From a virus: a DNA stretch of 64,000 bases. The notes beneath the pieces were generated by a model, which was not told where the DNA came from, ran no database searches, and worked only from the letters and a program-made list of their open reading frames with translations. Positions 1 to 64,000 of this stretch are shown here, in pieces. A program made the position numbers and the translations under genes. Numbering within the stretch: the stretch's first letter is position 1; the number at the start of each line of letters is the position of its first letter. The stretch covers positions 1-64,000 of the IMG/VR virus record IMGVR_UViG_3300032285_002814; one strand, given 5' to 3'.

Positions 1-1
1 A

Positions 2-745
2 TTGCAACCCGAACACTACGAAAAGATGCAAGCGATGGCAGATTTCAAAGGAGGCGTCAAATTCATCAACAAAGAGTTCGATTTTGAAGGCTTTAATAAA
101 AGAGCCAAGATCGAAAACGCTGAATTTCCTGTTGGAAATCTAGTGAATTTATTTATGGACTTCGGCAAGAAAAGCAGACAAGCCGTTATATCTGATTCTC
201 ATGGTCTTAGCGTTTGGAAACCTGGATATACTCTAGACTTTACTCCTGGTAGAACGCTACACGGATTCTTGAAGAGATCGACCCCAGAACAGATAAACGA
301 AAAGTACGATGAGACAACTCTGTATTTTGGCAACATCGATTTGAGATTCCATCTGATGAGACAAGAAAGTCCTGTAGCTGCAACGATAAGTCTATTTAGT
401 AAATACGTTGAGTTTGCAAAACAGTTAAAAGACTGCACACTTGTTGAACTACTTCCAGTAGAACACGAGAGCAGAAAGATCCCAGGAACTGGACTCTATA
501 AGAAGCAACCGTTCTTTGGCACAAGAGAAGAGAGAATGAATCTTAGAAAAATCGCTAACGAAATAATAGAAGAATCAGGACTCAAAGTTATTAGATGGCC
601 AGCAGAGTGGATAGATGCAGACGGCACAAAGATGCTCGATATTCTAGAACAGAAAAGCTCTGTTCACCTCCGCCCCAAATTTTATCCATACTTAAACGAA
701 TTAACGCATGTTCCTCAACAAAGCAACAGATCAATCGAATCTTGA
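2..745 (+). CDS. SGNH/GDSL-like hydrolase, 5'-truncated
   Basis: Only the 3' part is present: the frame is open to the left edge and no convincing start is visible, so the true start probably lies upstream. The 247 visible residues carry motifs in the order expected of an SGNH hydrolase fold: SDSHG at about 64-68, GNID at 110-113 and SVHLRP at 220-225, matching blocks I, III and V. Enzymes of this fold are often esterases or sugar O-deacetylases; the substrate here cannot be told. The last 38 bases overlap the next gene, suggesting translational coupling to the PLP-like protein. The family call rests on motif spacing alone. Confidence 0.55.
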   Translation: MQPEHYEKMQAMADFKGGVKFINKEFDFEGFNKRAKIENAEFPVGNLVNLFMDFGKKSRQAVISDSHGLSVWKPGYTLDFTPGRTLHGFLKRSTPEQINEKYDETTLYFGNIDLRFHLMRQESPVAATISLFSKYVEFAKQLKDCTLVELLPVEHESRKIPGTGLYKKQPFFGTREERMNLRKIANEIIEESGLKVIRWPAEWIDADGTKMLDILEQKSSVHLRPKFYPYLNELTHVPQQSNRSIES

Positions 746-1592
746 TCTAGCAAACGGTCGAGATCTTCAATACTATTTAGATCTGACCAAAGATTACAAA
801 CACGACTTTACTTTCACGGTCAAAGACATCGAAGGGTTCAAAGTGATTGACGATGGAGAGTACGAAGCTGGAACAAAAGCTAAGTTTGCAGACTTTATGA
901 TTTCTCAAGTGCAAGAAGATGCTTTGGTCTATGTTGCTCCGCGTGTGGGAATGGCGCCGTTGTCTCTCTGTTCTTTGGCAAAGAAGTACAATAAGAAATT
1001 GTATCTATTTATGCCGTCTTCAAAAGAAGCGAGCGAACATCAATTGCTTGCTATAGAGAGGGGAGCTATTCCAATATTTGTAAGAATAGCGGCGATGCCA
1101 ACTGCAAATATATACGCTAAACGTTTTGCAGATACTATAGGAGCAAAATTCCTTCCATTTGGACTTAAAACGGAAATGGTAGTAGCAGGCGGCGTGAGAG
1201 TTATACACGATTGCTTAGCAGATAAAAATATAGATACACTGTGGTCAGTGTTTTCAACAGGAGTGCTGTCCAGGACGCTGCAGATTGCGCTGCCTAATAC
1301 AAGCTTTAATGCTGTAGCAGTGGCAAGAAATATTCAGCCTGGTGAGCTTGGAACAGCTCAGTTTTATACGTACGATAAAGCATTTTTAAAACCAGCAAGA
1401 ATAAAGCCTCCATTCGACTGCATAAGCACCTACGATGCAAAAGGCTGGGAAATAATGAAACAACACGGAAAGCCTGGAGATTGGTTCTGGAACGTGGCAA
1501 AAAGTACACCGAAACCTACAATTAAAGCCAAGGACATAGATTCTCAAAGAGAGTGGAACGACATGAAAGATATAGTTCGCTATTCGAAATAG
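708..1592 (+). CDS. PLP-dependent enzyme-like protein, fold type II
   Basis: A 294-residue protein resembling the tryptophan-synthase-beta / ACC-deaminase superfamily. AGTKAKFADFMI (about 54-65) aligns with the GNKTRKLEYL segment that carries the PLP-binding lysine in ACC deaminases, making Lys57 the candidate. It is followed by a Rossmann-like stretch (DALVYVAP, LYLFMPSSK) and a hydrophobic VVAGGVRVIHD segment. The Ser-Asn-His motif of true ACC deaminases is not seen, so the reaction is unknown or the fold is reused. PLP enzymes occur in some phage DNA-hypermodification pathways, and this gene lies 1.6 kb upstream of a dCMP-hydroxymethylase-like gene; that link is inference. It starts inside the preceding gene. 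Confidence 0.5.
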   Translation: MFLNKATDQSNLDLANGRDLQYYLDLTKDYKHDFTFTVKDIEGFKVIDDGEYEAGTKAKFADFMISQVQEDALVYVAPRVGMAPLSLCSLAKKYNKKLYLFMPSSKEASEHQLLAIERGAIPIFVRIAAMPTANIYAKRFADTIGAKFLPFGLKTEMVVAGGVRVIHDCLADKNIDTLWSVFSTGVLSRTLQIALPNTSFNAVAVARNIQPGELGTAQFYTYDKAFLKPARIKPPFDCISTYDAKGWEIMKQHGKPGDWFWNVAKSTPKPTIKAKDIDSQREWNDMKDIVRYSK

Positions 1593-1623
1593 ATCAATTA
1601 CATTTATAAAACAATCAATAATT

Positions 1624-1740
1624 ATGGCACAAGCATTAGCAACAGTATTTTTAATCATGATAATATTATGCGTAGCAAAAATGGTATTCGATGTTCAAAT
1701 GTCGAAACTTAAAAATATGTTTAAACATCTGTTGAAATAA
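1624..1740 (+). CDS. Small single-pass membrane protein
   Basis: A 38-residue open frame starting MAQALATVFLIMIILCVAKM and ending in a basic tail (SKLKNMFKHLLK). One hydrophobic helix spans about residues 4-20, with positively charged residues after it, so an N-out/C-in single-pass topology is likely. A box TACATTTATA sits 16 bases upstream of the ATG, and its stop codon directly abuts the start of the DUF2452 gene. Function unknown. Confidence 0.55.
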   Translation: MAQALATVFLIMIILCVAKMVFDVQMSKLKNMFKHLLK

Positions 1741-2145
1741 ATGAATAAGAAAAAAAAGAAACCTGATCTAGTTGTATGGAGCGAAGAGCGAGGTTACTAT
1801 CCTAGAGAGCTAACTTACGGTAGCAATCTTGGTGCACCAGCTATAAAATTGGATAATGTAGCGGGTTGGAAGTTATCAAACGTTCACAACGTTAATACTG
1901 AATTTAAAACCAGGTATAACGAATTGATGGAGCAAGCCAGAAAGCTGCAGCAAGAATACGAATGGAACGAACTCATCTATAGCAGTGTTGAATATAACTT
2001 TCAACCAACAATAGGACAAACGTACCACTTATATCGCAAAGAAGATGGTAGCATGATGCTATCTATAATAGAACCACAAAGCTGGAAATTAGAGTTCATC
2101 GCCAGTTTTAGATTAGACTCAACAAATAAATGGATAAAAATATAA
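1741..2145 (+). CDS. DUF2452 family phage protein
   Basis: This 134-residue protein shows the recognisable core of DUF2452: YGSNLGAPAIK (about 26-36), a central helix rich in Gln, Glu and Arg, then FQPTIGQTYHLYRKEDG and an MLSIIEPQSW segment near the C terminus. The family is known from phages and bacteria but has no assigned function. The N terminus is very basic (MNKKKKKP). It directly follows the small membrane protein without a gap and overlaps the next open frame slightly, so it sits in the same operon as the nucleotide genes. Confidence 0.8.
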   Translation: MNKKKKKPDLVVWSEERGYYPRELTYGSNLGAPAIKLDNVAGWKLSNVHNVNTEFKTRYNELMEQARKLQQEYEWNELIYSSVEYNFQPTIGQTYHLYRKEDGSMMLSIIEPQSWKLEFIASFRLDSTNKWIKI

Positions 2146-2150
2146 AAGTT

Positions 2151-2456
2151 ATGAATATATTAGAACAAGCACATCAAATCGTATTTGAAAGAAATGAAGA
2201 GAAAGAGCGTATGTATGGTCCATTCGAAGAAGGCATGGAACAAGCAGCTAAGATAGCTTCTTTGCTTTCAAGAAAAGACATTACTGCATTCGACATGTAT
2301 AATTGTATGTTGGCTCTTAAGTTATCTAGAGCTTCTTACAATTACAAAGAAGACAATTATCTAGATGCTGTAGCGTATATGGCATCTCTAAACGAATATT
2401 TAAAACCAAAACAAGATGAAAATAAAGTTAGTAAGAAAAGTAAAGGCTCCAAGTAG
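2151..2456 (+). CDS. DUF6378/MazG-like all-alpha protein
   Basis: About 101 residues, all helical: a conserved R-x-x-x-YG (ERMYGPF), then KIASLLSRKDITAFDMYNCM, LALKLSRASYN and a DNYLDAVAYMA motif with spaced acidic residues. This resembles the DUF6378 / MazG-like nucleotide pyrophosphohydrolase group common in phages; such all-alpha NTP pyrophosphatases include dCTPase-type enzymes. The start at 2151 is chosen because AAAAGTT abuts the ATG as at many other starts here; an in-frame ATG at 2130 is the alternative. It overlaps the dUTPase gene by 41 bases. A role in removing dCTP before hydroxymethyl-dCMP incorporation would fit the context but is inference. Confidence 0.6.
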   Translation: MNILEQAHQIVFERNEEKERMYGPFEEGMEQAAKIASLLSRKDITAFDMYNCMLALKLSRASYNYKEDNYLDAVAYMASLNEYLKPKQDENKVSKKSKGSK

Positions 2457-2847
2457 AGGCACATCAGTAAGTGCAGGTCTGGACTTTTATGTACCAGACG
2501 ATTTCAAAGCAACAAAAGTTTGGCCTGGAAAAGCAGTCTTAATTCCTGCTGGAGTAAAAGCACAAGTGCCTGAAGGATATGCGCTTATCGCATTCAATAA
2601 ATCAGGTATCGCTACAAAAGAGGGCCTCATAGTCGGAGCTTGCGTAGTTGACGAAGATTACGAAGGAGAGATTCACATTCACATGATGAATGCTGGAGAT
2701 AAAGTAGTAGACATCATCCCAGGACAGAAATTAGTACAATTTGTATTAGTACCAGTAAATTACCAAAACGTAGAAGTAGTAAATGAATTACCAAAAAGAC
2801 AATCAGAAAGAGGCGACGGCGGATTTGGAAGCACAGGACTCACTTAA
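2416..2847 (+). CDS. dut: dUTP diphosphatase (dUTPase)
   Basis: Hydrolyses dUTP to dUMP and pyrophosphate, keeping uracil out of DNA and supplying dUMP. The 143 residues contain all five trimeric-dUTPase motifs in order: AGLDFY, FNKSGIA, VVDEDYEGEIH, PGQKLVQ and the C-terminal RGDGGFGSTG that closes over the active site. Length is typical of the family. It overlaps the genes on both sides (41 and 65 bases), so the three nucleotide-metabolism genes are tightly coupled. Confidence 0.97.
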   Translation: MKIKLVRKVKAPSRGTSVSAGLDFYVPDDFKATKVWPGKAVLIPAGVKAQVPEGYALIAFNKSGIATKEGLIVGACVVDEDYEGEIHIHMMNAGDKVVDIIPGQKLVQFVLVPVNYQNVEVVNELPKRQSERGDGGFGSTGLT

Positions 2848-3262
2848 ACAAATCAAGTTAGATAGAGTTTTCATGAACATAGCGAAAGAAGTTGCTACAC
2901 TATCTCACTGTAATAGATCTAAAGTTGGTGCAGTTATAGAGTTAGATGGAAACGTAGTTTCTTTTGGGTACAACGGCACACCAAAAGGCATGCCAAATTG
3001 TTGTGAAGACGATAGTAATGTAACTCTGCCATATGTTATTCACGGAGAATCTAATGCAATAATAAAAGCAGCAAAATCAGGTCAGTCTATGAAAGGTGGC
3101 ACTTTGTATTTAACTCTTAGTCCTTGTTTGGATTGCGCGAAACTTATTCTGCAATCAGAAATAAAAAGAGTTGTATATTTAGAAGAATACAGAGATCCAA
3201 CAGCTATCCACTTTTTAAGTCAATTTATAAACATAGAGAAGTATGAACAAAGCAATATATAA
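2783..3262 (+). CDS. dCMP deaminase
   Basis: A zinc-dependent cytidine/deoxycytidylate deaminase of 159 residues. The zinc site is visible as HGES (His87, catalytic Glu89) and PCLDC (Cys115, Cys118), with the RSKVGAVI and GYNGTPKGMPNC segments typical of dCMP deaminases. The reaction converts dCMP to dUMP, feeding thymidylate synthesis. A later Met (residue 31) could also start the protein, but the longer frame retains the N-terminal LDRVFM helix seen in the family. It overlaps dut upstream and the hydroxymethylase-like gene downstream. Confidence 0.93.
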   Translation: MNYQKDNQKEATADLEAQDSLKQIKLDRVFMNIAKEVATLSHCNRSKVGAVIELDGNVVSFGYNGTPKGMPNCCEDDSNVTLPYVIHGESNAIIKAAKSGQSMKGGTLYLTLSPCLDCAKLILQSEIKRVVYLEEYRDPTAIHFLSQFINIEKYEQSNI

Positions 3263-3902
3263 TCAAGAATTTAGAAATGCAACTCACGCATTCGAATCGT
3301 TATTTACTCACGTAAATGTGTTAGGTGAAGATTTCGCAGGCACAAGAGCTATATTCAATATAAGCTTTACTCTACTAGATCCAACTGATAAAGTTATAAC
3401 AACTCAACAAAGAAAGTTTAATGTTGATTATGCAGAATTTGAAAATATTTGGTATGAATCAGGAGATAGAGATGCAAGTGAAATTGCAGAAAGGGCTAAA
3501 ATATGGAAACAAATGATGATTCCTGGCACATCAAATGTAGTAAGTAATTATGGATTCTTTTGGAATAAAAACAATCAATTAGACAGAGCAATACAAGAGT
3601 TAAAAACAAACCCCCAAAGTAGAAGAGCAATAGTAGTTCATTATGATATAAATGAATTAGATCTGTATAAGTATGACACTCCATGTAATGTTATTCTTAA
3701 TTTTTATATTAAAAATAATAAATTAGAATTAACTATTTTTGCTCGATCAATTGATTTATGGTTTGGCTTTGGAAATGATCAATATTGTTTTGCTAAATTA
3801 ATGGAAAGAGTATCAGAACAATTAGGCATTCAAATTGGACCAATGAATTGGTTCATTACGAATCTCCACATTTATCCAAGACACTACAATTTATTATCAT
3901 GA
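3243..3902 (+). CDS. dCMP 5-hydroxymethylase-like (T4 gp42-type) thymidylate synthase homologue
   Basis: A 219-residue thymidylate-synthase-fold protein whose specificity residues look like T4 gp42 rather than ThyA. Visible: NPQSRRA (phosphate-binding Arg127/Arg128), DTPCNV with catalytic Cys148, RSIDLWFGFGNDQYCFAKL, and LHIYPRHY near the end. Aligning the last two blocks with ThyA without gaps places Asp179 where ThyA has the dUMP-selecting Asn; Asp there is the known dCMP-selecting feature of T4 dCMP hydroxymethylase, which also uses Cys148. The FGFxND and SRH/PRH signatures are as I recall them from gp42. It ends shortly after the HIY motif, somewhat shorter than gp42 (246 residues). The expected product, 5-hydroxymethyl-dCMP, implies modified cytosine in the phage DNA. 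Confidence 0.8.
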   Translation: MNKAIYNQEFRNATHAFESLFTHVNVLGEDFAGTRAIFNISFTLLDPTDKVITTQQRKFNVDYAEFENIWYESGDRDASEIAERAKIWKQMMIPGTSNVVSNYGFFWNKNNQLDRAIQELKTNPQSRRAIVVHYDINELDLYKYDTPCNVILNFYIKNNKLELTIFARSIDLWFGFGNDQYCFAKLMERVSEQLGIQIGPMNWFITNLHIYPRHYNLLS

Positions 3903-4339
3903 TACTAGATAGACAATTTTTAGAGTCAGAACTCAGCAAGTTGTGGCCAAATAAATATAAAAAATTCCAATGGTGGAGAAGATATATATCAAGAACTCCA
4001 CTATCTAAGAAAACTCCTCTGTACGAAAAGATAGTTCATGGTGACTATGATCCATCAACATATTTGTATCAAGCAGATCACGAGATGCACCTACTATCTG
4101 ACAAGCTACAGAATATAAAGCATCCAGACGAAGCCCATGACATCACCAGTCTATTCATGGAACGCAGACGAAGATTATTAATAGATTACGAAAAGGAAGA
4201 GGCCAACATCATGAGGGAGCTCAAGAGCGACTTTATAAAGACATTTAAAATAGATAGAAAGCTGCTAGAAACCATAATGGAAACATTCGATGGAACTCTG
4301 GTAGAATTGTATAACCACATAAAAAATAAAAGTTTATGA
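3899..4339 (+). CDS. Charged helical protein of unknown function
   Basis: About 146 residues, not recognised. The start at 3899 is preferred because ATGA overlaps the stop of the hydroxymethylase gene; the frame is open further upstream. The protein is rich in Lys, Arg, Glu and aromatic residues, with a predicted long helix around ERRRRLLIDYEKEEANIMRE and a final helix (KLLETIMETFDGTLVELYNH). Its coupling to the nucleotide genes suggests a role in the same process, but no motif supports a specific function. Its end overlaps the next start by four bases. Confidence 0.6.
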   Translation: MILDRQFLESELSKLWPNKYKKFQWWRRYISRTPLSKKTPLYEKIVHGDYDPSTYLYQADHEMHLLSDKLQNIKHPDEAHDITSLFMERRRRLLIDYEKEEANIMRELKSDFIKTFKIDRKLLETIMETFDGTLVELYNHIKNKSL

Positions 4340-4578
4340 TTCAAGTAGGTTCAATTGTTAAGTGTATCGACCCAATAGACACATCTCTTGTAGAAGGACA
4401 AGAATACACAGTAGTGCAAATCACTCAAAAAGGAAACTTCATTCTTGAAGAAGCTGAATCCCCATTTGGATACGATTGTTATAATAGCACTCGATTTGAA
4501 GACACTGGAAAAACTGTGTACACCGAAATGAGAGAGTATTTTTCCGAGTACGAATTAGAAGATTACTTCGGAGAATAA
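4336..4578 (+). CDS. Small SH3/KOW-like phage protein
   Basis: An 80-residue protein with an N-terminal beta-barrel-like pattern: VGSIVKCIDPID, EGQEYTVVQITQKGNFILEE, then a STRFEDTG segment and an acidic C-terminal tail (YFSEYELEDYFGE). Small proteins of this layout (a G-x-x-V-x-C-I start followed by a Y-x-V strand and an RF motif) are common in phages and have no firm function. It begins ATGA-coupled to the preceding gene and is the last gene of the left operon before a 100-base gap. Confidence 0.55.
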   Translation: MIQVGSIVKCIDPIDTSLVEGQEYTVVQITQKGNFILEEAESPFGYDCYNSTRFEDTGKTVYTEMREYFSEYELEDYFGE

Positions 4579-4678
4579 ACTTGATCCACCGTTAAAATAA
4601 ATGCAGCAAATATGAAATATTGTTGTATATTTATCCTAGAATTAACAAATTATTCAAACAAAAACAAAAAAGACAAAC
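4579..4678 (+). promoter_or_regulatory. Promoter-containing gap before the lipoprotein gene
   Basis: An AT-rich 100-base gap. TATATTTA at 4626-4633 resembles the TAnnTTT -7 element of Bacteroidota promoters. It is followed by an A-rich leader (AACAAAAAAGACAAAC) directly before the ATG. Nearly the same leader precedes the beta-barrel gene downstream, so the two genes probably share translation control. Confidence 0.4.
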
Positions 4679-4846
4679 ATGAAAAAGTTTTTAACTATCG
4701 TTGCGGTAACTGCATTTTTAACTTCTTGCGGTGGTGCATCAACCACAGAAACCCCAACTACAGATTCTACAGTTGTAAAAGCTGACACTACAACAGCAGT
4801 AGTAGATACAACTCACGCAGTTGATACTACTAAAGCAGCTAAGTAA
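4679..4846 (+). CDS. Short Thr/Asp-rich lipoprotein
   Basis: A 55-residue protein with a bacterial lipoprotein signal: MKKFLTIVAVTAFLTSCGG, cleavage expected before Cys17. The mature part is a low-complexity Thr/Asp/Ala chain (TTETPTTDST, VVDTTHAVDTTKAAK) without a fold. It would be lipidated and exported by the host Lol-type route. It lies just upstream of a tRNA-like RNA and an outer-membrane barrel gene and not far from the lysis genes. It could be a spanin-like or exclusion lipoprotein, but nothing in the sequence decides this. Confidence 0.7.
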   Translation: MKKFLTIVAVTAFLTSCGGASTTETPTTDSTVVKADTTTAVVDTTHAVDTTKAAK

Positions 4847-4853
4847 TTAGCAC

Positions 4854-4973
4854 ACAGGAGTGGCGGAAGCAGATCAAGTCGACACAGATCTGCAAGCTAG
4901 ACGTATAGCAGATTTCGTGCTGCTAGGGAAATAGAGTAATCTACCCGTGAAGGTGCAAATCCTTTCTCCTGTA
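4854..4973 (+). tRNA. Atypical type II tRNA-like RNA with D-loop insertion, isotype unclear
   Basis: A perfect 7-bp acceptor stem (ACAGGAG 4854-4860 with CTCCTGT 4966-4972) is followed by U8-G9. A 5-bp T stem (4949-4953 with 4961-4965) encloses a 7-base TGCAAAT loop and abuts the 3' acceptor strand exactly as in tRNA. A long variable arm (GGG..TAGA/TCTA..CCC, 4926-4946) points to the Leu/Ser/Tyr class; TGGCGGAA and GCTAGACG resemble tRNA-Leu D-arm sequence. Oddities: a 7-bp hairpin (4869-4875 with 4887-4893) is inserted in the D loop, and the anticodon stem (4906-4911 with 4920-4925) closes an 8-base loop ATTTCGTG, leaving the anticodon unclear. No CCA is encoded. It may be degenerate, processed or a mimic. 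Confidence 0.55.
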
Positions 4974-5045
4974 CTGGTCACTTTTACTTTAGGACTGAGT
5001 AAAGGCGAGAATTATAAGTCCATATTTTTAACAAAAAAAACAAAC

Positions 5046-5570
5046 ATGAAAAAACAAGTATTATTGTTAGCAGCTATCTTAGGTTTAGCTACACTAACTG
5101 CAACAGCTCAAAAGAGCACAAAATTTGTGATAGGAACAGTATCTTACACAAAAGCAACAGACGTTGAAGCGATTTACAGTTTAAATCCAACAATTGGTTA
5201 TTACGTAACTGATAAAGTATCAGTTGGAGTTTTAGGAGGAATCGGTAAAGACGGAGATGCTAAGACCGCAAACGTAGGAGTGTTTGGCAGATGTGATTTT
5301 GCAAAAATCGCAAAGAATTGTGATTTATTCTCTCAAGTAGATATCACTGCAAATTCATCAACAGTTGCAGATGTTAAAACAACTTCTACATCGGCTAATT
5401 TAGGATTAGGCGCTAATTACCATTTTAACAAGAAATGGGCATTAACCATGCACGTTGCTGACTTAATTAGCTACGAAAGCGCAGATGGTAATTCTACAAC
5501 CACTATCGGATTCTCAGGATTAAACAATCCATTTGCTACAGCTAAATTTGGCGTAGTATATAAATTTTAG
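5046..5570 (+). CDS. Outer-membrane beta-barrel protein
   Basis: A 174-residue exported protein. The signal peptide MKKQVLLLAAILGLATLTATAQ is typical of Bacteroidota outer-membrane proteins, and the mature part alternates amphipathic strands and turns, ending in VVYKF with the C-terminal Phe expected of BAM substrates. The family resembles small OmpW/OMP_b-brl-type 8-strand barrels. The start at 5046 is chosen because the signal peptide begins there and a leader nearly identical to that of the upstream lipoprotein precedes it. A phage gene for such a barrel is unusual; receptor masking or superinfection exclusion are plausible but unproven roles. Confidence 0.75.
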   Translation: MKKQVLLLAAILGLATLTATAQKSTKFVIGTVSYTKATDVEAIYSLNPTIGYYVTDKVSVGVLGGIGKDGDAKTANVGVFGRCDFAKIAKNCDLFSQVDITANSSTVADVKTTSTSANLGLGANYHFNKKWALTMHVADLISYESADGNSTTTIGFSGLNNPFATAKFGVVYKF

Positions 5571-5600
5571 TATTTTTTAAGATATTTATATCAAAGAAAC

Positions 5601-5637
5601 AAGGTTGCATATTAACGTATGCAGCCTTTTTTTTATT
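5601..5637 (+). terminator. Rho-independent terminator
   Basis: An 11-bp stem with one wobble (AAGGTTGCATA with TATGCAGCCTT) encloses a short loop and is followed directly by eight T residues. It ends the barrel-protein transcript and insulates the lysis cassette. Confidence 0.9.
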
Positions 5638-5658
5638 TCTGAAAATAAACTTTTACGT

Positions 5659-5862
5659 ATGAAATTGTCATGGAAAGGTTATTGGAAGCCTACCCCTAAA
5701 AACATCAGAAAAGCCGCAGACTCTTTGTTAGGAGCCGCAACTTTGGCTTCAACTTTCAGCGCTATTTACGATCATCCTAAATTGGGAATGATATTGATGA
5801 TAACAGCTGTTGTTACAAAGATAGTGTCTAATTTCCTATCAGATGACGATGAAGTAACATAA
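5659..5862 (+). CDS. Small membrane protein, candidate holin
   Basis: A 67-residue protein: a basic N terminus (MKLSWKGYWKPTPKNIRK), one or two hydrophobic helices (SLLGAATLASTFSAI and LGMILMITAVVTKIVSNFL) and an acidic tail (SDDDEVT). This layout fits small phage holins. An upstream in-frame start near 5605 lies inside the terminator hairpin, so 5659 is chosen. It is the first gene of a four-gene group ending in the endolysin, which supports a lysis role; no family motif confirms it. Confidence 0.6.
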   Translation: MKLSWKGYWKPTPKNIRKAADSLLGAATLASTFSAIYDHPKLGMILMITAVVTKIVSNFLSDDDEVT

Positions 5863-5893
5863 AACAATTTTAAAATAAAAATATCCGTACAAC

Positions 5894-6175
5894 ATGAAAA
5901 ACTTCAAAAAGTGGCTTGTCAATCTGTTTAAAGATGGCAACGACATTAACGAAAAATCAGTTATAGGGTTTATGTCTTTTTTTGTAATGACTGGATTTGC
6001 AATCACAGATCTAGTTACTGGTTATATGGGAAAACCTCTTGTGATCAACGAATTTATCTACAACTCGTTTTTGATTATGACACTGGGAGCTTTTGGTATT
6101 TCCTCAGTAGATAAGTTTATCAATAGCAAATACGAAGGCAACAATCAACAATCACCAGAAAATACAATAGAATAA
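5894..6175 (+). CDS. Membrane protein, candidate holin
   Basis: A 93-residue protein with a basic amphipathic start (MKNFKKWLVNLFKDG) and two hydrophobic segments (about 26-46, VIGFMSFFVMTGFAITDLV, and 57-75, FLIMTLGAFGIS), ending in a hydrophilic tail. The two-helix pattern and position in the lysis cassette suggest a class II-like holin or a partner of the preceding membrane protein. Its stop overlaps the next start by one base. Confidence 0.6.
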   Translation: MKNFKKWLVNLFKDGNDINEKSVIGFMSFFVMTGFAITDLVTGYMGKPLVINEFIYNSFLIMTLGAFGISSVDKFINSKYEGNNQQSPENTIE

Positions 6176-6483
6176 TGACAAAGCAACTAAATGATTCAAC
6201 CGGAGTAAACCTCAATATAAAATGGCTAATTCAAATAGTAGTCGTTGTTGCTACAGCGGTGTGGGGATATTCAGAAGTTAGCGGTAGATTAGATAATCTA
6301 GAGCATAATTATGAAATGCTTAAAGATAAAGTAGACAGAACTAATACCGCTATAGAAGAGAGTGCTAATGGACATAATGCATGGCCAATGGACGTTGAAC
6401 AATCTACACGTATTAAAAAATTAGAAGATGATTTGAGACGTATGGAAGATTTTTACTTACAAAACCAAATAAATAACAAATAA
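6175..6483 (+). CDS. Membrane-anchored coiled-coil protein, spanin- or holin-like
   Basis: The 102 residues begin with a short hydrophilic stretch, then one membrane helix (KWLIQIVVVVATAVWGY, about 17-33), followed by a periplasm-compatible coiled coil (SGRLDNLEHNYEMLKDKVD and a second one near the C terminus). This topology matches inner-membrane spanins of the Rz type and also some holin-like proteins. Placement directly before the endolysin supports a lysis role. No outer-membrane spanin partner is seen adjacent; the lipoprotein at 4679 is a possible one. Confidence 0.6.
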   Translation: MTKQLNDSTGVNLNIKWLIQIVVVVATAVWGYSEVSGRLDNLEHNYEMLKDKVDRTNTAIEESANGHNAWPMDVEQSTRIKKLEDDLRRMEDFYLQNQINNK

Positions 6484-6492
6484 AAATAAAAT

Positions 6493-7083
6493 ATGAATTT
6501 AGATAAACTAAAAGGACGCGTTCCTGATTCAGTTATAGCCCAAATTCCAGGTGTTATGACAAAATTTAAAATCGATACAGCTCTTAAGTTGGCTCACTTC
6601 CTATCTCAATGCGGTCACGAATCTGGAGGATTTAAAATAGTAAACGAGAATTTGAATTACGGAGCTAATGGACTATTGACAATCTTTAAAAAATATTTCC
6701 CAGACGGAACCAAAGCCGCTTTATACGAGCGTAAGCCAGAAAAGATAGCTAATTTAGTTTATGGTGGCAGAATGGGTAATGGACCAGAAGCAAGTGGCGA
6801 TGGGTTTAAATTTCGCGGTAGGGGATTTATCCAATTAACTGGAAAAGATAATTACAAAGCTTTTTCTACTGCGATAGGAGAAGATTGCGTAGCTAATCCA
6901 GATCTTGTAGCAACCAAATATCCATTAGCATCAGCAGCGTGGTTCTTCACCAGATGCTTACCTAAGTGCACTGACGCATCAGATGCAGCTGTTATAGCAG
7001 TTACAAAGTGTGTAAATGGTGGTACGATAGGATTAGAAGATAGAAAAAAACACTTTAAAGAATATTTCGCTTTATTATCCTAG
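6493..7083 (+). CDS. GH19-family endolysin
   Basis: A 196-residue cell-wall hydrolase of glycoside hydrolase family 19, which in phages cleaves the glycan strand of peptidoglycan. Visible motifs: FLSQCGHESGGF with catalytic Glu43, LVYGGRMGNGPEASGDGF, FKFRGRGFIQLTG (about 106-117), and CVNGGTIGLEDR near the C terminus. There is no signal peptide, so access to the wall needs a holin, and three membrane-protein genes precede it. Length is normal for single-domain phage GH19 lysins. A strong terminator follows. Confidence 0.93.
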   Translation: MNLDKLKGRVPDSVIAQIPGVMTKFKIDTALKLAHFLSQCGHESGGFKIVNENLNYGANGLLTIFKKYFPDGTKAALYERKPEKIANLVYGGRMGNGPEASGDGFKFRGRGFIQLTGKDNYKAFSTAIGEDCVANPDLVATKYPLASAAWFFTRCLPKCTDASDAAVIAVTKCVNGGTIGLEDRKKHFKEYFALLS

Positions 7084-7108
7084 TGATAAAAAAACTTTCA
7101 AAAAAACG

Positions 7109-7142
7109 AGGAGACCAAATAATAAAAGGTCTCCTTTTTTAT
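7109..7142 (+). terminator. Rho-independent terminator after the endolysin
   Basis: AGGAGACC pairs perfectly with GGTCTCCT around an 11-base A-rich loop and is followed by a T run. It closes the lysis operon. Confidence 0.92.
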
Positions 7143-7170
7143 TTTATTGATTATATTTAAAATAAAAACA

Positions 7171-7491
7171 ATGGCTTGTCACACCATATACATGAAGGAT
7201 GAAAGGGAGTTCTTTCTTAGAATGAAAGAAAGGGATCCTGAGATCATTTATAAAATGGTTAAGTGCGTTTTAAGCGCTTACAAGAGAAAGGTAAACAAGT
7301 TAAATATATTTGAAGTTGTATTTAAAGACACTAGTTATATGGTATTTGCAATGGAGAAAAAAGAATTTAAGAACTTTCTGAATAACTGTATTGATGATAT
7401 GATAAACATAGAAGAATACGAGATATGCGCAGAGATTAAAAAGATCGTCAATAGAAATACTAGAAAAAAGAAAGTTCCCACCGTAGAATAA
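7171..7491 (+). CDS. Small protein with a UVR-like C-terminal helix pair
   Basis: About 106 residues, beginning MACHTIYMKDEREFF. A TTG start 24 bases earlier is possible, but TATATTTA at 7152-7159 looks like a promoter box just upstream of the ATG used here. The C-terminal part (NCIDDMINIEEYEICAEIKKIV) resembles the UvrB/UvrC (UVR) interaction motif with its E-x-Y-E-x-C-A-x-I-K pattern, and the same pattern recurs in the gene at 33589. The middle strand IFEVVFKDTSYMVFAME is unassigned. Function unknown. Confidence 0.6.
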   Translation: MACHTIYMKDEREFFLRMKERDPEIIYKMVKCVLSAYKRKVNKLNIFEVVFKDTSYMVFAMEKKEFKNFLNNCIDDMINIEEYEICAEIKKIVNRNTRKKKVPTVE

Positions 7492-7554
7492 TACTTCTCA
7501 ACATCATCAAATTAAAGTAGATTAATAGTTATATAAACTTCAAAAAAATAATTT

Positions 7555-7785
7555 ATGGAACAACAACAAATGAAACTCAATTTCAGTTTAGATAAAACGC
7601 AAGGAGTTAGTTGCGAAAAATGCGATAGTCAAACATTTCAAGAGGGTCTTTTAATTAGAAAAGCTTCTAAGTTTTTAACTGGAACTGCACAAGATGCAGT
7701 TATTCCCATTCCTACATTTGTATGTAGTCAGTGTGGCCATGTTAACGAAGAGTTTTTACCGACAGAATTAAAAAACAAAGACTAA
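7555..7785 (+). CDS. Zinc-ribbon protein
   Basis: The 76 residues carry two CxxC pairs, CEKCDS near the start and CSQCGH near 57-62, which would bind one zinc in a ribbon. Between them is a conserved-looking segment (LLIRKASKFLTGTAQDAVIPIPTF). Proteins of this layout are common in large T4-like phages without a known role. Its stop abuts the next start (TAATG overlap). Confidence 0.65.
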   Translation: MEQQQMKLNFSLDKTQGVSCEKCDSQTFQEGLLIRKASKFLTGTAQDAVIPIPTFVCSQCGHVNEEFLPTELKNKD

Positions 7786-8042
7786 TGAAAGATATAGAAG
7801 TAATAAGCTACGACAGTACAAACTCTAGAACAATAGTAAAAACAGATTCCATCGTAGATTCCGTAGTCGATAAATTTATTGACAGAGCCAGATTCGGAAA
7901 AAAGAAATATGGAACTGACTTAGATAGAACAGATCTATCTCTTGAAGAGTGGATAGAACACGCTTTACAAGAACACATGGATGCGATACTCTACTTACAA
8001 AAAATTAAATCAGTTATAGGTGGCTCCAAAACAAAATTATGA
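7785..8042 (+). CDS. DUF5664-like / all-alpha nucleotide-hydrolase-like protein
   Basis: Eighty-five residues with the pattern F-I-D-R-A-x-F-G-K-K-K-Y-G-T-D-L-x-R-x-D-L-S (about 32-53) followed by EEWIEHALQEHMDAILYLQKI. This matches a widespread phage family annotated as dATP/dGTP-diphosphohydrolase-like or DUF5664, related to MazG-type helices in which the acidic residues of the E-W-x-x-H-A-x-x-E-x-x-D block bind metal. A nucleotide-pool role is plausible given the other pool genes; the substrate is unknown. Confidence 0.65.
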   Translation: MKDIEVISYDSTNSRTIVKTDSIVDSVVDKFIDRARFGKKKYGTDLDRTDLSLEEWIEHALQEHMDAILYLQKIKSVIGGSKTKL

Positions 8043-8925
8043 TATAGATTGGGCAACTCAGAAAGGAATTAGTTATTCTCAGTACTCTTTATATAATCAA
8101 TGTCAACATCGTTGGTATCTTCAATACGCAAAGAAGATTAAAGTATTTGAACCATCTATTCATTTGTGTTTTGGTACAGCATTTCATGAAACTCTACAAG
8201 AGTATATTAGAGTTATGTATGAACAATCCGCAAAAGCTGCGAACTCTCTTGATCTAGAAACATTCTTGAAAGAAAGGATGTTAGAAAGTTATAAAGAGAT
8301 TTACGATAATAATGGTAACATCCACTTCGCAAAGCCAAACGATTTTAAAGATTTCATAGAAGATGGTACTACTCTTTTAACATGGATAAAATCCAAGAGA
8401 GCTAAATACTTTAGCCTAAAAGGAGTCGAGCTAAAAGGTATAGAGATTCCAGTAAAGGGACTAATAACTGAAGATGCTCCAAACATATTCATGATTGGAT
8501 CTATAGATCTTGTCTTCTATGATAGTAGAGACGGAAAGTATACAATATACGATATAAAGACCTCGACAAGAGGTTGGTCAGAAATGGATAAAAGAGATCA
8601 GACTAAAATCAATCAGATCCTATTATACAAACACTACTATTCAAAATTAATCAAAGTAGATCTAGATAAGATCGATGTTAAATTCTTTATAGTAAAAAGA
8701 AAGCCTTACGAAAACCCTGATTTTCCTACCCATAGAGTGCAGGAGTTCATTCCTGCTAATGGAAACAAAAAGATAGAGAAAGCTGTTAATCAATTCAAAG
8801 AGTTCATAAATAGCTGTTACAATTCATCTGGAGATCTTTTAGATAGATCATATGAAAAGAATCTGTCTTCTTGTAAATATTGTCCTTTCAATAAAAAACC
8901 TGAACTTTGCAATAGAGACCAATAA
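8020..8925 (+). CDS. PD-(D/E)XK nuclease with four cysteines, Cas4/AddB-like
   Basis: A 301-residue nuclease of the RecB/Cas4 type. GSIDLVFY supplies Asp163 and IYDIKTS supplies Asp178 and Lys180, the catalytic D..(D)xK arrangement; GTAFHE (about 52-57) and QILLYKHYY flank it as in PDDEXK_1 proteins. Cys28 together with Cys285, Cys288 and Cys297 (CKYC and a final Cys) matches the cysteine layout that holds a 4Fe-4S cluster in Cas4 and AddB. The start is GTG at 8020, inside the previous gene; no in-frame ATG lies nearby. A DNA end-processing role in replication or recombination is likely. No CRISPR array is present. Confidence 0.82.
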   Translation: MAPKQNYDIDWATQKGISYSQYSLYNQCQHRWYLQYAKKIKVFEPSIHLCFGTAFHETLQEYIRVMYEQSAKAANSLDLETFLKERMLESYKEIYDNNGNIHFAKPNDFKDFIEDGTTLLTWIKSKRAKYFSLKGVELKGIEIPVKGLITEDAPNIFMIGSIDLVFYDSRDGKYTIYDIKTSTRGWSEMDKRDQTKINQILLYKHYYSKLIKVDLDKIDVKFFIVKRKPYENPDFPTHRVQEFIPANGNKKIEKAVNQFKEFINSCYNSSGDLLDRSYEKNLSSCKYCPFNKKPELCNRDQ

Positions 8926-8988
8926 GATTTATTTTTTATTTATGTATATATTATCTATATTTATGTATATTTATAATAAACAATAGAT
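8926..8988 (+). promoter_or_regulatory. AT-rich promoter with direct repeats before the RHH gene
   Basis: Nearly pure A/T. The sequence ATTTATGTATAT occurs twice in tandem (around 8939-8970), ending in the promoter-like box TATATTTATA at 8967-8976, 13 bases before the ATG. Repeats overlapping a promoter next to a small ribbon-helix-helix gene suggest an autoregulatory operator. Confidence 0.45.
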
Positions 8989-9204
8989 ATGGAAACAAAG
9001 AAAAGAGTAATCACATCAGTTAAGATTCCTGATAATCTTTACGAAGATTTTAAGATTATGAACGTTAGAACGAAAATGAATCTACAAGATTTAGTAGAAA
9101 GAACAATCTTCTTATATTTAACCGAAGCAAAATTTAGAGAAACGGTGCACAATCAATTCAACACATATTACACAGGTTCTGACATATTAAACGCAATAAA
9201 ATAA
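8989..9204 (+). CDS. Ribbon-helix-helix DNA-binding protein
   Basis: A 71-residue protein with the Arc/MetJ-type pattern: a short strand TSVKIPDNLYEDF (about 9-21), a helix KIMNVRTKMN, then LQDLVERTIFLYLTE. Such proteins bind DNA as dimers, placing the strand pair in the major groove. It sits immediately upstream of the 24-kb glycan cluster and behind AT-rich repeats, so it may control itself and perhaps the cluster. The C-terminal 25 residues are unassigned. Confidence 0.7.
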   Translation: METKKRVITSVKIPDNLYEDFKIMNVRTKMNLQDLVERTIFLYLTEAKFRETVHNQFNTYYTGSDILNAIK

Positions 9205-9211
9205 TTAAAAA

Positions 9212-10651
9212 ATGATAAAAGGTTACATTCCTCAAAAAGACAGAAAAAAAATTCTTTTGCTTTGCGATGATATTAGAATGACTTCTGGTATCTCAACAAT
9301 TGCAAGGGAATTAGTAGTTGGCACTTCTCACGTTTATAATTGGGTAAACATAGGAGGAGCGATTAATCATCCAGATAGCGGCAAGAGATTAGACATATCT
9401 CAAGACACTAATCAAATAATGAATATTTCTGATTCTTCAGTTTTCATATACCCAATCAATGGATACGGATCCCCAGAATTAATTAGACAACTAATGGATA
9501 TTGAAAAACCAGACGCTATCATGTTCTTTACTGATCCTAGATACTGGATTTGGTTATTCCAAATGGAAAACGAAATAAGAAAAAAAATTCCAATGATCTA
9601 TTTAAATATTTGGGACGATTTACCCGCTCCTTTATATAATAAATCGTATTATGAATCTTGCGATACTCTTTTAGCAATATCAAAACAAACTGAGAATATA
9701 AATAAAATGGTTCTTGGAGAAAAAGCTAATAGTAAAATAATAAAATATCTTCCTCATGGAATCAATGAAAAAATATTCTACCCTATTAATGAATACATGG
9801 AAGAATACCAAAAAGTATTGGAAATGAGAACGAAATTATTCGGAACAGATCAACCTGATTTTGTAGTGTTCTACAATGCTAGAAATATTAGAAGAAAATG
9901 TACATCAGATTTGATTGCAGCTTATGCAAACTTTTGTGATACGATAGGTAAAGATAAAGCAAAAAAATGTAGATTGCTTCTTCACACAGATCCTATAGAT
10001 GAAAACGGAACTGACTTACCAACGGTTATAGACCTAATATGCGATCCTGAGTATCAAAAAGTTTCGTTTTCTTTAGGTAGAACATCTTCTCAAGAAGTTA
10101 ATTTGATGTATAATATATGTGATGTTACTGCTCTAGTATCTTCAAATGAAGGATGGGGATTATCACTAACAGAAGCAATGATGTGTGGTAAAATGATAAT
10201 TGCAAATACTACTGGAGGAATGCAAGATCAGATGAGATTCGAAGATGAAGATGAAAATTGGATAAAATTCGATGAAAACTTCCCATCTAACCACTTTGGA
10301 AAATATAAAAAATGCGGAGAATGGGCAATACCAGTTTTTCCTACTAATATGAGTATGGTAGGATCAATTCCTACTCCATACATATGGGATGATAAAGCTG
10401 ATTTTAGAGACATATCAAAAGCAATTTTACAAGTTTACGAAATGCCATATGACGAAAGAGTGAAAAGAGGAATGAATGGTAGAGATTGGGTTCAATCAGA
10501 CGAATCTAATATGAGTGCTAGAAGAATGTGCGAAACATTTGTATCAACAATAGATCAAACTTTAAAAAACTTTGAAAAAAGATCTTCATTCGAATTAATA
10601 AAAACAGAAAAATTATCAAGAAAAAAATTAACACACCCTTTAATATATTAA
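9212..10651 (+). CDS. GT4-like glycosyltransferase
   Basis: A 479-residue GT-B glycosyltransferase. The N-terminal Rossmann domain opens KILLLCDDIRMTSGISTIARE with the Gly-rich acceptor loop. The C-terminal donor domain has the retaining GT4 motif EGWGLSLTE (E-x7-E, Glu313 and Glu321) followed by an IIANTTGG loop. The likely role is transfer of a sugar from a nucleotide-sugar donor to a growing glycan in the cytosol. It is the first gene of the glycan cluster, 8 bases after the RHH gene, and is followed by a second GT4-like gene after one base. Confidence 0.85.
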   Translation: MIKGYIPQKDRKKILLLCDDIRMTSGISTIARELVVGTSHVYNWVNIGGAINHPDSGKRLDISQDTNQIMNISDSSVFIYPINGYGSPELIRQLMDIEKPDAIMFFTDPRYWIWLFQMENEIRKKIPMIYLNIWDDLPAPLYNKSYYESCDTLLAISKQTENINKMVLGEKANSKIIKYLPHGINEKIFYPINEYMEEYQKVLEMRTKLFGTDQPDFVVFYNARNIRRKCTSDLIAAYANFCDTIGKDKAKKCRLLLHTDPIDENGTDLPTVIDLICDPEYQKVSFSLGRTSSQEVNLMYNICDVTALVSSNEGWGLSLTEAMMCGKMIIANTTGGMQDQMRFEDEDENWIKFDENFPSNHFGKYKKCGEWAIPVFPTNMSMVGSIPTPYIWDDKADFRDISKAILQVYEMPYDERVKRGMNGRDWVQSDESNMSARRMCETFVSTIDQTLKNFEKRSSFELIKTEKLSRKKLTHPLIY

Positions 10652-10652
10652 T

Positions 10653-11960
10653 ATGAATAAACAATATTGCGTAATATCGTGTCCAATCGATACTTACTCA
10701 GGTTATGGAGCAAGAAGTAGAGATTTCGTAAAGGCTTTATATGAATTAAAGAAAGACGAATGGGATATAGAAATATTAGCTCAAAGATGGGGAGCAACTC
10801 CATGGAATTATATAGAAGAAAATTCTAAAGACTGGAATTTTTTAAATAACATGATAATTAGAACCGGACAATTAACCAAACAGCCTGATGTGTGGATTCA
10901 GATAACGATTCCAAACGAATTTCAACCAGTCGGAAAATATAATATAGGAGTTACCGCCGGTATAGAAACCACTCTGTGTCATGCATCTTGGATAGATGGA
11001 TGCAATAGAATGAATTTAAATTTAGTTTCTTCTGAGCATGCAAAAACTGTATTTAAGAATTCCACTTTCGAAGAGAGAAATCAGCAAGGTCAAGTAGTAA
11101 GACACATAAAATTAGAAAAATCAATAGAGATCTTATTTGAGGGATTGGATCTATCAAAATATTTTTTCATACCTGAGAATGAAATAGAGACTACTGATTT
11201 AGTTAATTCTCTAAATGGAATAAAAGAGAATTTCTGCTATCTTTTCGTTGGTCATTGGTTACAAGGAGAATTAGGAGAAGATAGAAAAAACGTAGGTTTA
11301 ATGGTAAAAAATTTTTTAGAAGTTTTTAAAGATAAAAAATCAAAACCAGCTTTAATAATGAAAACATCAGGAGCCGGATCGAGTATAATGGATAGAAATG
11401 ATATACTAAAGAAAATAGACAATATCAAAACAATGGTCGGAGGAAAAGATCTTCCGAATATATACTTAGTCCATGGAGATATAGAAGATTCTGAAATGAA
11501 TAATTTATATAATCATCCCAAAATCAAAGCAATGATTAATTTGACAAAAGGTGAAGGATTTGGAAGACCATTATTAGAATTTAGCGTGTGTAAAAAACCA
11601 ATAATAACAACGAAATATTCAGGACATTTAGATTTCCTAGATCCTGAATTCACTACATTAATATCAGGAGAAATAAAGCCAATTCATCCTTCTGCAGTAG
11701 TAGAAAATATGCTTATACCTGAATCAGGATGGTTCTCAGCTAATTTATCTGAATTTAGAAGTTGCATTAGGGATATGTTTGAAAATTATGATAAGTATAC
11801 TGAAGGTGCAAAAAGACAATCATATAAATCCAAAACTCAATTTTCATTTGAAAAAATGAAAGAGTTGTTATCAACTAATTTAGAATTAATTCCTAAAAAA
11901 GTAGAATTAAAATTACCGTCTCTTAAAAAAATAGAATTACCTAAACTTAAAAAATCATAA
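10653..11960 (+). CDS. GT4-like glycosyltransferase
   Basis: A 435-residue GT-B enzyme. The start CPIDTYSGYGARSRDF has the Gly-rich loop of the N-terminal domain. The donor domain shows FVGHWLQGELGEDRKNVG, then KGEGFGRPLLEF with the E-x7-E pair (Glu301, Glu309) and an ITTKYSGH loop. The last 25 residues are a Lys/Leu/Pro-rich repeat (KLPSLKKIELPKLKK) that may contact membrane or partner. It pairs with the preceding GT4 gene and probably extends the same glycan. Confidence 0.83.
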   Translation: MNKQYCVISCPIDTYSGYGARSRDFVKALYELKKDEWDIEILAQRWGATPWNYIEENSKDWNFLNNMIIRTGQLTKQPDVWIQITIPNEFQPVGKYNIGVTAGIETTLCHASWIDGCNRMNLNLVSSEHAKTVFKNSTFEERNQQGQVVRHIKLEKSIEILFEGLDLSKYFFIPENEIETTDLVNSLNGIKENFCYLFVGHWLQGELGEDRKNVGLMVKNFLEVFKDKKSKPALIMKTSGAGSSIMDRNDILKKIDNIKTMVGGKDLPNIYLVHGDIEDSEMNNLYNHPKIKAMINLTKGEGFGRPLLEFSVCKKPIITTKYSGHLDFLDPEFTTLISGEIKPIHPSAVVENMLIPESGWFSANLSEFRSCIRDMFENYDKYTEGAKRQSYKSKTQFSFEKMKELLSTNLELIPKKVELKLPSLKKIELPKLKKS

Positions 11961-11962
11961 TA

Positions 11963-12214
11963 ATGACTGAAAAAGAATTCGTAACGTGGTTAAAAGGATT
12001 TGTCTCTGCTGCAAATACATTTAATATTACTCCCAAACAATGGGATTGTATTTGCGAACATCTAGATAAAGTAAAAACTGATAATAATCCTATCAATGGA
12101 ACTAGGTATAACCTTGATAATAATGGAAGTTGGGGAGTAGTGAATACGACAAGTCGTCTAGATGTGTCTCAGAAAATAGATAATTATGAAACAAAAACTT
12201 TATTAAATGACTGA
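11963..12214 (+). CDS. Small phage protein with WLKGF motif
   Basis: Eighty-three residues; the N-terminal half (EFVTWLKGFVSAANTFNITPKQWDCICEHLDKV) matches a common phage helical domain with the pattern F-x-x-W-L-x-G-F...Q-x-x-x-I-x-x-H-L. No function is assigned. The C-terminal half is hydrophilic. It is a phage gene embedded inside the glycan cluster, showing that the cluster is integrated into the phage gene order. Confidence 0.6.
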   Translation: MTEKEFVTWLKGFVSAANTFNITPKQWDCICEHLDKVKTDNNPINGTRYNLDNNGSWGVVNTTSRLDVSQKIDNYETKTLLND

Positions 12215-12650
12215 TAAAATTATAGATTGTCCTAATTGTGAAGAGAAAGCTTCTTGCTATCAAACTCCTATAAATGAATTTCACAATTCATACGCTTGTT
12301 TTGGTTGCGGATTCACATCAAATGATCTAATGATCACAGAAGAGTTTGACTTTGAGAAATTAGAATCATCCCTGCCAGAATTGTATAAAGACTTAAAAAC
12401 AATTGATTCTCTAAATAGAGTCTGGTATCCGCAAGCTATAAATATTTTAGAAAAAGGAACTGTATTTGCAAATGGAAAATCTAAATCAGATTGGCAATGG
12501 TCAGCAATAAAAACTATTGAACTTACAGAAGAAGATAAAAATAATCCTAGATTTAAAGGACAAGTATACAAATCAGATTCTAAAAGTTTACAGAGTTTTG
12601 GAAAAGATTTTATAGAAGCTTGTGATTATATAGGATTTTTTAACGCATAA
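12207..12650 (+). CDS. Zinc-ribbon phage protein
   Basis: The 147 residues begin with a zinc ribbon (CPNCEEKASCY ... YACFGCGF, about 8-36), followed by a hydrophilic alpha/beta region with several Trp (VWYPQAI, SDWQWSAI) and a final KDFIEACDYIGFF segment. Small proteins of this layout are found in large phages and are unassigned. It overlaps the preceding gene by 8 bases, and the GT2 gene follows. Confidence 0.55.
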   Translation: MTDKIIDCPNCEEKASCYQTPINEFHNSYACFGCGFTSNDLMITEEFDFEKLESSLPELYKDLKTIDSLNRVWYPQAINILEKGTVFANGKSKSDWQWSAIKTIELTEEDKNNPRFKGQVYKSDSKSLQSFGKDFIEACDYIGFFNA

Positions 12651-12659
12651 AATAATAGT

Positions 12660-13280
12660 ATGCCATCAATAAGTTACGCAATTCCCGTATGTAATGAACA
12701 TGTCGAATTAGATAGTCTATTAACGCTACTCTTAAAATTCAAAAGAGATGATGATGAAATAGTTGTCCAATGTGATTCAGGAAATACCACACCAGAAGTT
12801 TATGAAGTAATAAACAAACATAAGAGCAATATAAAAATAGTTCAATTTGCTCTTAATGGAAATTTTGCAGCATTTAAAAACAATTTAAAATTTCATTGTT
12901 TAAGTGAGTGGATATTTCAAATAGATGCTGATGAATTATTACATGAAGAATTTTTAGAACATCTACATCAAATTCTTGAAGATAACCCGACAGTACAATT
13001 ATTTTGTTTGCCGAGAATCAACACTGTAGAAGGTCTTACACAAGATCATATCGATAAATGGGGTTGGAATGTAAATGAAAAGGGGTGGGTAAACTTTCCT
13101 GATATACAAACAAGAATAATTCAAAATTCTCCAAAAATACAATGGGTTGGTAAAGTCCATGAAGTAATATATGGACATACTTCTCAAGCAGTTCTACCAA
13201 TTCAAGAAGAATATTGTTTGATTCACCATAAACATATAAAGCGTCAAGAAGTCCAAAACATATTATATTCAATGATATAA
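12660..13280 (+). CDS. GT2-like glycosyltransferase
   Basis: A 206-residue GT-A enzyme. ISYAIPVCNEH begins the nucleotide-binding fold, QIDADE gives the metal-binding DxD (Asp89, Asp91), and WVGKVHEVIYG near 158-168 matches the acceptor region of short WaaE/KdtX-type GT2 proteins. It is slightly shorter than most GT2 enzymes and lacks a membrane anchor. It probably adds one sugar in the cytosol. Confidence 0.8.
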   Translation: MPSISYAIPVCNEHVELDSLLTLLLKFKRDDDEIVVQCDSGNTTPEVYEVINKHKSNIKIVQFALNGNFAAFKNNLKFHCLSEWIFQIDADELLHEEFLEHLHQILEDNPTVQLFCLPRINTVEGLTQDHIDKWGWNVNEKGWVNFPDIQTRIIQNSPKIQWVGKVHEVIYGHTSQAVLPIQEEYCLIHHKHIKRQEVQNILYSMI

Positions 13281-13293
13281 ACAAAAAATAGTT

Positions 13294-14607
13294 ATGCAAG
13301 AGATTTTAAAATTAGTAGAAAATTACATCAGTAAAAAACACTCTGAAAAAAAATGGGAAGCAGGAAAAGATTGGGTTCAATACGCTGGTCCATATTTTGA
13401 TAGTCAAGAGTACACAGCAGCTGTTAAAAGTTTATTAAGTGAATGGTTAGTATTAGGAGCAGATGCGATCAAATTTGAAAAAACATTTCCTGAAAAGTTT
13501 GGAAAAAGATTCGGACTTCTAACAAATAGTGGTTCAAGCGCCAATCTTCTTATGATGTTAGCTCTGACTTCAAAAAGAGGTCGTAATTTACCAAAAGGCA
13601 CAAAAGTCATTACTCCTATTGCTGGATTTCCAACAACACTTAATCCTATATTTCAAGTAGGATTTACTCCAATATTTGTAGATATAGAATTAGAAACATT
13701 AAATTTGGATCTTGATCAAGTAGAAAAAGCATGTATAGAAAATCCTGATGCAAAAATAATAACGTTTGCTCACGTTCTCGGAAATCCTCCTAACATGAAT
13801 AAACTTATGGAGATAATTGAGAAATATAATCTTATTTTATTAGAAGATTGTTGTGATGCTTTAGGATCTTTGTACGATGGCAAAAAATTAGGGTCTTTCG
13901 GAGAATTAGCAAGTTGTTCATTTTATCCAGCTCACCATATCACTATGGGTGAAGGAGGTTTTGTAGCAGCTAAAGATCAAGACACAGAAAGAATAATTAG
14001 AAGTTTTAGAGAATGGGGTAGAGGTTGTTATTGCGTAGGCAAACAAAATCTTTTGGCGAACGGATCTTGCGATTGCAGATTTAATAATTGGTTGCCATCT
14101 CTTCCTGAAGATTTATTTGATCACAAATATGTTTATGAAGAGATCGGGTACAATTTAAAACCAATAGAATTACAAGCATCTATAGGCTTAGTGCAAATGA
14201 AAAAAATGCAAGAAATAGGAGAAAAACGTAGAGAGAATTATTCTAATCTTTTCAAAGCATTTTCTAAATATGAACAATATTTTCATTTACATAAAGCCCA
14301 ACCGTTATCTGATCCAGATTGGTTTGCGTTTCCTATTACATTGAGAGACGATGCTCCATTTAAAAGATCAGACATTTGTCAATTTTTGGAAGCTAATAAA
14401 ATTCAAACAAGACCATATTTTGCTGGAAATATAATGCTTCAACCAGCATATGCAGGAATGATGAATCCTAAAGAAGTTATAGAGAAATTTCCCATAGCAA
14501 GAAAAGTTACAACAGATACGTTCTTTTTAGGAACAAGTCCTGTAATCAATAAAGAAAAGATAGATTATATAGAATCAGTACTTGATAAATTTATAACTAC
14601 TTTATGA
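13294..14607 (+). CDS. RfbH/E1-like [2Fe-2S] PMP-dependent hexulose 3-dehydrase
   Basis: A 437-residue DegT/DnrJ-fold protein. In FYPAHHIT the usual PLP-binding lysine is replaced by His214, the hallmark of the E1/RfbH and ColD dehydrases. The cysteines follow C-x57-C-x-C-x11-C (Cys187, Cys245, Cys247, Cys259), close to the E1 iron-sulfur pattern, and DCCDALGS, GEGG and NLKPIELQASIGL are family features. The length equals RfbH; ColD is shorter and has no cluster. The reaction removes the C3 hydroxyl from a nucleotide-linked 4-keto-6-deoxyhexose, giving a 3,6-dideoxy sugar. The E3-type reductase it normally needs is not in this window and may come from the host. Confidence 0.87.
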   Translation: MQEILKLVENYISKKHSEKKWEAGKDWVQYAGPYFDSQEYTAAVKSLLSEWLVLGADAIKFEKTFPEKFGKRFGLLTNSGSSANLLMMLALTSKRGRNLPKGTKVITPIAGFPTTLNPIFQVGFTPIFVDIELETLNLDLDQVEKACIENPDAKIITFAHVLGNPPNMNKLMEIIEKYNLILLEDCCDALGSLYDGKKLGSFGELASCSFYPAHHITMGEGGFVAAKDQDTERIIRSFREWGRGCYCVGKQNLLANGSCDCRFNNWLPSLPEDLFDHKYVYEEIGYNLKPIELQASIGLVQMKKMQEIGEKRRENYSNLFKAFSKYEQYFHLHKAQPLSDPDWFAFPITLRDDAPFKRSDICQFLEANKIQTRPYFAGNIMLQPAYAGMMNPKEVIEKFPIARKVTTDTFFLGTSPVINKEKIDYIESVLDKFITTL

Positions 14608-15587
14608 GAATAGCTTTTTTAACAGAGATGGGATTTCAAGGCAAAATTCAAGACGATCATTCGAATATGAGAACAGAATTTGCTTGGATGAATGCACTAA
14701 ACGCAGATCATTATCCCATTTCCGCATATCAGCAAGTAGAAAATTACGATCATGTATTTCTTATATTTCCAAAAGGGGAAGTATACTTAAATGCAGTTGG
14801 ATCTAAATTAATAGATAAGATAAATCCTGTAAGCGAATTACTTGCATCTAATTTTTATCAATCGATAAAAGATAAAAATCGTAAACTTCACTTTGTTCAA
14901 GAAGGTCCTCATTGGCTTTTTAACGATTACGAAATAATAGATCAAATAAATTTCTATAATCTTATAAGTGAATGTGATTCTATATTTGCTCATAATCAAG
15001 AGGATAGGAAATACTACTTAGGAATGTTTCCTGATAAGCCTGTTTACGTTCTGCCTACTCTAATGATAGAAACTCTAATAAAAGATATAGAGCCTATTAA
15101 AACAGATATGGTGATCATTGGCGGTAATTTCTCTAGATGGTACGGAGGATTTGAAAGCTATACAATAGCTCAAGAGTTTCAAGTACCTATCTGGGCTCAA
15201 ACATCTCATTCTACAAGAGCGTATGAACATCAACTTGAAAATATAAATCATTTTCCACGTATGATGTGGAATACATGGATGCACGAACTTTCGAAGTTTA
15301 AATATGCAGTGCATCTTATGCCGACAGTTGCAGCAGGAACTTTCAGTTTAAACTGTGCTTACTTCGGTATTCCGTGTATAGGAAATATAGATGTTGATAC
15401 GCAATCAGCATGTCATCCATTACTGTCAGTAGATGTTAATGACATTTATTCTGCAAGAAATTTAGCAAAGAGATTGAAAGAAGATAAAGATTTTTATGAT
15501 CGTTGTAGTATAATGGCTAAAGATGGTTATAAATCTTATTACCATAAAGATAATTGGTTGAAGTATATGGATAAAGTATTAAATTGA
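14604..15587 (+). CDS. Glycosyltransferase-like protein
   Basis: A 327-residue protein starting with a Rossmann-like MRIAFLTEMGFQG. A second nucleotide-binding-like half begins at TDMVIIGGNFSRWYGG, and HLMPTVAAGTFSLNCAYFG followed by IPCIGN (about 238-262) resembles the donor-site loop of GT-B enzymes. There is no E-x7-E motif, so it would be a divergent glycosyltransferase. It starts four bases inside the dehydrase gene, which suggests it uses or follows the dideoxy sugar; that is inference. Confidence 0.55.
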   Translation: MRIAFLTEMGFQGKIQDDHSNMRTEFAWMNALNADHYPISAYQQVENYDHVFLIFPKGEVYLNAVGSKLIDKINPVSELLASNFYQSIKDKNRKLHFVQEGPHWLFNDYEIIDQINFYNLISECDSIFAHNQEDRKYYLGMFPDKPVYVLPTLMIETLIKDIEPIKTDMVIIGGNFSRWYGGFESYTIAQEFQVPIWAQTSHSTRAYEHQLENINHFPRMMWNTWMHELSKFKYAVHLMPTVAAGTFSLNCAYFGIPCIGNIDVDTQSACHPLLSVDVNDIYSARNLAKRLKEDKDFYDRCSIMAKDGYKSYYHKDNWLKYMDKVLN

Positions 15588-15616
15588 ATTAATTAAAAAC
15601 AGATAAAGTTAAAATA

Positions 15617-16027
15617 ATGGAAGCTATATATAGTAACATTGATACAAATAAACTCTTACACATTATAGTAAGAAAAAAAGATTTAACTCCTGGTAGAATT
15701 GAAGTAGTTCCAAAAGATAATTTTATTCAATGCGCTTTACTCAATATGGAACAAGGGAAAACATTCAAATCTCATAAACATATCTGGAAACAACGTACTC
15801 ATAACGTAATTGCTCAAGAAAGTTGGATCGTAATTGAAGGTAGTGTTAAATGTGTCTTATATGACATCGATGATCAAATTATATCAACTCCTATATTGCA
15901 TCCAGGAGATGCTTCTTTTACTTTAGAGGGAGGACACACTTATGAAATTTTAGAAGATAATACATTAGTTTATGAATATAAAACAGGTCCGTATGAAGGA
16001 CAATTACTAGATAAAATTTTTATATGA
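15617..16027 (+). CDS. Cupin-fold protein, sugar-isomerase-like
   Basis: A 136-residue single-domain cupin. The metal-site pattern is SHKHIWK (His53, His55), AQESWIVIEG (Glu68) and GGHTYE (His107). Cupins in glycan clusters act as sugar epimerases, isomerases or ketoisomerases (WbuC, FdtA or ManC-C types); which applies cannot be told. It overlaps the following SDR gene by four bases. Confidence 0.65.
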   Translation: MEAIYSNIDTNKLLHIIVRKKDLTPGRIEVVPKDNFIQCALLNMEQGKTFKSHKHIWKQRTHNVIAQESWIVIEGSVKCVLYDIDDQIISTPILHPGDASFTLEGGHTYEILEDNTLVYEYKTGPYEGQLLDKIFI

Positions 16028-16671
16028 AAAAAATAACAATATTAGGAGGTACGGGTGGATTAGGAAGTCAACTTGTTCCTAGACTTTTAGATTATGAAGT
16101 AATAGCATTGGGAAGTTCTCAGTTGAATGTAATTAATTACGAAGAAGTATCTATTTACTTTAAGAACAATCCAACAGACATTTTAATTAATCTAAGTGGA
16201 TATAATAAGGATAATTTCCTACATAAGCTAACAATAGATAGCCAAGATGCTGTAAACAAACAGATTGATATAAACGTTAAAGGCAATATTAATGTAGTGA
16301 GTTCATGTTTACCCAATATGAGAGAAAATGGTTACGGCAGAATTATATTAATATCTTCAGTGTTAGCAAGCAAACCAGTTGTAAGTACAGGTATCTATTC
16401 TGGGTGTAAGGGATTTTTAGACTCTTTAGCAAAGACAACAGCTATAGAAAATGCGAGTAAAAATGTTACCTGTAACACAATCCAATTAGGATACTTCGAC
16501 GGAGGTCTAACCCATAAGATACCAGAGAATTTCAGAAACCAAGTATTAGAAACAATACCTGCTAAGAGATGGGGGACTATAGAAGAATTAGAAAATGTAA
16601 TTAGATTTTTAATAAATACGCCATATGTTAATGGCACAAACCTAAAAATAAATGGAGGACTTGATTTTTAA
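16024..16671 (+). CDS. Short-chain dehydrogenase/reductase
   Basis: A 215-residue classical SDR. GGTGGLG (8-14) is the NAD(P)-binding loop, SS at 111-112 and YSGCK (Tyr125, Lys129) form the catalytic set, and INGG near the end is typical of the family. The likely role is reduction or oxidation of a keto sugar or polyol in the glycan pathway. It overlaps the acetyltransferase gene by 20 bases. A second SDR of similar size lies at 27830. Confidence 0.82.
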   Translation: MKKITILGGTGGLGSQLVPRLLDYEVIALGSSQLNVINYEEVSIYFKNNPTDILINLSGYNKDNFLHKLTIDSQDAVNKQIDINVKGNINVVSSCLPNMRENGYGRIILISSVLASKPVVSTGIYSGCKGFLDSLAKTTAIENASKNVTCNTIQLGYFDGGLTHKIPENFRNQVLETIPAKRWGTIEELENVIRFLINTPYVNGTNLKINGGLDF

Positions 16672-17188
16672 GAAAAAAGGCATAGATGTTTATGTAGATG
16701 TAACTAGTCGAATTAATCATCCGAATGAGGTTGAATTAGGAAACCACGTTGCAATTGATTTGGGAGTTTATATTTCGACAAGAGCGAGTATAGGAGATTA
16801 CGTGCATATTGCTCCATATACTTGTATTATAGGAGGAAAATATAGTGAACTTGTGATGAAAGAATTTAGTGGTATAAGCGCAGGCTCTAGAATTTTATGT
16901 GGCAGTGATGATTTTACCCTAGGATTAATGAATCCACAAGTACCAATACAATATAGACGTCCAAAAATAACAACTATTACATTCGAAAGATTTACGTGCG
17001 TAGGAGTTAACTCTGTTGTAATGCCTGGAATCACTTTAAGAGAAGGTTCCGTTGTAGGATCTAATTCAGTTTTAACAAAAGATACAGAACCTTGGACAAT
17101 TTACGTTGGATCACCTGCTAAACCCGTTAAGATCAGAGATAAAGTAAAAATATTAGAGTACGCAAAAGAATTAGGATATGAACTTTAA
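16652..17188 (+). CDS. Hexapeptide-repeat sugar O-acyltransferase
   Basis: A 178-residue left-handed beta-helix protein: repeated I-G-D/V-G-x turns (VELGNHVAID, ASIGDYVHIAPYT, CVGVNSVVMPGITLREGSVVGSNSVL) and the terminal VGSPAKPVKIR typical of NeuD/WbbJ/maltose-acetyltransferase relatives. These enzymes move an acetyl or acyl group from a CoA donor to a sugar. It overlaps the genes on both sides by 20 and 11 bases. Confidence 0.85.
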   Translation: MEDLIFKKKGIDVYVDVTSRINHPNEVELGNHVAIDLGVYISTRASIGDYVHIAPYTCIIGGKYSELVMKEFSGISAGSRILCGSDDFTLGLMNPQVPIQYRRPKITTITFERFTCVGVNSVVMPGITLREGSVVGSNSVLTKDTEPWTIYVGSPAKPVKIRDKVKILEYAKELGYEL

Positions 17189-17810
17189 TGTAGTAACAGA
17201 ATTTGAAAATAAGATAGCCACTTTTTTTGGAGCTCCATACGCAATCGCGGTTGATAGTTGTACTCATGGAATTGAGTTAGCATTAAGATATACAGAAGTT
17301 GATCATATTACAGTACCAAAGCGTACATATTTATCGATTCCTTTTTTAGCTGAGAAGCTTGAGATTAGTAGAACTTGGAAAGAGGAAGAATGGATTGACT
17401 ACTATTACTTGACAGATAGAGTTGTAGATGCAGCAGTCTTATGGAAACCGGAAAGTTATATTAAAAATACTTTCATGGGAATTAGTTTTCAATATCAAAA
17501 ACACTTATCTTTAGGAAGAGGCGGTATTTTATTGACAGATAATGAAGAAGCCGCTATACAAATTAAAAAAATGTCATATGATGGTAGACTTCCTAATATA
17601 CCTTGGAGAGATCAAGACATTAGTACTATAGGATATCATTATTATATGACTCCTGAAACTGCAAAATTAGGTTTAGATAAATTATCTTCAGCTATATCAA
17701 GTGAACCTAGAAAATGGTCAGTAATGGATTGGCCTGATTTAACTCAATTGACGATCTTTAAATCACAAAGTAATATCGATGACATAGATCCATATTTACA
17801 AACAAGATAA
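17178..17810 (+). CDS. Short DegT/DnrJ/EryC1-like aminotransferase
   Basis: At 210 residues this is little more than half the usual length (about 370), but the PLP-domain core is visible: EFENKIATFFGAPYAIAVDSCTHGIELAL, and FQYQKHLSLGRGGILLTDN, where the Lys of YQKH is in the position of the PLP-binding lysine. The C-terminal domain of standard sugar aminotransferases is missing. Either it is a naturally compact transaminase or a reduced remnant. Coupled translation with the acetyltransferase suggests an acylamido sugar. Confidence 0.65.
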   Translation: MNFNVVTEFENKIATFFGAPYAIAVDSCTHGIELALRYTEVDHITVPKRTYLSIPFLAEKLEISRTWKEEEWIDYYYLTDRVVDAAVLWKPESYIKNTFMGISFQYQKHLSLGRGGILLTDNEEAAIQIKKMSYDGRLPNIPWRDQDISTIGYHYYMTPETAKLGLDKLSSAISSEPRKWSVMDWPDLTQLTIFKSQSNIDDIDPYLQTR

Positions 17811-17819
17811 AATACATAC

Positions 17820-18800
17820 ATGAAAAAAGCATTTATAACAGGAATTGGAGGACAGGATGGATCTTACTTAGCTGAGCACTTACTATCATTAGGATATGAA
17901 GTACACGGTATCATTCGAAGAAATTCAACACCAGAGCACCAACAATCAAGAATAGATAACGTACGAGGAAACCTACACGTTTATTATGGTGACTTACTGG
18001 ATCAATCTAGCATTGAACATTTATTAGACAAGATTCAACCAGATGAAATCTACAACTTAGCAGCACAGAGCCACGTACGTATTAGTTTCGATATTCCACA
18101 ATTCACAGCTCAGACAAATGCGTTAGGAGTATTGAATGTATTAGAAGCCTATAGAAGAGCTTGCCCAACAGCAAAGTTCTATCAAGCAAGCAGCTCAGAG
18201 ATGTTTGGGTCATCAGTAGATGCAGACGGATACCAAAGAGAGACTACTCCAATGAATCCAGTGTCACCATACGGCTGTACAAAAGTATTTGGTTATAACA
18301 TTGTTCGCAATTACCGCAAAGCATACAAACTGCATACAAGCAATGGGATCCTTTTTAATCACGAATCACCACGCAGAGGTTCTAACTTTGTAACGAACAA
18401 GGTAGTGAAAGCTGCAGTTATGATTAGCTTAGGTTTACAGAAAGAATTGGAGTTAGGTAACATGGATGCATATAGAGATTGGGGACATTCAAAGGATTAC
18501 GTAAAAGCCATGCACTTAATATTACAACAAGACCAACCAGGAGACTGGGTTGTCGCAACTGGACAGACTAGATCAGTGAGAGATATGTGTGAATACGTGT
18601 TTGCTAAACTAGGATTAGATTACAGAGACTATGTAGTACAGAATCAGAAGTTCTTACGTCCTGAAGAGTTACCATACCTAAAAGGAGATTCAACAAAGAT
18701 ACGTACAGAGTTAGGATGGAAGCCGGAATATACTTTTGAAGCTATGATGGATGAAATGATTAAATATTGGAAAAAAATACTCGATATTCAAATCTCATAA
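17820..18800 (+). CDS. gmd: GDP-mannose 4,6-dehydratase
   Basis: A 326-residue extended SDR converting GDP-D-mannose to GDP-4-keto-6-deoxy-D-mannose. Visible: ITGIGGQDGSYLAE (NADP loop), RRNSTPEHQQSRID, SSSEMFG with catalytic Ser/Glu near 126-127, YGCTK with Tyr151 and Lys155, and ESPRRGSNFVTNK, all diagnostic of GMD. Compared with neighbouring genes it uses more CGT/CGC arginine codons and is visibly less AT-rich, suggesting separate acquisition or selection for expression. Its product is the precursor of GDP-fucose, GDP-rhamnose, GDP-perosamine and GDP-colitose. Confidence 0.95.
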   Translation: MKKAFITGIGGQDGSYLAEHLLSLGYEVHGIIRRNSTPEHQQSRIDNVRGNLHVYYGDLLDQSSIEHLLDKIQPDEIYNLAAQSHVRISFDIPQFTAQTNALGVLNVLEAYRRACPTAKFYQASSSEMFGSSVDADGYQRETTPMNPVSPYGCTKVFGYNIVRNYRKAYKLHTSNGILFNHESPRRGSNFVTNKVVKAAVMISLGLQKELELGNMDAYRDWGHSKDYVKAMHLILQQDQPGDWVVATGQTRSVRDMCEYVFAKLGLDYRDYVVQNQKFLRPEELPYLKGDSTKIRTELGWKPEYTFEAMMDEMIKYWKKILDIQIS

Positions 18801-18829
18801 TTATAAAAAATTTTTTAAACAATAATATA

Positions 18830-19177
18830 ATGAATAATTACAAAGAACAACGACCATGGGGTGAATTTGAAAATCTATTAGATAGTGATTTGTGTAAAGT
18901 AAAAAAAATCATCATTAAACCAGGGCAAGCACCTAGTTACCAATACCACTTTAAACGTAGTGAAGTATGGACTATAGTTCAAGGTAACGGTGAATTAAAG
19001 CTAAATGATAATATTATTCCTGTAACATCAGGTTATACCTATCATATTAAAAAAGAAGCAAAACATCAAATTAAAAACACAGGTACTCAAGACTTAATAT
19101 TCATAGAGATACAACTTGGTGAATATTTTGGCGAAGACGATATCGTTAGACTAGAAGACAATTATGGTAGAGCATAA
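18830..19177 (+). CDS. Phosphomannose isomerase type II-like cupin
   Basis: About 115 residues beginning MNNYKEQRPWGEFENL. RPWG, KKIIIKPGQAPSYQYHFKRSE, WTIVQGNGEL and HQIKNTGTQDLIFIEIQLG followed by DIVRLEDNYGR match the C-terminal isomerase domain of ManC-type bifunctional enzymes. That domain makes mannose-6-phosphate from fructose-6-phosphate, which would supply GDP-mannose to the adjacent gmd. The start at 18830 is preferred because the protein family begins there; a longer frame exists upstream. It overlaps the next gene by 14 bases. Confidence 0.8.
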   Translation: MNNYKEQRPWGEFENLLDSDLCKVKKIIIKPGQAPSYQYHFKRSEVWTIVQGNGELKLNDNIIPVTSGYTYHIKKEAKHQIKNTGTQDLIFIEIQLGEYFGEDDIVRLEDNYGRA

Positions 19178-20723
19178 AGTATTAATAACAACAAGCGGAT
19201 TAGGTAGTAGATTAGGAGAGCTAACGAACTACACTAATAAATGTCTCGTAAGAATAGCAGATAAACCCGCTATTTCTTACATTATAGAATCTTATCCAAA
19301 AGATACTAAATTCGTAATTACGCTAGGTCATTATGGAGATCACGTAAAACAATTTCTCGAATTAGCATATCCGGATCTAAATTTTACATTTATAGAAGTA
19401 GATAAATACAAAGGTGAAGGTAGTAGTTTGGGATATTCAATATTACAATGTAAACACGAATTAAATTGTCCATTTATATTTCATGCTTCTGATACTATTA
19501 TAAAAGATTTAACAATACCTGATACTGATAAAAATTGGATATTTGGTTCATATAAAGAAGATTCTTCTCAATATAGAACAGTAAATATGTATAGCGGCAA
19601 ATTAATTAATATAAATGAAAAAGGTGAGATAGGATTCGATTACTCATATGTTGGAATTTCTATCATAAATAATTTTGAATTATTCTTTTACAATTTAGAA
19701 AAATTAATATATAGCGGACATCAAGATACTTCTGACGTACATGTCATAAACAATATGTTATTTGAAGTAGAATTTAATTATAAACACATTTTCCATGAAG
19801 ATTGGTTTGACGTCGGAAACACATCTGAATTAATAAAAACCAGAAAGAAATTTAGTTCGAGTATTGACGTATTAGATAAAAAAGACGAATCGATATTTTT
19901 CTTTGATACATTCGTAATTAAATTTTTCTACGATAAAACTATAAATAAAAACAGAGTAAGTAGAGCTGTTAAGTTAAAAGGATTAGTTCCTGAGATAATA
20001 AGTCATACAGATAATTTCTACAAATATACTAAAGCAGAAGGAAAATTATTCTCAAAATCAGTAAATAGAAATAAATTTATAGAGTTTTTAAATTGGTCTG
20101 ATGAAAATCTTTGGATACATAAAATAGATCCAAATATTGAAAACAAGTGTTACGATTTTTATATAACTAAAACTAAAAAACGAATTAATCAATTTTTGAA
20201 TGATATTCAAGATAAAGAAGAGTATATTAATGGAGAATTAGTTCCACCAATAGAAAATCTAATAAATTCAATAGATTCAGATTGGTTGTGTAAAGGAATA
20301 CCGTCTCAGTTCCATGGAGATTTTATTTTAGATAATATAATAGAAACGGAGACTGGATTTACACTTATTGATTGGAGACAAGATTTTGCAAACGATTTAG
20401 AAATAGGAGATATGTATTATGATTTGGCTAAATTAAATCATAATCTATCTATAAATCACGATATAGTTAATAAAAATTTATTCGATTATTCGAAAGATAA
20501 TTGTTATATTTTAATTAATAGTAAATTAAATGAGTGTAAAGGAGTATTACACTCTTTCATAAAAGAAAATGGATACGACTTAATAAAAGTAAAAATATTA
20601 ACTTCTATTATATGGATTAATATGGCTCCTCTCCACGAGTATCCATTTAATACTTTCTTATTTAATTTCGGTAAATACAATTTATATAAAAATTTAAAAC
20701 TATGGAACCAAAATATTTTATAG
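19164..20723 (+). CDS. Fused sugar nucleotidyltransferase and APH-like kinase
   Basis: A 519-residue two-domain protein. Residues 1-230 are a nucleotidyltransferase fold: SGLGSRLGELTNYTNKCLV is the signature loop with Lys, followed by FHASDTII and WFDVGNTSEL. Residues 260-510 resemble aminoglycoside/choline kinases: FHGDFILDNII gives catalytic Asp386 and LIDWRQDF gives metal-binding Asp403. One chain may phosphorylate a sugar or alcohol and then couple it to a nucleotide. It overlaps the following GatZ/KbaZ-like gene by 22 bases, which suggests a shared substrate. The substrate is unknown. Confidence 0.8.
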   Translation: MVEHKVLITTSGLGSRLGELTNYTNKCLVRIADKPAISYIIESYPKDTKFVITLGHYGDHVKQFLELAYPDLNFTFIEVDKYKGEGSSLGYSILQCKHELNCPFIFHASDTIIKDLTIPDTDKNWIFGSYKEDSSQYRTVNMYSGKLININEKGEIGFDYSYVGISIINNFELFFYNLEKLIYSGHQDTSDVHVINNMLFEVEFNYKHIFHEDWFDVGNTSELIKTRKKFSSSIDVLDKKDESIFFFDTFVIKFFYDKTINKNRVSRAVKLKGLVPEIISHTDNFYKYTKAEGKLFSKSVNRNKFIEFLNWSDENLWIHKIDPNIENKCYDFYITKTKKRINQFLNDIQDKEEYINGELVPPIENLINSIDSDWLCKGIPSQFHGDFILDNIIETETGFTLIDWRQDFANDLEIGDMYYDLAKLNHNLSINHDIVNKNLFDYSKDNCYILINSKLNECKGVLHSFIKENGYDLIKVKILTSIIWINMAPLHEYPFNTFLFNFGKYNLYKNLKLWNQNIL

Positions 20724-21676
20724 GACCGATGTCCAAAAACGTAGTCGATACAATTATTGAATTCTGTAATGAAACAGAAAATAAAATAGGGTTAATTCCT
20801 TCTCGTCGTCAAATAGAGTGGAATGGGGGATATGTAAATAATTGGATCACAAAAGACTTCTCTAATTATATTAATAGGAAAAGCGATAGTATAATTCTGC
20901 AAAGAGATCACTCTGGACCAGGTCAGGGTCAGAAAGATGATAACGGATTTGTGTCATTGGTTAATGACTGTAAGTATCTCGATATAATACATATAGATCC
21001 ATGGAAAAAATATCCCGAATACGAAAAAGGATTAGAATGGACTATAGAAATGATGAAAGTTTGTGATGCTGTTAATCCAAATTTGAAATATGAAATAGGG
21101 ACAGAAGAAGCTATTAGAAGATTTGAATCTGATGATTTAGATAGATTGGTTTCTGATTTAAAAAATGAGCTTGACGAAAACTTATTTTCAAAAATAAAGT
21201 ATCTCGTGATACAGTCTGGAACATCGCTAAAAGGAACAAATCAAACTGGTCATTATGATAGTGATCGCTTATTAAGTATGATTTCTGTTGTTAAAAAACA
21301 TAATCTTTTATCAAAAGAACATAATGGAGATTACATACCAGTATCAGTTATTAAAGAAAAGTTTAATTTAGGTTTAGACGCTATTAATATAGCTCCTGAA
21401 TTTGGACTTATAGAAACACAGACATATATCAATGAAATATCGGATTCAGAATTACTTGAAAAGTATTTTCAAATATGTTATGATTCTAAAAAATGGGTAA
21501 AATGGGTTAATAAAGATTTTGATCCATATAATAATAAAAAAGAACTAATCAAGATATGCGGACATTATGTTTTATCGCATCCTGATTTTATATCAGAAAT
21601 AAAATGCAAATTTCCAAATATAGATAAAAAAATTAAAAATAACATTAAAAATAAATTAAATGAATTATATAAATAG
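20702..21676 (+). CDS. GatZ/KbaZ-like class II aldolase-associated protein
   Basis: A 324-residue TIM-barrel-type protein. IPSRRQIEWNGGYVN, then QRDHSGPGQGQKDD, and a CKYLDIIHIDPWKK segment match the D-tagatose-bisphosphate aldolase non-catalytic subunit family (GatZ/KbaZ). In that family the subunit supports the class II aldolase GatY/KbaY; standalone members in surface-polysaccharide clusters have uncertain activity. No GatY-like partner is seen here. It may act as an aldolase or isomerase feeding the fused nucleotidyltransferase-kinase upstream. Confidence 0.75.
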   Translation: MEPKYFIGPMSKNVVDTIIEFCNETENKIGLIPSRRQIEWNGGYVNNWITKDFSNYINRKSDSIILQRDHSGPGQGQKDDNGFVSLVNDCKYLDIIHIDPWKKYPEYEKGLEWTIEMMKVCDAVNPNLKYEIGTEEAIRRFESDDLDRLVSDLKNELDENLFSKIKYLVIQSGTSLKGTNQTGHYDSDRLLSMISVVKKHNLLSKEHNGDYIPVSVIKEKFNLGLDAINIAPEFGLIETQTYINEISDSELLEKYFQICYDSKKWVKWVNKDFDPYNNKKELIKICGHYVLSHPDFISEIKCKFPNIDKKIKNNIKNKLNELYK

Positions 21677-22793
21677 AAATAAAGATATAGTATTTGGCAA
21701 TAATGATTTAGAATACTTATATACATTTAAACAATTTCCTGTATTTATGGGATGCGTAGAGCAAGATTCTTCTCAGGATATATTATCAGATATGAATTGG
21801 AAAATAAGTAAAGGATCAGGCATGATCCAATTAAATCCGCTACTTCCTTTAGATGTAGTATACAGCGCAGAACATGGATCTGGAACAACTGGAAAAGCAT
21901 GGGATGAGCATCACGCATCGTTTGCTAACTTTATTAATAAATTTAAGCCAAAAAGTATTTTAGAAATTGGAGGGCTACACGGTATACTAGCGGAAAAATA
22001 TCTACAATTAGATAGCGGAGTTAAATGGACTATGATTGAACCTAATCCAACAGTAGATCCTAATTTACCTATCAAAGTAATTAAAGGATTCTTTAATGAT
22101 AAATTTACGTCAGATGAAAAATATGAAGCTATAATTCATTCCCACGTTTTAGAACACGTCTATAATCCAGATGAGTTCATAAACCATAAATCATCTTTTA
22201 TGAATGATGGGGATTTATTAATATTTACTCTTCCTAATATGCAAGTTATGTTAGAAAGCAATTATACTAATTGTATTAACTTTGAACATACACTATACTT
22301 TACTGAGCCATATATAGAATATTTTTTGAATAAATATAATTTCGAATTGGTTGAAAAAGAATACTTTAGAAAAGATCATAGTATATTCTATTGCGCAAAG
22401 AAAATAAATAATGCGTCAGCTAATCTACCTAGCGGATTATACGAAAAAAATAAAGCTACATTTGAAAAATATATTAATAGTCATATTGATGATGTGAATA
22501 AAATTAATAAGATCATATCGAAAACAAATTTACCCGTTTATTTATTTGGTGCTCATGTTTTTTCTCAGTATTTAATTTCATTTGGATTAGATTCATCTAA
22601 AATAATATGTTTACTAGATAATGATACTAAAAAAGAAAATAAAAGATTGTATGGTACTTCTTTAATATCTAAAAGTCCAAAAATATTAAAAAATATTTCC
22701 GAAGCAATAGTTGTATTAAGAGCGGGAGTTTATAATGACGAAGTAAAAAATGATATAGTAAATAATATTAACTCAAATATAATATTCATCTAA
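21660..22793 (+). CDS. SAM-dependent methyltransferase, sugar C-methyltransferase-like
   Basis: A 377-residue protein. KSILEIGGLHGILAEKYLQ is SAM motif I, HSHVLEHVYNPDEF and LLIFTLPNMQ follow as in Methyltransf_23 proteins. The C-terminal third (TNLPVYLFGAHVFSQYLI, IICLLDNDTKKENKRLYGT) resembles the extra domain of NDP-sugar C-methyltransferases (NovU/TylC3 type). The N-terminal zinc-binding cysteines of that family are not seen, so the substrate is uncertain. It overlaps the aldolase-like gene by 17 bases and abuts the phosphatase gene. Confidence 0.75.
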   Translation: MNYINRNKDIVFGNNDLEYLYTFKQFPVFMGCVEQDSSQDILSDMNWKISKGSGMIQLNPLLPLDVVYSAEHGSGTTGKAWDEHHASFANFINKFKPKSILEIGGLHGILAEKYLQLDSGVKWTMIEPNPTVDPNLPIKVIKGFFNDKFTSDEKYEAIIHSHVLEHVYNPDEFINHKSSFMNDGDLLIFTLPNMQVMLESNYTNCINFEHTLYFTEPYIEYFLNKYNFELVEKEYFRKDHSIFYCAKKINNASANLPSGLYEKNKATFEKYINSHIDDVNKINKIISKTNLPVYLFGAHVFSQYLISFGLDSSKIICLLDNDTKKENKRLYGTSLISKSPKILKNISEAIVVLRAGVYNDEVKNDIVNNINSNIIFI

Positions 22794-23152
22794 TGGATCA
22801 TAGACCTAAAACAATTATATGCGATATAGATGGCACATTAGTTATGCATAATAAGCCTAGCGATGTTGCTAAAAAATCATGCAAATTGATATTGCTAGAA
22901 GGCACTTTAGATAAATTAAATGAATGGGAAAGAAAAGGATATAATATAATTCTGTTAACAGGTAGAAAAGAATCTATGAGACAGGTAACCATAGATCAAC
23001 TTACTGAATTGGGTATATATTATGATCAATTAATAATGGGAGTTGGTGGAGGATCTAGGTATTTGATAAATGATTATAAACCTGATGGTGCCGAATCAGC
23101 ATTTTCTATTAACGTAGAAAGGAATAGCGGAATTAAAAATATTAATATATAA
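22793..23152 (+). CDS. HAD-superfamily phosphatase
   Basis: A 119-residue minimal HAD hydrolase: CDIDGTLV carries the nucleophile Asp and the acid/base Asp, LTGRKE is motif II, and LINDYKPDGAES supplies the acidic motif. Such small cap-less enzymes in polysaccharide clusters dephosphorylate sugar intermediates. The classical motif III Lys is not obvious. It is coupled (one-base overlap) to the methyltransferase gene. Confidence 0.75.
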   Translation: MDHRPKTIICDIDGTLVMHNKPSDVAKKSCKLILLEGTLDKLNEWERKGYNIILLTGRKESMRQVTIDQLTELGIYYDQLIMGVGGGSRYLINDYKPDGAESAFSINVERNSGIKNINI

Positions 23153-23154
23153 TT

Positions 23155-24321
23155 ATGGTATTGATTTATAATGTATATTTAACTGATACTCCTGGAAATT
23201 TTAATTGGTCTCCAGATAGAGGAAATCTAAAAAATCATAGTAAACTAGAAGTTGCGAAATATAGTCTATGTAGTCTGGCATCTGCTTATGAATGGACTAA
23301 AGCTATAATCAATATAGAATTAGATCCGAATATATATACTCAAAAAGAAATAGAAGATCTTCCTAAATTTATTTACGATATTTTCAAAAATGTAAAAGTA
23401 ATATTTTCGCCTAATAGAATTAAATATCAGAGCGACTGGAAAAATATATATAACGAAATTAATAATGATTTAGTATATTTACTATGTAATCATGATCATA
23501 TATTTTTAGATTCAAATAACCAATGTTTAAAAGACATTATTGAAGAAGCTAAAAAAATGATAGATAAAAATCCGACTATTGCAATGAGCCATTGGCCAGA
23601 AGCAATAAGATCAGCAAAATGTGGATATATAGAATTGAATGAGAATTTACCAAGAAAATATAACGAAGAGTATAAGATTAAAAATAAATATGTATCGTAC
23701 GAATCTAATTGCATAGATAGTTTGAATATCATAACTAAAAAATTATATTATAATTGGTTTTTCTTAGGCGATTGGCCTAATATACCTCTAGTAAGAACAG
23801 ACGGAGTCAGCGGAAGATATCCTGATATTGTTAAAATAAAAGAATCAATTGGTTTAACTATACCTAAACAACTGTTACTTATTCCGTATAAAGAGCAAAC
23901 AAGACATTTTGATGGATATTCTCATCAAAGAATAGATAATAACACATGTCCATCATTAAGTATTCCGTATGGCTTTTTTGAAAGTGATATCAAAATAAGA
24001 TATGGATATGATGATTATAAAGATGGTTGGGTTAATATAAATCCTAAAAATAGTGCATATCGAGCTTATGATATAACTGGAACAGATTATAGAATAACTT
24101 TAGACGATATACCTCTATTTTGGAAAAATAGAATTTCAGAAGTAGATATAAAAGAAGACATTGATGAGGAAGAATTAATCAGATATAGATTACAATCCGT
24201 ATTAGAAATGATGTATTCAGATCCACGATATTCAACTCATATAGATAAAGAAATAGAATTAAATGTGTTAAAAAATCATATAAAAACATATACACAATAC
24301 GAATTAAATGAAACAGAATAA
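23155..24321 (+). CDS. Putative GT-A-like glycosyltransferase
   Basis: A 388-residue cytosolic protein without a clear family. LVYLLCNHDHIFLD (about 103-116) looks like a GT-A donor-site strand with a D-x-D-like NHDH motif, followed by a Trp/His-rich segment (AMSHWPEAIRS). The C-terminal half is rich in Tyr, Asp and Arg (FDGYSHQRID, IRYGYDDYKDGW). Its place between a phosphatase and a GT2-GT10 fusion supports a glycosyltransferase role, but this is inference. It overlaps the next gene by 14 bases. Confidence 0.45.
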   Translation: MVLIYNVYLTDTPGNFNWSPDRGNLKNHSKLEVAKYSLCSLASAYEWTKAIINIELDPNIYTQKEIEDLPKFIYDIFKNVKVIFSPNRIKYQSDWKNIYNEINNDLVYLLCNHDHIFLDSNNQCLKDIIEEAKKMIDKNPTIAMSHWPEAIRSAKCGYIELNENLPRKYNEEYKIKNKYVSYESNCIDSLNIITKKLYYNWFFLGDWPNIPLVRTDGVSGRYPDIVKIKESIGLTIPKQLLLIPYKEQTRHFDGYSHQRIDNNTCPSLSIPYGFFESDIKIRYGYDDYKDGWVNINPKNSAYRAYDITGTDYRITLDDIPLFWKNRISEVDIKEDIDEEELIRYRLQSVLEMMYSDPRYSTHIDKEIELNVLKNHIKTYTQYELNETE

Positions 24322-26038
24322 ATTTAAAATAATAATAGCTTCATATAATAATGAGCAATGGGTTGAATATAATCTAGCAAGTATATTAAATCAAACATAC
24401 GATAATTACGAAGTTATATATATTGATGATTGTTCCACTGATAACACTTTTCAAAAAGCAAAAGAAATTATTGGAGATAATGAAAAATTCTCAATAATAA
24501 AAAATGAAACTAATTTAGGAGGAACATATAATCACATTAGATTTTTCAATGATATTGAAGACGAGGAAATATTAGTTTTAGTTGATGGAGATGATTGGCT
24601 TTTTGATGATAAAGTTTTAGAGAAATTAAATATTTTTTATGAAGAAAAAAATGTGTGGATGACATATGGAAAATTCTATGCTTGGAATGGAGAAGACGCA
24701 ACAGAAGCATATCCTCAAAATACTGCATACGATGATTTTATTCATAAACACAAATATTATAGACGAGATTTATGGAGATCATCTCACTTAAGATCATATA
24801 AAGGATTTTTAGTAAAAGCAATAGATAAACAAGATTTTGTTTCTCAAATAGACGGAAAATTACTTTGGCACGCAGGAGATTTAGCGTTAGCATTTCCTTG
24901 TTTAGAAATGTGTCCTAAAGAAAAAATAGGAGTATTAGACTTCCCTAGTTACGTATACAATGCCAGTAAAATTTCCCAAGAGAGAACTTCTCAAAGAGAA
25001 ACATCTGATAATTCAAAATATGAAATTGAAATTAGAAATAAGAAAAGTTATAAAGAGGGATTGACTGGAGAGAAGTTACCACAAATTAATGTATTTTATG
25101 ATAACTTTGAATTAAATAATATTCCTAAAAAATTTACTTTTTGCTATAATCAAGAAGATGGAGAATTTGATCTAGTAATTTTAGGCGACACATATATCGT
25201 AGATTATCTAGAAGGCAGAATAAACATTAAAAAAAATGTTCCAATTATTGCTCGTCCTTTTGAAGATAGAAACTATTGGATAAGTAAATGGGGAGAACCA
25301 AAAATATTTAATTTACTACTTAAACATTACGATAAATTCGATTTGATTTTAACATTAGACAAAATTCTTTTGGATAAACTGCCTAATACAGAATATTGGC
25401 CGGCTAATTATGTTAGTCAATTCAACATACTTCCTAATAATCAAAATATTGAACCTAAAAAATCTATTCATTGGGACTCTTATGAAATACCTGAAGATGA
25501 AACTTATAAAATACATCATAAGACTAAGTTAGTTTCATGCGTGTCATCTAATAAATCATTTTTGCCAGGACATCGTACTAGACTTAAATTTCTCGAAGAA
25601 ATTAAAAAAAATCCTAAAATAGACATATATGGAAGAGGAATTAACCCAATAGATAGCAAGTTTGATGCATTAAAAGATTATGCATTTTCTATAGCAATTG
25701 AAATGATAAAGCCGGGCGATATATACCATCCTGAAAAACAAATTTGGGTAGATGATGAATACTATTGGTCGGAAAAAATAAATGATTGCTTTCTTACAGG
25801 CACTGTTCCAATATATTATGGATGCCCAATTATTGGAAATTTTTTTAATTTAGATGGTATATTAGTTTTTAACACCGCTGAAGAGCTTCAATCTATATTA
25901 GATAATTTAAGTATGGAGCAATACATTGGTATGATGCCAGCAATTGAAGATAATTTGAATCGCGCTAAAAAATATCCATTAAATAGCGATGATGTATACA
26001 CTGAATTTTTTGAAAAATTAATAAATAAAAAAAAATAA
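24308..26038 (+). CDS. Bidomain glycosyltransferase: GT2 plus GT10-like fucosyltransferase
   Basis: A 576-residue fusion. The first 250 residues are a GT2 domain: IIIASYNNEQWVEYNLASIL, YIDDCSTDNT, and VDGDDW with the metal-binding DxD. The last 170 residues resemble GT10 alpha-fucosyltransferases: FLPGHRTRLKFLEEI, IDIYGRGIN, then YYWSEKINDCFLTGTVPIYYG, matching the TEKI..G.VPIY.G donor motif. The middle (PIIARPFEDRNYW) belongs to the second enzyme's N-terminal half. A GDP-sugar donor made from the Gmd product would fit. One chain could therefore add two sugars in sequence. Confidence 0.78.
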   Translation: MKQNKFKIIIASYNNEQWVEYNLASILNQTYDNYEVIYIDDCSTDNTFQKAKEIIGDNEKFSIIKNETNLGGTYNHIRFFNDIEDEEILVLVDGDDWLFDDKVLEKLNIFYEEKNVWMTYGKFYAWNGEDATEAYPQNTAYDDFIHKHKYYRRDLWRSSHLRSYKGFLVKAIDKQDFVSQIDGKLLWHAGDLALAFPCLEMCPKEKIGVLDFPSYVYNASKISQERTSQRETSDNSKYEIEIRNKKSYKEGLTGEKLPQINVFYDNFELNNIPKKFTFCYNQEDGEFDLVILGDTYIVDYLEGRINIKKNVPIIARPFEDRNYWISKWGEPKIFNLLLKHYDKFDLILTLDKILLDKLPNTEYWPANYVSQFNILPNNQNIEPKKSIHWDSYEIPEDETYKIHHKTKLVSCVSSNKSFLPGHRTRLKFLEEIKKNPKIDIYGRGINPIDSKFDALKDYAFSIAIEMIKPGDIYHPEKQIWVDDEYYWSEKINDCFLTGTVPIYYGCPIIGNFFNLDGILVFNTAEELQSILDNLSMEQYIGMMPAIEDNLNRAKKYPLNSDDVYTEFFEKLINKKK

Positions 26039-26054
26039 TATTAAAATAATATAC

Positions 26055-27011
26055 ATGAAAAAAGTAGTATATGTAACAGGATGCTTAGGTTTTATAGGAT
26101 CATATGTTACAAGAAAGTGTTTAGAAAAAGGTTGGTACGTTAAAGGAGTAGATAAAATAACTTACGCTGCTAATAAAGATTTATTACATGAGTTTAAAAA
26201 ATACGATAACTTTTCATTCGTACATTGCGATATAAATGATTTAAAATTTCTTTATGATTGTGATTATATAATAAATACAGCAGCAGAAACTCACGTAGGA
26301 AACAGTATAGCTAGTAGTTTTGAATTCGTAAAATCTAATATAGATGGAGTTCATAATATTTTAGAATTGATAAAAAATCATAGAGGAGAAAATTCTAATA
26401 AGCCTATATTAATACATTTTAGTACTGACGAAGTATATGGAGATATAGAATCTGGAGCTCATACGGAATCTGACTTATTAAAGCCAAGTAATCCATATTC
26501 AGCAACAAAAGCTGCTGCAGATATGCTCATAATGGCTTGGGGAAGAACACATAGAGTTCCATATATGATCGTTAGACCGACTAACAATTATGGCATAGGT
26601 CAATATATAGAGAAACTAATTCCAAAAGCCGTTAAATGCTTAAACTTAAGTCGTAAAATACCCCTGCACAATAATGGAGAGCCATATAGAAATTGGTTGC
26701 ATGCCGATGATACTGCTAGTGCGATAATAACTCTAATAGAAAATGGTAATATAGGAGAAATTTATAATATAGCAGGTGGATTCGAGCAAAAGAATATTGA
26801 TACAGTTAAACAAATCATAACGTCATACAAAAATATTTATCCGGAATCGTATATAGATCATATAGATTTTTCATGTGATCGACCAGGACAAGATGTTAGA
26901 TACGCACTTGATGATTCTAAATTAAGATCTTTAGGATGGTCACCTAAAACTAATTTTTCAAAAGAAATAGAAAATATAGTAAATTACTATAAGAATAAAT
27001 TTATTTGGTAA
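26055..27011 (+). CDS. NDP-glucose 4,6-dehydratase-like extended SDR
   Basis: A 318-residue protein with GCLGFIGSYVTR (NAD loop), STDEVYGD carrying Thr124-Asp125-Glu126 and NPYSATK carrying Tyr148 and Lys152; RPTNNYGIGQY is also typical. This catalytic set is that of dTDP-glucose 4,6-dehydratase (RfbB) and relatives. The nucleotide (dTDP, CDP or UDP) cannot be fixed from sequence; CDP-glucose would suit the RfbH-like dehydrase. It begins 16 bases after the fusion glycosyltransferase, behind an A/T-rich leader. Confidence 0.85.
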   Translation: MKKVVYVTGCLGFIGSYVTRKCLEKGWYVKGVDKITYAANKDLLHEFKKYDNFSFVHCDINDLKFLYDCDYIINTAAETHVGNSIASSFEFVKSNIDGVHNILELIKNHRGENSNKPILIHFSTDEVYGDIESGAHTESDLLKPSNPYSATKAAADMLIMAWGRTHRVPYMIVRPTNNYGIGQYIEKLIPKAVKCLNLSRKIPLHNNGEPYRNWLHADDTASAIITLIENGNIGEIYNIAGGFEQKNIDTVKQIITSYKNIYPESYIDHIDFSCDRPGQDVRYALDDSKLRSLGWSPKTNFSKEIENIVNYYKNKFIW

Positions 27012-27032
27012 AAATAAAAACAATAAAAAAAT

Positions 27033-27833
27033 ATGAATACACGAGAATTTAAATGCGTTAAAGCGCTTACAGAATTAGTAGAAAATCATGGTTTAGTTAG
27101 CGTTAAAACTTCCTTCGAAGACGAAGGCGCAATGTTCAATGAAACAGTTCGATTAAAAGAAGTTTGTAATCAAGCTAAGACTAAGATCGTATTAAAAATT
27201 GGCGGTCCTGAAGCTATAAGAGATATTAAAGAATCTAGTATTATTGGAGTAAAAGGACTAGTTGCTCCTATGGTAGAATCAGCTTTTGGTTTGAAAAAAT
27301 TTATACAAGCGATAAATACGAATCTAACATCAGACGTGATAACCACTCTTCAATTAAGTGTGAATTTAGAAACAATCAATGCTGTAAAAGATGTTAATAC
27401 AATTTTAGAATCAGAAGAAGTTTCTCAAATGTATGGTGTTACAGTTGGTAGAGTTGACTTAGTTTCGTCTATGGGAAAAGATAGAGCATATGTAAATAGT
27501 GATGAAATATATAAATTAACAAGAAGCGTATTTGCTAAAGCCAAGGAAAAAGGATTAAAAGCTTGTTTAGGCGGCGCAATATCAATAGAGTCTTTAGATT
27601 TCTTAAAGAAATTAAATTCTGAAGGTCTATTAGATAAGTTTGAAACTAGATATGCAATGTTTGATCCATCTATCGCTCTTAAAAATTTATCTGCCGCTTT
27701 AAGTAAAGCTCAATTATTTGAATATGAATGGCTAAAAACAAAACAGGAATATTATCAGGCTTTCGTAAATCAAGATGCGAAAAGAATTCAAATGATTCAA
27801 GATAGACTAAATCAATCAATATCGGTAAAATGA
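27033..27833 (+). CDS. HpcH/HpaI aldolase/citrate-lyase-like protein
   Basis: A 266-residue TIM-barrel protein. SVKTSFEDEGA near the start, VLKIGGPEAIRD, GLVAPMVESAFGLKKF (about 74-89) and TVGRVDLVSSMGK match the HpcH/HpaI family, in which Glu of the PMVES motif and a later Asp bind metal. These enzymes cleave or form C-C bonds using pyruvate-like partners. The C terminus carries a helical tail. It overlaps the SDR gene by four bases and begins a five-gene block that also contains a sugar-phosphate cyclase and a TPP enzyme. Confidence 0.78.
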   Translation: MNTREFKCVKALTELVENHGLVSVKTSFEDEGAMFNETVRLKEVCNQAKTKIVLKIGGPEAIRDIKESSIIGVKGLVAPMVESAFGLKKFIQAINTNLTSDVITTLQLSVNLETINAVKDVNTILESEEVSQMYGVTVGRVDLVSSMGKDRAYVNSDEIYKLTRSVFAKAKEKGLKACLGGAISIESLDFLKKLNSEGLLDKFETRYAMFDPSIALKNLSAALSKAQLFEYEWLKTKQEYYQAFVNQDAKRIQMIQDRLNQSISVK

Positions 27834-28468
27834 TAAAAGCGTTAGTAACAGGAGGTACAGGAGGAATAGGTAAAGCTATAATTTCAACTTTAAGATTAGA
27901 GGGAATATATGTATGGGCTCCAACAAGGGAAGAATTGGATCTATCAAACTCTGATATTAGTTTAACGCATAGAGAGTTTGAGATAATTATAAATTGCGCA
28001 GGAATAAATCCAATAAAAGAATTCCTTGAATCTTCGCACGAAGAAGTAATGAGAGTAAATTATTTTTCTCCTCTCAAAATAATTCAACAGTGTTTACCTT
28101 ATATGATAGAGAAAAATCTTGGAAGAATAGTCAATATTGGTAGCATATTAGGCGGTGTATCAAAACCAGAAAGATCGGCGTATAGCTCTAGTAAAAGCGC
28201 TTTAGATATGCTATCTAAATCAATAACATCAGAATATTCTAAATATAATATACTATGCAATACAATATCTCCAGGATACATAAAAACAGATCTAACGTAT
28301 AAAAATAATACAAATGAACAGATAGAAAAAATTATTAAAGAAGTTCCACAAAATAGACTAGGATCAGTAGAAGAAATAGCTGAATTAACAAAATACTTAG
28401 TTCTACGTAACACATATATAACTGGTCAAAATATAATAATAGACGGAGGATATACATGCACAATATAA
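27830..28468 (+). CDS. Short-chain dehydrogenase/reductase
   Basis: A 212-residue classical SDR: TGGTGGIGKA (7-16), NCAG, IGSILGG with Ser105, and YSSSK with Tyr118 and Lys122, ending in the QNIIIDGGYTC signature. The substrate is unknown; the block context (aldolase before it, cyclase after it) suggests a keto sugar or cyclitol. It overlaps both neighbours by 4 and 13 bases. Confidence 0.83.
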   Translation: MIKALVTGGTGGIGKAIISTLRLEGIYVWAPTREELDLSNSDISLTHREFEIIINCAGINPIKEFLESSHEEVMRVNYFSPLKIIQQCLPYMIEKNLGRIVNIGSILGGVSKPERSAYSSSKSALDMLSKSITSEYSKYNILCNTISPGYIKTDLTYKNNTNEQIEKIIKEVPQNRLGSVEEIAELTKYLVLRNTYITGQNIIIDGGYTCTI

Positions 28469-29508
28469 AAATAAAATCTCGTTTTGGACAATATGATGTT
28501 TCATTCGTAGAAACAATAGAACAGATATCAAATAAGATTTGTGAAGATGATGTTGTTATTATAGACAGCAATGTATATAATCTTTACAAAGAATTTCATC
28601 TAAGTAAAAATTTAATTATAAAACTCAATTGTTTAGAATCTAACAAAACTTTAGAAGGGGCTATAGAGATATTTCAAAAGTTAATACAAAATAAAATAAA
28701 ATCAAATGCGAATATTTTTGCTATAGGTGGTGGCATACTTCAAGATGTTGTGGGTTTTGTTTGTTCTATTTATTGTAGAGGCGTGAAATATACTTTAATT
28801 CCTACCACTCTGCTTTCTCAATGCGATAGTTGTATAGGTGGAAAGACTTCTATAAATTTTGAATCAGTTAAAAATATACTCGGATCTTTCTACCCTCCAG
28901 AAAAAATATATGTATGTACTGAATTTACAAAAACTCTCACTAGAAAAGATTTATTATCTGGATTCGGAGAAATCATTAAATTTAATATATTGAAAAATTC
29001 TATCGAAGATTTTAATAAATTATTTAGTGAAAATGATATCACTCAATTAGTATATGAGTCTTTAAAATATAAAACTGATATCATTGAGATTGATGAATTC
29101 GATAAAAAAGAAAGAAAGTTTTTAAACTTCGGGCATACTTTTGGACACGCTTTAGAATCGACATCAAATTATGAAATTCCACATGGAACATCTGTGTTAT
29201 TCGGGATATTGATCGCTAATAGAGTTTCTAAACACATGAATTATATAAATCAATCAAAGGAATTCGAATTGTTTTCTTTAATATATGATTTCATCTGTCA
29301 TCAAAAATTGAGTGAAGATTGGTTTAGTTTTGATAATCTTTTGGAAGTTATAAAATTAGATAAAAAAAACACAGGTTTTATTAATATGGTTTTATTAAAA
29401 AATAATGAAATCACAATTGAAAAAATAGAAGATTTAAATATTTTAAAAAATTCAGTAAAAGAAGTTTATGAGAGTTTCGGATTACGTTCTACAATATCTA
29501 AAAGATAA
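28456..29508 (+). CDS. Sugar-phosphate cyclase, 3-dehydroquinate-synthase-like
   Basis: A 350-residue AroB-superfamily enzyme. FAIGGGILQDVVGFVCSIYCRG (NAD loop), TTLLSQCDSCIGGKTSIN (phosphate/Lys site), FGEIIKFNIL and FGHTFGHALEST (zinc-binding histidines) are all present. True AroB proteins make 3-dehydroquinate for aromatic amino acids, while relatives make valiolone-type cyclitols or aminoDHQ. The setting next to a TPP enzyme and aldolase in a glycan cluster argues for a dedicated cyclitol or sugar product, but residues distinguishing the subtypes cannot be settled by eye. It overlaps the TPP gene by 41 bases. Confidence 0.83.
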   Translation: MHNIKIKSRFGQYDVSFVETIEQISNKICEDDVVIIDSNVYNLYKEFHLSKNLIIKLNCLESNKTLEGAIEIFQKLIQNKIKSNANIFAIGGGILQDVVGFVCSIYCRGVKYTLIPTTLLSQCDSCIGGKTSINFESVKNILGSFYPPEKIYVCTEFTKTLTRKDLLSGFGEIIKFNILKNSIEDFNKLFSENDITQLVYESLKYKTDIIEIDEFDKKERKFLNFGHTFGHALESTSNYEIPHGTSVLFGILIANRVSKHMNYINQSKEFELFSLIYDFICHQKLSEDWFSFDNLLEVIKLDKKNTGFINMVLLKNNEITIEKIEDLNILKNSVKEVYESFGLRSTISKR

Positions 29509-31201
29509 TTATGATGTTGATACAATATTTACAGTTTCTGGTGGAGGATGCATATTTCTTATAGATTCTTTAAATAATGTTGATGGTTTAAAATATATAG
29601 CAACTCATCACGAGCAAGCAGCAGCAATAGCCGCAGAAGGATATGCAAGAATGAAAGAGGGTTTAGGAGCATGCATAGTTACAAGCGGACCAGGAGCAAC
29701 TAATGCAATAACAGGGGTTATGGGAGCTTGGGTAGATTCCATACCTATGATTGTATTGAGTGGACAAGTCAATAAAGAAATGACTACAGAACATACAGGA
29801 TTGAATCTTCGTCAATTGGGAGATCAAGAGCTAAATATAATTGAATGCGTAAAAAGCATAACTAAATATGCTGTTCAAGTAAATGAACCAAGTCAAATAA
29901 AATACCATTTAGAAAAAGCATGTAAACTTGCAACAACTGGTAGACCTGGTCCTGTATGGTTAGATCTACCGTTAAATATACAATCAGCAAATATAGATCC
30001 TGAAAAATTGACAGGTTGCAACGAAAGCGAAAACAATCCCGTTGTTTTCGAATCTGATATTAATAGAATAATTGATAAATTAAAATCTGCTAAAAAGCCT
30101 TTGATGATAGTCGGCAATGGAATAAGGTTGTCTAAAGGATATGAACAACTACATTCATTTATAAAAAGTACGAATATTCCGGTAATATCTGCAGTGAATG
30201 GAAATGATCTAGTGAACGATGATTACGACAATTACGTGGGCAGATTTGGAACGCATGCGCAGATATGCGCGAATCAATTACTATCAGAATGCGATTTATT
30301 ATTGTCAGTGGGATCAAGATTATATGTTAGACAAACTGGATATAACTTTAAAGGCTTTGCTTCAAATGCTTTTAAAATATACGTTGATATAGACAAAAAC
30401 GAATTAGATAAACCTACGCTTTTTCCAGATATGAAAGTTGTATCTGACGCGAAAGTATTTTTATCTAAATTAAATAATCAAGATTTACCTACCACTAATA
30501 AAGATTGGACAGATTATACATCAGAAAAATATAGAACTACGCCTACAGTATTAGATAGACATAGAAATAATAGTAAGTACGTTAGTCACTATCATTTCAT
30601 AGAAAAATTGCAAAACCACTTAACAGAACACGATCACATAGTAACGAGTGATGGATCAGCTAACGTAGTGACAATGCAAGTAATGAAATTGAAAGGAAAA
30701 CAACGACTTATAACGAATACCGGTTGCGCGCCAATGGGTTATGGAATGCCAGCAGCAATAGGAGCGTCAGCCACTGGACATTCGATAGTTTGTATAGAAG
30801 GAGACGGAAGCTTACATCTAAATATACACGAATTACAAACAATAAAGCATAATAATCTGCCAATAAGGATGGTATTATTCAATAATCAAGGTTACACTTC
30901 TATAAAAATATCTCAGAAATCTTTTTTTAATGGTAAATTTACAGCGTCGGAATCTAATAGCGGAGTTTCTTTTCCAAATTTTGAAAAGATAATAAGGGCT
31001 TATGATATACCATACATTAAATTAAGTAATCATGAATCTATTGATGATGCTTTAAATATATTTTGCAAAAGTAAAGGGCCAATTATATTAGAAGTATTTT
31101 CAGATCCTGATGAATATCACGAACCAAAAGTTGTAGCAAAACTTAATGACGAAGGTAAATTTATTCCAGGAAACCTTCACGACATAAAATGGATTGACTA
31201 A
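29468..31201 (+). CDS. Thiamine-diphosphate-dependent enzyme, acetolactate-synthase-like
   Basis: A 577-residue three-domain TPP enzyme. The N-terminal PYR domain has THHEQAAA with the cofactor-activating Glu49 and TSGPGATNAITGV; a middle domain spans about 185-340; the C-terminal PP domain has IEGDGSLHLNIHELQT and VLFNNQGYTS, the metal- and diphosphate-binding motif. Length and order match acetolactate synthase/IolD-type enzymes. In this cluster it more likely acts on a sugar- or cyclitol-derived keto acid than in valine synthesis, since no IlvN or other branched-chain genes are present. It starts within the cyclase gene and its stop overlaps the next start by one base. Confidence 0.87.
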   Translation: MRVSDYVLQYLKDNYDVDTIFTVSGGGCIFLIDSLNNVDGLKYIATHHEQAAAIAAEGYARMKEGLGACIVTSGPGATNAITGVMGAWVDSIPMIVLSGQVNKEMTTEHTGLNLRQLGDQELNIIECVKSITKYAVQVNEPSQIKYHLEKACKLATTGRPGPVWLDLPLNIQSANIDPEKLTGCNESENNPVVFESDINRIIDKLKSAKKPLMIVGNGIRLSKGYEQLHSFIKSTNIPVISAVNGNDLVNDDYDNYVGRFGTHAQICANQLLSECDLLLSVGSRLYVRQTGYNFKGFASNAFKIYVDIDKNELDKPTLFPDMKVVSDAKVFLSKLNNQDLPTTNKDWTDYTSEKYRTTPTVLDRHRNNSKYVSHYHFIEKLQNHLTEHDHIVTSDGSANVVTMQVMKLKGKQRLITNTGCAPMGYGMPAAIGASATGHSIVCIEGDGSLHLNIHELQTIKHNNLPIRMVLFNNQGYTSIKISQKSFFNGKFTASESNSGVSFPNFEKIIRAYDIPYIKLSNHESIDDALNIFCKSKGPIILEVFSDPDEYHEPKVVAKLNDEGKFIPGNLHDIKWID

Positions 31202-31971
31202 TGAATATATTAATAACAGGCGCTAATGGATATATAGCTAAATCTCTCTATAACGCTTTAAAAGACAAGCATAGTGTAATGATCATAAGTCGAAATAACT
31301 TTGATCTTACAAATCGAGAAGCAACAGATAATTTTTTCAAACACAGATTATTTGATGTTGTTATTCACTGCGCAGTTAATGGAGGCAGTAGATTGAAAGA
31401 AGAACGTTGGAAAGACATGGACGATAATTTAAAAATGTATTACAATATATTAGCGAATAAAGATAATTTCAATAAATTAATTCATTTTGGATCAGGCGCA
31501 GAGTTTATGTCTAAAGATACACCATATGGATTGAGTAAGAAAGTTATTGCTAATTCTATTTCTGAACAAGATAATTTTTATAATTTAAGAATATACGCAG
31601 TATTTGATGAGAATGAATTAGATACACGTTTTATAAAAGCCAATATAAAAAGATATATTGATAAAACTCCTATTCAGATACATCAAGACAAATACATGAG
31701 TTTCTTCTATATGAAAGATCTTATAAAAGTTGTAGAGCATTATATAGAGAATATGAATATGCAAAAAGAATTAGATTGTTGCTATAGTCACATATACACT
31801 TTAACTGCCATAGCAGAAATCATCAATTCTTTGTCTGACTATAGAGTTGAAATTGTAAATCAACATTCTAAGGTAGGAGATGACTATTACGGTGATAATT
31901 TACAAAGACCTAATATAGATTATTTAGGATTAGAATACGGAATAAAAGAAGTTTATAATAAATTAAAATGA
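31201..31971 (+). CDS. NAD-dependent epimerase/dehydratase (extended SDR)
   Basis: A 256-residue protein: TGANGYIAKSLYNAL (NAD loop), HFGSGAEF (Ser98) and PYGLSKK (Tyr109, Lys113). It is shorter than GDP-fucose synthase but of the same general fold; such proteins in surface clusters reduce or epimerise nucleotide-linked keto sugars. It could process the Gmd or RfbB-like product. It overlaps the following GT2 gene by four bases. Confidence 0.8.
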   Translation: MNILITGANGYIAKSLYNALKDKHSVMIISRNNFDLTNREATDNFFKHRLFDVVIHCAVNGGSRLKEERWKDMDDNLKMYYNILANKDNFNKLIHFGSGAEFMSKDTPYGLSKKVIANSISEQDNFYNLRIYAVFDENELDTRFIKANIKRYIDKTPIQIHQDKYMSFFYMKDLIKVVEHYIENMNMQKELDCCYSHIYTLTAIAEIINSLSDYRVEIVNQHSKVGDDYYGDNLQRPNIDYLGLEYGIKEVYNKLK

Positions 31972-33242
31972 AAAATATAACATTCGCAACAAATCCTGGA
32001 GCTGGTAGTATAGAGTATATCAAATTGCTAATAGAATCTTTAAAGAAAAACTTAGATAATAAAGAGCACGAGATATTAGTTTTTGTAGATAAAGATACAG
32101 ATGGCATTGTAGAATATCTAAAATCAGAGAAAAATAATTTTTACGATTTAAAAATAGTTACTCACAGCGTAAAACCTGTTATAAGCTATCAAAGAAATTC
32201 TAGTTTAATAGTAGATCTAGCTAAACACGATATAATAAGTTATTTGCATAGCGATATGGTGATATCTAAAGGGTACGATACAGCTGTTCTATCAGAATTA
32301 GAAGAAAATATGATATTGAGTTCTACAAGAATAGAACCTGCATTGCATCCACCTAGTTCATTGACTTTCACAAAAGATTTTGGATTGAATCCTGAAGAAT
32401 TTAATTTAAACGAATTTAACGAATACGCTGAATCCGTTAAATCAAACAAATCCAGCGATTACTTTTTTGCTCCATACACATTTTATAAATCGGCTTGGCA
32501 AAAAGTTGGAGGATACGATACATTATTTAGAAGATCTAGAGAAGATTCCGATTTCGTTCAAAGGTGTTTACACGCTGGAATAAAATTAAAACAGACATTT
32601 GCAGCTAACGTATATCACTTCACGTGCATTACTTCAAGAGGCAAAAATTGGTTCGATCAGTCTAATCAACAAGCTCAAGATCGTGTTAAATTACAGAATG
32701 TTGCAGATCAAATAGAAATTAGAAGATTTTTTAAAAAATGGGGAAATTTCAATCACGGAGAAAATCTGATACATAAATATGATTGCGACCTCGTAATAAA
32801 AGGATCCGCAAATCAAACGGGTATAGCTTATCAATTAGAGCCATTTTTCACACGAATTTTTGTAGAATCAGAAGATTGTAAAAATGAATTAGTTAAGTTG
32901 CATGAAAATCAACATGAACCTGCGAATCAACTTTTAAACTTTACACAAGAGGATTGGAAAGAGTCGAGTAAGTATTACAATCAAATAGATTATTCTCAAA
33001 TTTATTTTGTAGGAGATCCTAATAATTATAGCACTAAAATAACAATAGATTTAGATAGTAATGAATATAATATGTTAACTCAAGAAACGCTATTAAATCT
33101 TTCTCACTTAATTGAGCAAACAGAACCAGGAGATTACGAATCTGGAAATTGCATTATATCTATAAAACAAGCAAAAGATATAACTCCTCCATTCAAAGTA
33201 GAAAATCCACCGTTCGATATGAATTTATTAACTATAGAATAA
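31968..33242 (+). CDS. GT2-like glycosyltransferase with C-terminal extension
   Basis: A 424-residue protein. The N-terminal 220 residues are GT2-like: NITFATNPGAGSIEYIKLLIESL, a strand ending SYLHSDMVISKGYD (D-x-D-like SDM), and VGGYDTLFRRSREDSDFVQR, the acceptor-side ED motif. The rest (SRGKNWFDQSNQQAQDR, then NQTGIAYQLEPFFTRIFV) is unassigned and may be a second domain. It is the last gene of the glycan cluster; a short AT-rich gap with an ATATTTATA box follows. Confidence 0.75.
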   Translation: MKNITFATNPGAGSIEYIKLLIESLKKNLDNKEHEILVFVDKDTDGIVEYLKSEKNNFYDLKIVTHSVKPVISYQRNSSLIVDLAKHDIISYLHSDMVISKGYDTAVLSELEENMILSSTRIEPALHPPSSLTFTKDFGLNPEEFNLNEFNEYAESVKSNKSSDYFFAPYTFYKSAWQKVGGYDTLFRRSREDSDFVQRCLHAGIKLKQTFAANVYHFTCITSRGKNWFDQSNQQAQDRVKLQNVADQIEIRRFFKKWGNFNHGENLIHKYDCDLVIKGSANQTGIAYQLEPFFTRIFVESEDCKNELVKLHENQHEPANQLLNFTQEDWKESSKYYNQIDYSQIYFVGDPNNYSTKITIDLDSNEYNMLTQETLLNLSHLIEQTEPGDYESGNCIISIKQAKDITPPFKVENPPFDMNLLTIE

Positions 33243-33263
33243 TATTTATATAAAATAGAATAA
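33243..33263 (+). promoter_or_regulatory. ATATTTATA promoter-like box
   Basis: A short A/T-only spacer with ATATTTATA directly after the glycan cluster and about 14 bases before the next ATG. The same box precedes several virion-like genes and resembles the TAnnTTT element; it probably restarts transcription here. Confidence 0.4.
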
Positions 33264-33569
33264 ATGAAAGCCGTAAACCCGACCGCTGTAATAAGTTTAG
33301 ACAATGTAAAATACCCAGTTGTATTTGATGTAAATTCAAATGAAACAAAGAAAGGAGTTAAAATGCACTTTATTGTTGACGATTATAAAGATATAAAAAA
33401 GAAACAAGAGCTGGCTAATAGTTTATCTACTGCGTTGCAGAAAGCATTTGGAAATGCGGGTATAGCAGTTGATTATGATGAAAGATCACCGTATGAAAAC
33501 GCAATATCTTATTTGATTCCTTTACAATCAATATCAACTATTCTAATCAAAGCACTAAAAGGGGAATAG
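33264..33569 (+). CDS. Conserved-looking small phage protein, function unknown
   Basis: A 101-residue alpha/beta protein, not recognised. Strands at KAVNPTAVISLDNVKYPVVFDV and a KMHFIVDDY segment are followed by helices (KKQELANSLSTALQKAFGNAG) and a hydrophobic C terminus (ISYLIPLQSISTILIKALKGE). It is the first gene after the glycan cluster and begins a four-gene run that returns to phage genes. Confidence 0.55.
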   Translation: MKAVNPTAVISLDNVKYPVVFDVNSNETKKGVKMHFIVDDYKDIKKKQELANSLSTALQKAFGNAGIAVDYDERSPYENAISYLIPLQSISTILIKALKGE

Positions 33570-33588
33570 ATAATTTAAAAAATCGGTT

Positions 33589-33939
33589 ATGGCAAAAAGA
33601 AAAACAGTTAGAGCGCTATTCGATAATGTTCACGAACTCACTCATGAAGACATAGCGAAATCTCAGCAACTCAAAGATCTTTTAAAAATGCAAGTGCCAG
33701 TTTCTGTATATGAGGCGCATACCGCAAACAAACAATACGCTACTGTTTTCGAAATAAATGCTACAGATAATTACATAGAAATTCCTAAAAAAGATTGGAT
33801 ACCTGCTTTAGAAACATGCATAATGTGGCATTTAGAATCTGAAGACTATGAAAAGTGCAGCAAGATAAAAGAGATAATAGCTGAGATACAAAAGAAACCA
33901 GCAAAAAAAATAACCGTTAAAACAGAAAGCGATGAGTAA
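33589..33939 (+). CDS. Small protein with a UVR-like C-terminal helix pair
   Basis: A 116-residue protein. The start is basic (MAKRKTVRALFDNV); the middle has QYATVFEINATDNYIEIPKKDW; the C-terminal part (ETCIMWHLESEDYEKCSKIKEII) has the same E-x-Y-E-x-C-x-x-I-K pattern as the gene at 7171, so the two are likely paralogues sharing a UVR-like helical hairpin. The tail is Lys-rich. It overlaps the next gene by eight bases. Function unknown. Confidence 0.6.
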   Translation: MAKRKTVRALFDNVHELTHEDIAKSQQLKDLLKMQVPVSVYEAHTANKQYATVFEINATDNYIEIPKKDWIPALETCIMWHLESEDYEKCSKIKEIIAEIQKKPAKKITVKTESDE

Positions 33940-34333
33940 CGATTTTAAAAATGTACAAACAGCAATAGATGGTTTACTCAACGTCAAATGCGTGGTGAGA
34001 AGGCGAAAGAAGACCGAGCAGAATAAAAAGAAAGAGATGTTCGTTCAGATCATAAACGGATTAGAGGAGACAATAATAAGAACTAACATTGCGATGATAG
34101 ATTTTGGTCTAGATTATTCAAAGTACGACGAAACATTCTTGATGGTTATAGACGCTTTGATCTACATGAACTTCGGTAAAGAAGCTGCAGAACTAATATC
34201 CTATTATCTTTGGGATCGAGTGAATCCCGATGGCACAATCAATCCAGTGCTAGATGAAGACAACAATGAAATAATAATGAATGATCCACACGAGTTGTGG
34301 GAACTTCTTTGCAAATTGAATCCAAAATTATAG
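33932..34333 (+). CDS. Helical phage protein of unknown function
   Basis: A 133-residue protein, not recognised. A basic segment near the start (CVVRRRKKTEQNKKKEMF) is followed by hydrophobic helices (IINGLEETIIRTNIAMIDFG, MVIDALIYMNFGKEAAELISYYLWDRV) and an acidic C-terminal loop before LWELLCKLNPKL. Coupled with its neighbours upstream and followed two bases later by the HNH-like gene. Confidence 0.55.
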   Translation: MSNDFKNVQTAIDGLLNVKCVVRRRKKTEQNKKKEMFVQIINGLEETIIRTNIAMIDFGLDYSKYDETFLMVIDALIYMNFGKEAAELISYYLWDRVNPDGTINPVLDEDNNEIIMNDPHELWELLCKLNPKL

Positions 34334-34335
34334 TT

Positions 34336-35031
34336 ATGGCAAAACCCTTCGTACACCAAGGTTTCGCGTTCACAGAAGAAGACATTCGCCAAGCGATGTC
34401 GAAGACTCGCAGCAACGCAGAAGCCGCAAGGCATTTACAAGTCCACATAACAACGTATCAGAAATATGCTAAGAAATACACAGACGTGCTCACAGGCAAG
34501 ACTTTGTGGGATCTGCATATGAATATATCGTCTAAAGGAATCCCTAAGAAGTGGCAGACGGGTGAGCTCAAGGGAGATCTTGACAAGATGTTGACAGAAA
34601 AACAATTGAACAATCCAAAACGACTTGGAATGTTGAAGTCGCTTCTAATGAAAGATGGTAGACTCGGATACTGTTGCTCAGCGTGCGGACACTCTGAACG
34701 CAGACTCACAGATATGAAGCAACCTCTCATGTTGGCTTTCAAAAACGCAGTAAGAACAGATTGGAGAGTAGAGAACTTGAAGTGGCTTTGCTATAACTGC
34801 TCATTCATATTGGGTCTCGACTACTTCTCAAACAGAATGATTCGCGACATAGAATCCTTCACATCTCATACGGATGAAGCCCAGAAAGAAGTACAGAACT
34901 TCTACGCTCTCGATGAATTTTATATGCAACACTTATCAAAGCTAGGACTGGACGGAGTTGGAGACGTTTTAGATAAGCCTCAAACTCCCGAACCTCTCGA
35001 AGACGGTGATGAGTTTATAGATCGAGTGTAA
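34336..35031 (+). CDS. HNH-like zinc protein with N-terminal helical domain
   Basis: About 231 residues. The N-terminal 60 residues resemble a helix-turn-helix (EEDIRQAMSKTRSNAEAARHLQ, then ITTYQKYAKKY). A central treble-clef-like unit has CCSACGHSE and WLCYNCSFIL cysteine pairs with a predicted beta-alpha core between them, as in HNH-type zinc proteins, though a clear catalytic His is not evident. The C-terminal 60 residues are acidic. The start is set at the ATG abutted by TATAGTT, directly after the previous stop, rather than an earlier in-frame ATG. A DNA-binding or nicking role is possible. Confidence 0.6.
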   Translation: MAKPFVHQGFAFTEEDIRQAMSKTRSNAEAARHLQVHITTYQKYAKKYTDVLTGKTLWDLHMNISSKGIPKKWQTGELKGDLDKMLTEKQLNNPKRLGMLKSLLMKDGRLGYCCSACGHSERRLTDMKQPLMLAFKNAVRTDWRVENLKWLCYNCSFILGLDYFSNRMIRDIESFTSHTDEAQKEVQNFYALDEFYMQHLSKLGLDGVGDVLDKPQTPEPLEDGDEFIDRV

Positions 35032-35266
35032 TTTCCAACGAGTTACATATATTTTAATTTTTGATATGTAAGTGATTGATCCTCAATTGCGTGCAACTCA
35101 TTCATTTCCAAACAACTACATATTAAGTTCAAAAATATATGTAAGTGATTGGTTCTCCCTGATATTTTTTTAAAAATAGTTGCTAAATAATTTTTTTGAT
35201 AAACTAGAATGGGGTACTTTTACATAAATGCCAAACGAGATTAGTCACTTTAAAAAAATATATAAT
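35032..35266 (+). promoter_or_regulatory. Early-type promoter region with repeated operator-like element (copy 1)
   Basis: A gene-free stretch. A 17-base element occurs in four alternating orientations: 35035-35051 (reverse), 35064-35084 (forward), 35108-35123 (reverse) and 35136-35152 (forward). The last one continues into TTGGTTCTCCCTG, an A/T tract with ATAGTTGCTAAAT, and a GTACTTTTAC box at 35214-35223. The same series precedes the genes at 39265, 42117 and 59394. The leader ends TAAAAAAATATATAATATG, shared with the gene at 42117. Confidence 0.7.
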
Positions 35267-35527
35267 ATGAGTAAAAAAACTGTAAAAGAATTGAAAACTT
35301 TAGTAGAATTACCTAAAGACGAGTACATCGCAATGATGAAAGAATTGAATCCTGATCTGACAGATGCAGATCTAGCTGATATGTTCCCTGACGGGTGGCA
35401 GGCCAAGCATATAGATATAAGCGGAAATAATTACGATAGCTTTAGAAAAACGCAGATCATGATTGACTCTCAATTAGAAGAGCAATTCTGTGGCGGTTAC
35501 GAATCAGACGAAGATTTCGATTATTAA
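35267..35527 (+). CDS. Small acidic protein behind an early-type promoter
   Basis: An 86-residue protein, unrecognised, beginning MSKKTVKELKTLVELPKDEY. The C-terminal half is acidic and ends ESDEDFDY. This start is chosen over an earlier in-frame ATG at 35228 because the leader TAAAAAAATATATAATATG is shared exactly with the gene at 42117, which also sits behind the same promoter element. The strong upstream element suggests high or early expression, as for small host-takeover proteins; that is inference. Confidence 0.55.
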   Translation: MSKKTVKELKTLVELPKDEYIAMMKELNPDLTDADLADMFPDGWQAKHIDISGNNYDSFRKTQIMIDSQLEEQFCGGYESDEDFDY

Positions 35528-35557
35528 TTAAATTATAAACCAATAAAACAAAATACT

Positions 35558-35992
35558 ATGTTAGCAATTGAAGACTTGTTAGGAAAAACTGAAGCTGAAG
35601 TAAAACAGCATATCGCAGACAATTATGCAGAAGAGCCTTATAATAAGGAATCAGCAAAAGTCGTATACAATCAACTTGATAAGTTAGACGTGCTTGTCGC
35701 GTACGAATCAGTTGGAAGTTGGGGTTGCGACTCTACTTCTTTCTTTGTATTCAAAGACAAAGAGACTGGTGAGTTATACGAAATGCATGGATCACACTGT
35801 TCGTGTTATGGCTTCGAAGGCCAATTCAAATTAGAAGAGACTGCAATCGAAGCACTTAAGTCTCGAGTAGAACACGCAAGAAGTTACAATCAAGAAGACG
35901 AAGACGAGCACGCCATATTCTCTATGGGTGGATACGATGGAGATTCTACAAACAATGCGAAAGCAGTTAACGAATATATTATTAATCTATAA
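35558..35992 (+). CDS. Phage protein of unknown function
   Basis: A 144-residue alpha/beta protein. A central VLVAYESVGSWGCDSTSFFVFKDKETGELYEMHGSHCSCYGFEGQF segment carries a dense set of Cys, His and Gly that could bind a metal (GC, HCSC) and looks conserved. I recognise this layout from other phages but know no function. The C terminus is acidic. Confidence 0.55.
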   Translation: MLAIEDLLGKTEAEVKQHIADNYAEEPYNKESAKVVYNQLDKLDVLVAYESVGSWGCDSTSFFVFKDKETGELYEMHGSHCSCYGFEGQFKLEETAIEALKSRVEHARSYNQEDEDEHAIFSMGGYDGDSTNNAKAVNEYIINL

Positions 35993-36008
35993 TCAAAAAA
36001 TAAAAGTT

Positions 36009-36314
36009 ATGAAAGCAACATTCAAATCAACAGGAGGAACGTCGTTCCATGATTCAGTAGTTAGTGAAACTTTAGCAAATTTAATATCTGTATTAGGCGA
36101 ACCAAATTACTCAGGTAATGATGGCGAAGACAAAGTCAATTTTGAGTGGGAAATGGAAACCGAAGATGGAACAGTATTTACAGTGTATGACTGGAAAGAA
36201 TATAGATCAATATCAGATCACGAAGTAATAGAGTGGCACATTGGCGGAAAAAGTAGATCTGACACTGAAAAAGCTAGACAAGAAATATTCAACGCATTAT
36301 TCAATAAAAAATAA
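36009..36314 (+). CDS. Small phage protein with VYDWKEYR motif
   Basis: About 101 residues starting MKATFKSTGGTSFHDS. The layout (a helix LANLISVLGEPN, then VNFEWEMETEDG, FTVYDWKEYR, and EWHIGGKS) matches a small protein often seen in large phage genomes, unassigned. The ATG is abutted by AATAAAAGTT, which decides it over the upstream in-frame ATG lying in the previous gene. Confidence 0.6.
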   Translation: MKATFKSTGGTSFHDSVVSETLANLISVLGEPNYSGNDGEDKVNFEWEMETEDGTVFTVYDWKEYRSISDHEVIEWHIGGKSRSDTEKARQEIFNALFNKK

Positions 36315-36319
36315 AAGTT

Positions 36320-36586
36320 TTGAACCACTATCAAATAACAGCATTCACAAATAAATTAAAAAAAGATAAAGATATGCTACACAAAACAAATCGTCAGATT
36401 CTGACAAAAGCAATCAAAGAATTGAGTGATATCGACTTGGTATTTTTTAGAGAGCGCATGCTCAGATCATGCGACGAAATTCTAAGTAATAGAGAGGAAA
36501 TAATTAAAGACATGGATGGAGGTTTCATATCTCCACATTTATTAATCGAGTGTATGGAGAACATAAAAGAAAAATTAGATTTCTAA
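36320..36586 (+). CDS. Small helical protein with a TTG start
   Basis: An 88-residue helical protein (NRQILTKAIKELSDIDLVFFRERMLRSC), unrecognised. The start is TTG, abutted by the same AAAATAAAAGTT sequence that precedes ATG starts elsewhere, a good sign that the leader rather than the codon marks initiation. Function unknown. Confidence 0.55.
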   Translation: MNHYQITAFTNKLKKDKDMLHKTNRQILTKAIKELSDIDLVFFRERMLRSCDEILSNREEIIKDMDGGFISPHLLIECMENIKEKLDF

Positions 36587-36646
36587 CACTTACACTTAAA
36601 ACTTAATATTGTCAAAATAATCAATTATATTTATAAAACAAAGGTT

Positions 36647-36922
36647 ATGAACAAAGAAAAAATACGTAGCACAGTTTATCCGAAAAAACAAATGTCGTAT
36701 ACGACGTGGTGCAAGAAATACAAAGTCGGTTCAAGAGTGCAAAAATATAGCAATAAGAACTTCTATAAAGAAGGAGAATACGATCACGATAAATTGATAA
36801 AAATAATAAAAAGTTATGGAAACGAAAAACAATCCCCTATTTGGAGACAAGTCTGCGAGGCACTTCTTGCATTATGTAAAGGGAAAATGCAGAAAGCATG
36901 GAATAAAATTAGTATTGCGTGA
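36647..36922 (+). CDS. Small basic protein overlapping the metalloprotein gene
   Basis: A 91-residue basic protein: MNKEKIRSTVYPKKQMSYTTWCKKYKVGSRVQKYSNKNFY, unrecognised. It is preceded by TATATTTATAA and an AAGGTT-ATG start. Its last 107 bases overlap the metalloprotein gene in another frame, an unusually long overlap here. The two may be separate genes, or the first may continue into the second by frameshift; the sequence does not decide. Confidence 0.45.
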   Translation: MNKEKIRSTVYPKKQMSYTTWCKKYKVGSRVQKYSNKNFYKEGEYDHDKLIKIIKSYGNEKQSPIWRQVCEALLALCKGKMQKAWNKISIA

Positions 36923-37436
36923 CACAACATATTTAAGACTTGATGGAAATATCAAGTGTTCTGGTTATTTTGACGATGAAGGCGGAAAGCTAGTAGTTGC
37001 AATGAAGTCTTCTCTCGCTTTAGAGATATTAGTACACGAATTTGGGCACTTAACTCAATACGTAGATAATTGCAAACCGTGGAGAAATTTAGGTAATAGT
37101 CTCGATAAGATGACGGATTGGTTACAGGGCAGAGACATTAGAAATAGTGACAAGTATATAAACGCAGCAAGAGATATGGAGCTTGACAACGAAAAAAGAT
37201 CTGTACAGATAATAAAAGATTTTGGTTTGAATATAGATATAGAATCTTACATACAGAGAGCAAACAGCTATGTATACTTTTACAACTGGATGAAGACCAC
37301 AAGACGCTGGTCATCAGCAAAAAATTCTCCTTATAAGAATCAAAGGCTATTAGAAGTTATGCCTAAAACATTCCAGAAGAGCTACAGAACAATACCTAAA
37401 CGCATAGCCAAAGTATTTAAAGAACAAAATATTTAA
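36816..37436 (+). CDS. HExxH zinc metalloprotein
   Basis: A 206-residue protein with VHEFGHLTQYV (about 72-82), the HExxH zinc and catalytic motif of zincin-type peptidases, preceded by a strand pair (CSGYFDDEGGKLVVAM). A third ligand could be the Glu or Asp of RDMELDNEKR. The C-terminal third is basic (TRRWSSAKNSPYKNQR). The ATG is abutted by AAAAAGTT. There is no signal peptide, so it acts in the host cytosol or virion. The next gene is also an HExxH protein. Confidence 0.7.
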   Translation: METKNNPLFGDKSARHFLHYVKGKCRKHGIKLVLRDTTYLRLDGNIKCSGYFDDEGGKLVVAMKSSLALEILVHEFGHLTQYVDNCKPWRNLGNSLDKMTDWLQGRDIRNSDKYINAARDMELDNEKRSVQIIKDFGLNIDIESYIQRANSYVYFYNWMKTTRRWSSAKNSPYKNQRLLEVMPKTFQKSYRTIPKRIAKVFKEQNI

Positions 37437-37437
37437 C

Positions 37438-37824
37438 ATGACAAAGTTAACAAGGTTTCATGCATTAAAAATATTAGATTGGTGTATGAAGAAATATGGT
37501 AGAGGTATTAAGCCTTATCCGACCCTTCAATTCAGAAAGCCTGATTATATGAACGGAGAGCATGCTTACGGAGAGTACGATTACGAAGACGACTTCATAT
37601 ATGTAAATAGTCAACTTCATAAAAATTTAGATGAACTTGCAGACACGATAATACACGAATACGTTCACTATAGGTATCATGCTAAGTCTACTTATTATCA
37701 ATTGGACAGAGACTACGATCATGACGATCATCCGATGGAGAAGCAAGCAGACGCAATAGCAAGAAGAGATCAAAAAAAATGTGTGCAAGAACTAAAAAAA
37801 TATTACAGACAATTCAATCATTAA
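37438..37824 (+). CDS. HExxH metalloprotein, SprT/minigluzincin-like
   Basis: A 128-residue protein with IIHEYVHYRYH (HExxH zinc site) and, about 30 residues later, DHPMEKQADAIARRD, whose Glu would be the third ligand in the gluzincin style. YEDDFIYVNSQLHKNLDELADT precedes the site as in small SprT-like or minigluzincin proteins. It directly follows another HExxH gene but differs in sequence and length, so the pair is probably not a recent duplication. Confidence 0.7.
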   Translation: MTKLTRFHALKILDWCMKKYGRGIKPYPTLQFRKPDYMNGEHAYGEYDYEDDFIYVNSQLHKNLDELADTIIHEYVHYRYHAKSTYYQLDRDYDHDDHPMEKQADAIARRDQKKCVQELKKYYRQFNH

Positions 37825-37849
37825 TTTATAAACATATTTATTGACAGGT

Positions 37850-38062
37850 ATGATAACTATTACAGCATTAGAAGCCATAGCAATCAAATCCATACCGGAA
37901 GGTAATCACTCATTATTGGGCGTGAATAGCAGAAAAGCTTGGGTGAAAATAGTTAAAGAGTACGTAACTACTCACAAACTAGAAATAACAACAAAGAACT
38001 TAAAAACTCTCGCAAATAATTGGGAGACCCTATTGATAACACACTATAGCGCATTGAACTAA
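37850..38062 (+). CDS. Small helical protein, function unknown
   Basis: A 70-residue protein, MITITALEAIAIKSIPEGNHS..., helical and slightly basic, unrecognised. A CATATTTATT box lies just upstream of the ATG; an in-frame TTG nine bases earlier is less likely because it falls next to that box. Separated by one base from the following membrane coiled-coil gene. Confidence 0.5.
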   Translation: MITITALEAIAIKSIPEGNHSLLGVNSRKAWVKIVKEYVTTHKLEITTKNLKTLANNWETLLITHYSALN

Positions 38063-38063
38063 C

Positions 38064-38378
38064 ATGACACTATTACAAATCTCAGGAATTAATCTATCAT
38101 CCGTAGCAACGCAGTACGGAATTTTAGGAATCTTAGCAGTACTGTTAGGTTACTTCGCATGGAGTACATATAACAAGATTTCTAAAAAGAACGACGAAGA
38201 TTATCAGAGACTAATAAAGAAAAACGAAGAGTTGGAAGAGGAAGTTGCAAATCTCAGAGAAGAGATGATGGCACTTATAGTAGAAGAGAGAAACAGAATG
38301 GCAGAATTAGTAAGAGCAAATACAGAAGCGCTAACAGATTTACGTAGAACAATAACAGATTACATGTTAAGAACATAG
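38064..38378 (+). CDS. Membrane-anchored coiled-coil protein, BhlA/UviB-like
   Basis: A 104-residue protein. One hydrophobic helix (YGILGILAVLLGYFAWSTY, about 18-36) is followed by a long charged coiled coil (KKNEELEEEVANLREEMMALIVEERNRMAEL). This layout resembles BhlA/UviB holin-like proteins but also plain membrane-anchored scaffolds. It sits far from the endolysin, so a lysis role is uncertain. Confidence 0.5.
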   Translation: MTLLQISGINLSSVATQYGILGILAVLLGYFAWSTYNKISKKNDEDYQRLIKKNEELEEEVANLREEMMALIVEERNRMAELVRANTEALTDLRRTITDYMLRT

Positions 38379-38380
38379 CT

Positions 38381-38668
38381 ATGAATAAAACAGCATCAAT
38401 GCTATCTAAGATGGCTGACAAATTACTAAAGTCAGCAGATAAAGCAGATGCTTACGCTCAGTCTCAAGCTAAATACAAAAAGATAAAGCTTCTACACGAA
38501 GCGATGACTGAAAGATATAAATTCTACATATCCAGTAAAGACAAATGTTCTTACGCAGATCAAATCAAGAGCGAGATCGAACAAGTCAAAAGACTAGAAA
38601 AGAGATTGACTCTAACTGATCAAGACGATTCAATCCTTGAAAGGCTGTTTAACAAATACAAAATTTAG
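38381..38668 (+). CDS. Helical coiled-coil protein
   Basis: A 95-residue, almost wholly helical and basic protein (MLSKMADKLLKSADKADAYAQ, then IKSEIEQVKRLEKRLTL), unrecognised. It begins two bases after the membrane coiled-coil gene and may pair with it. Function unknown. Confidence 0.5.
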   Translation: MNKTASMLSKMADKLLKSADKADAYAQSQAKYKKIKLLHEAMTERYKFYISSKDKCSYADQIKSEIEQVKRLEKRLTLTDQDDSILERLFNKYKI

Positions 38669-38698
38669 ATTAAATAACCCTCAAACCCCCCTTAGTTT

Positions 38699-39106
38699 AT
38701 GAAACAATTAATGTTGTGTCTTTTGGTGCTATTAGCATCATGCGCAAAACCGCTTATCGAAACTGAAATTAAAAAGGAAACTCTCTACTACCGAATCGAA
38801 GAACTAGACGAAGATGGAACAAAAACATACAGTCAAGTAGAAACAATCAAAATCAAAGTTGAATCGTGCGATGGAGAAGGCGATGATGACGATGACGATG
38901 ACGATCACACACTCGCTGTAACGTTTGTATCTTTTTCAGTTGTACTTGATAAAAGCAATCGACCACTTCTCAAGTGGCAAGTAGAAAACGAAATGCCAAC
39001 TAACATATATAATATACAAAGATCGATCGATGCCAAATCGTGGCAGAATATAACTATCGTGCATGCCTCAGGCGCCCCTATATATTCGTACATTGATAAT
39101 CAATAA
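38699..39106 (+). CDS. Lipoprotein with poly-Asp segment
   Basis: A 135-residue predicted lipoprotein: MKQLMLCLLVLLASCAKP gives a lipobox with Cys15. The mature part has a strand-rich N-terminal stretch, an eight-residue Asp run within GEGDDDDDDDDHT that could bind Ca2+, and a C-terminal domain (LLKWQVENEMP, YNIQRSIDAKSWQ) resembling fibronectin-type III strands seen in Bacteroidota surface proteins. A phage-borne lipoprotein of this size suggests a surface role during infection. The promoter region of the next gene follows. Confidence 0.65.
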   Translation: MKQLMLCLLVLLASCAKPLIETEIKKETLYYRIEELDEDGTKTYSQVETIKIKVESCDGEGDDDDDDDDHTLAVTFVSFSVVLDKSNRPLLKWQVENEMPTNIYNIQRSIDAKSWQNITIVHASGAPIYSYIDNQ

Positions 39107-39264
39107 GTTGTGATATTAAGAAAAAAAATATATGTAACTCGTTGGTTCTCCCTGAAGTATTTTTGAAAATAGTCGCTAAATTATTTTTTTATGTCGGTGG
39201 AACGCGGTACTTTTACCCTGTTATCGCCAATCAGGCATCAAATTATAAAAAAAAATAATAAGTT
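39107..39264 (+). promoter_or_regulatory. Early-type promoter region (copy 2)
   Basis: TATATGTAACTCGTTGG (from 39129) continues into TTCTCCCTGAAGTATTTTTGAAAATAGTCGCTAAA and a GTACTTTTAC box at 39208-39217, then a roughly 50-base leader to the ATG. The first 17 bases are the exact reverse complement of the element at 35035-35051. Confidence 0.7.
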
Positions 39265-40050
39265 ATGACGAAATTAAATTACAAAAATGCTGCTCAAGCT
39301 AAACGTGAAACTGGACTTTCTTACATCGGCGCTGTTAACTCAAGCGCTAAGATCTTAAAAAACGAAAAGTACAACGAACTTACTTACATTATCTATCTGG
39401 CACCCGCCAACCTGAGCGGATACGAAGTGTGTCCGATGCGTACAGACGAATGTACGAATGCGTGTTTATTTGGTAGCGGACAAGTTATTATGGATAAAAC
39501 GAATCGTATCGTTGAATCTCGTATCAAGAAGACGCAAATGTTTTTCACTGATCGCGAATACTTTATGTCGTGGGTAGTAAAAGAGATAGAGCAAGCAAAA
39601 GCAAAAGCTGCGAAGAAGGATATGAAATTCTCTGTACGTTTGAATGGCACCTCTGATCTCGAACCAACTCTGTTCAAATTAAATGGCAAAACGTTATTCG
39701 AAATATTTCCAGACGTACAGTTCTACGACTACACTAAAGTGCCTAAACGCTTTAGATTGTTGCAAACGTATAGTAACTACGATCTAACGTTCAGTTATTC
39801 TGGACATAATTGGTCTGCGTGCGAAGAGATATTAGATAACAAATCTGGTCGTGTGGCTGTTGTATTCGAAAAGAATTTACCTGAAACTTACAAAGGATAT
39901 AAAGTATTTGACGGCGATGCATACGATATGAGATACGTAGACGAACAAGGCGTGATAGTTGGTTTAAAGTTCAAACGCGTTAAGAATAAGGTAGAAAAGA
40001 CTAACAATGCCTTCATCGTTGCGATAGACGATATCAACAGAAATAAATAA
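39265..40050 (+). CDS. GP88-family phage protein
   Basis: A 261-residue protein with the GP88 (PF17338-type) pattern: NLSGYEVCPMRTDECTNACLFGSGQ with spaced cysteines (about 50-74), ESRIKKTQMFFTDREYFMSW, then VRLNGTSDLEP and an FYDYTKVPKR segment. The family is widespread in phages and has no established function. Arginine is mostly encoded by CGT here, unlike in most of the window, and the gene stands behind a strong conserved promoter element. Both suggest high expression. Confidence 0.82.
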   Translation: MTKLNYKNAAQAKRETGLSYIGAVNSSAKILKNEKYNELTYIIYLAPANLSGYEVCPMRTDECTNACLFGSGQVIMDKTNRIVESRIKKTQMFFTDREYFMSWVVKEIEQAKAKAAKKDMKFSVRLNGTSDLEPTLFKLNGKTLFEIFPDVQFYDYTKVPKRFRLLQTYSNYDLTFSYSGHNWSACEEILDNKSGRVAVVFEKNLPETYKGYKVFDGDAYDMRYVDEQGVIVGLKFKRVKNKVEKTNNAFIVAIDDINRNK

Positions 40051-40113
40051 GCACTTATTGGTTCTTAAAAATGTAAAATTAAAACACTATTAGTAACTTA
40101 AAAAATTATAGAT

Positions 40114-40623
40114 ATGACTCCAAGACAGTTCAACGAATTACAAAGACAAGCAGACGTAATCGAAACGCACACAAAAAACATGGAAGTGAACAAAGCTGTA
40201 GAGCTGTTCGTAGAAACACTAGCACTGAAGTACACGGATATAGACGAACAGTCTGACAAGTGGCACGATCTTTATTCCAAAGAATGCCAGCTGTTTGGAA
40301 TTATGAGTAAGTTTGACAAATCTCAATCAGTTGAATACAAAAAGCGCATCGCTAAAGAATCATTCAAATGGAAGATAAAACAAGTGACTGGCTTTTTCAT
40401 GTTGGGAGATAATCACAATTTCAACGACGAAGGACATGGATACTTAGATACTCACGTCGAGTGGGGTGGAATGCAAGTTGAAGTTATAATATATAGAAAA
40501 GCAGAAAGAGAAACGGAATTTTTTGTAGACATGTATGGTCACAACAATACAAGTAGAGAAGCTAGATTACAAAAAGAGAGAGACTTAGAAAAACAATTTT
40601 ATAATTACATTTCAAATCAGTAA
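40114..40623 (+). CDS. Phage protein of unknown function
   Basis: A 169-residue protein, unrecognised. A helical N-terminal half (FNELQRQADVIETHTKNMEVNKAVELFVETLALKY) is followed by a strand-rich part (GYLDTHVEWGGMQVEVIIYRKAERETEFFVDMYG) and a charged terminal helix. Function unknown. Confidence 0.55.
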   Translation: MTPRQFNELQRQADVIETHTKNMEVNKAVELFVETLALKYTDIDEQSDKWHDLYSKECQLFGIMSKFDKSQSVEYKKRIAKESFKWKIKQVTGFFMLGDNHNFNDEGHGYLDTHVEWGGMQVEVIIYRKAERETEFFVDMYGHNNTSREARLQKERDLEKQFYNYISNQ

Positions 40624-40641
40624 ATTTAAAAAATAAAAGTT

Positions 40642-40842
40642 ATGACATTCAAATTTTTCGTACAAACAAAAAGAGTTGATTCCATATTTGTGGAATTACC
40701 AGGAAAATCTCGAATCATAGAACAAGATGACGAGTGGACTACAGTAGAAATAACAATCAATAACGATATAGATGCGTTAAGTTTATTCCACGCAGGTTGC
40801 AGAGCTGGAATGAACGAAGTACTTAATCAAATAAAACTATAA
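40642..40842 (+). CDS. Small beta-rich protein
   Basis: A 66-residue protein (FKFFVQTKRVDSIFVELPGKS, then WTTVEITINNDIDALSLFHAG), unrecognised. Its ATG is abutted by AAAATAAAAGTT. Similar spacing on both sides suggests one polycistronic run of small genes. Confidence 0.5.
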   Translation: MTFKFFVQTKRVDSIFVELPGKSRIIEQDDEWTTVEITINNDIDALSLFHAGCRAGMNEVLNQIKL

Positions 40843-40855
40843 AAAAATAAAAGTT

Positions 40856-41026
40856 ATGAAATTTCAAGAAAAAGGCAGCACAGCCAAAAAACACTTTCAA
40901 ATCAGTTTAACAAAATCGTTCATTAGACTTATTGCATGTTTGTGCTTAGGATATAAAGACTTCGTTGGATCTGCTGTACTATTAGCCTTCGCTGAGGTAT
41001 TGGGAATCTACGAAGAGATCGCTTAA
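40856..41026 (+). CDS. Small hydrophobic protein
   Basis: A 56-residue open frame, MKFQEKGSTAKKHFQISL..., with a hydrophobic stretch (IRLIACLCLGY and VGSAVLLAFAEVLGIY) and no clear signal cleavage site. The start carries the full AAAATAAAAGTT leader, which supports translation. Function unknown. Confidence 0.5.
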   Translation: MKFQEKGSTAKKHFQISLTKSFIRLIACLCLGYKDFVGSAVLLAFAEVLGIYEEIA

Positions 41027-41052
41027 CAAAACAAAAAACCAAAAATAAAGTT

Positions 41053-41265
41053 ATGAATCAAGAAAAAATTGACACACCAACACTTATCGTTATCATGTTT
41101 CTTATGATGGCACTTATTAACGGATTGATGGGATGCAGAGGTACAAAGATAGCCAGTACTCCTACTAAAAGACAGATTAAAAAATCCATGAGACACTCTA
41201 CGTGGGAATATGAAATGCCTAAAACATCAATTATGTATGATAGTTATAGAGTAGCTAATTACTAA
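41053..41265 (+). CDS. Small membrane protein or lipoprotein
   Basis: A 70-residue protein. The hydrophobic segment TLIVIMFLMMALINGLMGCRG ends in a lipobox-like LMGC, so it could be a lipoprotein (Cys28) or a single-pass membrane protein. The remainder is basic (KRQIKKSMRHS). The ATG is abutted by AAAGTT. Function unknown. Confidence 0.5.
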   Translation: MNQEKIDTPTLIVIMFLMMALINGLMGCRGTKIASTPTKRQIKKSMRHSTWEYEMPKTSIMYDSYRVANY

Positions 41266-41363
41266 AAAGAAAAAACTTTTCGCACTGAAAAATTATACTT
41301 TCGTCAGTCAAAAGAGTTTCATATATTTACTATATAACAATAAAACAAAACAAAAAACACGTT
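41266..41363 (+). promoter_or_regulatory. Promoter region sharing the downstream half of the early-type element
   Basis: TATATTTACTATATAACAATAA (from 41322) is identical over 22 bases to the sequence at 59331, the initiation end of promoter copy 4. The upstream TTGGTTCTCCCTG part is missing here. It drives the small DNA-binding-like gene. Confidence 0.6.
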
Positions 41364-41660
41364 ATGAGCAAAAACAAAACGCAAAGCACATCTTCAAAGA
41401 GTGCACCAGTTGCAAAGAGCAACCGTCCATCAACTTACACTAAGTTGACTTACATTCAGAAAGTAAGCCGTATCAATCGCAAATTGCGCACAGGCGACAT
41501 TAGCAAAGTTGCTAGCGAAATGGGCTACTCAAACACCCACGTTTCTGATGTAGTTAGTGGAAAGTACTTCAACGACACTATCGTTAATCGTATCTACGAT
41601 CTAACACGTAATCGTGTATCTAACGCGGTTAAGTTGTCTAAGATGAGCAGCAACGCCTAA
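41364..41660 (+). CDS. Small helix-turn-helix-like protein
   Basis: A 98-residue basic protein. A disordered Ser/Thr/Lys-rich N terminus (MSKNKTQSTSSKSAPVAKSN) is followed by KVSRINRKLRTGDISKVASEMGYSNTHVSDVVSGKYFNDTIVN, which reads as a helix-turn-helix of the Cro/phage-repressor type (helix, GYSNTHVSDVVSG recognition helix). Codons are CGT/CGC-rich. Behind a promoter of the early type and before a terminator, it is transcribed as a single gene, so it is a good candidate for a transcription regulator. Confidence 0.6.
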   Translation: MSKNKTQSTSSKSAPVAKSNRPSTYTKLTYIQKVSRINRKLRTGDISKVASEMGYSNTHVSDVVSGKYFNDTIVNRIYDLTRNRVSNAVKLSKMSSNA

Positions 41661-41677
41661 TTAACTTCTCTGTATCA

Positions 41678-41768
41678 TGAGGCATTCTTAAGCCTCACAG
41701 ATTGTTACCCTCAAGATCAATTATCTATTTACTTGTCTAAGTTGAATATTTAATTGATCTTTTTTTTA
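41678..41768 (+). terminator. Terminator after the HTH-like gene
   Basis: AAGATCAATTA (41713-41723) pairs with TAATTGATCTT (41751-41761), followed by a T run. A separate hairpin TGAGGC..GCCTCA (41678-41697) lies just upstream. Confidence 0.75.
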
Positions 41769-41980
41769 TATATGATATTTCACTTGATAATTAATTCTAA
41801 TATGAGCAATATATACGTATACGTGTGGCAATACAAAGCAAACTCTGAGCTCACCCCGTGCTCACCATTTAGCCAAAAGGGGGCCTACCAATAGGCTAAC
41901 ATAGGGCCCCACCCCAATACCTGCCCCAAGGGGCCTATCACAACAAATTGGTTACCAAAAAGATAAGCATTCACTGGAAA
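41769..41980. other. Gene-free GC-rich structured segment
   Basis: About 210 bases without a gene. After 50 AT-rich bases there is an unusually GC-rich patch (41840-41940): GAGCTCACC and GTGCTCACC direct repeats, GCCTACCAATAGGC (perfect 5-bp hairpin), GGGCCCC and CCCCAAGGGG inverted repeats, and GGGGCCTA twice. It contrasts sharply with the surrounding AT-rich sequence and could be a small RNA, a protein-binding site or an origin-like element. Confidence 0.5.
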
Positions 41981-42116
41981 TATATGTGTAAAGCGTTGGT
42001 TCTCCCTGAAGTATTTTTGAAAATAGTTGCTAAATTATTTTTTAGTGTCAAAAAGTCGTCGTACATTTACTCTATTAACGGCAACAGACAGCCTAATCAT
42101 TAAAAAAATATATAAT
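41981..42116 (+). promoter_or_regulatory. Early-type promoter region (copy 3)
   Basis: TATATGTGTAAAGCGTTGG followed by TTCTCCCTGAAGTATTTTTGAAAATAGTTGCTAAATTA and a GTACATTTAC box at 42061-42070. The leader ends in TAAAAAAATATATAATATG, as at 35267. Confidence 0.7.
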
Positions 42117-42473
42117 ATGAACAAGACAATCACTTACAACGACGCAATCTGGAACACTTCATCTCAAGAGCAAACAGTTTATTTGCCTAAATCGGCTACA
42201 AAGCTTACTGAAAAAGCTTCTAGCGGTACACGTGTAGAATACGTTGACTTCTTCGGTAAGAAGCAAATTATTCCATGTAAGACTAATAAAGCTTTGAAAG
42301 AAGCTATGCAATTCTTATCAATGCTGAAACGTGAGTCGGCTACTATCAATCAGATCTGCGCTCAGTACAACGTTAAGATGGGTAAATTCCAAAACGTTAA
42401 CAAACTTAAGCAAGAGCTTAGAGCGTTAGGACTTACTGCAGGTGCAGTTAATCGTTTAGCTGTTATCAAGTAA
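42117..42473 (+). CDS. Small protein behind an early-type promoter, HTH-like C terminus
   Basis: About 118 residues beginning MNKTITYNDAIWNTSSQEQT. The C-terminal half (SATINQICAQYNVKMGKFQNVNKLKQELRALGLTAGAVNRLAVIK) is helical and could form a DNA-binding fold, but no family is recognised. This ATG is used because the shared TAAAAAAATATATAATATG leader ends there; the frame is open 30 codons further upstream, but that part lies within the promoter. Confidence 0.55.
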   Translation: MNKTITYNDAIWNTSSQEQTVYLPKSATKLTEKASSGTRVEYVDFFGKKQIIPCKTNKALKEAMQFLSMLKRESATINQICAQYNVKMGKFQNVNKLKQELRALGLTAGAVNRLAVIK

Positions 42474-42532
42474 TATCAGCATCCACTTCAATTCTAATCA
42501 AATCATTATAAAAATATAAAACAATTAAAGTT

Positions 42533-42961
42533 ATGAAAAAAGTATCAATTATCAATTCAGAAAGAATCAGTCAAGTAGAATTTATCAACGATCGTAAAGG
42601 CGAATACAGAGCAATCGTAAAAGTGCAAGCGGGCTTTATGACGGTTGTAGACGATATAGGTATTCAAAACAAATGGGGTAGACAACAGTGGAATTCAGCT
42701 ATCGACGTATTTCGTGGCTTTAAGAAAGGCGCTTTACAAACTATAGAATTCAAAGCAGAAGGATCAGATACGTGGTTGACTGTATTCGCTAAAGCAGGTA
42801 ACAAAGTTAAATTGATGGACTATCAGTTGTTTAAAGATATGGAAGTTGGTGACATCAATCAGAATTGGTCGAGCACTAATTTGTATAGCCAAAATAATTA
42901 CGCATTGTGTAACGCAAAAACATGGGCTGATAAGGCATTCGTTGCAAACAAATCTAAATAA
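42533..42961 (+). CDS. Phage protein of unknown function
   Basis: A 142-residue strand-rich protein (RISQVEFINDRKGEYRAIVKVQAGFMTVVDDIG, then LQTIEFKAEGSDTWLTVFAKAGNKVKLMDYQLF), unrecognised. The ATG is abutted by AAAGTT, and it uses some CGT arginine codons, like other genes near the early-type promoters. Confidence 0.5.
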   Translation: MKKVSIINSERISQVEFINDRKGEYRAIVKVQAGFMTVVDDIGIQNKWGRQQWNSAIDVFRGFKKGALQTIEFKAEGSDTWLTVFAKAGNKVKLMDYQLFKDMEVGDINQNWSSTNLYSQNNYALCNAKTWADKAFVANKSK

Positions 42962-43002
42962 TCATTCACAAAACTTATTATATAAAAAACAAAATTAAAA
43001 TT

Positions 43003-43215
43003 ATGAATACAATCAATCCTTACATCGACATCATCAACATTGACAGATCACAAGAGATCGAAGACATGTTTGCACCTACGTTAGAAGATATTAAAAACGA
43101 TCCAGAATTTTACGCTGAATTAGTTAACGATCTTATGCATCATTGGATGCACGGTACACGCGAGACTGAGCTTATGATAATGGCTAAAAAAAATCAAATA
43201 AATAAATTTAACTAA
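43003..43215 (+). CDS. Small acidic protein
   Basis: A 70-residue protein, unrecognised: an acidic N-terminal half (IDRSQEIEDMFAPTLEDIKNDPEFYAEL) and a His-rich centre (LMHHWMHGTRETE). Start abutted by AAAATT. Function unknown. Confidence 0.45.
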   Translation: MNTINPYIDIINIDRSQEIEDMFAPTLEDIKNDPEFYAELVNDLMHHWMHGTRETELMIMAKKNQINKFN

Positions 43216-43243
43216 AATAATTAATCAAATAAAAAAATATAAT

Positions 43244-43528
43244 ATGACATATAATATGACATCTTACGAAATTTCACAAAGAGTAAAATACATGCAAGAA
43301 CGTGGTTATCCAAACGAAGCTATAGAGTCTTGGATCCAAGCAAACGATAAAGGCGGATACTATCGCTACCCCATCAGCTCCGATCACAATAACGACAGCT
43401 ACGATCACGATAACGGATACACTCACTCGCAACAATCTTACGCAGACAGATCAGACTACGCAAGAGAATTATACGAAAGAGGTAGAATAGATCGTACGCA
43501 GATGGCTGAAATGAGAATGGGAGCTTAA
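43244..43528 (+). CDS. Small Tyr/His-rich protein
   Basis: A 94-residue hydrophilic protein with a low-complexity centre (SDHNNDSYDHDNGYTHSQQS) and a helical C terminus (DYARELYERGRIDRTQMAEM). A shared AAAAAAATATAATATG leader precedes it. An alternative ATG 12 bases in is equally placed. Function unknown. Confidence 0.45.
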   Translation: MTYNMTSYEISQRVKYMQERGYPNEAIESWIQANDKGGYYRYPISSDHNNDSYDHDNGYTHSQQSYADRSDYARELYERGRIDRTQMAEMRMGA

Positions 43529-43557
43529 TTAAATTAATCAAATCAAAAATAAAAGTT

Positions 43558-43926
43558 ATGACGCAAAAAGAAATTAAAGCAATGGCAAAAGAAATTGTAG
43601 GCGATGGACAAACACCAAATTTATGGTTCGTTACTTACGGTCCATACATCGCAGTACATGATGGAGATATGTCGTACGACTTCGAATTGATCGAAGGCAG
43701 AGACGGAAACACAGACACATTCACTCAAGGTCCTTTCACAAGTTATGAAGAAGCTTTAGAAGCTTACGATGAAATAGAACTCAGCTTCGATTACGGAATT
43801 GGACAAGCATTCATTGAAGATAGAGAATGCGGTACTGTTACAGAAAAGTGGTTGCACAAAAAAGTAAGAACAGAATACATACAAGACGAATACGATAATT
43901 CAAAAAGATTCTATAAAAATAATTAA
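43558..43926 (+). CDS. Acidic phage protein of unknown function
   Basis: A 122-residue acidic protein: LWFVTYGPYIAVHDGDMSYDFELIEGRDGN, then SYEEALEAYDEIELSFDYGIG. Unrecognised. Its start has the full AAAATAAAAGTTATG leader. Acidic proteins expressed in such runs can mimic DNA or bind host factors; nothing here shows that. Confidence 0.5.
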   Translation: MTQKEIKAMAKEIVGDGQTPNLWFVTYGPYIAVHDGDMSYDFELIEGRDGNTDTFTQGPFTSYEEALEAYDEIELSFDYGIGQAFIEDRECGTVTEKWLHKKVRTEYIQDEYDNSKRFYKNN

Positions 43927-43946
43927 TCACATTAAAAATAAAAGTT

Positions 43947-44237
43947 ATGAAACAAAAAAAATTAACATTCCAACAAGTAGTAACTCGCTTAGAAAAAGCT
44001 AAGATCCCGTGCGCAGTTAAACGTTTCGGATACGACGACGAAATAACTTACTCGATAGAATTTGGCTTTAATTGGCCAGAAGAGTTGGTCGAACAAGTCG
44101 ATAAAGCATTTGAATGGTATGGAGAAAAAGTCCCAGATTACGTAGGACTGTGTGGCAGTTCAATCAGCGATAATATGACAGCAAATAAGACAATAGCTGG
44201 TGGTCCTAAAGACTATATCGGCTACAACAAATGGTAA
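43947..44237 (+). CDS. Small phage protein of unknown function
   Basis: A 96-residue alpha/beta protein (LTFQQVVTRLEKAKIPCAVKRFGYDDEITYSIEFGFNWPEELVEQV), unrecognised, ending in a Gly-rich tail. Full AAAATAAAAGTTATG leader. Confidence 0.5.
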   Translation: MKQKKLTFQQVVTRLEKAKIPCAVKRFGYDDEITYSIEFGFNWPEELVEQVDKAFEWYGEKVPDYVGLCGSSISDNMTANKTIAGGPKDYIGYNKW

Positions 44238-44273
44238 ACAAAAAATAAATTAAATAAATTAAAAACAAAAATT

Positions 44274-44540
44274 ATGCAACTAAATGCAAGATTAGAAGAT
44301 TTCAAAGGAAATGGTACACAAATATATTCAGTAATTTTCACGAATCCATACGAAGACACTCCTCCAGACGAGATAGGAGTAGAAACATGGCTCGCAAATA
44401 GTGAAGAGCATCTAAAAGAAGAGTTGTTTGAAGAGTTCGTCATCGAAGGTACATACGAAGAGGAAACTTTCTTCGAAGTTATTTTGGAAAGTATAGCAAT
44501 CAAACAAATAGGAACAGTAATTAATATCACTAACGACTAA
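44274..44540 (+). CDS. Small acidic protein
   Basis: An 88-residue protein (DFKGNGTQIYSVIFTNPYEDTPPDEIGVETWLANSEEHLKEELFEEF), acidic, ending in VINITND. Unrecognised; leader AACAAAAATTATG. Confidence 0.45.
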   Translation: MQLNARLEDFKGNGTQIYSVIFTNPYEDTPPDEIGVETWLANSEEHLKEELFEEFVIEGTYEEETFFEVILESIAIKQIGTVINITND

Positions 44541-44551
44541 AAACAAAAATT

Positions 44552-44911
44552 ATGAAAGCATTATTGATCGATTCAAAAAACAGATTAGTAAAACAAATCG
44601 AAATCGGTGAACACTTCACTGAAATTTCAAAAGCAATAGACTGCGAAGTATTCGCCGCTCCTCACATCATGCACAACAACGACACTTTGTACTGCGACGA
44701 CGAAGGTCTACTCAAGAATCCAGAATATTTCTTCCTACTCGATAGTTATCCGCAACCAATTGCAGGAAATGGTTTAATTTTGGGATGCGATGATGAAGGA
44801 GACAGCACAGACGTTAGCATGAGTCTTATCGAATTATCGAATAGAATAACATTCATGGACGTGCATGATGCCTACAATTGGTCGCTGAAACAATCTTATC
44901 AATTTAATTAA
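44552..44911 (+). CDS. Small acidic phage protein
   Basis: A 119-residue protein beginning MKALLIDSKNRLVKQIEIGEHFTEISKAIDCEVF. The strand-helix start followed by IMHNNDTLYCDDEGLLKNPEYFFLLDSYPQPIAGNGLILGCDDEG resembles small proteins common in phages that contain a C-D-D-E-G repeat; DDEG occurs twice. Function unknown. Confidence 0.5.
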   Translation: MKALLIDSKNRLVKQIEIGEHFTEISKAIDCEVFAAPHIMHNNDTLYCDDEGLLKNPEYFFLLDSYPQPIAGNGLILGCDDEGDSTDVSMSLIELSNRITFMDVHDAYNWSLKQSYQFN

Positions 44912-44921
44912 TACAAAAGTT

Positions 44922-45146
44922 ATGAACACAGAAAAAATTACAAAAGAGGAATTAGAGTTTTGCTACTACAAAAGAGGCAACGCAGGAGGATTCAAAACAA
45001 AGCTGATAGAAGCCATCTTCGCAGCTGACGATAACAACAGAAGCAAGTTAGCTCAAGGTTTTCCTGAATTAGTTGAAGTAGTCAACAGATACTGTAATGA
45101 GACAGGATATTGGTACGATCTACAAGATAGGTTCGCAAATTATTAA
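44922..45146 (+). CDS. Small helical protein
   Basis: A 74-residue protein (KRGNAGGFKTKLIEAIFAADDNNRSKLAQGFPELVEVVNRY), a pattern seen in several phage genomes but unassigned. Start abutted by AAAAGTT. Confidence 0.5.
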   Translation: MNTEKITKEELEFCYYKRGNAGGFKTKLIEAIFAADDNNRSKLAQGFPELVEVVNRYCNETGYWYDLQDRFANY

Positions 45147-45185
45147 ACAAATCATTCAAAAATTGTAAACCAAAAAATTAAAGTT

Positions 45186-45392
45186 ATGGCTAAATGTAAA
45201 GTATGTCAAGAAGAAATACACCCGCTTCGAGTAAAAATGGGATATAAGACAACATGTGTTAAGCACTCAACCTCTGAGAGATACACAGGTATCGTAGTAG
45301 CAGATCACAAAACTGCAGACTCAATACAAATCATCAAAGATCCAGAAATTGGTCGTCAATTGGTGGAATTAAGTAATGTTTATGGTCACTAA
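45186..45392 (+). CDS. Small zinc-binding protein
   Basis: A 68-residue protein with CKVCQEEIHPLRVKMGYKTTCVKHS, a C-x2-C...C-x2-H arrangement resembling a DksA/TraR-like or other small phage zinc finger. The C-terminal half (GIVVADHKTADSIQIIKD) is unassigned. Start abutted by AAAGTT. Confidence 0.55.
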   Translation: MAKCKVCQEEIHPLRVKMGYKTTCVKHSTSERYTGIVVADHKTADSIQIIKDPEIGRQLVELSNVYGH

Positions 45393-45408
45393 TTGATATT
45401 TATTGTAT

Positions 45409-46017
45409 ATGGCATTAGAACTAAAAACTTACGGAGATTTAAAGAAGTTGATCAAAGCCATTTCGTTAAAACAGAAAGGCGAAAAGATTGTTTCTCAAGG
45501 AAAAGAGTTTGCTTTAGATCAGATTTTGGGTTTGATACCTGGAGCATCTAACGCAAAAACAGCTTTCGCTTTCTTTACTGCTGCATTCAAAAAGCCTGAT
45601 ACTAAAAAGACAGGAACTTGGTTAGATAGATTAGACATAGATGATGACATGTCGGCAATAGTAGATGATACTGTAGAAAATGGATTTATGAAAACGCTAT
45701 CAGACACTCTTGAAAAAGAACCAGACAACAAACCATTAGAAGCAGATTTTAATATGAATGCAAGAATGGTTGACTATCTTAGAGACAAACACAACGGAAG
45801 ATTTGTATCAGGAATTAAAGAAAATAAAAACAATAAAATGGCAAAATACAATTTAGAGAGTCTGAGTCCAGACGAACAAACCAAACTTAAAGAATATATC
45901 TCAAGTGTAAAAGAAATCAAGAAGGAAATTAAAAAGCTAGTAGAAAAAGCTGGCACCAAAGATATGGAAAACGAAGGAGGAAACATGTCGACAGGGTTAA
46001 AGTTGTCACTGAAATAA
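45409..46017 (+). CDS. Phage protein of unknown function, acidic and helical
   Basis: About 202 residues beginning MALELKTYGDLKKLIKAIS. A GlyAla-rich hydrophobic segment (LGLIPGASNAKTAFAFFTAAF, about 46-66) precedes WLDRLDIDDDMSAIVDDTVENGF, a strikingly acidic conserved-looking stretch, and NARMVDYLRDKHNGRF. The C terminus is a Lys/Glu coiled coil. GATATTTATT just upstream resembles the candidate late promoter box, which would suit a virion or assembly protein. A terminator follows. Confidence 0.55.
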   Translation: MALELKTYGDLKKLIKAISLKQKGEKIVSQGKEFALDQILGLIPGASNAKTAFAFFTAAFKKPDTKKTGTWLDRLDIDDDMSAIVDDTVENGFMKTLSDTLEKEPDNKPLEADFNMNARMVDYLRDKHNGRFVSGIKENKNNKMAKYNLESLSPDEQTKLKEYISSVKEIKKEIKKLVEKAGTKDMENEGGNMSTGLKLSLK

Positions 46018-46040
46018 AAAATAAGCATACACTAATAATA

Positions 46041-46069
46041 TAAAGCCCTCTTTTTGAGGGTTTTTTATT
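46041..46069 (+). terminator. Rho-independent terminator
   Basis: CCCTC pairs with GAGGG around a five-T loop, extended by A-T pairs and followed by six T residues. Confidence 0.88.
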
Positions 46070-46083
46070 AAATTTACTATATC

Positions 46084-46425
46084 ATGAATCTAATATACGG
46101 ACTTTTATGGGGATTGTTTGCGCAAGTAATAACATTCTTACAGCTGCAAGGACAGATGAAATATGATGTACTTAAAAACAATACTTGGTTTCTACTACTT
46201 ATGGGATTGCCTATATCTTACATGTTCATGCAGTCAGTAAAGAACTTCGTACTAGCATTCGACGGTCAGATTTGGCCAAGTAGATTGTTAGGATTCGGAT
46301 TAGGAGTTATAGTGTTCTCTATAATGTCTTCTTTGCTATTCAAAGAGCCATTTACTATGAAGACTATATCTTGCTTATTCTTAGCATTGTGCATAATATT
46401 GATACAATTATTTTGGAAAAATTAA
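46084..46425 (+). CDS. Four-helix membrane protein, EamA/SMR-like
   Basis: A 113-residue, strongly hydrophobic protein with four predicted membrane helices (about 3-20, 33-52, 70-88 and 95-111), the size and layout of small multidrug-resistance or half-EamA transporters. The characteristic Glu of SMR helix 1 is not seen. It would lie in the host inner membrane. AAATTTACTATATC upstream resembles the promoter box. Confidence 0.6.
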   Translation: MNLIYGLLWGLFAQVITFLQLQGQMKYDVLKNNTWFLLLMGLPISYMFMQSVKNFVLAFDGQIWPSRLLGFGLGVIVFSIMSSLLFKEPFTMKTISCLFLALCIILIQLFWKN

Positions 46426-46435
46426 AATACGAATT

Positions 46436-47023
46436 ATGAAAGTTAACAGAAAAGAATTAAAATGGTTTCTAGATAATATTAGACGCAAAGCAGAAAGAGA
46501 CAAAGAAGAAGTAACTGACGAAATGCTTGCAGATAAATTAGCGCATTACATGGAAGTGAATCCAGGTTGTATTGATATGAATGAGAGCAATCGTTCAGGC
46601 CGATATTATTATTCAACCGTTGGTTACGGAGTATTCAGTTTATTGGGAGAAAGATACAGAATGGGTAGAGTCGAGATATTCGATAAACAAAACGATAGCG
46701 GTTATCAAATAGACGAAGGCGTTTATTGTATGCCATTTGAAGCAGCGAATCAATTCGAACAATTCATAGAGAACATAGAAACAGATTTGCCAATTAATAT
46801 AGAGATGGGAACCATGGATCAGTGTCGTGCTGCGGTCGCAGAAGATCTTGGAATACCCGAAGATAAGTTAAATGATTCTGAAACTCAAAAGGCATATTAT
46901 AGAAAGAAGAATGATGAATGGGCGCAAGAAAAAGGATATAAAGACTTTGATGATATGTTAGCTAACAGCAGTTTAGGCGATTTAAGAATAACTAAAAATG
47001 AAAATAATGAAACACAAAATTAG
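46436..47023 (+). CDS. Phage protein of unknown function
   Basis: A 195-residue hydrophilic protein, unrecognised. Basic helical N terminus (RKELKWFLDNIRRKAERDKEE), a central part with several aromatic residues (SGRYYYSTVGYGVFSLLGERYRM), and an acidic C terminus. The last 26 bases overlap the next gene. Confidence 0.5.
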   Translation: MKVNRKELKWFLDNIRRKAERDKEEVTDEMLADKLAHYMEVNPGCIDMNESNRSGRYYYSTVGYGVFSLLGERYRMGRVEIFDKQNDSGYQIDEGVYCMPFEAANQFEQFIENIETDLPINIEMGTMDQCRAAVAEDLGIPEDKLNDSETQKAYYRKKNDEWAQEKGYKDFDDMLANSSLGDLRITKNENNETQN

Positions 47024-47381
47024 AAGCATCGTTGATGGCATAAAGAACTTATGGAAGTGGCGTAAAATAATATACAAAGATAGGGATTGGGATCATTACT
47101 ATATATATGAGATATTAAAAACCAAGTTGCAGTTTCAAGCAGACTACATGCAAAAACACGGAATGACTGAGAGCGCAACAGATATCGCAAAAGAAATGCT
47201 AGAGTGTATAGACCTTATAGATAAAGTTCAAAATGAATACTATTTGGATTTGGCGCTTAATGGACTTTATAATGACAATTGGAATGATGCTAAATTCAGT
47301 GAGATGCTTAAGAAGCACGATGAAGCACAAATAGAATTGTTCAATAAAATAAGAGACAATATTAGTAAATGGTGGGATTAA
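46998..47381 (+). CDS. Helical protein of unknown function
   Basis: A 127-residue protein with Trp- and Lys-rich start (IKNLWKWRKIIYKDRDWDHYY) and amphipathic helices (TDIAKEMLECIDLIDKVQNEYYLDL). Unrecognised. An ATG three codons downstream is an alternative start. Confidence 0.5.
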   Translation: MKIMKHKIRSIVDGIKNLWKWRKIIYKDRDWDHYYIYEILKTKLQFQADYMQKHGMTESATDIAKEMLECIDLIDKVQNEYYLDLALNGLYNDNWNDAKFSEMLKKHDEAQIELFNKIRDNISKWWD

Positions 47382-47391
47382 AATTAAGTAT

Positions 47392-48132
47392 ATGAAAACA
47401 GTTGTAATAGGCGACATACACGGCAGATCAGTATGGAAACTGATATACGAATTAGAGAAGCCTAATAAAATCATATTCATTGGTGATTACTTCGATTCGT
47501 TCGATATCAAAGGGGTAGATCAGCTGAGTAATTTCCAAGACATAATCAAATTCAAAGAGAGCGGAGTGTGTGAAGTAATTCTACTCATAGGCAATCACGA
47601 CTACCACTATTTCCCAGAAATCGGAGATACTGGTACGAGTGGATACCAACACTTGTTTGCTCCATCAATACAATACGTTGTAGATCAAAATAGAAAGCAT
47701 TTACAGATGGCGTATCAAATAGATGATATGTTATTCACTCATGCTGGAGTAAGTAGTAAATTTATGGACAATGTATTTAGCGATGAGTTTGGTTGGAAGG
47801 TAGAGAACATAGCGATCGATCTAAACGAAATGTTTAAATACAAACCAAAAGAATTTGAATTTGGTATGAATACTAGAGTTGGTTATATAGATCCTTACGG
47901 AGACAACGAAGATCAATCACCTATATGGATCAGACCTAAATCTCTAATGAGATCCAACAAAGACACACTACGTAAGAAAGTTATTCAAATAGTAGGTCAC
48001 ACAGAACAGACTCAGATAGATAAAAAAGGCGGAGCCACAGGAGGCAGATACTATTTCATAGATACGCTTGGAACCAGTGGAGAGTACATGATTATAGAAA
48101 ATAATGAAATAAAATTCTCAACAATAAAATAA
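47392..48132 (+). CDS. Metallophosphatase, PP1/PP2A-type calcineurin-like
   Basis: A 246-residue phosphoesterase with the complete two-metal motif series: GDIHGR (8-13), GDYFDSFD (about 31-38), IGNHDYH (about 65-71), FTHAGV and VGHTEQT. This order is that of calcineurin-like Ser/Thr protein phosphatases such as lambda PP, and of related nucleotide phosphatases. Phage lambda-type enzymes dephosphorylate host proteins or nucleotides. The substrate is unknown. Confidence 0.9.
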   Translation: MKTVVIGDIHGRSVWKLIYELEKPNKIIFIGDYFDSFDIKGVDQLSNFQDIIKFKESGVCEVILLIGNHDYHYFPEIGDTGTSGYQHLFAPSIQYVVDQNRKHLQMAYQIDDMLFTHAGVSSKFMDNVFSDEFGWKVENIAIDLNEMFKYKPKEFEFGMNTRVGYIDPYGDNEDQSPIWIRPKSLMRSNKDTLRKKVIQIVGHTEQTQIDKKGGATGGRYYFIDTLGTSGEYMIIENNEIKFSTIK

Positions 48133-48139
48133 GCAAGTT

Positions 48140-48481
48140 ATGTTAAAAGGACACTTACATCAATTGCCGAAAAGTAAAAAATGGGTTGTGAGGTACGACA
48201 GAACTCCTCAAATTATAACCGAATTACCAGTGCATCCAAAAGATGCCGAGCTTTTAATCAAAGCAGATCACTTAACGCAAGTATACTTTCAAGTAGAAAC
48301 TATTGCGATAGGTGAATCAGAATTCGATGTTAGAGATTGTGATGTCGCAGTAATCAATTACAAATCAGATCTCTATTCTTTAATAGAAGCTGCAGTAATA
48401 AACTACACTATAGGCGAACAGCAAACAGCTGGCGAATTAACAAGAGAAATAATGGAATTGATAGAACAATATAAAAAATAA
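48140..48481 (+). CDS. Small phage protein, W-x-V-x-Y / LPxHP family
   Basis: A 113-residue protein beginning MLKGHLHQLPKSKKWVVRYDR with ITELPVHPKDAELL. The same order (a strand KGxIxK..W.V.Y followed by LPLHPDDVKQI) recurs in the gene at 63728, so the two are related members of a phage family without known function. The C-terminal third adds a coiled coil. Confidence 0.55.
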   Translation: MLKGHLHQLPKSKKWVVRYDRTPQIITELPVHPKDAELLIKADHLTQVYFQVETIAIGESEFDVRDCDVAVINYKSDLYSLIEAAVINYTIGEQQTAGELTREIMELIEQYKK

Positions 48482-48485
48482 AACT

Positions 48486-48629
48486 ATGTGGAAAATATAT
48501 CTATTGGAATTTGTAATAACACTATTAATATCTATTGCTTGGGTAATGGGTATAGATAAGATGACGAGCGAGCATCCTAAATACAAAGGCGAAGACTTTC
48601 TAAACGAAGATCAAAATGAAACAAGGTAA
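48486..48629 (+). CDS. Small single-pass membrane protein
   Basis: A 47-residue open frame with one hydrophobic helix (IYLLEFVITLLISIAWVMGI) and an acidic tail (KGEDFLNEDQNE). Follows the preceding gene by four bases and overlaps the next start. Function unknown. Confidence 0.45.
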   Translation: MWKIYLLEFVITLLISIAWVMGIDKMTSEHPKYKGEDFLNEDQNETR

Positions 48630-48747
48630 AAAGAAACAAGACAAACAGGTTATTCACGTGGTGAAGAGAGAACCAGGAAAACCTCACAAATATCACAGAT
48701 CAAGACTCAAACTAAATAAAGACGGTTCTATAACTATTTACGAATAG
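48616..48747 (+). CDS. Small basic protein
   Basis: A 43-residue very basic open frame (MKQGKKKQDKQVIHVVKREP, then KPHKYHRSRLKLNKDG). It overlaps the previous gene by 14 bases. Small basic proteins often bind nucleic acid; no motif is seen. Confidence 0.4.
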   Translation: MKQGKKKQDKQVIHVVKREPGKPHKYHRSRLKLNKDGSITIYE

Positions 48748-48767
48748 TTCAAATATTTATTTATATC

Positions 48768-49802
48768 ATGATAAAATTAACAGACTTAGTAAAAGAAATA
48801 TCTTTCGGACACGGACACGCATCTTCAAACAATGCTGAAGACATATCTTCTGATGCTATGTATATGAATCAAATCGATTCTGCAATTTCAAGGGGCGGAG
48901 ACTATGATGAGTTACAAATTCCTGTGACAGATAAGAAATTCCAAAAAGCCATAGCTAAAAAGTTTAAAGTAATAGGAGAATCTAACGGATATAGATTGAT
49001 GACAACTAAAAAAGATGCATACGGAGATATTAAATATTACTTAATTAATCCTAATGCTAAAGTAACTGGTGAATATTTTGTTGGTATAATAAAAACGGAA
49101 TTAAATGAAGGAGAATTCTATAATTTAAAAAAAGGATTCGGAGTACAAGTAGAAGCAGTACATTGGTCTAATATAGCTTTAGAATTAAGAGGAACGGGCA
49201 TGGGAAAAATGATGTATACTATGGTTTATAATTATGTCAAAAGTCAAGGAAGAGCATTAGGAAGCGATAGTATGTTATTCGAAGGATCTGCTGGAATGTG
49301 GATGACATACATGCCATCGATTGCTAAATATTTCGGTATCATAGTTAATGATCTAATGTTGCCTATAACACCAGAAGAATTAAACAAAAAGAATAAACCA
49401 GCTTTCGAATTATACGGAGTGGATGGATTCGTTGCAATGGAAACTCCTCCTCCTATGGTAAGAAAGATTGCATATAACGTTAAAGGTCTGTCTTTTATAA
49501 AAGGCGAATATGGAGTTGTTAAAATGGAAGGCAAAGTAAACGATAGATTAGACGTAACTAAATTCTCTAAGGATATGTTTGGATCTAGAACGAGAGTTCC
49601 CAAATCAGAATTTGCAAGATTTGTGGATTATGTAAATAACTTTAGTACAATAAAAGCTTTATTAAACTCTCCAATAGATTATAGTATAAGAGATACTATC
49701 GGTACTAAAAAAACCAAGTATAAAACTATACTATTTGCATTCGAAGACGCAGTACTCGTAGTGAAGCAATTGCCTAACGGACTATCAGTAACTCCTCTCT
49801 AA
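48768..49802 (+). CDS. GNAT-domain protein with N-terminal MIKLTDLV tag
   Basis: A 344-residue protein. The central RGTGMGKMMY (from residue 141) is the acetyl-CoA-binding motif A of GNAT acetyltransferases, preceded by the IALEL strand, and ending in a SDSMLFEGSAGMW segment. The first 10 residues, MIKLTDLVKE, closely match the first 10 of the DHH protein at 56938 (MIKLKDLLVE), although the proteins are otherwise unrelated. That suggests a shared targeting signal, for example packaging into the head. An AAATATTTATTTATATC box just upstream of the ATG matches the candidate late promoter. Confidence 0.65.
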   Translation: MIKLTDLVKEISFGHGHASSNNAEDISSDAMYMNQIDSAISRGGDYDELQIPVTDKKFQKAIAKKFKVIGESNGYRLMTTKKDAYGDIKYYLINPNAKVTGEYFVGIIKTELNEGEFYNLKKGFGVQVEAVHWSNIALELRGTGMGKMMYTMVYNYVKSQGRALGSDSMLFEGSAGMWMTYMPSIAKYFGIIVNDLMLPITPEELNKKNKPAFELYGVDGFVAMETPPPMVRKIAYNVKGLSFIKGEYGVVKMEGKVNDRLDVTKFSKDMFGSRTRVPKSEFARFVDYVNNFSTIKALLNSPIDYSIRDTIGTKKTKYKTILFAFEDAVLVVKQLPNGLSVTPL

Positions 49803-49867
49803 CCAATAAGTTAATCTTTATACTGTTAACAATAATTAATAGATTTATAGAATAAAATAATACAGTT

Positions 49868-50038
49868 ATGATAGATCAAAAGAAGTATATTATCAAGAGG
49901 CCCAAATCAGATCCTCGCCATGACAAGACTATCCATCAGAGCGAAATAGAAAAAGCTTTGTGGACACTAGGAGTTAATTACTACAGACTCACTAAAGAGG
50001 AAGAAGAAATCATTTTAAAACTAGCAAAAAAATATTAA
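49868..50038 (+). CDS. Small basic protein
   Basis: A 56-residue protein (MIDQKKYIIKRPKSDPRHDK, then KALWTLGVNYYRLTKEEEEIILKLAKKY), unrecognised. Start abutted by ACAGTT. Three bases separate it from the thioredoxin-like gene. An AATCTTTATACTG box lies in the gap before it. Confidence 0.45.
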   Translation: MIDQKKYIIKRPKSDPRHDKTIHQSEIEKALWTLGVNYYRLTKEEEEIILKLAKKY

Positions 50039-50041
50039 ACC

Positions 50042-50287
50042 ATGCACAAAGTAATGTACTTTTCCACGCCTACGTGTGCTCCTTGCAGAACTCTAAAGCC
50101 AATAGTACAAGATGTGGCCAGAGAGGTCGGAGCTGAAATAGAATACGTTGACGCACAGCAATCTCCACTAACTGAATCATTCAGAGTGACTGCAGTGCCA
50201 ACGCTTATAGTATTTAAGAACGGTCTACCAGCTAAGAGACACACAGGAATGGCAACCAAACAAGAAATCAAATCACTATTCATTTAA
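50042..50287 (+). CDS. Thioredoxin/glutaredoxin-like protein
   Basis: An 81-residue minimal thioredoxin fold: YFSTPTCAPCRTLKP with the redox C-x-x-C (Cys12, Cys15) and TAVPTLIVFKNG with the cis-proline loop. It resembles glutaredoxin-size phage thioredoxins that reduce ribonucleotide reductase; no NrdA/B is in the window. The host reductase would have to recharge it. Confidence 0.88.
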   Translation: MHKVMYFSTPTCAPCRTLKPIVQDVAREVGAEIEYVDAQQSPLTESFRVTAVPTLIVFKNGLPAKRHTGMATKQEIKSLFI

Positions 50288-50301
50288 ATAAAACCAAAGT
50301 T

Positions 50302-50469
50302 ATGAAGTGCATACAAGCAATAAGAGAAAGCAAATACGCAAAGATCGGAGACATCAAAAGAGTTTCTGATACGGAAGCAAACGAGAAAGTAGACACCAAA
50401 TATTGGAAGTTCATTTCCAAGTCTGAATGGAAATCGTCTACAAAACAATCAACAGCAGAAACCAAGTAA
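50302..50469 (+). CDS. Small basic protein
   Basis: A 55-residue open frame (MKCIQAIRESKYAKIGDIKR, then WKFISKSEWKSSTK), start abutted by AAAGTT. Its layout (K-x-G-D-I-x-R-V...E-A, then Y-x-x-I-S-K-x-x-W-K) is a recurrent small phage protein, unassigned. Confidence 0.5.
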   Translation: MKCIQAIRESKYAKIGDIKRVSDTEANEKVDTKYWKFISKSEWKSSTKQSTAETK

Positions 50470-50471
50470 TC

Positions 50472-50630
50472 ATGTCAGTAACAGATTTAGTCGAAAGAAT
50501 AGAGAAGGCTTTCGAAGACAGGCCGAAGGGCCAAAAGAGAAAAGAACTCGCTGAATGGAAGTTATCTGTAAATCTTCTCATAGAAGAAGTAAACAAGTTA
50601 TCGAAAATTAAAATGTACAAACCGCAATGA
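50472..50630 (+). CDS. Small helical protein
   Basis: A 52-residue protein (MSVTDLVERIEKAFEDRPKG...) two bases after the previous stop. Longer in-frame starts exist upstream but overlap the preceding gene. Unrecognised. Its stop overlaps the next start. Confidence 0.45.
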   Translation: MSVTDLVERIEKAFEDRPKGQKRKELAEWKLSVNLLIEEVNKLSKIKMYKPQ

Positions 50631-50992
50631 CATATTCAAATTACATGGAATATTTCTTAGATTTAAAGAATACGTTCCAGTCAGATTATCGAGGTCCTGA
50701 ACAAATGAAAGAAATGGATAAAGACTTCGAAAAAGTTTTCTTATCTAACTTGCTCGATAAAGTAAAACAAGCATGGGAAGATAATGAATCTATGAAAAGA
50801 GACACCCATCTTTTACTAGAAAGCGAATTAGAGATAGTTTGGAAAGCGAGCCAAAAAGAAATAGTAGACAATACACTAAATAAATTATCAGATTTAGGAT
50901 ATATTAATACAGGAGTTAGCGAGAACGGAGATATAGTTTATTCTATCTCTGAAGACGGTATGCAATATTTAGATCACCTGAAGGAATTATAA
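50627..50992 (+). CDS. Phage protein of unknown function, winged-helix-like C terminus
   Basis: A 121-residue, acidic and mostly helical protein. The C-terminal part (IVDNTLNKLSDLGYINTGVSENGDIVYSISEDGMQYLD) reads like the helix-wing portion of a winged helix (helix, LGYI, two short strands). It could bind DNA; no family is certain. Confidence 0.45.
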   Translation: MTYSNYMEYFLDLKNTFQSDYRGPEQMKEMDKDFEKVFLSNLLDKVKQAWEDNESMKRDTHLLLESELEIVWKASQKEIVDNTLNKLSDLGYINTGVSENGDIVYSISEDGMQYLDHLKEL

Positions 50993-51019
50993 TATAAACA
51001 TATTTATAATAAAATTTAC
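50993..51019 (+). promoter_or_regulatory. ATATTTATA promoter-like box before the LamG genes
   Basis: CATATTTATAATAAAATTTAC fills the short gap before the first LamG gene; ATATTTATA is the candidate late promoter box. Confidence 0.4.
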
Positions 51020-51970
51020 ATGCCACAAGATTTTCTAATAGGTAAACAGAGTTTGTTAAAAGTAGAGAGCAACAGAAGCTATGTTAAAGAAAATAAAACT
51101 CAGTTGTCTGTAGATGTTGATATTCTTAAAAATAAAAATTACAATAGATTCGACGTTTCTAAAGATCCTTTATCGGTATTTTTAAATAACCCTCCGAATA
51201 TGAATTTTGATTATTCGTATCCGTTCGATCCCCAATATCCTATAGTTACAGAGGGATTGAGTTTATATTTAGACGCATCATATCCATCATCTTACGCAGG
51301 CAGCGGAGCAAATTGGTACGATATAAGTGGTAACGGAAACAATTTTACGCTATATAACTCTCCTACGTATCAAACAACTAAATTAACGTTTAATATAAAC
51401 GGAGCAAATCAATACGCGCAGTGCAACAATACTAGTTCTGGCAATTACGGATCGAGCAGTTTCACAATGGAGTATTTTTTTAATTTAGCTACAGCTCCAA
51501 ATACAAACAATTCGGTTAGTACGCTTTTCATCAAAAGAGATCAATCAATAGGCATAGCATCAGCAGGACATCCAGGTTGGACTTTCAATCCTGGAGGAAA
51601 TGGATATAGCGGATTTGTTTCTTGGATGGATTCTAACGGCGTTCCTAATACTACGACATACAGAATAGATTATAATACTACACTAATACCAGAAAACTCC
51701 AATCTACACATAGTACATACTGTGCAAAGAAACGGATTACAAGTTACAGGTAGCTGGTATAAAAACTCTACGATTCAAAGTACAATAAAATACAATTTGA
51801 CCGGAGACGGTATGCTCAATAGTTCTACCGCAGCTCAGATAATGAGATCTCCGTATTTAGAGCATTATAGAAGCGGTAGTGTTTATTTAGTTCGTTCATA
51901 TAATAGATCTTTGTCTCAATCAGAAATAACTCAAAACTATAATGCTACTATAGGAAGGTTAGGATTGTAA
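51020..51970 (+). CDS. LamG/concanavalin-like virion protein
   Basis: A 316-residue protein. The N terminus MPQDFLIGKQSLL and the following segment ending SVFLNNPPN are shared in outline with the next gene. From residue 85 a LamG-type lectin fold begins: GLSLYLDASYPSSY, WYDISGNGNNFTL, FTMEYFFNL, then SGSVYLVRSYNRSLSQSEITQNYNA, the usual ending of this domain. LamG proteins in phages are tail or head decoration proteins binding glycans. The long Ser/Asn/Gly-rich body fits a virion surface role. Confidence 0.75.
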   Translation: MPQDFLIGKQSLLKVESNRSYVKENKTQLSVDVDILKNKNYNRFDVSKDPLSVFLNNPPNMNFDYSYPFDPQYPIVTEGLSLYLDASYPSSYAGSGANWYDISGNGNNFTLYNSPTYQTTKLTFNINGANQYAQCNNTSSGNYGSSSFTMEYFFNLATAPNTNNSVSTLFIKRDQSIGIASAGHPGWTFNPGGNGYSGFVSWMDSNGVPNTTTYRIDYNTTLIPENSNLHIVHTVQRNGLQVTGSWYKNSTIQSTIKYNLTGDGMLNSSTAAQIMRSPYLEHYRSGSVYLVRSYNRSLSQSEITQNYNATIGRLGL

Positions 51971-51981
51971 ATAATAATAAT

Positions 51982-52914
51982 ATGCCCTACGATTTTTTAA
52001 TAGGAAACAAAAGCAATTACTCGGAAGATCCATCAAAAAGGAAACAAACTTATCGAGAAAGTCTAAGGACTAAATTGACAATGGATCCCAAAGCCATGTT
52101 TTTAAATCAACCAGCAGTATCAACAGGAGACATTCCCGTTTATGATCATCCAACACCTATAATAAGTTTAGACGCGAATGTTAATTATAGAGTTACTGAT
52201 TTACCAATCTCTATACAGAGACATGATAGTGTTGCAAACCTAGTCACTACAGACGGATGGAGAAATAAAGTAGATATCCAAAACCCAAATTTATATGATA
52301 ATGGAAACGGAGCTTTTATAGATATTGGGTCATATACTCTAAGTTCAGATGGTGGAGGAAGTGTATATTTAGATGCTAGCACGGGACAAGATATTTATTT
52401 TGGAGATAGCGTCGATGAAGGGTTTTTAGATTTCTCAGAAGATCTTTCTCTACTTATGTGGATAAAACCAAGTTCAATTTCTTCTCCTTTAGGTTTATTC
52501 ACAAATAATTCATCTCCAGGTGCATTAAGCCCAGGAATAAGACTTTTTATAAATACATATCCAAATACAGGAGACAGAAAATTAATTTTAGAAATGGCCA
52601 ATCAATCAGGCAATATAGGTGCTGGGTTTGCATCAAATACTGGAGCAATAACTTTTAATCAATGGCAACAAGTAGTTTTAACACTGAGTAAATCAAAAGC
52701 AGTAGCAAAAGGATATGTAAACGACCAATTAGTAGTTAGTAACACAAATCTAGCAACAACTGATTGGAATTATCCTAGTTTAACTCATATTGGATCTCTA
52801 GTAGGATATTCTTATAATGGATATATAGGACTAGTTAAAATATTTACTACAGAACTATCAGAATATAATATAAAAGTAGAGTTTAATACTAATAAAAGTA
52901 GATTCGGAATATAA
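51982..52914 (+). CDS. LamG/concanavalin-like virion protein, paralogue
   Basis: A 310-residue protein starting MPYDFLIGNKSNY, and like its neighbour it has a MFLNQP segment about 70 residues in, before the lectin domain (LLMWIKPSS, ITFNQWQQVVLTLSKSKAVAKGYVNDQLV, GYIGLVKIFTTELSEYNIKVEFN). The shared start and different lectin halves suggest an adapter that docks variable glycan-binding domains on the virion. A weak terminator follows. Confidence 0.75.
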   Translation: MPYDFLIGNKSNYSEDPSKRKQTYRESLRTKLTMDPKAMFLNQPAVSTGDIPVYDHPTPIISLDANVNYRVTDLPISIQRHDSVANLVTTDGWRNKVDIQNPNLYDNGNGAFIDIGSYTLSSDGGGSVYLDASTGQDIYFGDSVDEGFLDFSEDLSLLMWIKPSSISSPLGLFTNNSSPGALSPGIRLFINTYPNTGDRKLILEMANQSGNIGAGFASNTGAITFNQWQQVVLTLSKSKAVAKGYVNDQLVVSNTNLATTDWNYPSLTHIGSLVGYSYNGYIGLVKIFTTELSEYNIKVEFNTNKSRFGI

Positions 52915-52925
52915 ACACAAAAGAT

Positions 52926-52961
52926 ATTCTTTTCTAATTCAAATAAAAGAATTATTTTTAT
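52926..52961 (+). terminator. Probable terminator after the LamG genes
   Basis: ATTCTTTT pairs with AAAAGAAT around an 11-base loop, followed by a T-rich run. The stem is AT-only, so it is weaker than the other terminators here. Confidence 0.5.
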
Positions 52962-52980
52962 CTAAACAAAACAATCAGTT

Positions 52981-53235
52981 ATGGCAGACTTCTCAAAACA
53001 ATGGTGCGAGCTCAACGATCCTGAAATGCCGCACGACTTCGATATTGATATCGTAGCAAGTACACTAGATCCACACTATTACAAATCCTATATATGCGAA
53101 GGCTTCGGTTTCACCGCAATCGGAAAGGATTCTGAAGGCAGAATTACGCTTTATTTTCCTAGTGAAAATAGAGAAAGTGGAGAGTGGAAAGATTACAAAA
53201 CATTTATAAAACAACAAGAAGATGAGACGAGATAA
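52981..53235 (+). CDS. Small phage protein of unknown function
   Basis: An 84-residue protein (MADFSKQWCELNDPEMPHDFDIDIVASTLD) with a strand-rich C-terminal half (FGFTAIGKDSEGRITLYFP). Small proteins with the start FSKxWCxxNDPEMPxDFDI are recurrent in large phages; function unknown. It overlaps the next gene. Confidence 0.55.
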   Translation: MADFSKQWCELNDPEMPHDFDIDIVASTLDPHYYKSYICEGFGFTAIGKDSEGRITLYFPSENRESGEWKDYKTFIKQQEDETR

Positions 53236-53494
53236 TAAAATAATAGTTGAGACACTTATAAATAAGATGTTTGAAATATCAGGGAATAGTATTACATTTA
53301 AAGATATTAAAGACAGAAAGGACGATTGGTATTCGGAATATACTATGACCGAAGACGAGTGTGCAAGGTGGATGATATGGGGTACAGAGTATTTGAGAAC
53401 AACACTCAAGATAAACAAGAGAATGGCAGAAAGAGAAATGTCTATGTTTAATTTGAGTTACGGATTGAAGATAGTAGAGACACAAGATCAATAA
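53222..53494 (+). CDS. Small phage protein of unknown function
   Basis: A 90-residue protein (IIVETLINKMFEISGNSITFKDIKDRKDDWYSEYTMTEDECARWMIWG), with basic helical C terminus. It is coupled to the preceding gene by a 14-base overlap. Unassigned. Confidence 0.5.
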   Translation: MRRDNKIIVETLINKMFEISGNSITFKDIKDRKDDWYSEYTMTEDECARWMIWGTEYLRTTLKINKRMAEREMSMFNLSYGLKIVETQDQ

Positions 53495-53508
53495 TAAAAA
53501 TAAAAGTT

Positions 53509-54402
53509 ATGGGAAAAATAGGTTATGCATGTATAAACATGACTCTAGGTAAAACAGCTACCACAAACAGAGGCATGACAATGAAAACGTTCAAAGCAAA
53601 AGGACTTCCTTACGTATCGGAATTGGCACTCAAGAACGCTCAAGACGTTATCAAGATCCTTAAGTGGAACGAAGCACACAATATTAAAATGTTTAGATTG
53701 TCCTCAGCTCTCATACCATGGGGCAACTCTATAAACATAGACGAATTACCTGATATTATAGCAATCACTGCCGCTCTTAAAGAAGCAGGAGATTACGCAG
53801 CACAACACGGACACAGGATAACTACCCATCCCGGTCCATACACAGTTATTGCATCTCCTAATCACACAGTAGTAGAAAATGCTATAAAAGATTTAGAAAT
53901 GCACGCTAAAGTATTTGATCTCATGGGTCTAAGCAAGACTCCGTACAACAAGATCAACATACACGTTAACACAACTGCAGGAGGTAAACAAGCCGCTATG
54001 AAAAGATTCTGCGATGCATATTGGTTCCTATCAGAATCAGTTAGAAGCAGATTGGTAGTAGAGAACGATGATAAGCCTAAGCAATACACAGTAGAAGATC
54101 TGATGTACGTACACAAGCTTATAGGCATTCCAGTTACTTTCGATTACTTTCACCACTCGTTGAATCCAGGTAATCAGACAGAAGAAGAAGCTCTAAAGTT
54201 GGCGGCTACTACTTGGCCTGAAGGTATCACTCAAGCAGTACACTATAGCGAAAGCAAAAGAACACACGAGAACAATCCTAAAGAAAATGCTAGAGCGCAC
54301 AGCGATTATATAAATGCATTGCCTAATATTTATGATCTGGATATAGACATAATGACGGAATGTAAAATGAAAGAGTTAGCTATATTACCGTTAATAAAAT
54401 AA
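53509..54402 (+). CDS. UV damage endonuclease (UvsE/UVDE-like)
   Basis: A 297-residue TIM-barrel nuclease. GKIGYACINMTLG at the start, FRLSSALIPWGNS (about 64-76), HRITTHPGPYTVI, INIHVNTTAGGK, LVVENDD and FDYFHHSLNPG form the metal-binding set of UVDE enzymes, which nick 5' of UV photoproducts and other lesions. Length is typical. It would repair UV damage in phage DNA during infection, suggesting life in sunlit water. Start carries the AAAATAAAAGTT leader. Confidence 0.9.
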   Translation: MGKIGYACINMTLGKTATTNRGMTMKTFKAKGLPYVSELALKNAQDVIKILKWNEAHNIKMFRLSSALIPWGNSINIDELPDIIAITAALKEAGDYAAQHGHRITTHPGPYTVIASPNHTVVENAIKDLEMHAKVFDLMGLSKTPYNKINIHVNTTAGGKQAAMKRFCDAYWFLSESVRSRLVVENDDKPKQYTVEDLMYVHKLIGIPVTFDYFHHSLNPGNQTEEEALKLAATTWPEGITQAVHYSESKRTHENNPKENARAHSDYINALPNIYDLDIDIMTECKMKELAILPLIK

Positions 54403-54405
54403 TTT

Positions 54406-54537
54406 ATGAGAATCAAACTTAAAGAACATTCACGTTGCGCAAATTGGTGGCTAATAGTAGCATCTATATCAGCAACAGTAGGAACAATATTGTTATTCGC
54501 ATCTATAATTAATCATTTAATCAAAACAATAATATAA
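54406..54537 (+). CDS. Small single-pass membrane protein
   Basis: A 43-residue open frame: a basic start (MRIKLKEHSRCANWW) and one long hydrophobic helix (LIVASISATVGTILLFASII). Short gaps on both sides. Function unknown. Confidence 0.45.
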   Translation: MRIKLKEHSRCANWWLIVASISATVGTILLFASIINHLIKTII

Positions 54538-54543
54538 AAAACA

Positions 54544-54804
54544 ATGGCAAAGTCGCAAACAACATTACTAACCATCAACGTAAGTACAAACGTTCAGTTT
54601 ACTCCTGAAATGTTATTTCAATTACAGCAAACAGTATCATCAAAATTCGATGTAACTGCAGTAGTAGTTCCCAATCCATCTATATCTAAACTAGTAGAAG
54701 TTACATCTGATACAGCAGATCAAGACACTATCAATAATATTGAAGTTGACAGTACTACTATGTTAATCCAATTAATAGAAGTCGCTGCACAAGCAAATCA
54801 ATAA
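54544..54804 (+). CDS. Small phage protein of unknown function
   Basis: An 86-residue protein (TTLLTINVSTNVQFTPEMLFQLQQTVSSKFDVTAVVVPNPSISK), strand-helix-strand in style, acidic tail. Unrecognised. Confidence 0.45.
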   Translation: MAKSQTTLLTINVSTNVQFTPEMLFQLQQTVSSKFDVTAVVVPNPSISKLVEVTSDTADQDTINNIEVDSTTMLIQLIEVAAQANQ

Positions 54805-54824
54805 AAAAATAATCCTAATCAGTT

Positions 54825-55094
54825 ATGAAAAGAACAGAAAGAACGGACTACCATTGGGATATCCAATACATGGACATAGATCCAGATTCAGGAGATGCTT
54901 CAGATCCCAAAACTGTAGCGACTACGAAGTGGCCTACATACGCTAACGTAATACTAGATGCGTTCATCAAACAAGACGAAAACCCTAACAGACACTACTT
55001 CATAGTCAAGTGCGTGAACCACGCCATAAAAGAGGCGTACATAAAAGGACACGAAGACAGAGAAAAAGATATATTCAATTTAGGACAATTTTAA
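54825..55094 (+). CDS. Small phage protein of unknown function
   Basis: An 89-residue hydrophilic protein (DYHWDIQYMDIDPDSGDASDPKTV, then FIVKCVNHAIKEAYIKGHEDREK). The C terminus with an A-Y-x-x-G-x-E-D-x-x-K pattern recurs in small phage proteins; unassigned. Start abutted by TCAGTT. Confidence 0.45.
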   Translation: MKRTERTDYHWDIQYMDIDPDSGDASDPKTVATTKWPTYANVILDAFIKQDENPNRHYFIVKCVNHAIKEAYIKGHEDREKDIFNLGQF

Positions 55095-55103
55095 ATAGAA
55101 GTT

Positions 55104-55568
55104 ATGAATTTTGGAACAAATGGATGCATGTATAACTGTGGTGACAGCTGTACAGGAGAGTGTATAGAACCCACGACGTATAACGAACAACAAGATTATC
55201 CAGAACTAGAAGGCACAAATGAACTGTGCAAAGATATTATTGCGACGCGCGCGAACGAAAGTGTCCCGGCCCCAGACGAACTCCAAGAGGAGTTGCGCCG
55301 TGTCCGAAGTGCAAAGAACAGCCACGTCAAGTCACAGAAGTGGGAGATAGCCGCACTCTACAGAGAGATAGAGAAGTTGTTGCAAGCGGAAGAGCCTACC
55401 TGTTCCAACTGTCAAATGCTGTTAAGCGCCATCGGAGTGGGACAGGGGTTGATCTGCGACTTGAATAAGTGTCGCATACCGCACAGCAAGCACAGTTGCC
55501 AATACCACTTCAAGACTGTGACGCAAAGCGCAGAGCTTGCAAGTTTTGATAAAACATTAAACGTATAA
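55104..55568 (+). CDS. Cys-rich protein with UVR-like helix pair
   Basis: A 154-residue protein. The N terminus is cysteine-rich (CMYNCGDSCTGEC), followed by ELQEELRRVRSAKNSHVKSQKWEIAALYREIEKLL, which has the AlaAla-x-Arg-Glu helical-hairpin pattern of UvrB/UvrC motifs, and a further zinc-type cluster (TCSNCQML ... CDLNKC ... HSCQYH). GC content rises markedly inside this gene relative to those upstream. Function unknown; protein-protein contact through the UVR-like part is likely. Confidence 0.55.
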   Translation: MNFGTNGCMYNCGDSCTGECIEPTTYNEQQDYPELEGTNELCKDIIATRANESVPAPDELQEELRRVRSAKNSHVKSQKWEIAALYREIEKLLQAEEPTCSNCQMLLSAIGVGQGLICDLNKCRIPHSKHSCQYHFKTVTQSAELASFDKTLNV

Positions 55569-55569
55569 T

Positions 55570-55911
55570 ATGACGGTAAAACAAGTAACACTCGCAAAGA
55601 CAGAGTACGATGCAATGGAAACCGAATTGAAGGATTTGAGAGCAATAGTCTCAAGCAGAACCATACTCCAAATAGTAGAAGAAGACTTTGGTTGGCACAG
55701 GGCTCGCATTGCTGCAAGCGGTACCAGAATCAAATACATATTGGGAACCGACAGCGATGAGGGCAAAATGAAAGTATTATCGGACTATATCGGGGACTTA
55801 TACAAGAAGATAGCAAAGATGGAAGCAGACTCGTGCAGAAAGTCAGACGAGATCAGCCGCTTGAAGGCGCAGAAGTGGTACCAAAAACTATTCAGCAGAC
55901 AAAACAAATAA
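55570..55911 (+). CDS. Coiled-coil protein of unknown function
   Basis: A 113-residue protein, nearly all helical: a coiled coil at LAKTEYDAMETELKDLRAIVS and another near SDYIGDLYKKIAKMEADSC, with a conserved-looking EDFGWHRARIAAS in between. Basic tail. Unrecognised. Confidence 0.5.
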   Translation: MTVKQVTLAKTEYDAMETELKDLRAIVSSRTILQIVEEDFGWHRARIAASGTRIKYILGTDSDEGKMKVLSDYIGDLYKKIAKMEADSCRKSDEISRLKAQKWYQKLFSRQNK

Positions 55912-55912
55912 C

Positions 55913-56053
55913 ATGAATAAAGAACAAGTAAAAGACCAGCTAATCGAAATCTTAGAAAACCAAGTAGTAGACTTGACAACGATGTCCAAGATTGAACTTG
56001 GCGACGATGTGATCGCAGAGATCAAAAGACTTAAAGCCGTTATCAATGAATAG
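55913..56053 (+). CDS. Small helical protein
   Basis: A 46-residue open frame (MNKEQVKDQLIEILENQVVD..., ending KRLKAVINE), helical and acidic. It starts two bases after the preceding stop and overlaps the next start by eight bases, so it fits the operon. Function unknown. Confidence 0.4.
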   Translation: MNKEQVKDQLIEILENQVVDLTTMSKIELGDDVIAEIKRLKAVINE

Positions 56054-56546
56054 AGAACAACAACAGATCATTGATGAGGTGTACGAGAACTATTGGAATA
56101 GTCACCCTGATGCAGAGAAGACATTTCAATATGAAGGACATAATATTGAAACAAGAAGAATGACCAAGGATGAGTTTATTGATATGGTTAAAACTGATAA
56201 AGAGTATGCTAGAAGGTGGGGATTAAAGATTGAGGAAAGGGAGTTGAGTTTAGAAGAGAGATGTCATTTAGGATATAACTATGTAGATGGGTTTGAATGG
56301 GATATGTTAATGGGTGGTGGTAAAGAAGGCGATGAAGGTAATTGTAATGACTATAAAATCCCAACCAAACTAATCACAATAACTAGAGAGTTAAGTTTGG
56401 ATGAGAGAGTTGAATACCACTGTTCTCAGAATTGGGTTTTAGAGCATTTGAAAGATTCGCTAAGAAAACAAACCCCGGAACAAAAAACTTCATTTTTATC
56501 TGTTGCCAATATCCCAACCAACAAAACAATAGAGAGTTATGAGTAA
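56046..56546 (+). CDS. Phage protein with internal repeat
   Basis: A 166-residue hydrophilic protein. Two similar blocks are visible: RELSLEERCHLGYNYVDGF (about 66-84) and RELSLDERVEYHCSQNWV (about 113-130), so the domain appears duplicated. The centre is Gly-rich (MLMGGGKEGDEG). Codon use (more GGT, fewer CGN) differs from the GC-rich genes on either side, suggesting separate acquisition. Function unknown. Confidence 0.5.
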   Translation: MNREQQQIIDEVYENYWNSHPDAEKTFQYEGHNIETRRMTKDEFIDMVKTDKEYARRWGLKIEERELSLEERCHLGYNYVDGFEWDMLMGGGKEGDEGNCNDYKIPTKLITITRELSLDERVEYHCSQNWVLEHLKDSLRKQTPEQKTSFLSVANIPTNKTIESYE

Positions 56547-56733
56547 CCTAGAAGCAATCGCAAAAAGATATTGGGAAATCTACAACTCTTTTGATGGACA
56601 AACCAATTCAATTGATTTGGAAATGAAGACAATTTATATGCTAGCAGAAGAACTATCCCACAGCGGCGATATAGATAGCATGCCAAACATATTAACCTCT
56701 ATATATTTTTTAGGAAAAATCAATCAACAATAG
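56539..56733 (+). CDS. Small protein of unknown function
   Basis: A 64-residue protein (MSNLEAIAKRYWEIYNSFDG, then MKTIYMLAEELSHSGDIDSM), helical, unrecognised. It overlaps the previous gene by eight bases. Confidence 0.45.
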   Translation: MSNLEAIAKRYWEIYNSFDGQTNSIDLEMKTIYMLAEELSHSGDIDSMPNILTSIYFLGKINQQ

Positions 56734-56739
56734 AAAGTT

Positions 56740-56922
56740 ATGGACAACTACCAAAGCAATAACGTAATAATGCAGTTAGAGAACATAGCTCAACTGTTAA
56801 AGACGCAGAACGAATTGATACAGAAATTGCTACAGCCACAACAGGACGAAAAGACGCAGAGAAGAAAAGCACTGCAAGAACTACTAAGAAATGCAGAGGC
56901 AGACAAGAACACACAGGGATAA
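56740..56922 (+). CDS. Small helical protein
   Basis: A 60-residue helical protein (VIMQLENIAQLLKTQNELIQKLL) with a basic tail. Start abutted by AAAGTT. The candidate late box GCATATTTATAGG follows before the next gene. Confidence 0.45.
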   Translation: MDNYQSNNVIMQLENIAQLLKTQNELIQKLLQPQQDEKTQRRKALQELLRNAEADKNTQG

Positions 56923-56937
56923 CGCATATTTATAGGT

Positions 56938-58338
56938 ATGATAAAACTAAAAGACTTGCTCGTAGAGCTGCAGATACTAGAATCGGGAATAAGAAACATC
57001 AGAGCGCTTGCAAAAGCCAACAACAAGGCAGACATGTACTTTCACATGGACTTGGACGGAGTGACCAGCGCCATAGGCATGAAAGCCTATTTGAAGCAGT
57101 ACGGCGTAGCCGTTGTCAAAGCCGAACACATACAGTACGGAGGCAGAGAGTACTCGGCTCCAAAGCCCACACCGGGCCACATGGTCGTGCTAGTTGACTT
57201 CGCTCACGGCAAGCCAAACGTTACCATACACACCGACCACCACGAAGCGCAGAGCGGAGTGGAGACAGGAACGGCAACCAACTTCAAGAAGAAACCGTCC
57301 AACCTTCAAACCATCTCTCAAGAGATCTCGCCGAAGGACATATTTCCCAACGAAGACGTGCAGATCATTTCTACCGTGGACTCCGCGGACTTCGCTAGTC
57401 AAAACATAGACGTGGATCAGGTGATAGCCACGGCTTTCAACTATTCCAAAGATCGCAGCGTGCAAAAGAACCGGATGGCGATGGGATTGGTGGCCAACAA
57501 GATCATACTCGCGTTCAAGAACAAGCCAAGGTTTCTAGAGAACATAGTGATGCAAGCAGAACCTTCTTTGGTTAGCATCTACAACGTGGCTATGAAGAAC
57601 GCCAAAGCAGCGGGTTTGAAACCCGAAGATCTGGCAGCTGCTCAAGACTCGTACGTGAAATCTCAGAGCGAAGCGGACAAGAAGGTGACTCTATCGAGTA
57701 CAACAGACATAGCCAACATGCACAACGGACAGTACGGCATGATAGGAACAGTATTGGTGCAGTACGGATTGGGATCGATGAAGGGAGGAGGCTACGACAG
57801 GTATGTGCCGTTCAAGATGAATCCAACCGCAGAGTACATGATACTTGGCTATCCGATGGGACTGATACAAGCCGCAAAGAACCCGTTCAAGAGAGGAAAG
57901 AATCCCTTCAACTTGGGCGACATAGCAAAGAAGATACTGCAGAAGTACGAGCCTCAGCTACAACAAAAGCAGTTGACGTTCAGATACATAAAGAAGACAA
58001 TGGAATCGGACGTGAAAACACCAGAAGCATTTGGCTTTACAACGAAAGATCTGATCGCCCTGTTCGGAGACGCAGCCAAAGGCATGCCAACAGCCGACAA
58101 GAGACAAGCTCTAGACGCCATAGCAAACAGACACTACGCAGATCTGTCTCAAGAAGAGAAGAGCCAACTAGAGAACGTAACCGTATCGGCATACGATCTG
58201 ATAACCAAACAATCGGGCGGACACAGAGACATAACCAACATATCGGGACTAAACTTCTTGGGAGAAGACGCGGCGGAATTCACCAAACAAATAATGCAGG
58301 ACCTTGCAGAGGAATTAAAGACCGCAAAGTTGCAATAG
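56938..58338 (+). CDS. DHH-family phosphoesterase with N-terminal MIKLKDLL tag
   Basis: A 466-residue protein. YFHMDLDGVTSAI (about 34-46) is DHH motif I, VVLVDFAHG follows, and HTDHHEAQSG near 100 is the DHH motif proper, so the metal site of DHH phosphoesterases (RecJ, NrnA or GdpP type) is present. The C-terminal half (GGGYDRYVPFKMNP, GGHRDITNISGLNF) may be the substrate-binding DHHA1-like part. Likely activities are exonuclease, oligo-RNA or cyclic-dinucleotide hydrolysis. The first residues match those of the GNAT protein at 48768. The gene is much richer in GC than the rest of the window. Confidence 0.75.
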   Translation: MIKLKDLLVELQILESGIRNIRALAKANNKADMYFHMDLDGVTSAIGMKAYLKQYGVAVVKAEHIQYGGREYSAPKPTPGHMVVLVDFAHGKPNVTIHTDHHEAQSGVETGTATNFKKKPSNLQTISQEISPKDIFPNEDVQIISTVDSADFASQNIDVDQVIATAFNYSKDRSVQKNRMAMGLVANKIILAFKNKPRFLENIVMQAEPSLVSIYNVAMKNAKAAGLKPEDLAAAQDSYVKSQSEADKKVTLSSTTDIANMHNGQYGMIGTVLVQYGLGSMKGGGYDRYVPFKMNPTAEYMILGYPMGLIQAAKNPFKRGKNPFNLGDIAKKILQKYEPQLQQKQLTFRYIKKTMESDVKTPEAFGFTTKDLIALFGDAAKGMPTADKRQALDAIANRHYADLSQEEKSQLENVTVSAYDLITKQSGGHRDITNISGLNFLGEDAAEFTKQIMQDLAEELKTAKLQ

Positions 58339-58422
58339 CTACAAACACAAAAAGGATAATATAATTAGCAATAGCTGCAGAAAGCATAACAAAAGTATAT
58401 TATAATAATCCAGATATAACAC

Positions 58423-58656
58423 ATGACACCTCAAGAGAAAGCAAGACAGCTGGTAGAGAGATTCTACTTTGCTTTACCAAACAACGGATCGGAAACTGGA
58501 GTATGTAACGTACACCAAAGGTGGGAAGAGGGAAAGAAGTGCGCCACCATAGCGGCACGCTTTCTCAAAGAACAATACATAGAGATGTTTACCATAAAGG
58601 GACCCGCAAAGCCAAATTACTGGGACGAAGTCAAAACAGAAATAGAAAAGATATGA
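58423..58656 (+). CDS. Small phage protein, MTPxEKAxxLV family
   Basis: A 77-residue protein (MTPQEKARQLVERFYFALPN, then KKCATIAARFLKEQY and YWDEVKTEIEKI). The gene at 63179 is a clear paralogue with the same start (MTPKEKAKELV) and end (YWKEVKQEIENL). Such proteins are common in Bacteroidota phages; function unknown. Stop and next start overlap (ATGA). Confidence 0.6.
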   Translation: MTPQEKARQLVERFYFALPNNGSETGVCNVHQRWEEGKKCATIAARFLKEQYIEMFTIKGPAKPNYWDEVKTEIEKI

Positions 58657-58814
58657 AAATAGAATGGCAAAACAGATGGACCGCAAGAGGGTTCAACCTG
58701 ATAGAGATAAACCTAATGAAGATAGGCACCGACAAAACGGGATACAGATGGACGCTGTTCGTCTACCTGCTAAACTTCGGATTCATTTACAAAACACGAG
58801 TACGCAAGGCATGA
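58653..58814 (+). CDS. Small basic protein
   Basis: A 53-residue protein (MKIEWQNRWTARGFNLIEINLMKIGTD..., ending FIYKTRVRKA), unrecognised. ATGA coupling to both the preceding and following genes supports translation from 58653. Confidence 0.5.
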   Translation: MKIEWQNRWTARGFNLIEINLMKIGTDKTGYRWTLFVYLLNFGFIYKTRVRKA

Positions 58815-59056
58815 TACTGATAGAAGTCAACAACAAACTGGCGAAGAGCAACTTCCAACTGATAGCGAGAACCCAAAACTGGGTAGAGAGCAACATGCCC
58901 GAGATCGGAAACGATTACGTGATAGTGATGAACCCGCACATCGAAGGAGATTTGAAGATAAGCCATCACGATCATGACGAATCGACCAACGCCCCACTTG
59001 GAACGAAACAGTCAAATGCCAATACTGATAGCGATAACATCATCTGCCGTAGCTAG
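58811..59056 (+). CDS. Small protein of unknown function
   Basis: An 81-residue protein starting MILIEVNNKLAKSNFQLIAR with NDYVIVMNPHIEGDLKIS. It begins by ATGA overlap with the previous gene. The C terminus is low-complexity (HHDHDESTNA). Unrecognised. Confidence 0.45.
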   Translation: MILIEVNNKLAKSNFQLIARTQNWVESNMPEIGNDYVIVMNPHIEGDLKISHHDHDESTNAPLGTKQSNANTDSDNIICRS

Positions 59057-59393
59057 CTTGCTGCCATTACCGGATCTGCCCGGCGTCTCGCCATTCTGCA
59101 CCCCGCACAAATGGACAGATTTTATCTCTGTATTTATAATAACTACAATCAAACGGATCACACAGCGCCCATCAGCTCCTAAACAGCACGGTCCACATGC
59201 ATAAAAAACATAATATGCAACCTATTGGAAGCTGTCAGCCACAATCCAAGCCTGTCCCTAACTGCTTGGTTCTCAACCGAGAATTTTTAAAATAGTTGCT
59301 AAAATATTTTTTAGTGTGAAAATGTTGTCGTATATTTACTATATAACAATAACACAGCTGCTAAACCAGCTCCAAATCTAAAAAAATAATAAT
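59057..59393 (+). promoter_or_regulatory. Gene-poor stretch with early-type promoter (copy 4)
   Basis: No convincing gene; a 76-codon frame from 58974 runs into it but overlaps the previous gene by 83 bases and lacks a leader. From 59262 the sequence CTTGGTTCTCAACCGAGAA, then ATAGTTGCTAAAATATTTTTTAGTGT and a TATATTTACTATATAACAATAA box (59331-59352) match the other early-type copies. The leader ends in AAAAAAATAATAATATG. Confidence 0.65.
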
Positions 59394-59693
59394 ATGACAC
59401 AAGCCAATCCCACCAACGGTTACACACAAACGACGATGAATTCTACAGACGTATACAACTACATGAAACGCATTGCCCGTAATACTTTCGATGACGTATT
59501 AAAAGTCAATATCGATTGTTTGGCCGAAGCTCTTATCGCTTCTTACGGTGACGATACTGATATGGATAAGAGAGATCTTAAAGCGATAGCTATCCGTCCA
59601 GGATATATGTCGGACTTGGACTTCAGAACTATGGAATGCCACGTATCAACACAGATGACGGTCGTTCCTTTACACGAAGCACACGTTGACTAA
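59394..59693 (+). CDS. Small protein behind an early-type promoter
   Basis: A 99-residue protein (YTQTTMNSTDVYNYMKRIARNTFDDVLKVNIDCLAEALIASYGDDTD), helical, with CGT/CGC arginine codons as in other early-type genes. Unrecognised. Position behind the strong shared promoter suggests abundant early expression. Confidence 0.55.
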   Translation: MTQANPTNGYTQTTMNSTDVYNYMKRIARNTFDDVLKVNIDCLAEALIASYGDDTDMDKRDLKAIAIRPGYMSDLDFRTMECHVSTQMTVVPLHEAHVD

Positions 59694-59698
59694 TCCCC

Positions 59699-59727
59699 CA
59701 CGGGTATATCAAAATACGGATACCCGC
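59699..59727 (+). terminator. Weak hairpin after the early-type gene
   Basis: CGGGTAT (59701-59707) pairs with ATACCCG (59720-59726). No T run follows, so this may be a processing or mRNA-stability hairpin rather than a terminator. Confidence 0.4.
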
Positions 59728-59774
59728 CAAAACAGCTACTTAATATTATTTAAACATATAAACCAATTAAAGTT

Positions 59775-60665
59775 ATGAACAAGCAAATTATCTTATCAGC
59801 GTTACAAACACAGTTAGAAACAGTTAAAGCAGACGCTATCGCCCATGAGAATGACGTCTACACGCCAGCCCTGTCAAAGCTTACAAGCAAGATCAAAGTT
59901 TATTTCGATCAGCATGTTGCTGAGAGCATCCACGACATCTCTATTGCTTCCGATCGTATCACTATCCAGCCTAACGACGATACGTCTTACGGAAACACGA
60001 TCAGCATTGACTATCGTGGCAGTTGGAGAGGCGATAACGGTTATTTCGAAACGTCTTCTTACCGTCCTGATCTAAAGTCTAATGAAGACAATACCAAGAC
60101 CATCCGCTATTACAAGACTTTGTCTGCCATTGCTAACGCATTCGATTTGATCTGCGAGCAGTACAAGACCAAATGGTTGCCTGCATTCCAAAAGATCGAA
60201 GCAGCCAAGTCTGACAAGTACAATGAGATCTGGAAGATCGAAAGAGAGATCAGAACTTGCGAGGCTGAGATTGCAGAATTGGAGAAAGAGAAGTACAATC
60301 AATCTGGCGTTGAATTGACGTTGAAGCCTATGGCTAATTACGATTCTGACTACAGCAACAACGAGTGTGTGTACACAAAGAAGTATCAAGAGCATCACAT
60401 CAAGGCTCAATACGGTCGTAGCAGATGGGATTACGCTTACATCAACTCTTTCAAAGTTGTTTCATTCCCTAAAGGCAAACACGCTAAGGTTGTATTGCAA
60501 TGGACAAGCGGTGCTGACGATACTAGAACACGTACAGTTGAATTGAACAAACAACGTTACGCTGAGTTCATCACAGAAGTATACAGCTGGGAAACTACAA
60601 GAGCTGCTGAAAGAGAATCAGAGATCGACGAAAGAATCGCTAGATACAACAAGGTAGATGCTTAA
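59775..60665 (+). CDS. Phage protein of unknown function with central coiled coil
   Basis: A 296-residue protein, unrecognised. A helical start (ALQTQLETVKADAIAHENDVY), a strand region (DRITIQPNDDTSYGNTISIDYRG), a long coiled coil (about 148-178, KIEREIRTCEAEIAELEKEK) and a C-terminal alpha/beta part ending in ESEIDERIARYNKV. CGT arginine codons dominate, as in the neighbouring early-type genes, pointing to high expression. Start abutted by AAAGTT. Confidence 0.55.
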   Translation: MNKQIILSALQTQLETVKADAIAHENDVYTPALSKLTSKIKVYFDQHVAESIHDISIASDRITIQPNDDTSYGNTISIDYRGSWRGDNGYFETSSYRPDLKSNEDNTKTIRYYKTLSAIANAFDLICEQYKTKWLPAFQKIEAAKSDKYNEIWKIEREIRTCEAEIAELEKEKYNQSGVELTLKPMANYDSDYSNNECVYTKKYQEHHIKAQYGRSRWDYAYINSFKVVSFPKGKHAKVVLQWTSGADDTRTRTVELNKQRYAEFITEVYSWETTRAAERESEIDERIARYNKVDA

Positions 60666-60812
60666 TTATTATCACCAAACAATTAAAAACATATGTTATG
60701 TAACACACATACGACCATATTAAATATGAGGTTAGACTTCCTACCAAAAAGTTAATCTTTACTATATCGCCAGAATCAATTAATTTTATCTATAATCAAA
60801 ACAATAAAAGTT
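60666..60812 (+). promoter_or_regulatory. Promoter-like gap before the DUF932 gene
   Basis: A 147-base gap. GTTAATCTTTACTATATC resembles the TTTACTATATA initiation end of the early-type promoters, but the upstream TTGGTTCTCCCTG element is missing. The full AATAAAAGTT leader abuts the ATG. Confidence 0.4.
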
Positions 60813-61652
60813 ATGACAAACAATCAAGCATCGCCTAAGGCAAACGCATTCAAAGCAGGCGCAATCAACTCAATCAGTTTAGAAGTAGCAAAGCAGAAGG
60901 CACCAGCCATCTTCGCTACAGAGCCTGCATCGTATATCAATCAGAACAGATACCACTTCACTCCCACCTTTGAGATCATCGACATGATGCAAGACATGGG
61001 TTACCTGTTAACCAACGCCAAGCAGAGCAACAGCAAGATACCTTTGCGTATCAACCACGGCGTGCACATCGTAGAGTTTCAACACCCTGATCTTTACGTT
61101 AAGGACAGTACAAACAACGAGGTAGAAGCTAGACCCACCATCGTTATGGTGAACTCATCGGATGGTAGCCGACCGTTCGACTTCCAAATGGGCATGTTCC
61201 GTTTGGTATGCAGCAACGGCCTGATCGTTAAAGACAAGGACTTAGGTGGCTTCAAAGAGAGACACACCAAGTACAACTTTGCCGATCTCAAGGCCATGAT
61301 TAGTCAGAAGGTGGATGCCTTGCCTAAGACCATCGATAAGATCAATACCTGGAACGGTATAGAGATGAGTCACAAGGACCGCTTTACCTTTGCAACAGAA
61401 GCATTGGCTCTCAGACTCGGATCGGATAGACAAGCAGAAGAGTACGAGATCAGAGACATCTTATCTCCTAAAAGATCTGCTGACAAACACAACAACCTGT
61501 GGTGCACCTACAACGTAGTACAGGAGAACCTGATCAAGGGCGGCTTCCAATTGAACGAAAGACAAGCTAGGCCTATCACCAACCCTTGGCAGGACTTGGA
61601 GCTGAACAAAGGCCTATGGTCGTTGGCTGAGAAGTTCGAGACGGTTGCTTAA
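60813..61652 (+). CDS. DUF932-family phage protein
   Basis: A 279-residue protein with the DUF932 hallmarks: FEIIDMMQDMGYLLTNA, then MGMFRLVCSNGLIVKDKDLG, a HKDRFTFATEALALRLGSD helix, and WCTYNVVQENLIKGG. The family is widespread in phages and mobile elements and its role is not established, although links to DNA protection have been suggested. Residues RPTIVMVNSSDGSRPFDFQMG form the strand before it. It uses CGT/CGC arginine codons in part and is probably highly expressed. Confidence 0.85.
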   Translation: MTNNQASPKANAFKAGAINSISLEVAKQKAPAIFATEPASYINQNRYHFTPTFEIIDMMQDMGYLLTNAKQSNSKIPLRINHGVHIVEFQHPDLYVKDSTNNEVEARPTIVMVNSSDGSRPFDFQMGMFRLVCSNGLIVKDKDLGGFKERHTKYNFADLKAMISQKVDALPKTIDKINTWNGIEMSHKDRFTFATEALALRLGSDRQAEEYEIRDILSPKRSADKHNNLWCTYNVVQENLIKGGFQLNERQARPITNPWQDLELNKGLWSLAEKFETVA

Positions 61653-61826
61653 CACTAAAGGCAAGCTAGCGTGGAAACTCACTGCGCTAGCGCCCTACTA
61701 GCACTGCGCCAAAGCTCTAATATTCGGAGACAGCGCTTTGCTAGCGGTAGGGGGCCCGTTGATCCGTCACCAACCCCAAGGAAATTTGAACAATTCTAAA
61801 AGTATATTTACATAAATACATTACAA
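61653..61826. other. Structured gene-free segment with CTAGCG repeats
   Basis: No gene. CTAGCG occurs at 61665, 61687 and 61741. GCCCTACTAGC near 61692 can pair with GCTAG..GTAGGG near 61739-61752, and CAAAGC pairs with GCTTTG inside it, giving a long nested hairpin. GC-rich GGTAGGGGGCCC ends it. TATATTTACATAAATAC near 61803 is a promoter-like box before the next gene. The hairpin could be a terminator-like structure or a small RNA. Confidence 0.45.
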
Positions 61827-62036
61827 ATGGCACAAACAGCAATAGAGCGGTTAGCAGAGTGTTTACGATTACGACACAAATCAGTTTACGATGACATGCG
61901 CGAAGACATAGAAGCATATTACAAGAAGATAGAACAGTCTCAAATAGAAGAAGCGTTCTACAGCGGCAATCAAATTCCAGGCAATTGGGAAGACGACTCA
62001 ACCGCCTACTACAACGAAACCTTTAAACACGACTAA
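61827..62036 (+). CDS. Small helical protein
   Basis: A 69-residue protein (MAQTAIERLAECLRLRHKSVYDDMREDIEAYYKKIEQSQIEEAFYSG), unrecognised. TATATTTACATAAATAC lies just upstream. One base separates it from the next gene. Confidence 0.5.
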   Translation: MAQTAIERLAECLRLRHKSVYDDMREDIEAYYKKIEQSQIEEAFYSGNQIPGNWEDDSTAYYNETFKHD

Positions 62037-62037
62037 T

Positions 62038-62433
62038 ATGACGCAACAAGAGAAACAGTATTCGGACACGCTCGCAAGAGTGATAGAACACAACGCTATC
62101 AACGATCATTTGAAATTGGTAAATGATTGCAGAGACAGGCTGCCAGCATTGGCCGCAGAACTAGACGCAGACAGTTACAAAGTCACATGGTCGATAGAGA
62201 GCGAAGACGCAGACACAGTCTACAACTGTTCGGTTGGCATTCAGATGCCACACCATTGGATGGGTAGCTATGTAAGTCAGTCTCATCCGTTCGAAGCGGC
62301 AGAAAAGAGCATCAGAGAGATGCACGCCAAGTATACGGAAGAAGCTATACAACGCAAGCGCAGAGCGGAAGACGAGAGGATCAAGCAGGCACTCTACGAC
62401 GATTACATGGCACAGAAATCGAGCGCTAAGTAG
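62038..62433 (+). CDS. Phage protein of unknown function
   Basis: A 131-residue protein (LVNDCRDRLPALAAELDADSYKVTWSIESEDADTVYNCSVGIQMPHHWMG), with a basic helical C terminus (EEAIQRKRRAEDERIKQALYDDYMA). Unrecognised; GC-richer codon use than in the left half of the window. Confidence 0.5.
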   Translation: MTQQEKQYSDTLARVIEHNAINDHLKLVNDCRDRLPALAAELDADSYKVTWSIESEDADTVYNCSVGIQMPHHWMGSYVSQSHPFEAAEKSIREMHAKYTEEAIQRKRRAEDERIKQALYDDYMAQKSSAK

Positions 62434-62493
62434 CAAAAACGCACCGGGAACGGGAACTAATTTTTTAATCTAACAACAATTATATTTACATAT

Positions 62494-63006
62494 ATGAAAC
62501 AAACAAACATCGAGATCAACGACAGAGTACGCATCACGGATTCGGGAGAGTGTTACACGCTTTACACAGAAATGTTCCACAACATGGGTTTCAAGAATTC
62601 GGACAAGAATCCAGTGTTCAAAACGGGAGAAGAGGCTATGGTATTCAACATCGCACAACACCCTTCTCAGTCAATCACGCTCTACGCATTAGCACATGAA
62701 GACGGTCGAGAGTGTTTGATATCGAAGGACGGCATCGAATTGGTTAGAGAAATGGTTATAGATACTGCCACAATCACCCAGATAAACGACAGGCTCGCCA
62801 AGATAGAATCGCTATTGGATCAATTGACAAAACCTACCAGTGTGCCAGAGAAGCCCAAAACAGCTGTGGAGTGGTTCGCAGAGGAATTAGCAACATACGA
62901 TTACGACGGAGGAGAAGAGTGCTACGACATACTGCTCTCTACAGACAGGTTCGAGAAAATCAAAGCGCAAGCATTAGAAATGGAAGCCAATCAAAATTGC
63001 AAGTAG
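62494..63006 (+). CDS. Phage protein with small SH3-like N terminus and coiled coil
   Basis: A 170-residue protein. The N-terminal 90 residues look like a small beta-barrel (IEINDRVRITDSGECYTLY, GEEAMVFNIAQHPSQSITLYALAHEDGRECLIS), followed by a coiled coil (TQINDRLAKIESLLDQL) and an acidic C terminus. A TATATTTACATAT box is just upstream. Function unknown. Confidence 0.5.
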   Translation: MKQTNIEINDRVRITDSGECYTLYTEMFHNMGFKNSDKNPVFKTGEEAMVFNIAQHPSQSITLYALAHEDGRECLISKDGIELVREMVIDTATITQINDRLAKIESLLDQLTKPTSVPEKPKTAVEWFAEELATYDYDGGEECYDILLSTDRFEKIKAQALEMEANQNCK

Positions 63007-63007
63007 T

Positions 63008-63175
63008 ATGAACGACAAACAGACGAGAGACCAGATACTGTTCTTGAATTGGCTGCTGAAGCACTACACGACCGAAACGGACGAGGAGGGATTCTTCTAC
63101 TACGCGGACGCTCAGGGCAACGAAGTCAGCATGCTGTCCATAGTGCAACATTACGAAAACAGATACAACGATTAA
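63008..63175 (+). CDS. Small acidic protein
   Basis: A 55-residue open frame (MNDKQTRDQILFLNWLLKHY..., ending VQHYENRYND), one base after the previous stop. Unrecognised; GC-rich. Confidence 0.45.
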   Translation: MNDKQTRDQILFLNWLLKHYTTETDEEGFFYYADAQGNEVSMLSIVQHYENRYND

Positions 63176-63178
63176 ATT

Positions 63179-63385
63179 ATGACGCCTAAAGAAAAAGCAA
63201 AAGAGTTAGTTGATAAGTTTCTGTTAGAGGTAACAGGAATAGATAGGTACAGTTATAATATAGATAGTATGAATTTATTTAGTGCCAAACAATGCGCCTT
63301 AATAGCCGTAAATGAGGTATTAGATAAAGACGGATACAATAATGATTATTGGAAAGAAGTTAAACAAGAAATAGAAAACTTATGA
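63179..63385 (+). CDS. Small phage protein, MTPxEKAxxLV family
   Basis: A 68-residue protein (MTPKEKAKELVDKFLLEV, SAKQCALIAVNEVLDKDGY, YWKEVKQEIENL), paralogous to the gene at 58423. Codon use is AT-rich again, unlike that paralogue. Common in Bacteroidota phages; function unknown. ATGA overlap with the next gene. Confidence 0.6.
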   Translation: MTPKEKAKELVDKFLLEVTGIDRYSYNIDSMNLFSAKQCALIAVNEVLDKDGYNNDYWKEVKQEIENL

Positions 63386-63537
63386 GCAAGATAAAGTACT
63401 CGTCTCACCTAGACGGCAGTCCCAAATACATGTACTTCAAGAAGCGCAAGCACAGGTGCAAGCGACACAGCTTGAGGTACTTTATGTGGAAGGCCAAACA
63501 GTGGGCAATCGAAATCAGTTATCACCTAAACAAATAA
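63382..63537 (+). CDS. Small very basic protein
   Basis: A 51-residue basic open frame (SPKYMYFKKRKHRCKRHSLR, ending WAIEISYHLNK). ATGA overlap with the preceding gene supports it. A nucleic-acid-binding role is possible, not shown. Confidence 0.45.
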   Translation: MSKIKYSSHLDGSPKYMYFKKRKHRCKRHSLRYFMWKAKQWAIEISYHLNK

Positions 63538-63540
63538 GTT

Positions 63541-63636
63541 ATGGAAAATGGAATTATAGTTTTTTTGCTTACGTATATAGCAATGACATTAACGGGTATT
63601 GCGCATTTTATTTCTAAACAACCTAAAAAAGATTAA
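63541..63636 (+). CDS. Small membrane protein
   Basis: A 31-residue open frame, MENGIIVFLLTYIAMTLTGI..., with one hydrophobic helix and a Lys-rich end. Start abutted by ATAAGTT. Two bases separate it from another small membrane protein. Confidence 0.4.
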   Translation: MENGIIVFLLTYIAMTLTGIAHFISKQPKKD

Positions 63637-63638
63637 TT

Positions 63639-63731
63639 ATGGAAATAATATGTTCAATTATTATAATAATTCCACTTTGGTTGATTGCATTAGAATTAAA
63701 AAGATTAAACGATAAAAACGATAGATTATGA
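63639..63731 (+). CDS. Small membrane protein
   Basis: A 30-residue open frame (MEIICSIIIIIPLWLIALEL, then KRLNDKNDRL): one hydrophobic helix and a basic tail. ATGA overlap with the next gene. Function unknown. Confidence 0.4.
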   Translation: MEIICSIIIIIPLWLIALELKRLNDKNDRL

Positions 63732-63985
63732 AAGGTATAATAAAAAAAACAGACAAAGGATGGAATGTATTATATACACAATGTGTTCCTAAAAGAATAG
63801 TTACAGAATGGAATAAATCATTACCATTACATCCAGATGATGTCAAACAAATAAATGCTGATGCACAAGTGTTTGACAATATAGAGGCTAGAATAGCTGC
63901 CTATCCTGAAGTAGAGTTTGACTGGTGTGTTATAGTACAACCTGATGGCAAGGGTAAAGAATATGCTAAACTTGTAACCAATTAA
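63728..63985 (+). CDS. Small phage protein, W-x-V-x-Y / LPxHP family
   Basis: An 85-residue protein (MKGIIKKTDKGWNVLYTQ, then SLPLHPDDVKQINADAQVFDNIEARIAAYPEVEFDW). The K-G-x-I-x-K...W-x-V-x-Y start and LPLHPDD motif are shared with the gene at 48140. The family is frequent in Bacteroidota phages; function unknown. It is the last gene before the right edge. Confidence 0.6.
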   Translation: MKGIIKKTDKGWNVLYTQCVPKRIVTEWNKSLPLHPDDVKQINADAQVFDNIEARIAAYPEVEFDWCVIVQPDGKGKEYAKLVTN

Positions 63986-64000
63986 AACCAAATAAAGATG

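Follow-up and report, generated by a model that had tools for sequence, protein, structure and literature searches.

The question raised by the stretch of viral DNA analysed here (the window, 64,000 nucleotides in length) is why one long non-coding element should be repeated in it, always in the same orientation, before genes that are unlike one another. The initial annotation had described a composite repeat before the genes at 35267, 39265, 42117 and 59394, with its last half alone before the gene at 41364, and had read it as a strong early-type phage promoter for the host, or a modified, RNA polymerase. The repeat was recovered as described: allowing at most 3 mismatches, TGAAAATAGTTGCTAAATTATTT occurs at four places in the window, all on the plus strand (35171, 39164, 42018 and 59287), and at none in each of 100 dinucleotide shuffles, while a blastn search of the entire 65,515-base record with 41960-42120 as query returned the same four places only, the other three at E values of 1e-17 to 1e-25. 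The partial element was recovered as well, in that a repeat search paired 41307-41347, before gene 41364, with 59316-59356 at 83%. No end repeats were found in the virus record, which is probably a fragment. The copies and the genes behind them are located as follows.

35133-35270, plus strand: full copy of the element, upstream of gene 35267, with its -7 box (TACTTTTAC) at 35215-35223 and a transcript start predicted at about 35227
35267-35527, plus strand: gene for an 86-aa acidic protein of no assigned family
39124-39260, plus strand: full copy before gene 39265; proximal half-palindrome at 39136-39158, -7 box TACTTTTAC at 39208-39216, predicted start at about 39220
39265-40050, plus strand: gene for a 261-aa GP88 protein (PF17338, by Pfam)
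41322-41330, plus strand: -7 box (TATATTTAC) belonging to the partial element that precedes gene 41364 and has no upstream palindromic site; predicted start at about 41334
41364-41660, plus strand: gene for a 98-aa helix-turn-helix (HTH) protein, a candidate regulator, conserved in both element-bearing phage clades
41960-42120, plus strand: full copy before gene 42117; proximal half-palindrome at 41990-42012, AT block at 42013-42043
42062-42070, plus strand: -7 box TACATTTAC of the 42117 copy; predicted start at about 42074
42117-42473, plus strand: gene for a 118-aa protein, fold unassigned, of a family in which the element immediately precedes every gene whose upstream DNA is usable
59260-59344, plus strand: copy before gene 59394; proximal palindrome AACTGCTTGGTTCTCAACCGAGA at 59260-59282, -7 box TATATTTAC at 59331-59339, predicted start at about 59343
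59394-59693, plus strand: gene for a 99-aa protein of no assigned family

The description of the element and its genes needs some amendment. The genes had been called small and unlike; unlike they are, but the GP88 gene at 39265 is not small, the other proteins having 86-118 residues. The copy before 59394 departs from the composition given, being without the TATATGTAAC stretch and having TTCTCAACCGAGAA in the position of TTCTCCCTGAAG. The upstream limit of the element must also be moved outwards, so as to take in palindromic sites at 35070-35117, 39087-39109 and 41942-41964. For the 42117 protein, a predicted structure (mean pLDDT 67) matched no fold well enough to be of use.

Read towards the gene, the element is made up of one to three palindromic sites, an AT block (TTTTgAAAATAGTTGCtAAA), a T-run, a variable spacer, the box TAnnTTTAC, a leader, an A-rich stretch and the ATG. 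On promoters of the sigma-ABfr type, the transcript starts 4-5 bases after the -7 element. These promoters, which are those of the primary sigma factor of the Bacteroidota, carry TTTG at -33 and TAnnTTTG at -7, the latter in the form TAHHTTTG in Flavobacterium johnsoniae (PMC6847099). The -7 box of the element shares with the F. johnsoniae consensus the residues T-12, A-11, T-8, T-7 and T-6, and its lower half resembles sigma-ABfr promoters in the spacing to a T-rich -33, in a leader of the same order (~30-50 bases in the known class) and in A-rich sequence before the ATG. The T-run (at about -33) ends 16-20 bases upstream of the -7 box, leaving a spacer of ~17 bases, and the AT block, TTTTgAAAATAGTTGC, lies at about -60 to -44; if transcription starts 12 bases downstream of the initial T of the -7 box, as in F. 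johnsoniae (PMC6847099), the leader to the start codon would measure 40-51 bases. Three features set the element apart from sigma-ABfr promoters. At -5 it has A, in 43/43 window-type copies tallied (all read TAnnTTTAC), where the known class almost invariably has G; at -33 it has TTTT and not TTTG, which in the known class stands ~19 bases before the -7 element; and it carries a long, conserved block upstream that includes palindromes. Since the -33 motif is weak in itself in F. johnsoniae (PMC6847099), the second of these lowers, without excluding, membership of the sigma-ABfr class. Since neither core box conforms to the host consensus, the element may need help from upstream.

Promoters of the E. 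coli sigma-70 type (TTGACA-N17-TATAAT) are matched at chance level between 34900 and 42600, with no match within the elements in the plus direction, and the elements carry TAnnTTTAC rather than the TATAAATA-like -10 of T4-type late promoters, which are served by a gp55-type sigma. In distant relatives, the same GP88 gene lies behind a plain Bacteroidota promoter without the upper half, for example ATTTGGTGATGTCAAAATAAGTCCGTAACTTTGC in the locus L064, and the alignment of this sequence with ATTTTTTAGTGTCAAAAAGTCGTCGTACATTTAC of the window points to the lower half being a sigma-ABfr-type promoter with degraded boxes.

Close relatives of this phage (L043-L048, GP88 protein 85-97% identical) have copies of the element before the same genes. 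Among the orthologous copies of the 42117 group and of the 39265 group, pairs are on average 87-89% identical in the upstream core and 89-97% identical in the -7 box; the corresponding values are 71-72% for third codon positions, 57-86% for the spacer (57% in the GP88 group) and 38-64% for DNA far upstream. Because the core and the -7 box are more conserved than third codon positions and far upstream DNA, their likeness is to be ascribed to selection and not to recent duplication. Relatives of the 42117 protein exist at 15 viral loci and form two clades with 39-47% protein identity between them; the element is directly in front of each that has usable upstream DNA, two loci (L209 and L214) being cut too near the gene.

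That the core is a promoter, and one common to more than one phage lineage, is supported most strongly by its recurrence in the Chryseobacterium indologenes phages MA9V-1 (OR050627) and MA9V-2 (OR513085), with genomes of 213 and 219 kb, where the same core (GAAAATAGTTGC ... ATTTT ... ATGTC ... TAnATTTG/A, at the same spacing) is found many times. A profile derived from 13 intergenic MA9V-1 repeats and nothing else detects the window copies at 42010 (E 4e-10), 59284 (E 3e-7) and 39155 (E 4e-5), and at E <1e-3 it has 37 matches in MA9V-1 and 36 in MA9V-2, all on the plus strand. Over the first 100 kb of MA9V-1, 16/16 matches are intergenic, as against 9.6% of the DNA (P 5e-17), and the -7 box is recognised in 15, of which 13 lie 28-42 bases before an annotated start. 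The MA9V phages differ from the window in their number of copies (~36 per genome) and in that their copies often carry the exact host -7 box, TATATTTG. The papers on MA9V-1 and MA9V-2 do not describe the repeats as promoters and speak of no promoter at all, and the literature that we searched (for the motif and for promoters of Flavobacterium and crAss-like phages) contained no description of it. The core profile has no match in the Flavobacterium phage immuto, the closest named relative of some of the window's genes; an exact-pattern scan of the host genomes of 85,000 species gave only a chance-looking match in Coxiella, and plasmid searches gave nothing convincing.

The -7 box, the spacing, the intergenic placement on one strand, the purifying selection and the recurrence in Chryseobacterium phages together leave us in little doubt that the element is a promoter, and they give good support to its recognition by the host, or a host-like, RNA polymerase. 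It might instead be an element of replication or packaging, a mobile palindromic element or a structured RNA, and palindromes of 25 bp are common in Bacteroidota virus contigs, occurring also at tRNA borders and before repL of crAssphage. We consider such an origin very improbable, because the copies are always oriented to the downstream gene with the predicted start at the same 40-51 bases from its start codon, the -7 box is conserved while the spacer varies, the MA9V matches are biased to one strand, and Rfam covariance models had no match in the window at gathering thresholds.

If the element is a promoter, the departures from the host consensus bear on the polymerase that reads it. A phage-encoded or phage-modified polymerase, with a sigma factor of its own, would account for both departures, A at -5 and a T-run at -33, and it would fit with the presence of TTTAC, not TTTG, in every window-type copy tallied, as well as with a sigma-like protein in MA9V-1 and MA9V-2 (PF04542, E 6e-12) and a weak sigma region-2 match in the close relative G002 (E 9e-5). 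Against it, G at -5 is present in many MA9V copies of the same core, often within the exact host box; the window record, a fragment, contains no sigma domain; and the G002 protein has no region-4 match and may be a late sigma, given that another motif, ATATTTATA, is found shortly before other genes. We regard a dedicated phage sigma as quite unlikely, and a polymerase of host type as the better reading. The ATATTTATA motif shows a strand bias of 16 vs 1 in immuto, occurs at 51000 in the window before the virion-structural gene 51020, and probably represents a late promoter class; this lends indirect support to an early or middle role of the element. The genes behind the element being non-structural, it is also plausible that it acts early.

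The palindromic sites escaped the initial annotation and are probably the regulatory half of the element. They become visible only once the relatives are aligned, with the consensus AAC-N3-TTGR-N3-YCAA-N3-GTT, often in tandem, and long inverted arms within single copies were weak in a shuffle test. The palindrome is nearly perfect in L014, L210-L216 and other phages (for example TAACTGATTGGTTATCAATCACTTG), and the promoter-proximal sites of the window keep mainly its left half (AAGTGATTGG, AACTCGTTGG, AAAGCGTTGG and AACTGCTTGG). Further sites are found upstream, often 25 or 44-48 bp apart, and those of the window, with the proximal site of the first copy, are the following.

35070-35092, plus strand: extra palindromic site of the 35267 copy, AAGTGATTGATCCTCAATTGCGT, an inverted repeat with 3 mismatches to AACNNNTTGRNNNYCAANNNGTT
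35095-35117, plus strand: second extra palindromic site of the 35267 copy, AACTCATTCATTTCCAAACAACT, likewise an inverted repeat with 3 mismatches to AACNNNTTGRNNNYCAANNNGTT
35143-35165, plus strand: proximal palindromic site of the 35267 copy, left half intact
39087-39109, plus strand: upstream palindromic site of the 39265 copy, CGTACATTGATAATCAATAAGTT
41942-41964, plus strand: upstream palindromic site of the 42117 copy, AACAAATTGGTTACCAAAAAGAT, with 1 mismatch

In 31/31 copies from several phage contigs, 61 or 62 bp separate the end of the TTGR half-site from the -7 box, so that the nearest palindrome is centred near -72 and all of these copies have the palindromic site at fixed upstream distance that is characteristic of a class I-type arrangement. 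This constancy, the conservation of the half-site between the two clades and the recurrence of tandem palindromes at set intervals argue against a simpler possibility, in which the element would be a plain constitutive early host promoter, its AT block a UP-like element for the alpha C-terminal domain, and its palindromes incidental or otherwise used. In favour of that possibility, the core without palindromes is abundant in each MA9V phage, and the promoter of gene 41364 itself is a partial element without palindromes that is kept in several relatives; we nevertheless hold it to be rather unlikely. Palindromes were not above chance in the MA9V stretches tested (5 vs 3.7 expected) or in immuto (2 vs 2.3), and the MA9V core thus indicates that the two halves of the element are separable. 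On balance, we favour the view that the palindromes function in regulating the promoter, as likely sites for a regulator.

The same palindrome extends well beyond the close relatives of this phage. Among contigs encoding the HTH protein its centres lie 50-52, 59-61, 85-87 and 108-109 bp from TAnnTTTAC (46 cases vs 0-2 in shuffled sequence), and among independent loci found by a scan for the palindrome only, the distances to the -7 box peak at ~56 and 67-68, not 60, which means that a single register is not universal. A strict 10.5-bp phasing of palindrome and -7 box was considered and rejected: the distances in the HTH-encoding contigs are discrete, but in a Rayleigh test periods of 9.5, 11.5 and 12 score higher than 10.5, and the wider set has the other peaks just given. 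In the palindrome-only set, host-type -7 boxes were found downstream of palindromes in 89 instances, compared with 5-7 in shuffles, and 44/45 distinct palindromes are intergenic in DNA of which 78% consists of ORFs of at least 80 aa. Palindromes are sometimes found away from promoters, for example next to tRNA genes in viral contigs (the window has no tRNA genes), and crAssphage has a similar but less perfect one upstream of repL. On these sequence comparisons, the palindrome seems to belong generally to the intergenic DNA of Bacteroidota phages, in many cases in association with promoters.

A candidate for the binding protein is encoded next to the element, the HTH gene 41364 being directly upstream of the 42117 element. 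The protein is 68-80% conserved within and between the two clades, and its gene adjoins the 42117 gene in both; no relative was matched in MA9V-1 or immuto. Its structural model (pLDDT 71) gave Foldseek E values of 0.99 or worse, with LacI and XRE proteins among the weak matches, and VIA-align Z scores of up to 5.6, the top matches being unrelated AMPK domains and the Aca, XRE and lambda-repressor-like proteins scoring a weak 3.5-4.8. At 52 viral loci encoding its relatives, 115 palindromes (at most 2 mismatches) were counted vs 9.7 expected, and they were present in 47/52. The reverse test went against exclusivity, the palindrome being far more widespread than the protein: among the matches listed and within the stretch retrieved, a 41364-type HTH gene was found in 2/79 palindrome-fetched loci. 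With 77/79 such loci lacking the gene in that stretch, the HTH protein was lowered from specific palindrome binder to candidate, and we regard it as a doubtful one.

A regulator bound at these sites might act in either direction. Palindromic operators with HTH proteins of the XRE or LacI type constitute the classic repressor systems, and the position of gene 41364 directly before the 42117 element would be in keeping with one; the palindromes might then be operators through which the promoters are shut off at a later stage of infection, or during lysogeny or pseudolysogeny. The sites, however, lie at ~-72 and beyond, clear of the -33 and -7 boxes, where simple occlusion is unlikely, and the off-consensus core boxes fit activation better, so that repression seems to us unlikely. 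The location near -72, taken with the off-consensus boxes, speaks for activation more than for repression, although our estimate for activation itself falls just short of an even chance.

In class I activator-dependent promoters, CRP-type sites are found at positions such as -61.5 and -71.5, and in the middle promoters of phage T4 the MotA protein replaces the -35 itself. The present element is like both in having a palindromic site at a nearly fixed distance, off-consensus boxes and several phage transcription units under it; it differs from MotA-dependent promoters in that its palindrome is ~40 bp further upstream, and any activator of it is putative. As a whole, we consider it probable that the element is a composite promoter of host type with an upstream palindromic regulatory module. 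The lower half, consisting of the T-run, the ~17-base spacer and TAnnTTTAC, would be a promoter of the Bacteroidota primary sigma type, from which transcripts might start ~12 bases downstream of the initial T of the -7 box and run through a leader that ends A-rich before the ATG. The upper half, consisting of the AT block and one to three palindromes, the nearest near -72, would bind a dimeric protein which, from its nearly fixed upstream position, might help or control the polymerase at an off-consensus promoter. In this manner several non-structural transcription units, scattered over the genome of a Bacteroidota phage, would be regulated together by the element, with the neighbouring HTH protein or a host protein as candidate binder.

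More tentatively, it is possible that several unrelated groups of Bacteroidota phages share a regulatory code, in which one dimeric factor recognises a palindrome of 23-25 bp (TAACTNATTGATNATCAATNAGTTA) at host-type promoters. The palindrome, single or in tandem, would stand at set distances upstream of them, and the factor might be a small phage HTH protein of the 41364 family that switches on middle genes, or a host protein used by many phages. If true, this would be the first activator-type promoter class for phages of Bacteroidota within the literature that we searched. Transcription control in these phages is largely uncharted, and the promoters of their host polymerase are unlike those of E. 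coli. A promoter of fixed architecture that can be recognised by a profile across phage groups would allow transcription units and early or middle genes to be annotated in dark phage genomes, its defined DNA site could serve as bait for finding the protein that binds it, and such promoters might supply expression parts for bacteria in which few are known.

A second short motif, ATATTTATA(ATAAA), is distinct from the composite promoter element, and many start codons in the window and in Flavobacterium phage immuto (MW353175) have a copy 10-40 bases upstream. Its strand bias is strong (16 versus 1 in immuto), and it appears to represent late promoters as a class. At 69488-69658 (minus strand) of the close relative G002, a 253-aa ORF weakly matches sigma-70 region 2 (E 9e-5), no region 4 match being found in it, and is a possible phage late sigma factor. 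The sites, and other window genes, are:

Window 8967, 33242, 36627, 51000, 56926: ATATTTATA(ATAAA)
Immuto, 16 sites: ATATTTATA(ATAAA)
Window 9212-31201: genes for glycosyltransferases and aminotransferases, in one large block
Window 53509-54402: phage gene for the UV damage endonuclease UvdE (PF03851, E 4e-64)

The large block, whose gene at 9212 is 58% identical to an immuto gene, is probably a surface-glycan or virion-glycosylation cluster.

Among the matches listed, many Bacteroidota phages have intergenic DNA with a recurrent palindrome of 25 bp, TAACTNATTGATNATCAATNAGTTA, or a less exact version of it, sometimes at tRNA gene borders (L288, L345):

L269-L347: viral loci found via the palindrome
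L388: crAssphage, upstream of repL
L389: Prevotella phage Lak-A1

Contigs L077, L083, L084 and L090 carry a related palindrome, AAGTCGTTGAAAATCAACGACTT (at most 28 per 15 kb), arranged in pairs ~58 bp apart that flank GACCCC-type hairpins. These contigs also have TTGACA-like promoters and so probably belong to phages of other bacteria.

The promoter core known from Chryseobacterium phages MA9V-1 and MA9V-2 has nine matches within 12 kb of the 256-kb contig L263, beside a relative of the window's helix-turn-helix gene at 41364, and the palindrome is absent from that stretch. L263 offers a natural contrast case for separating the core from the palindromes.
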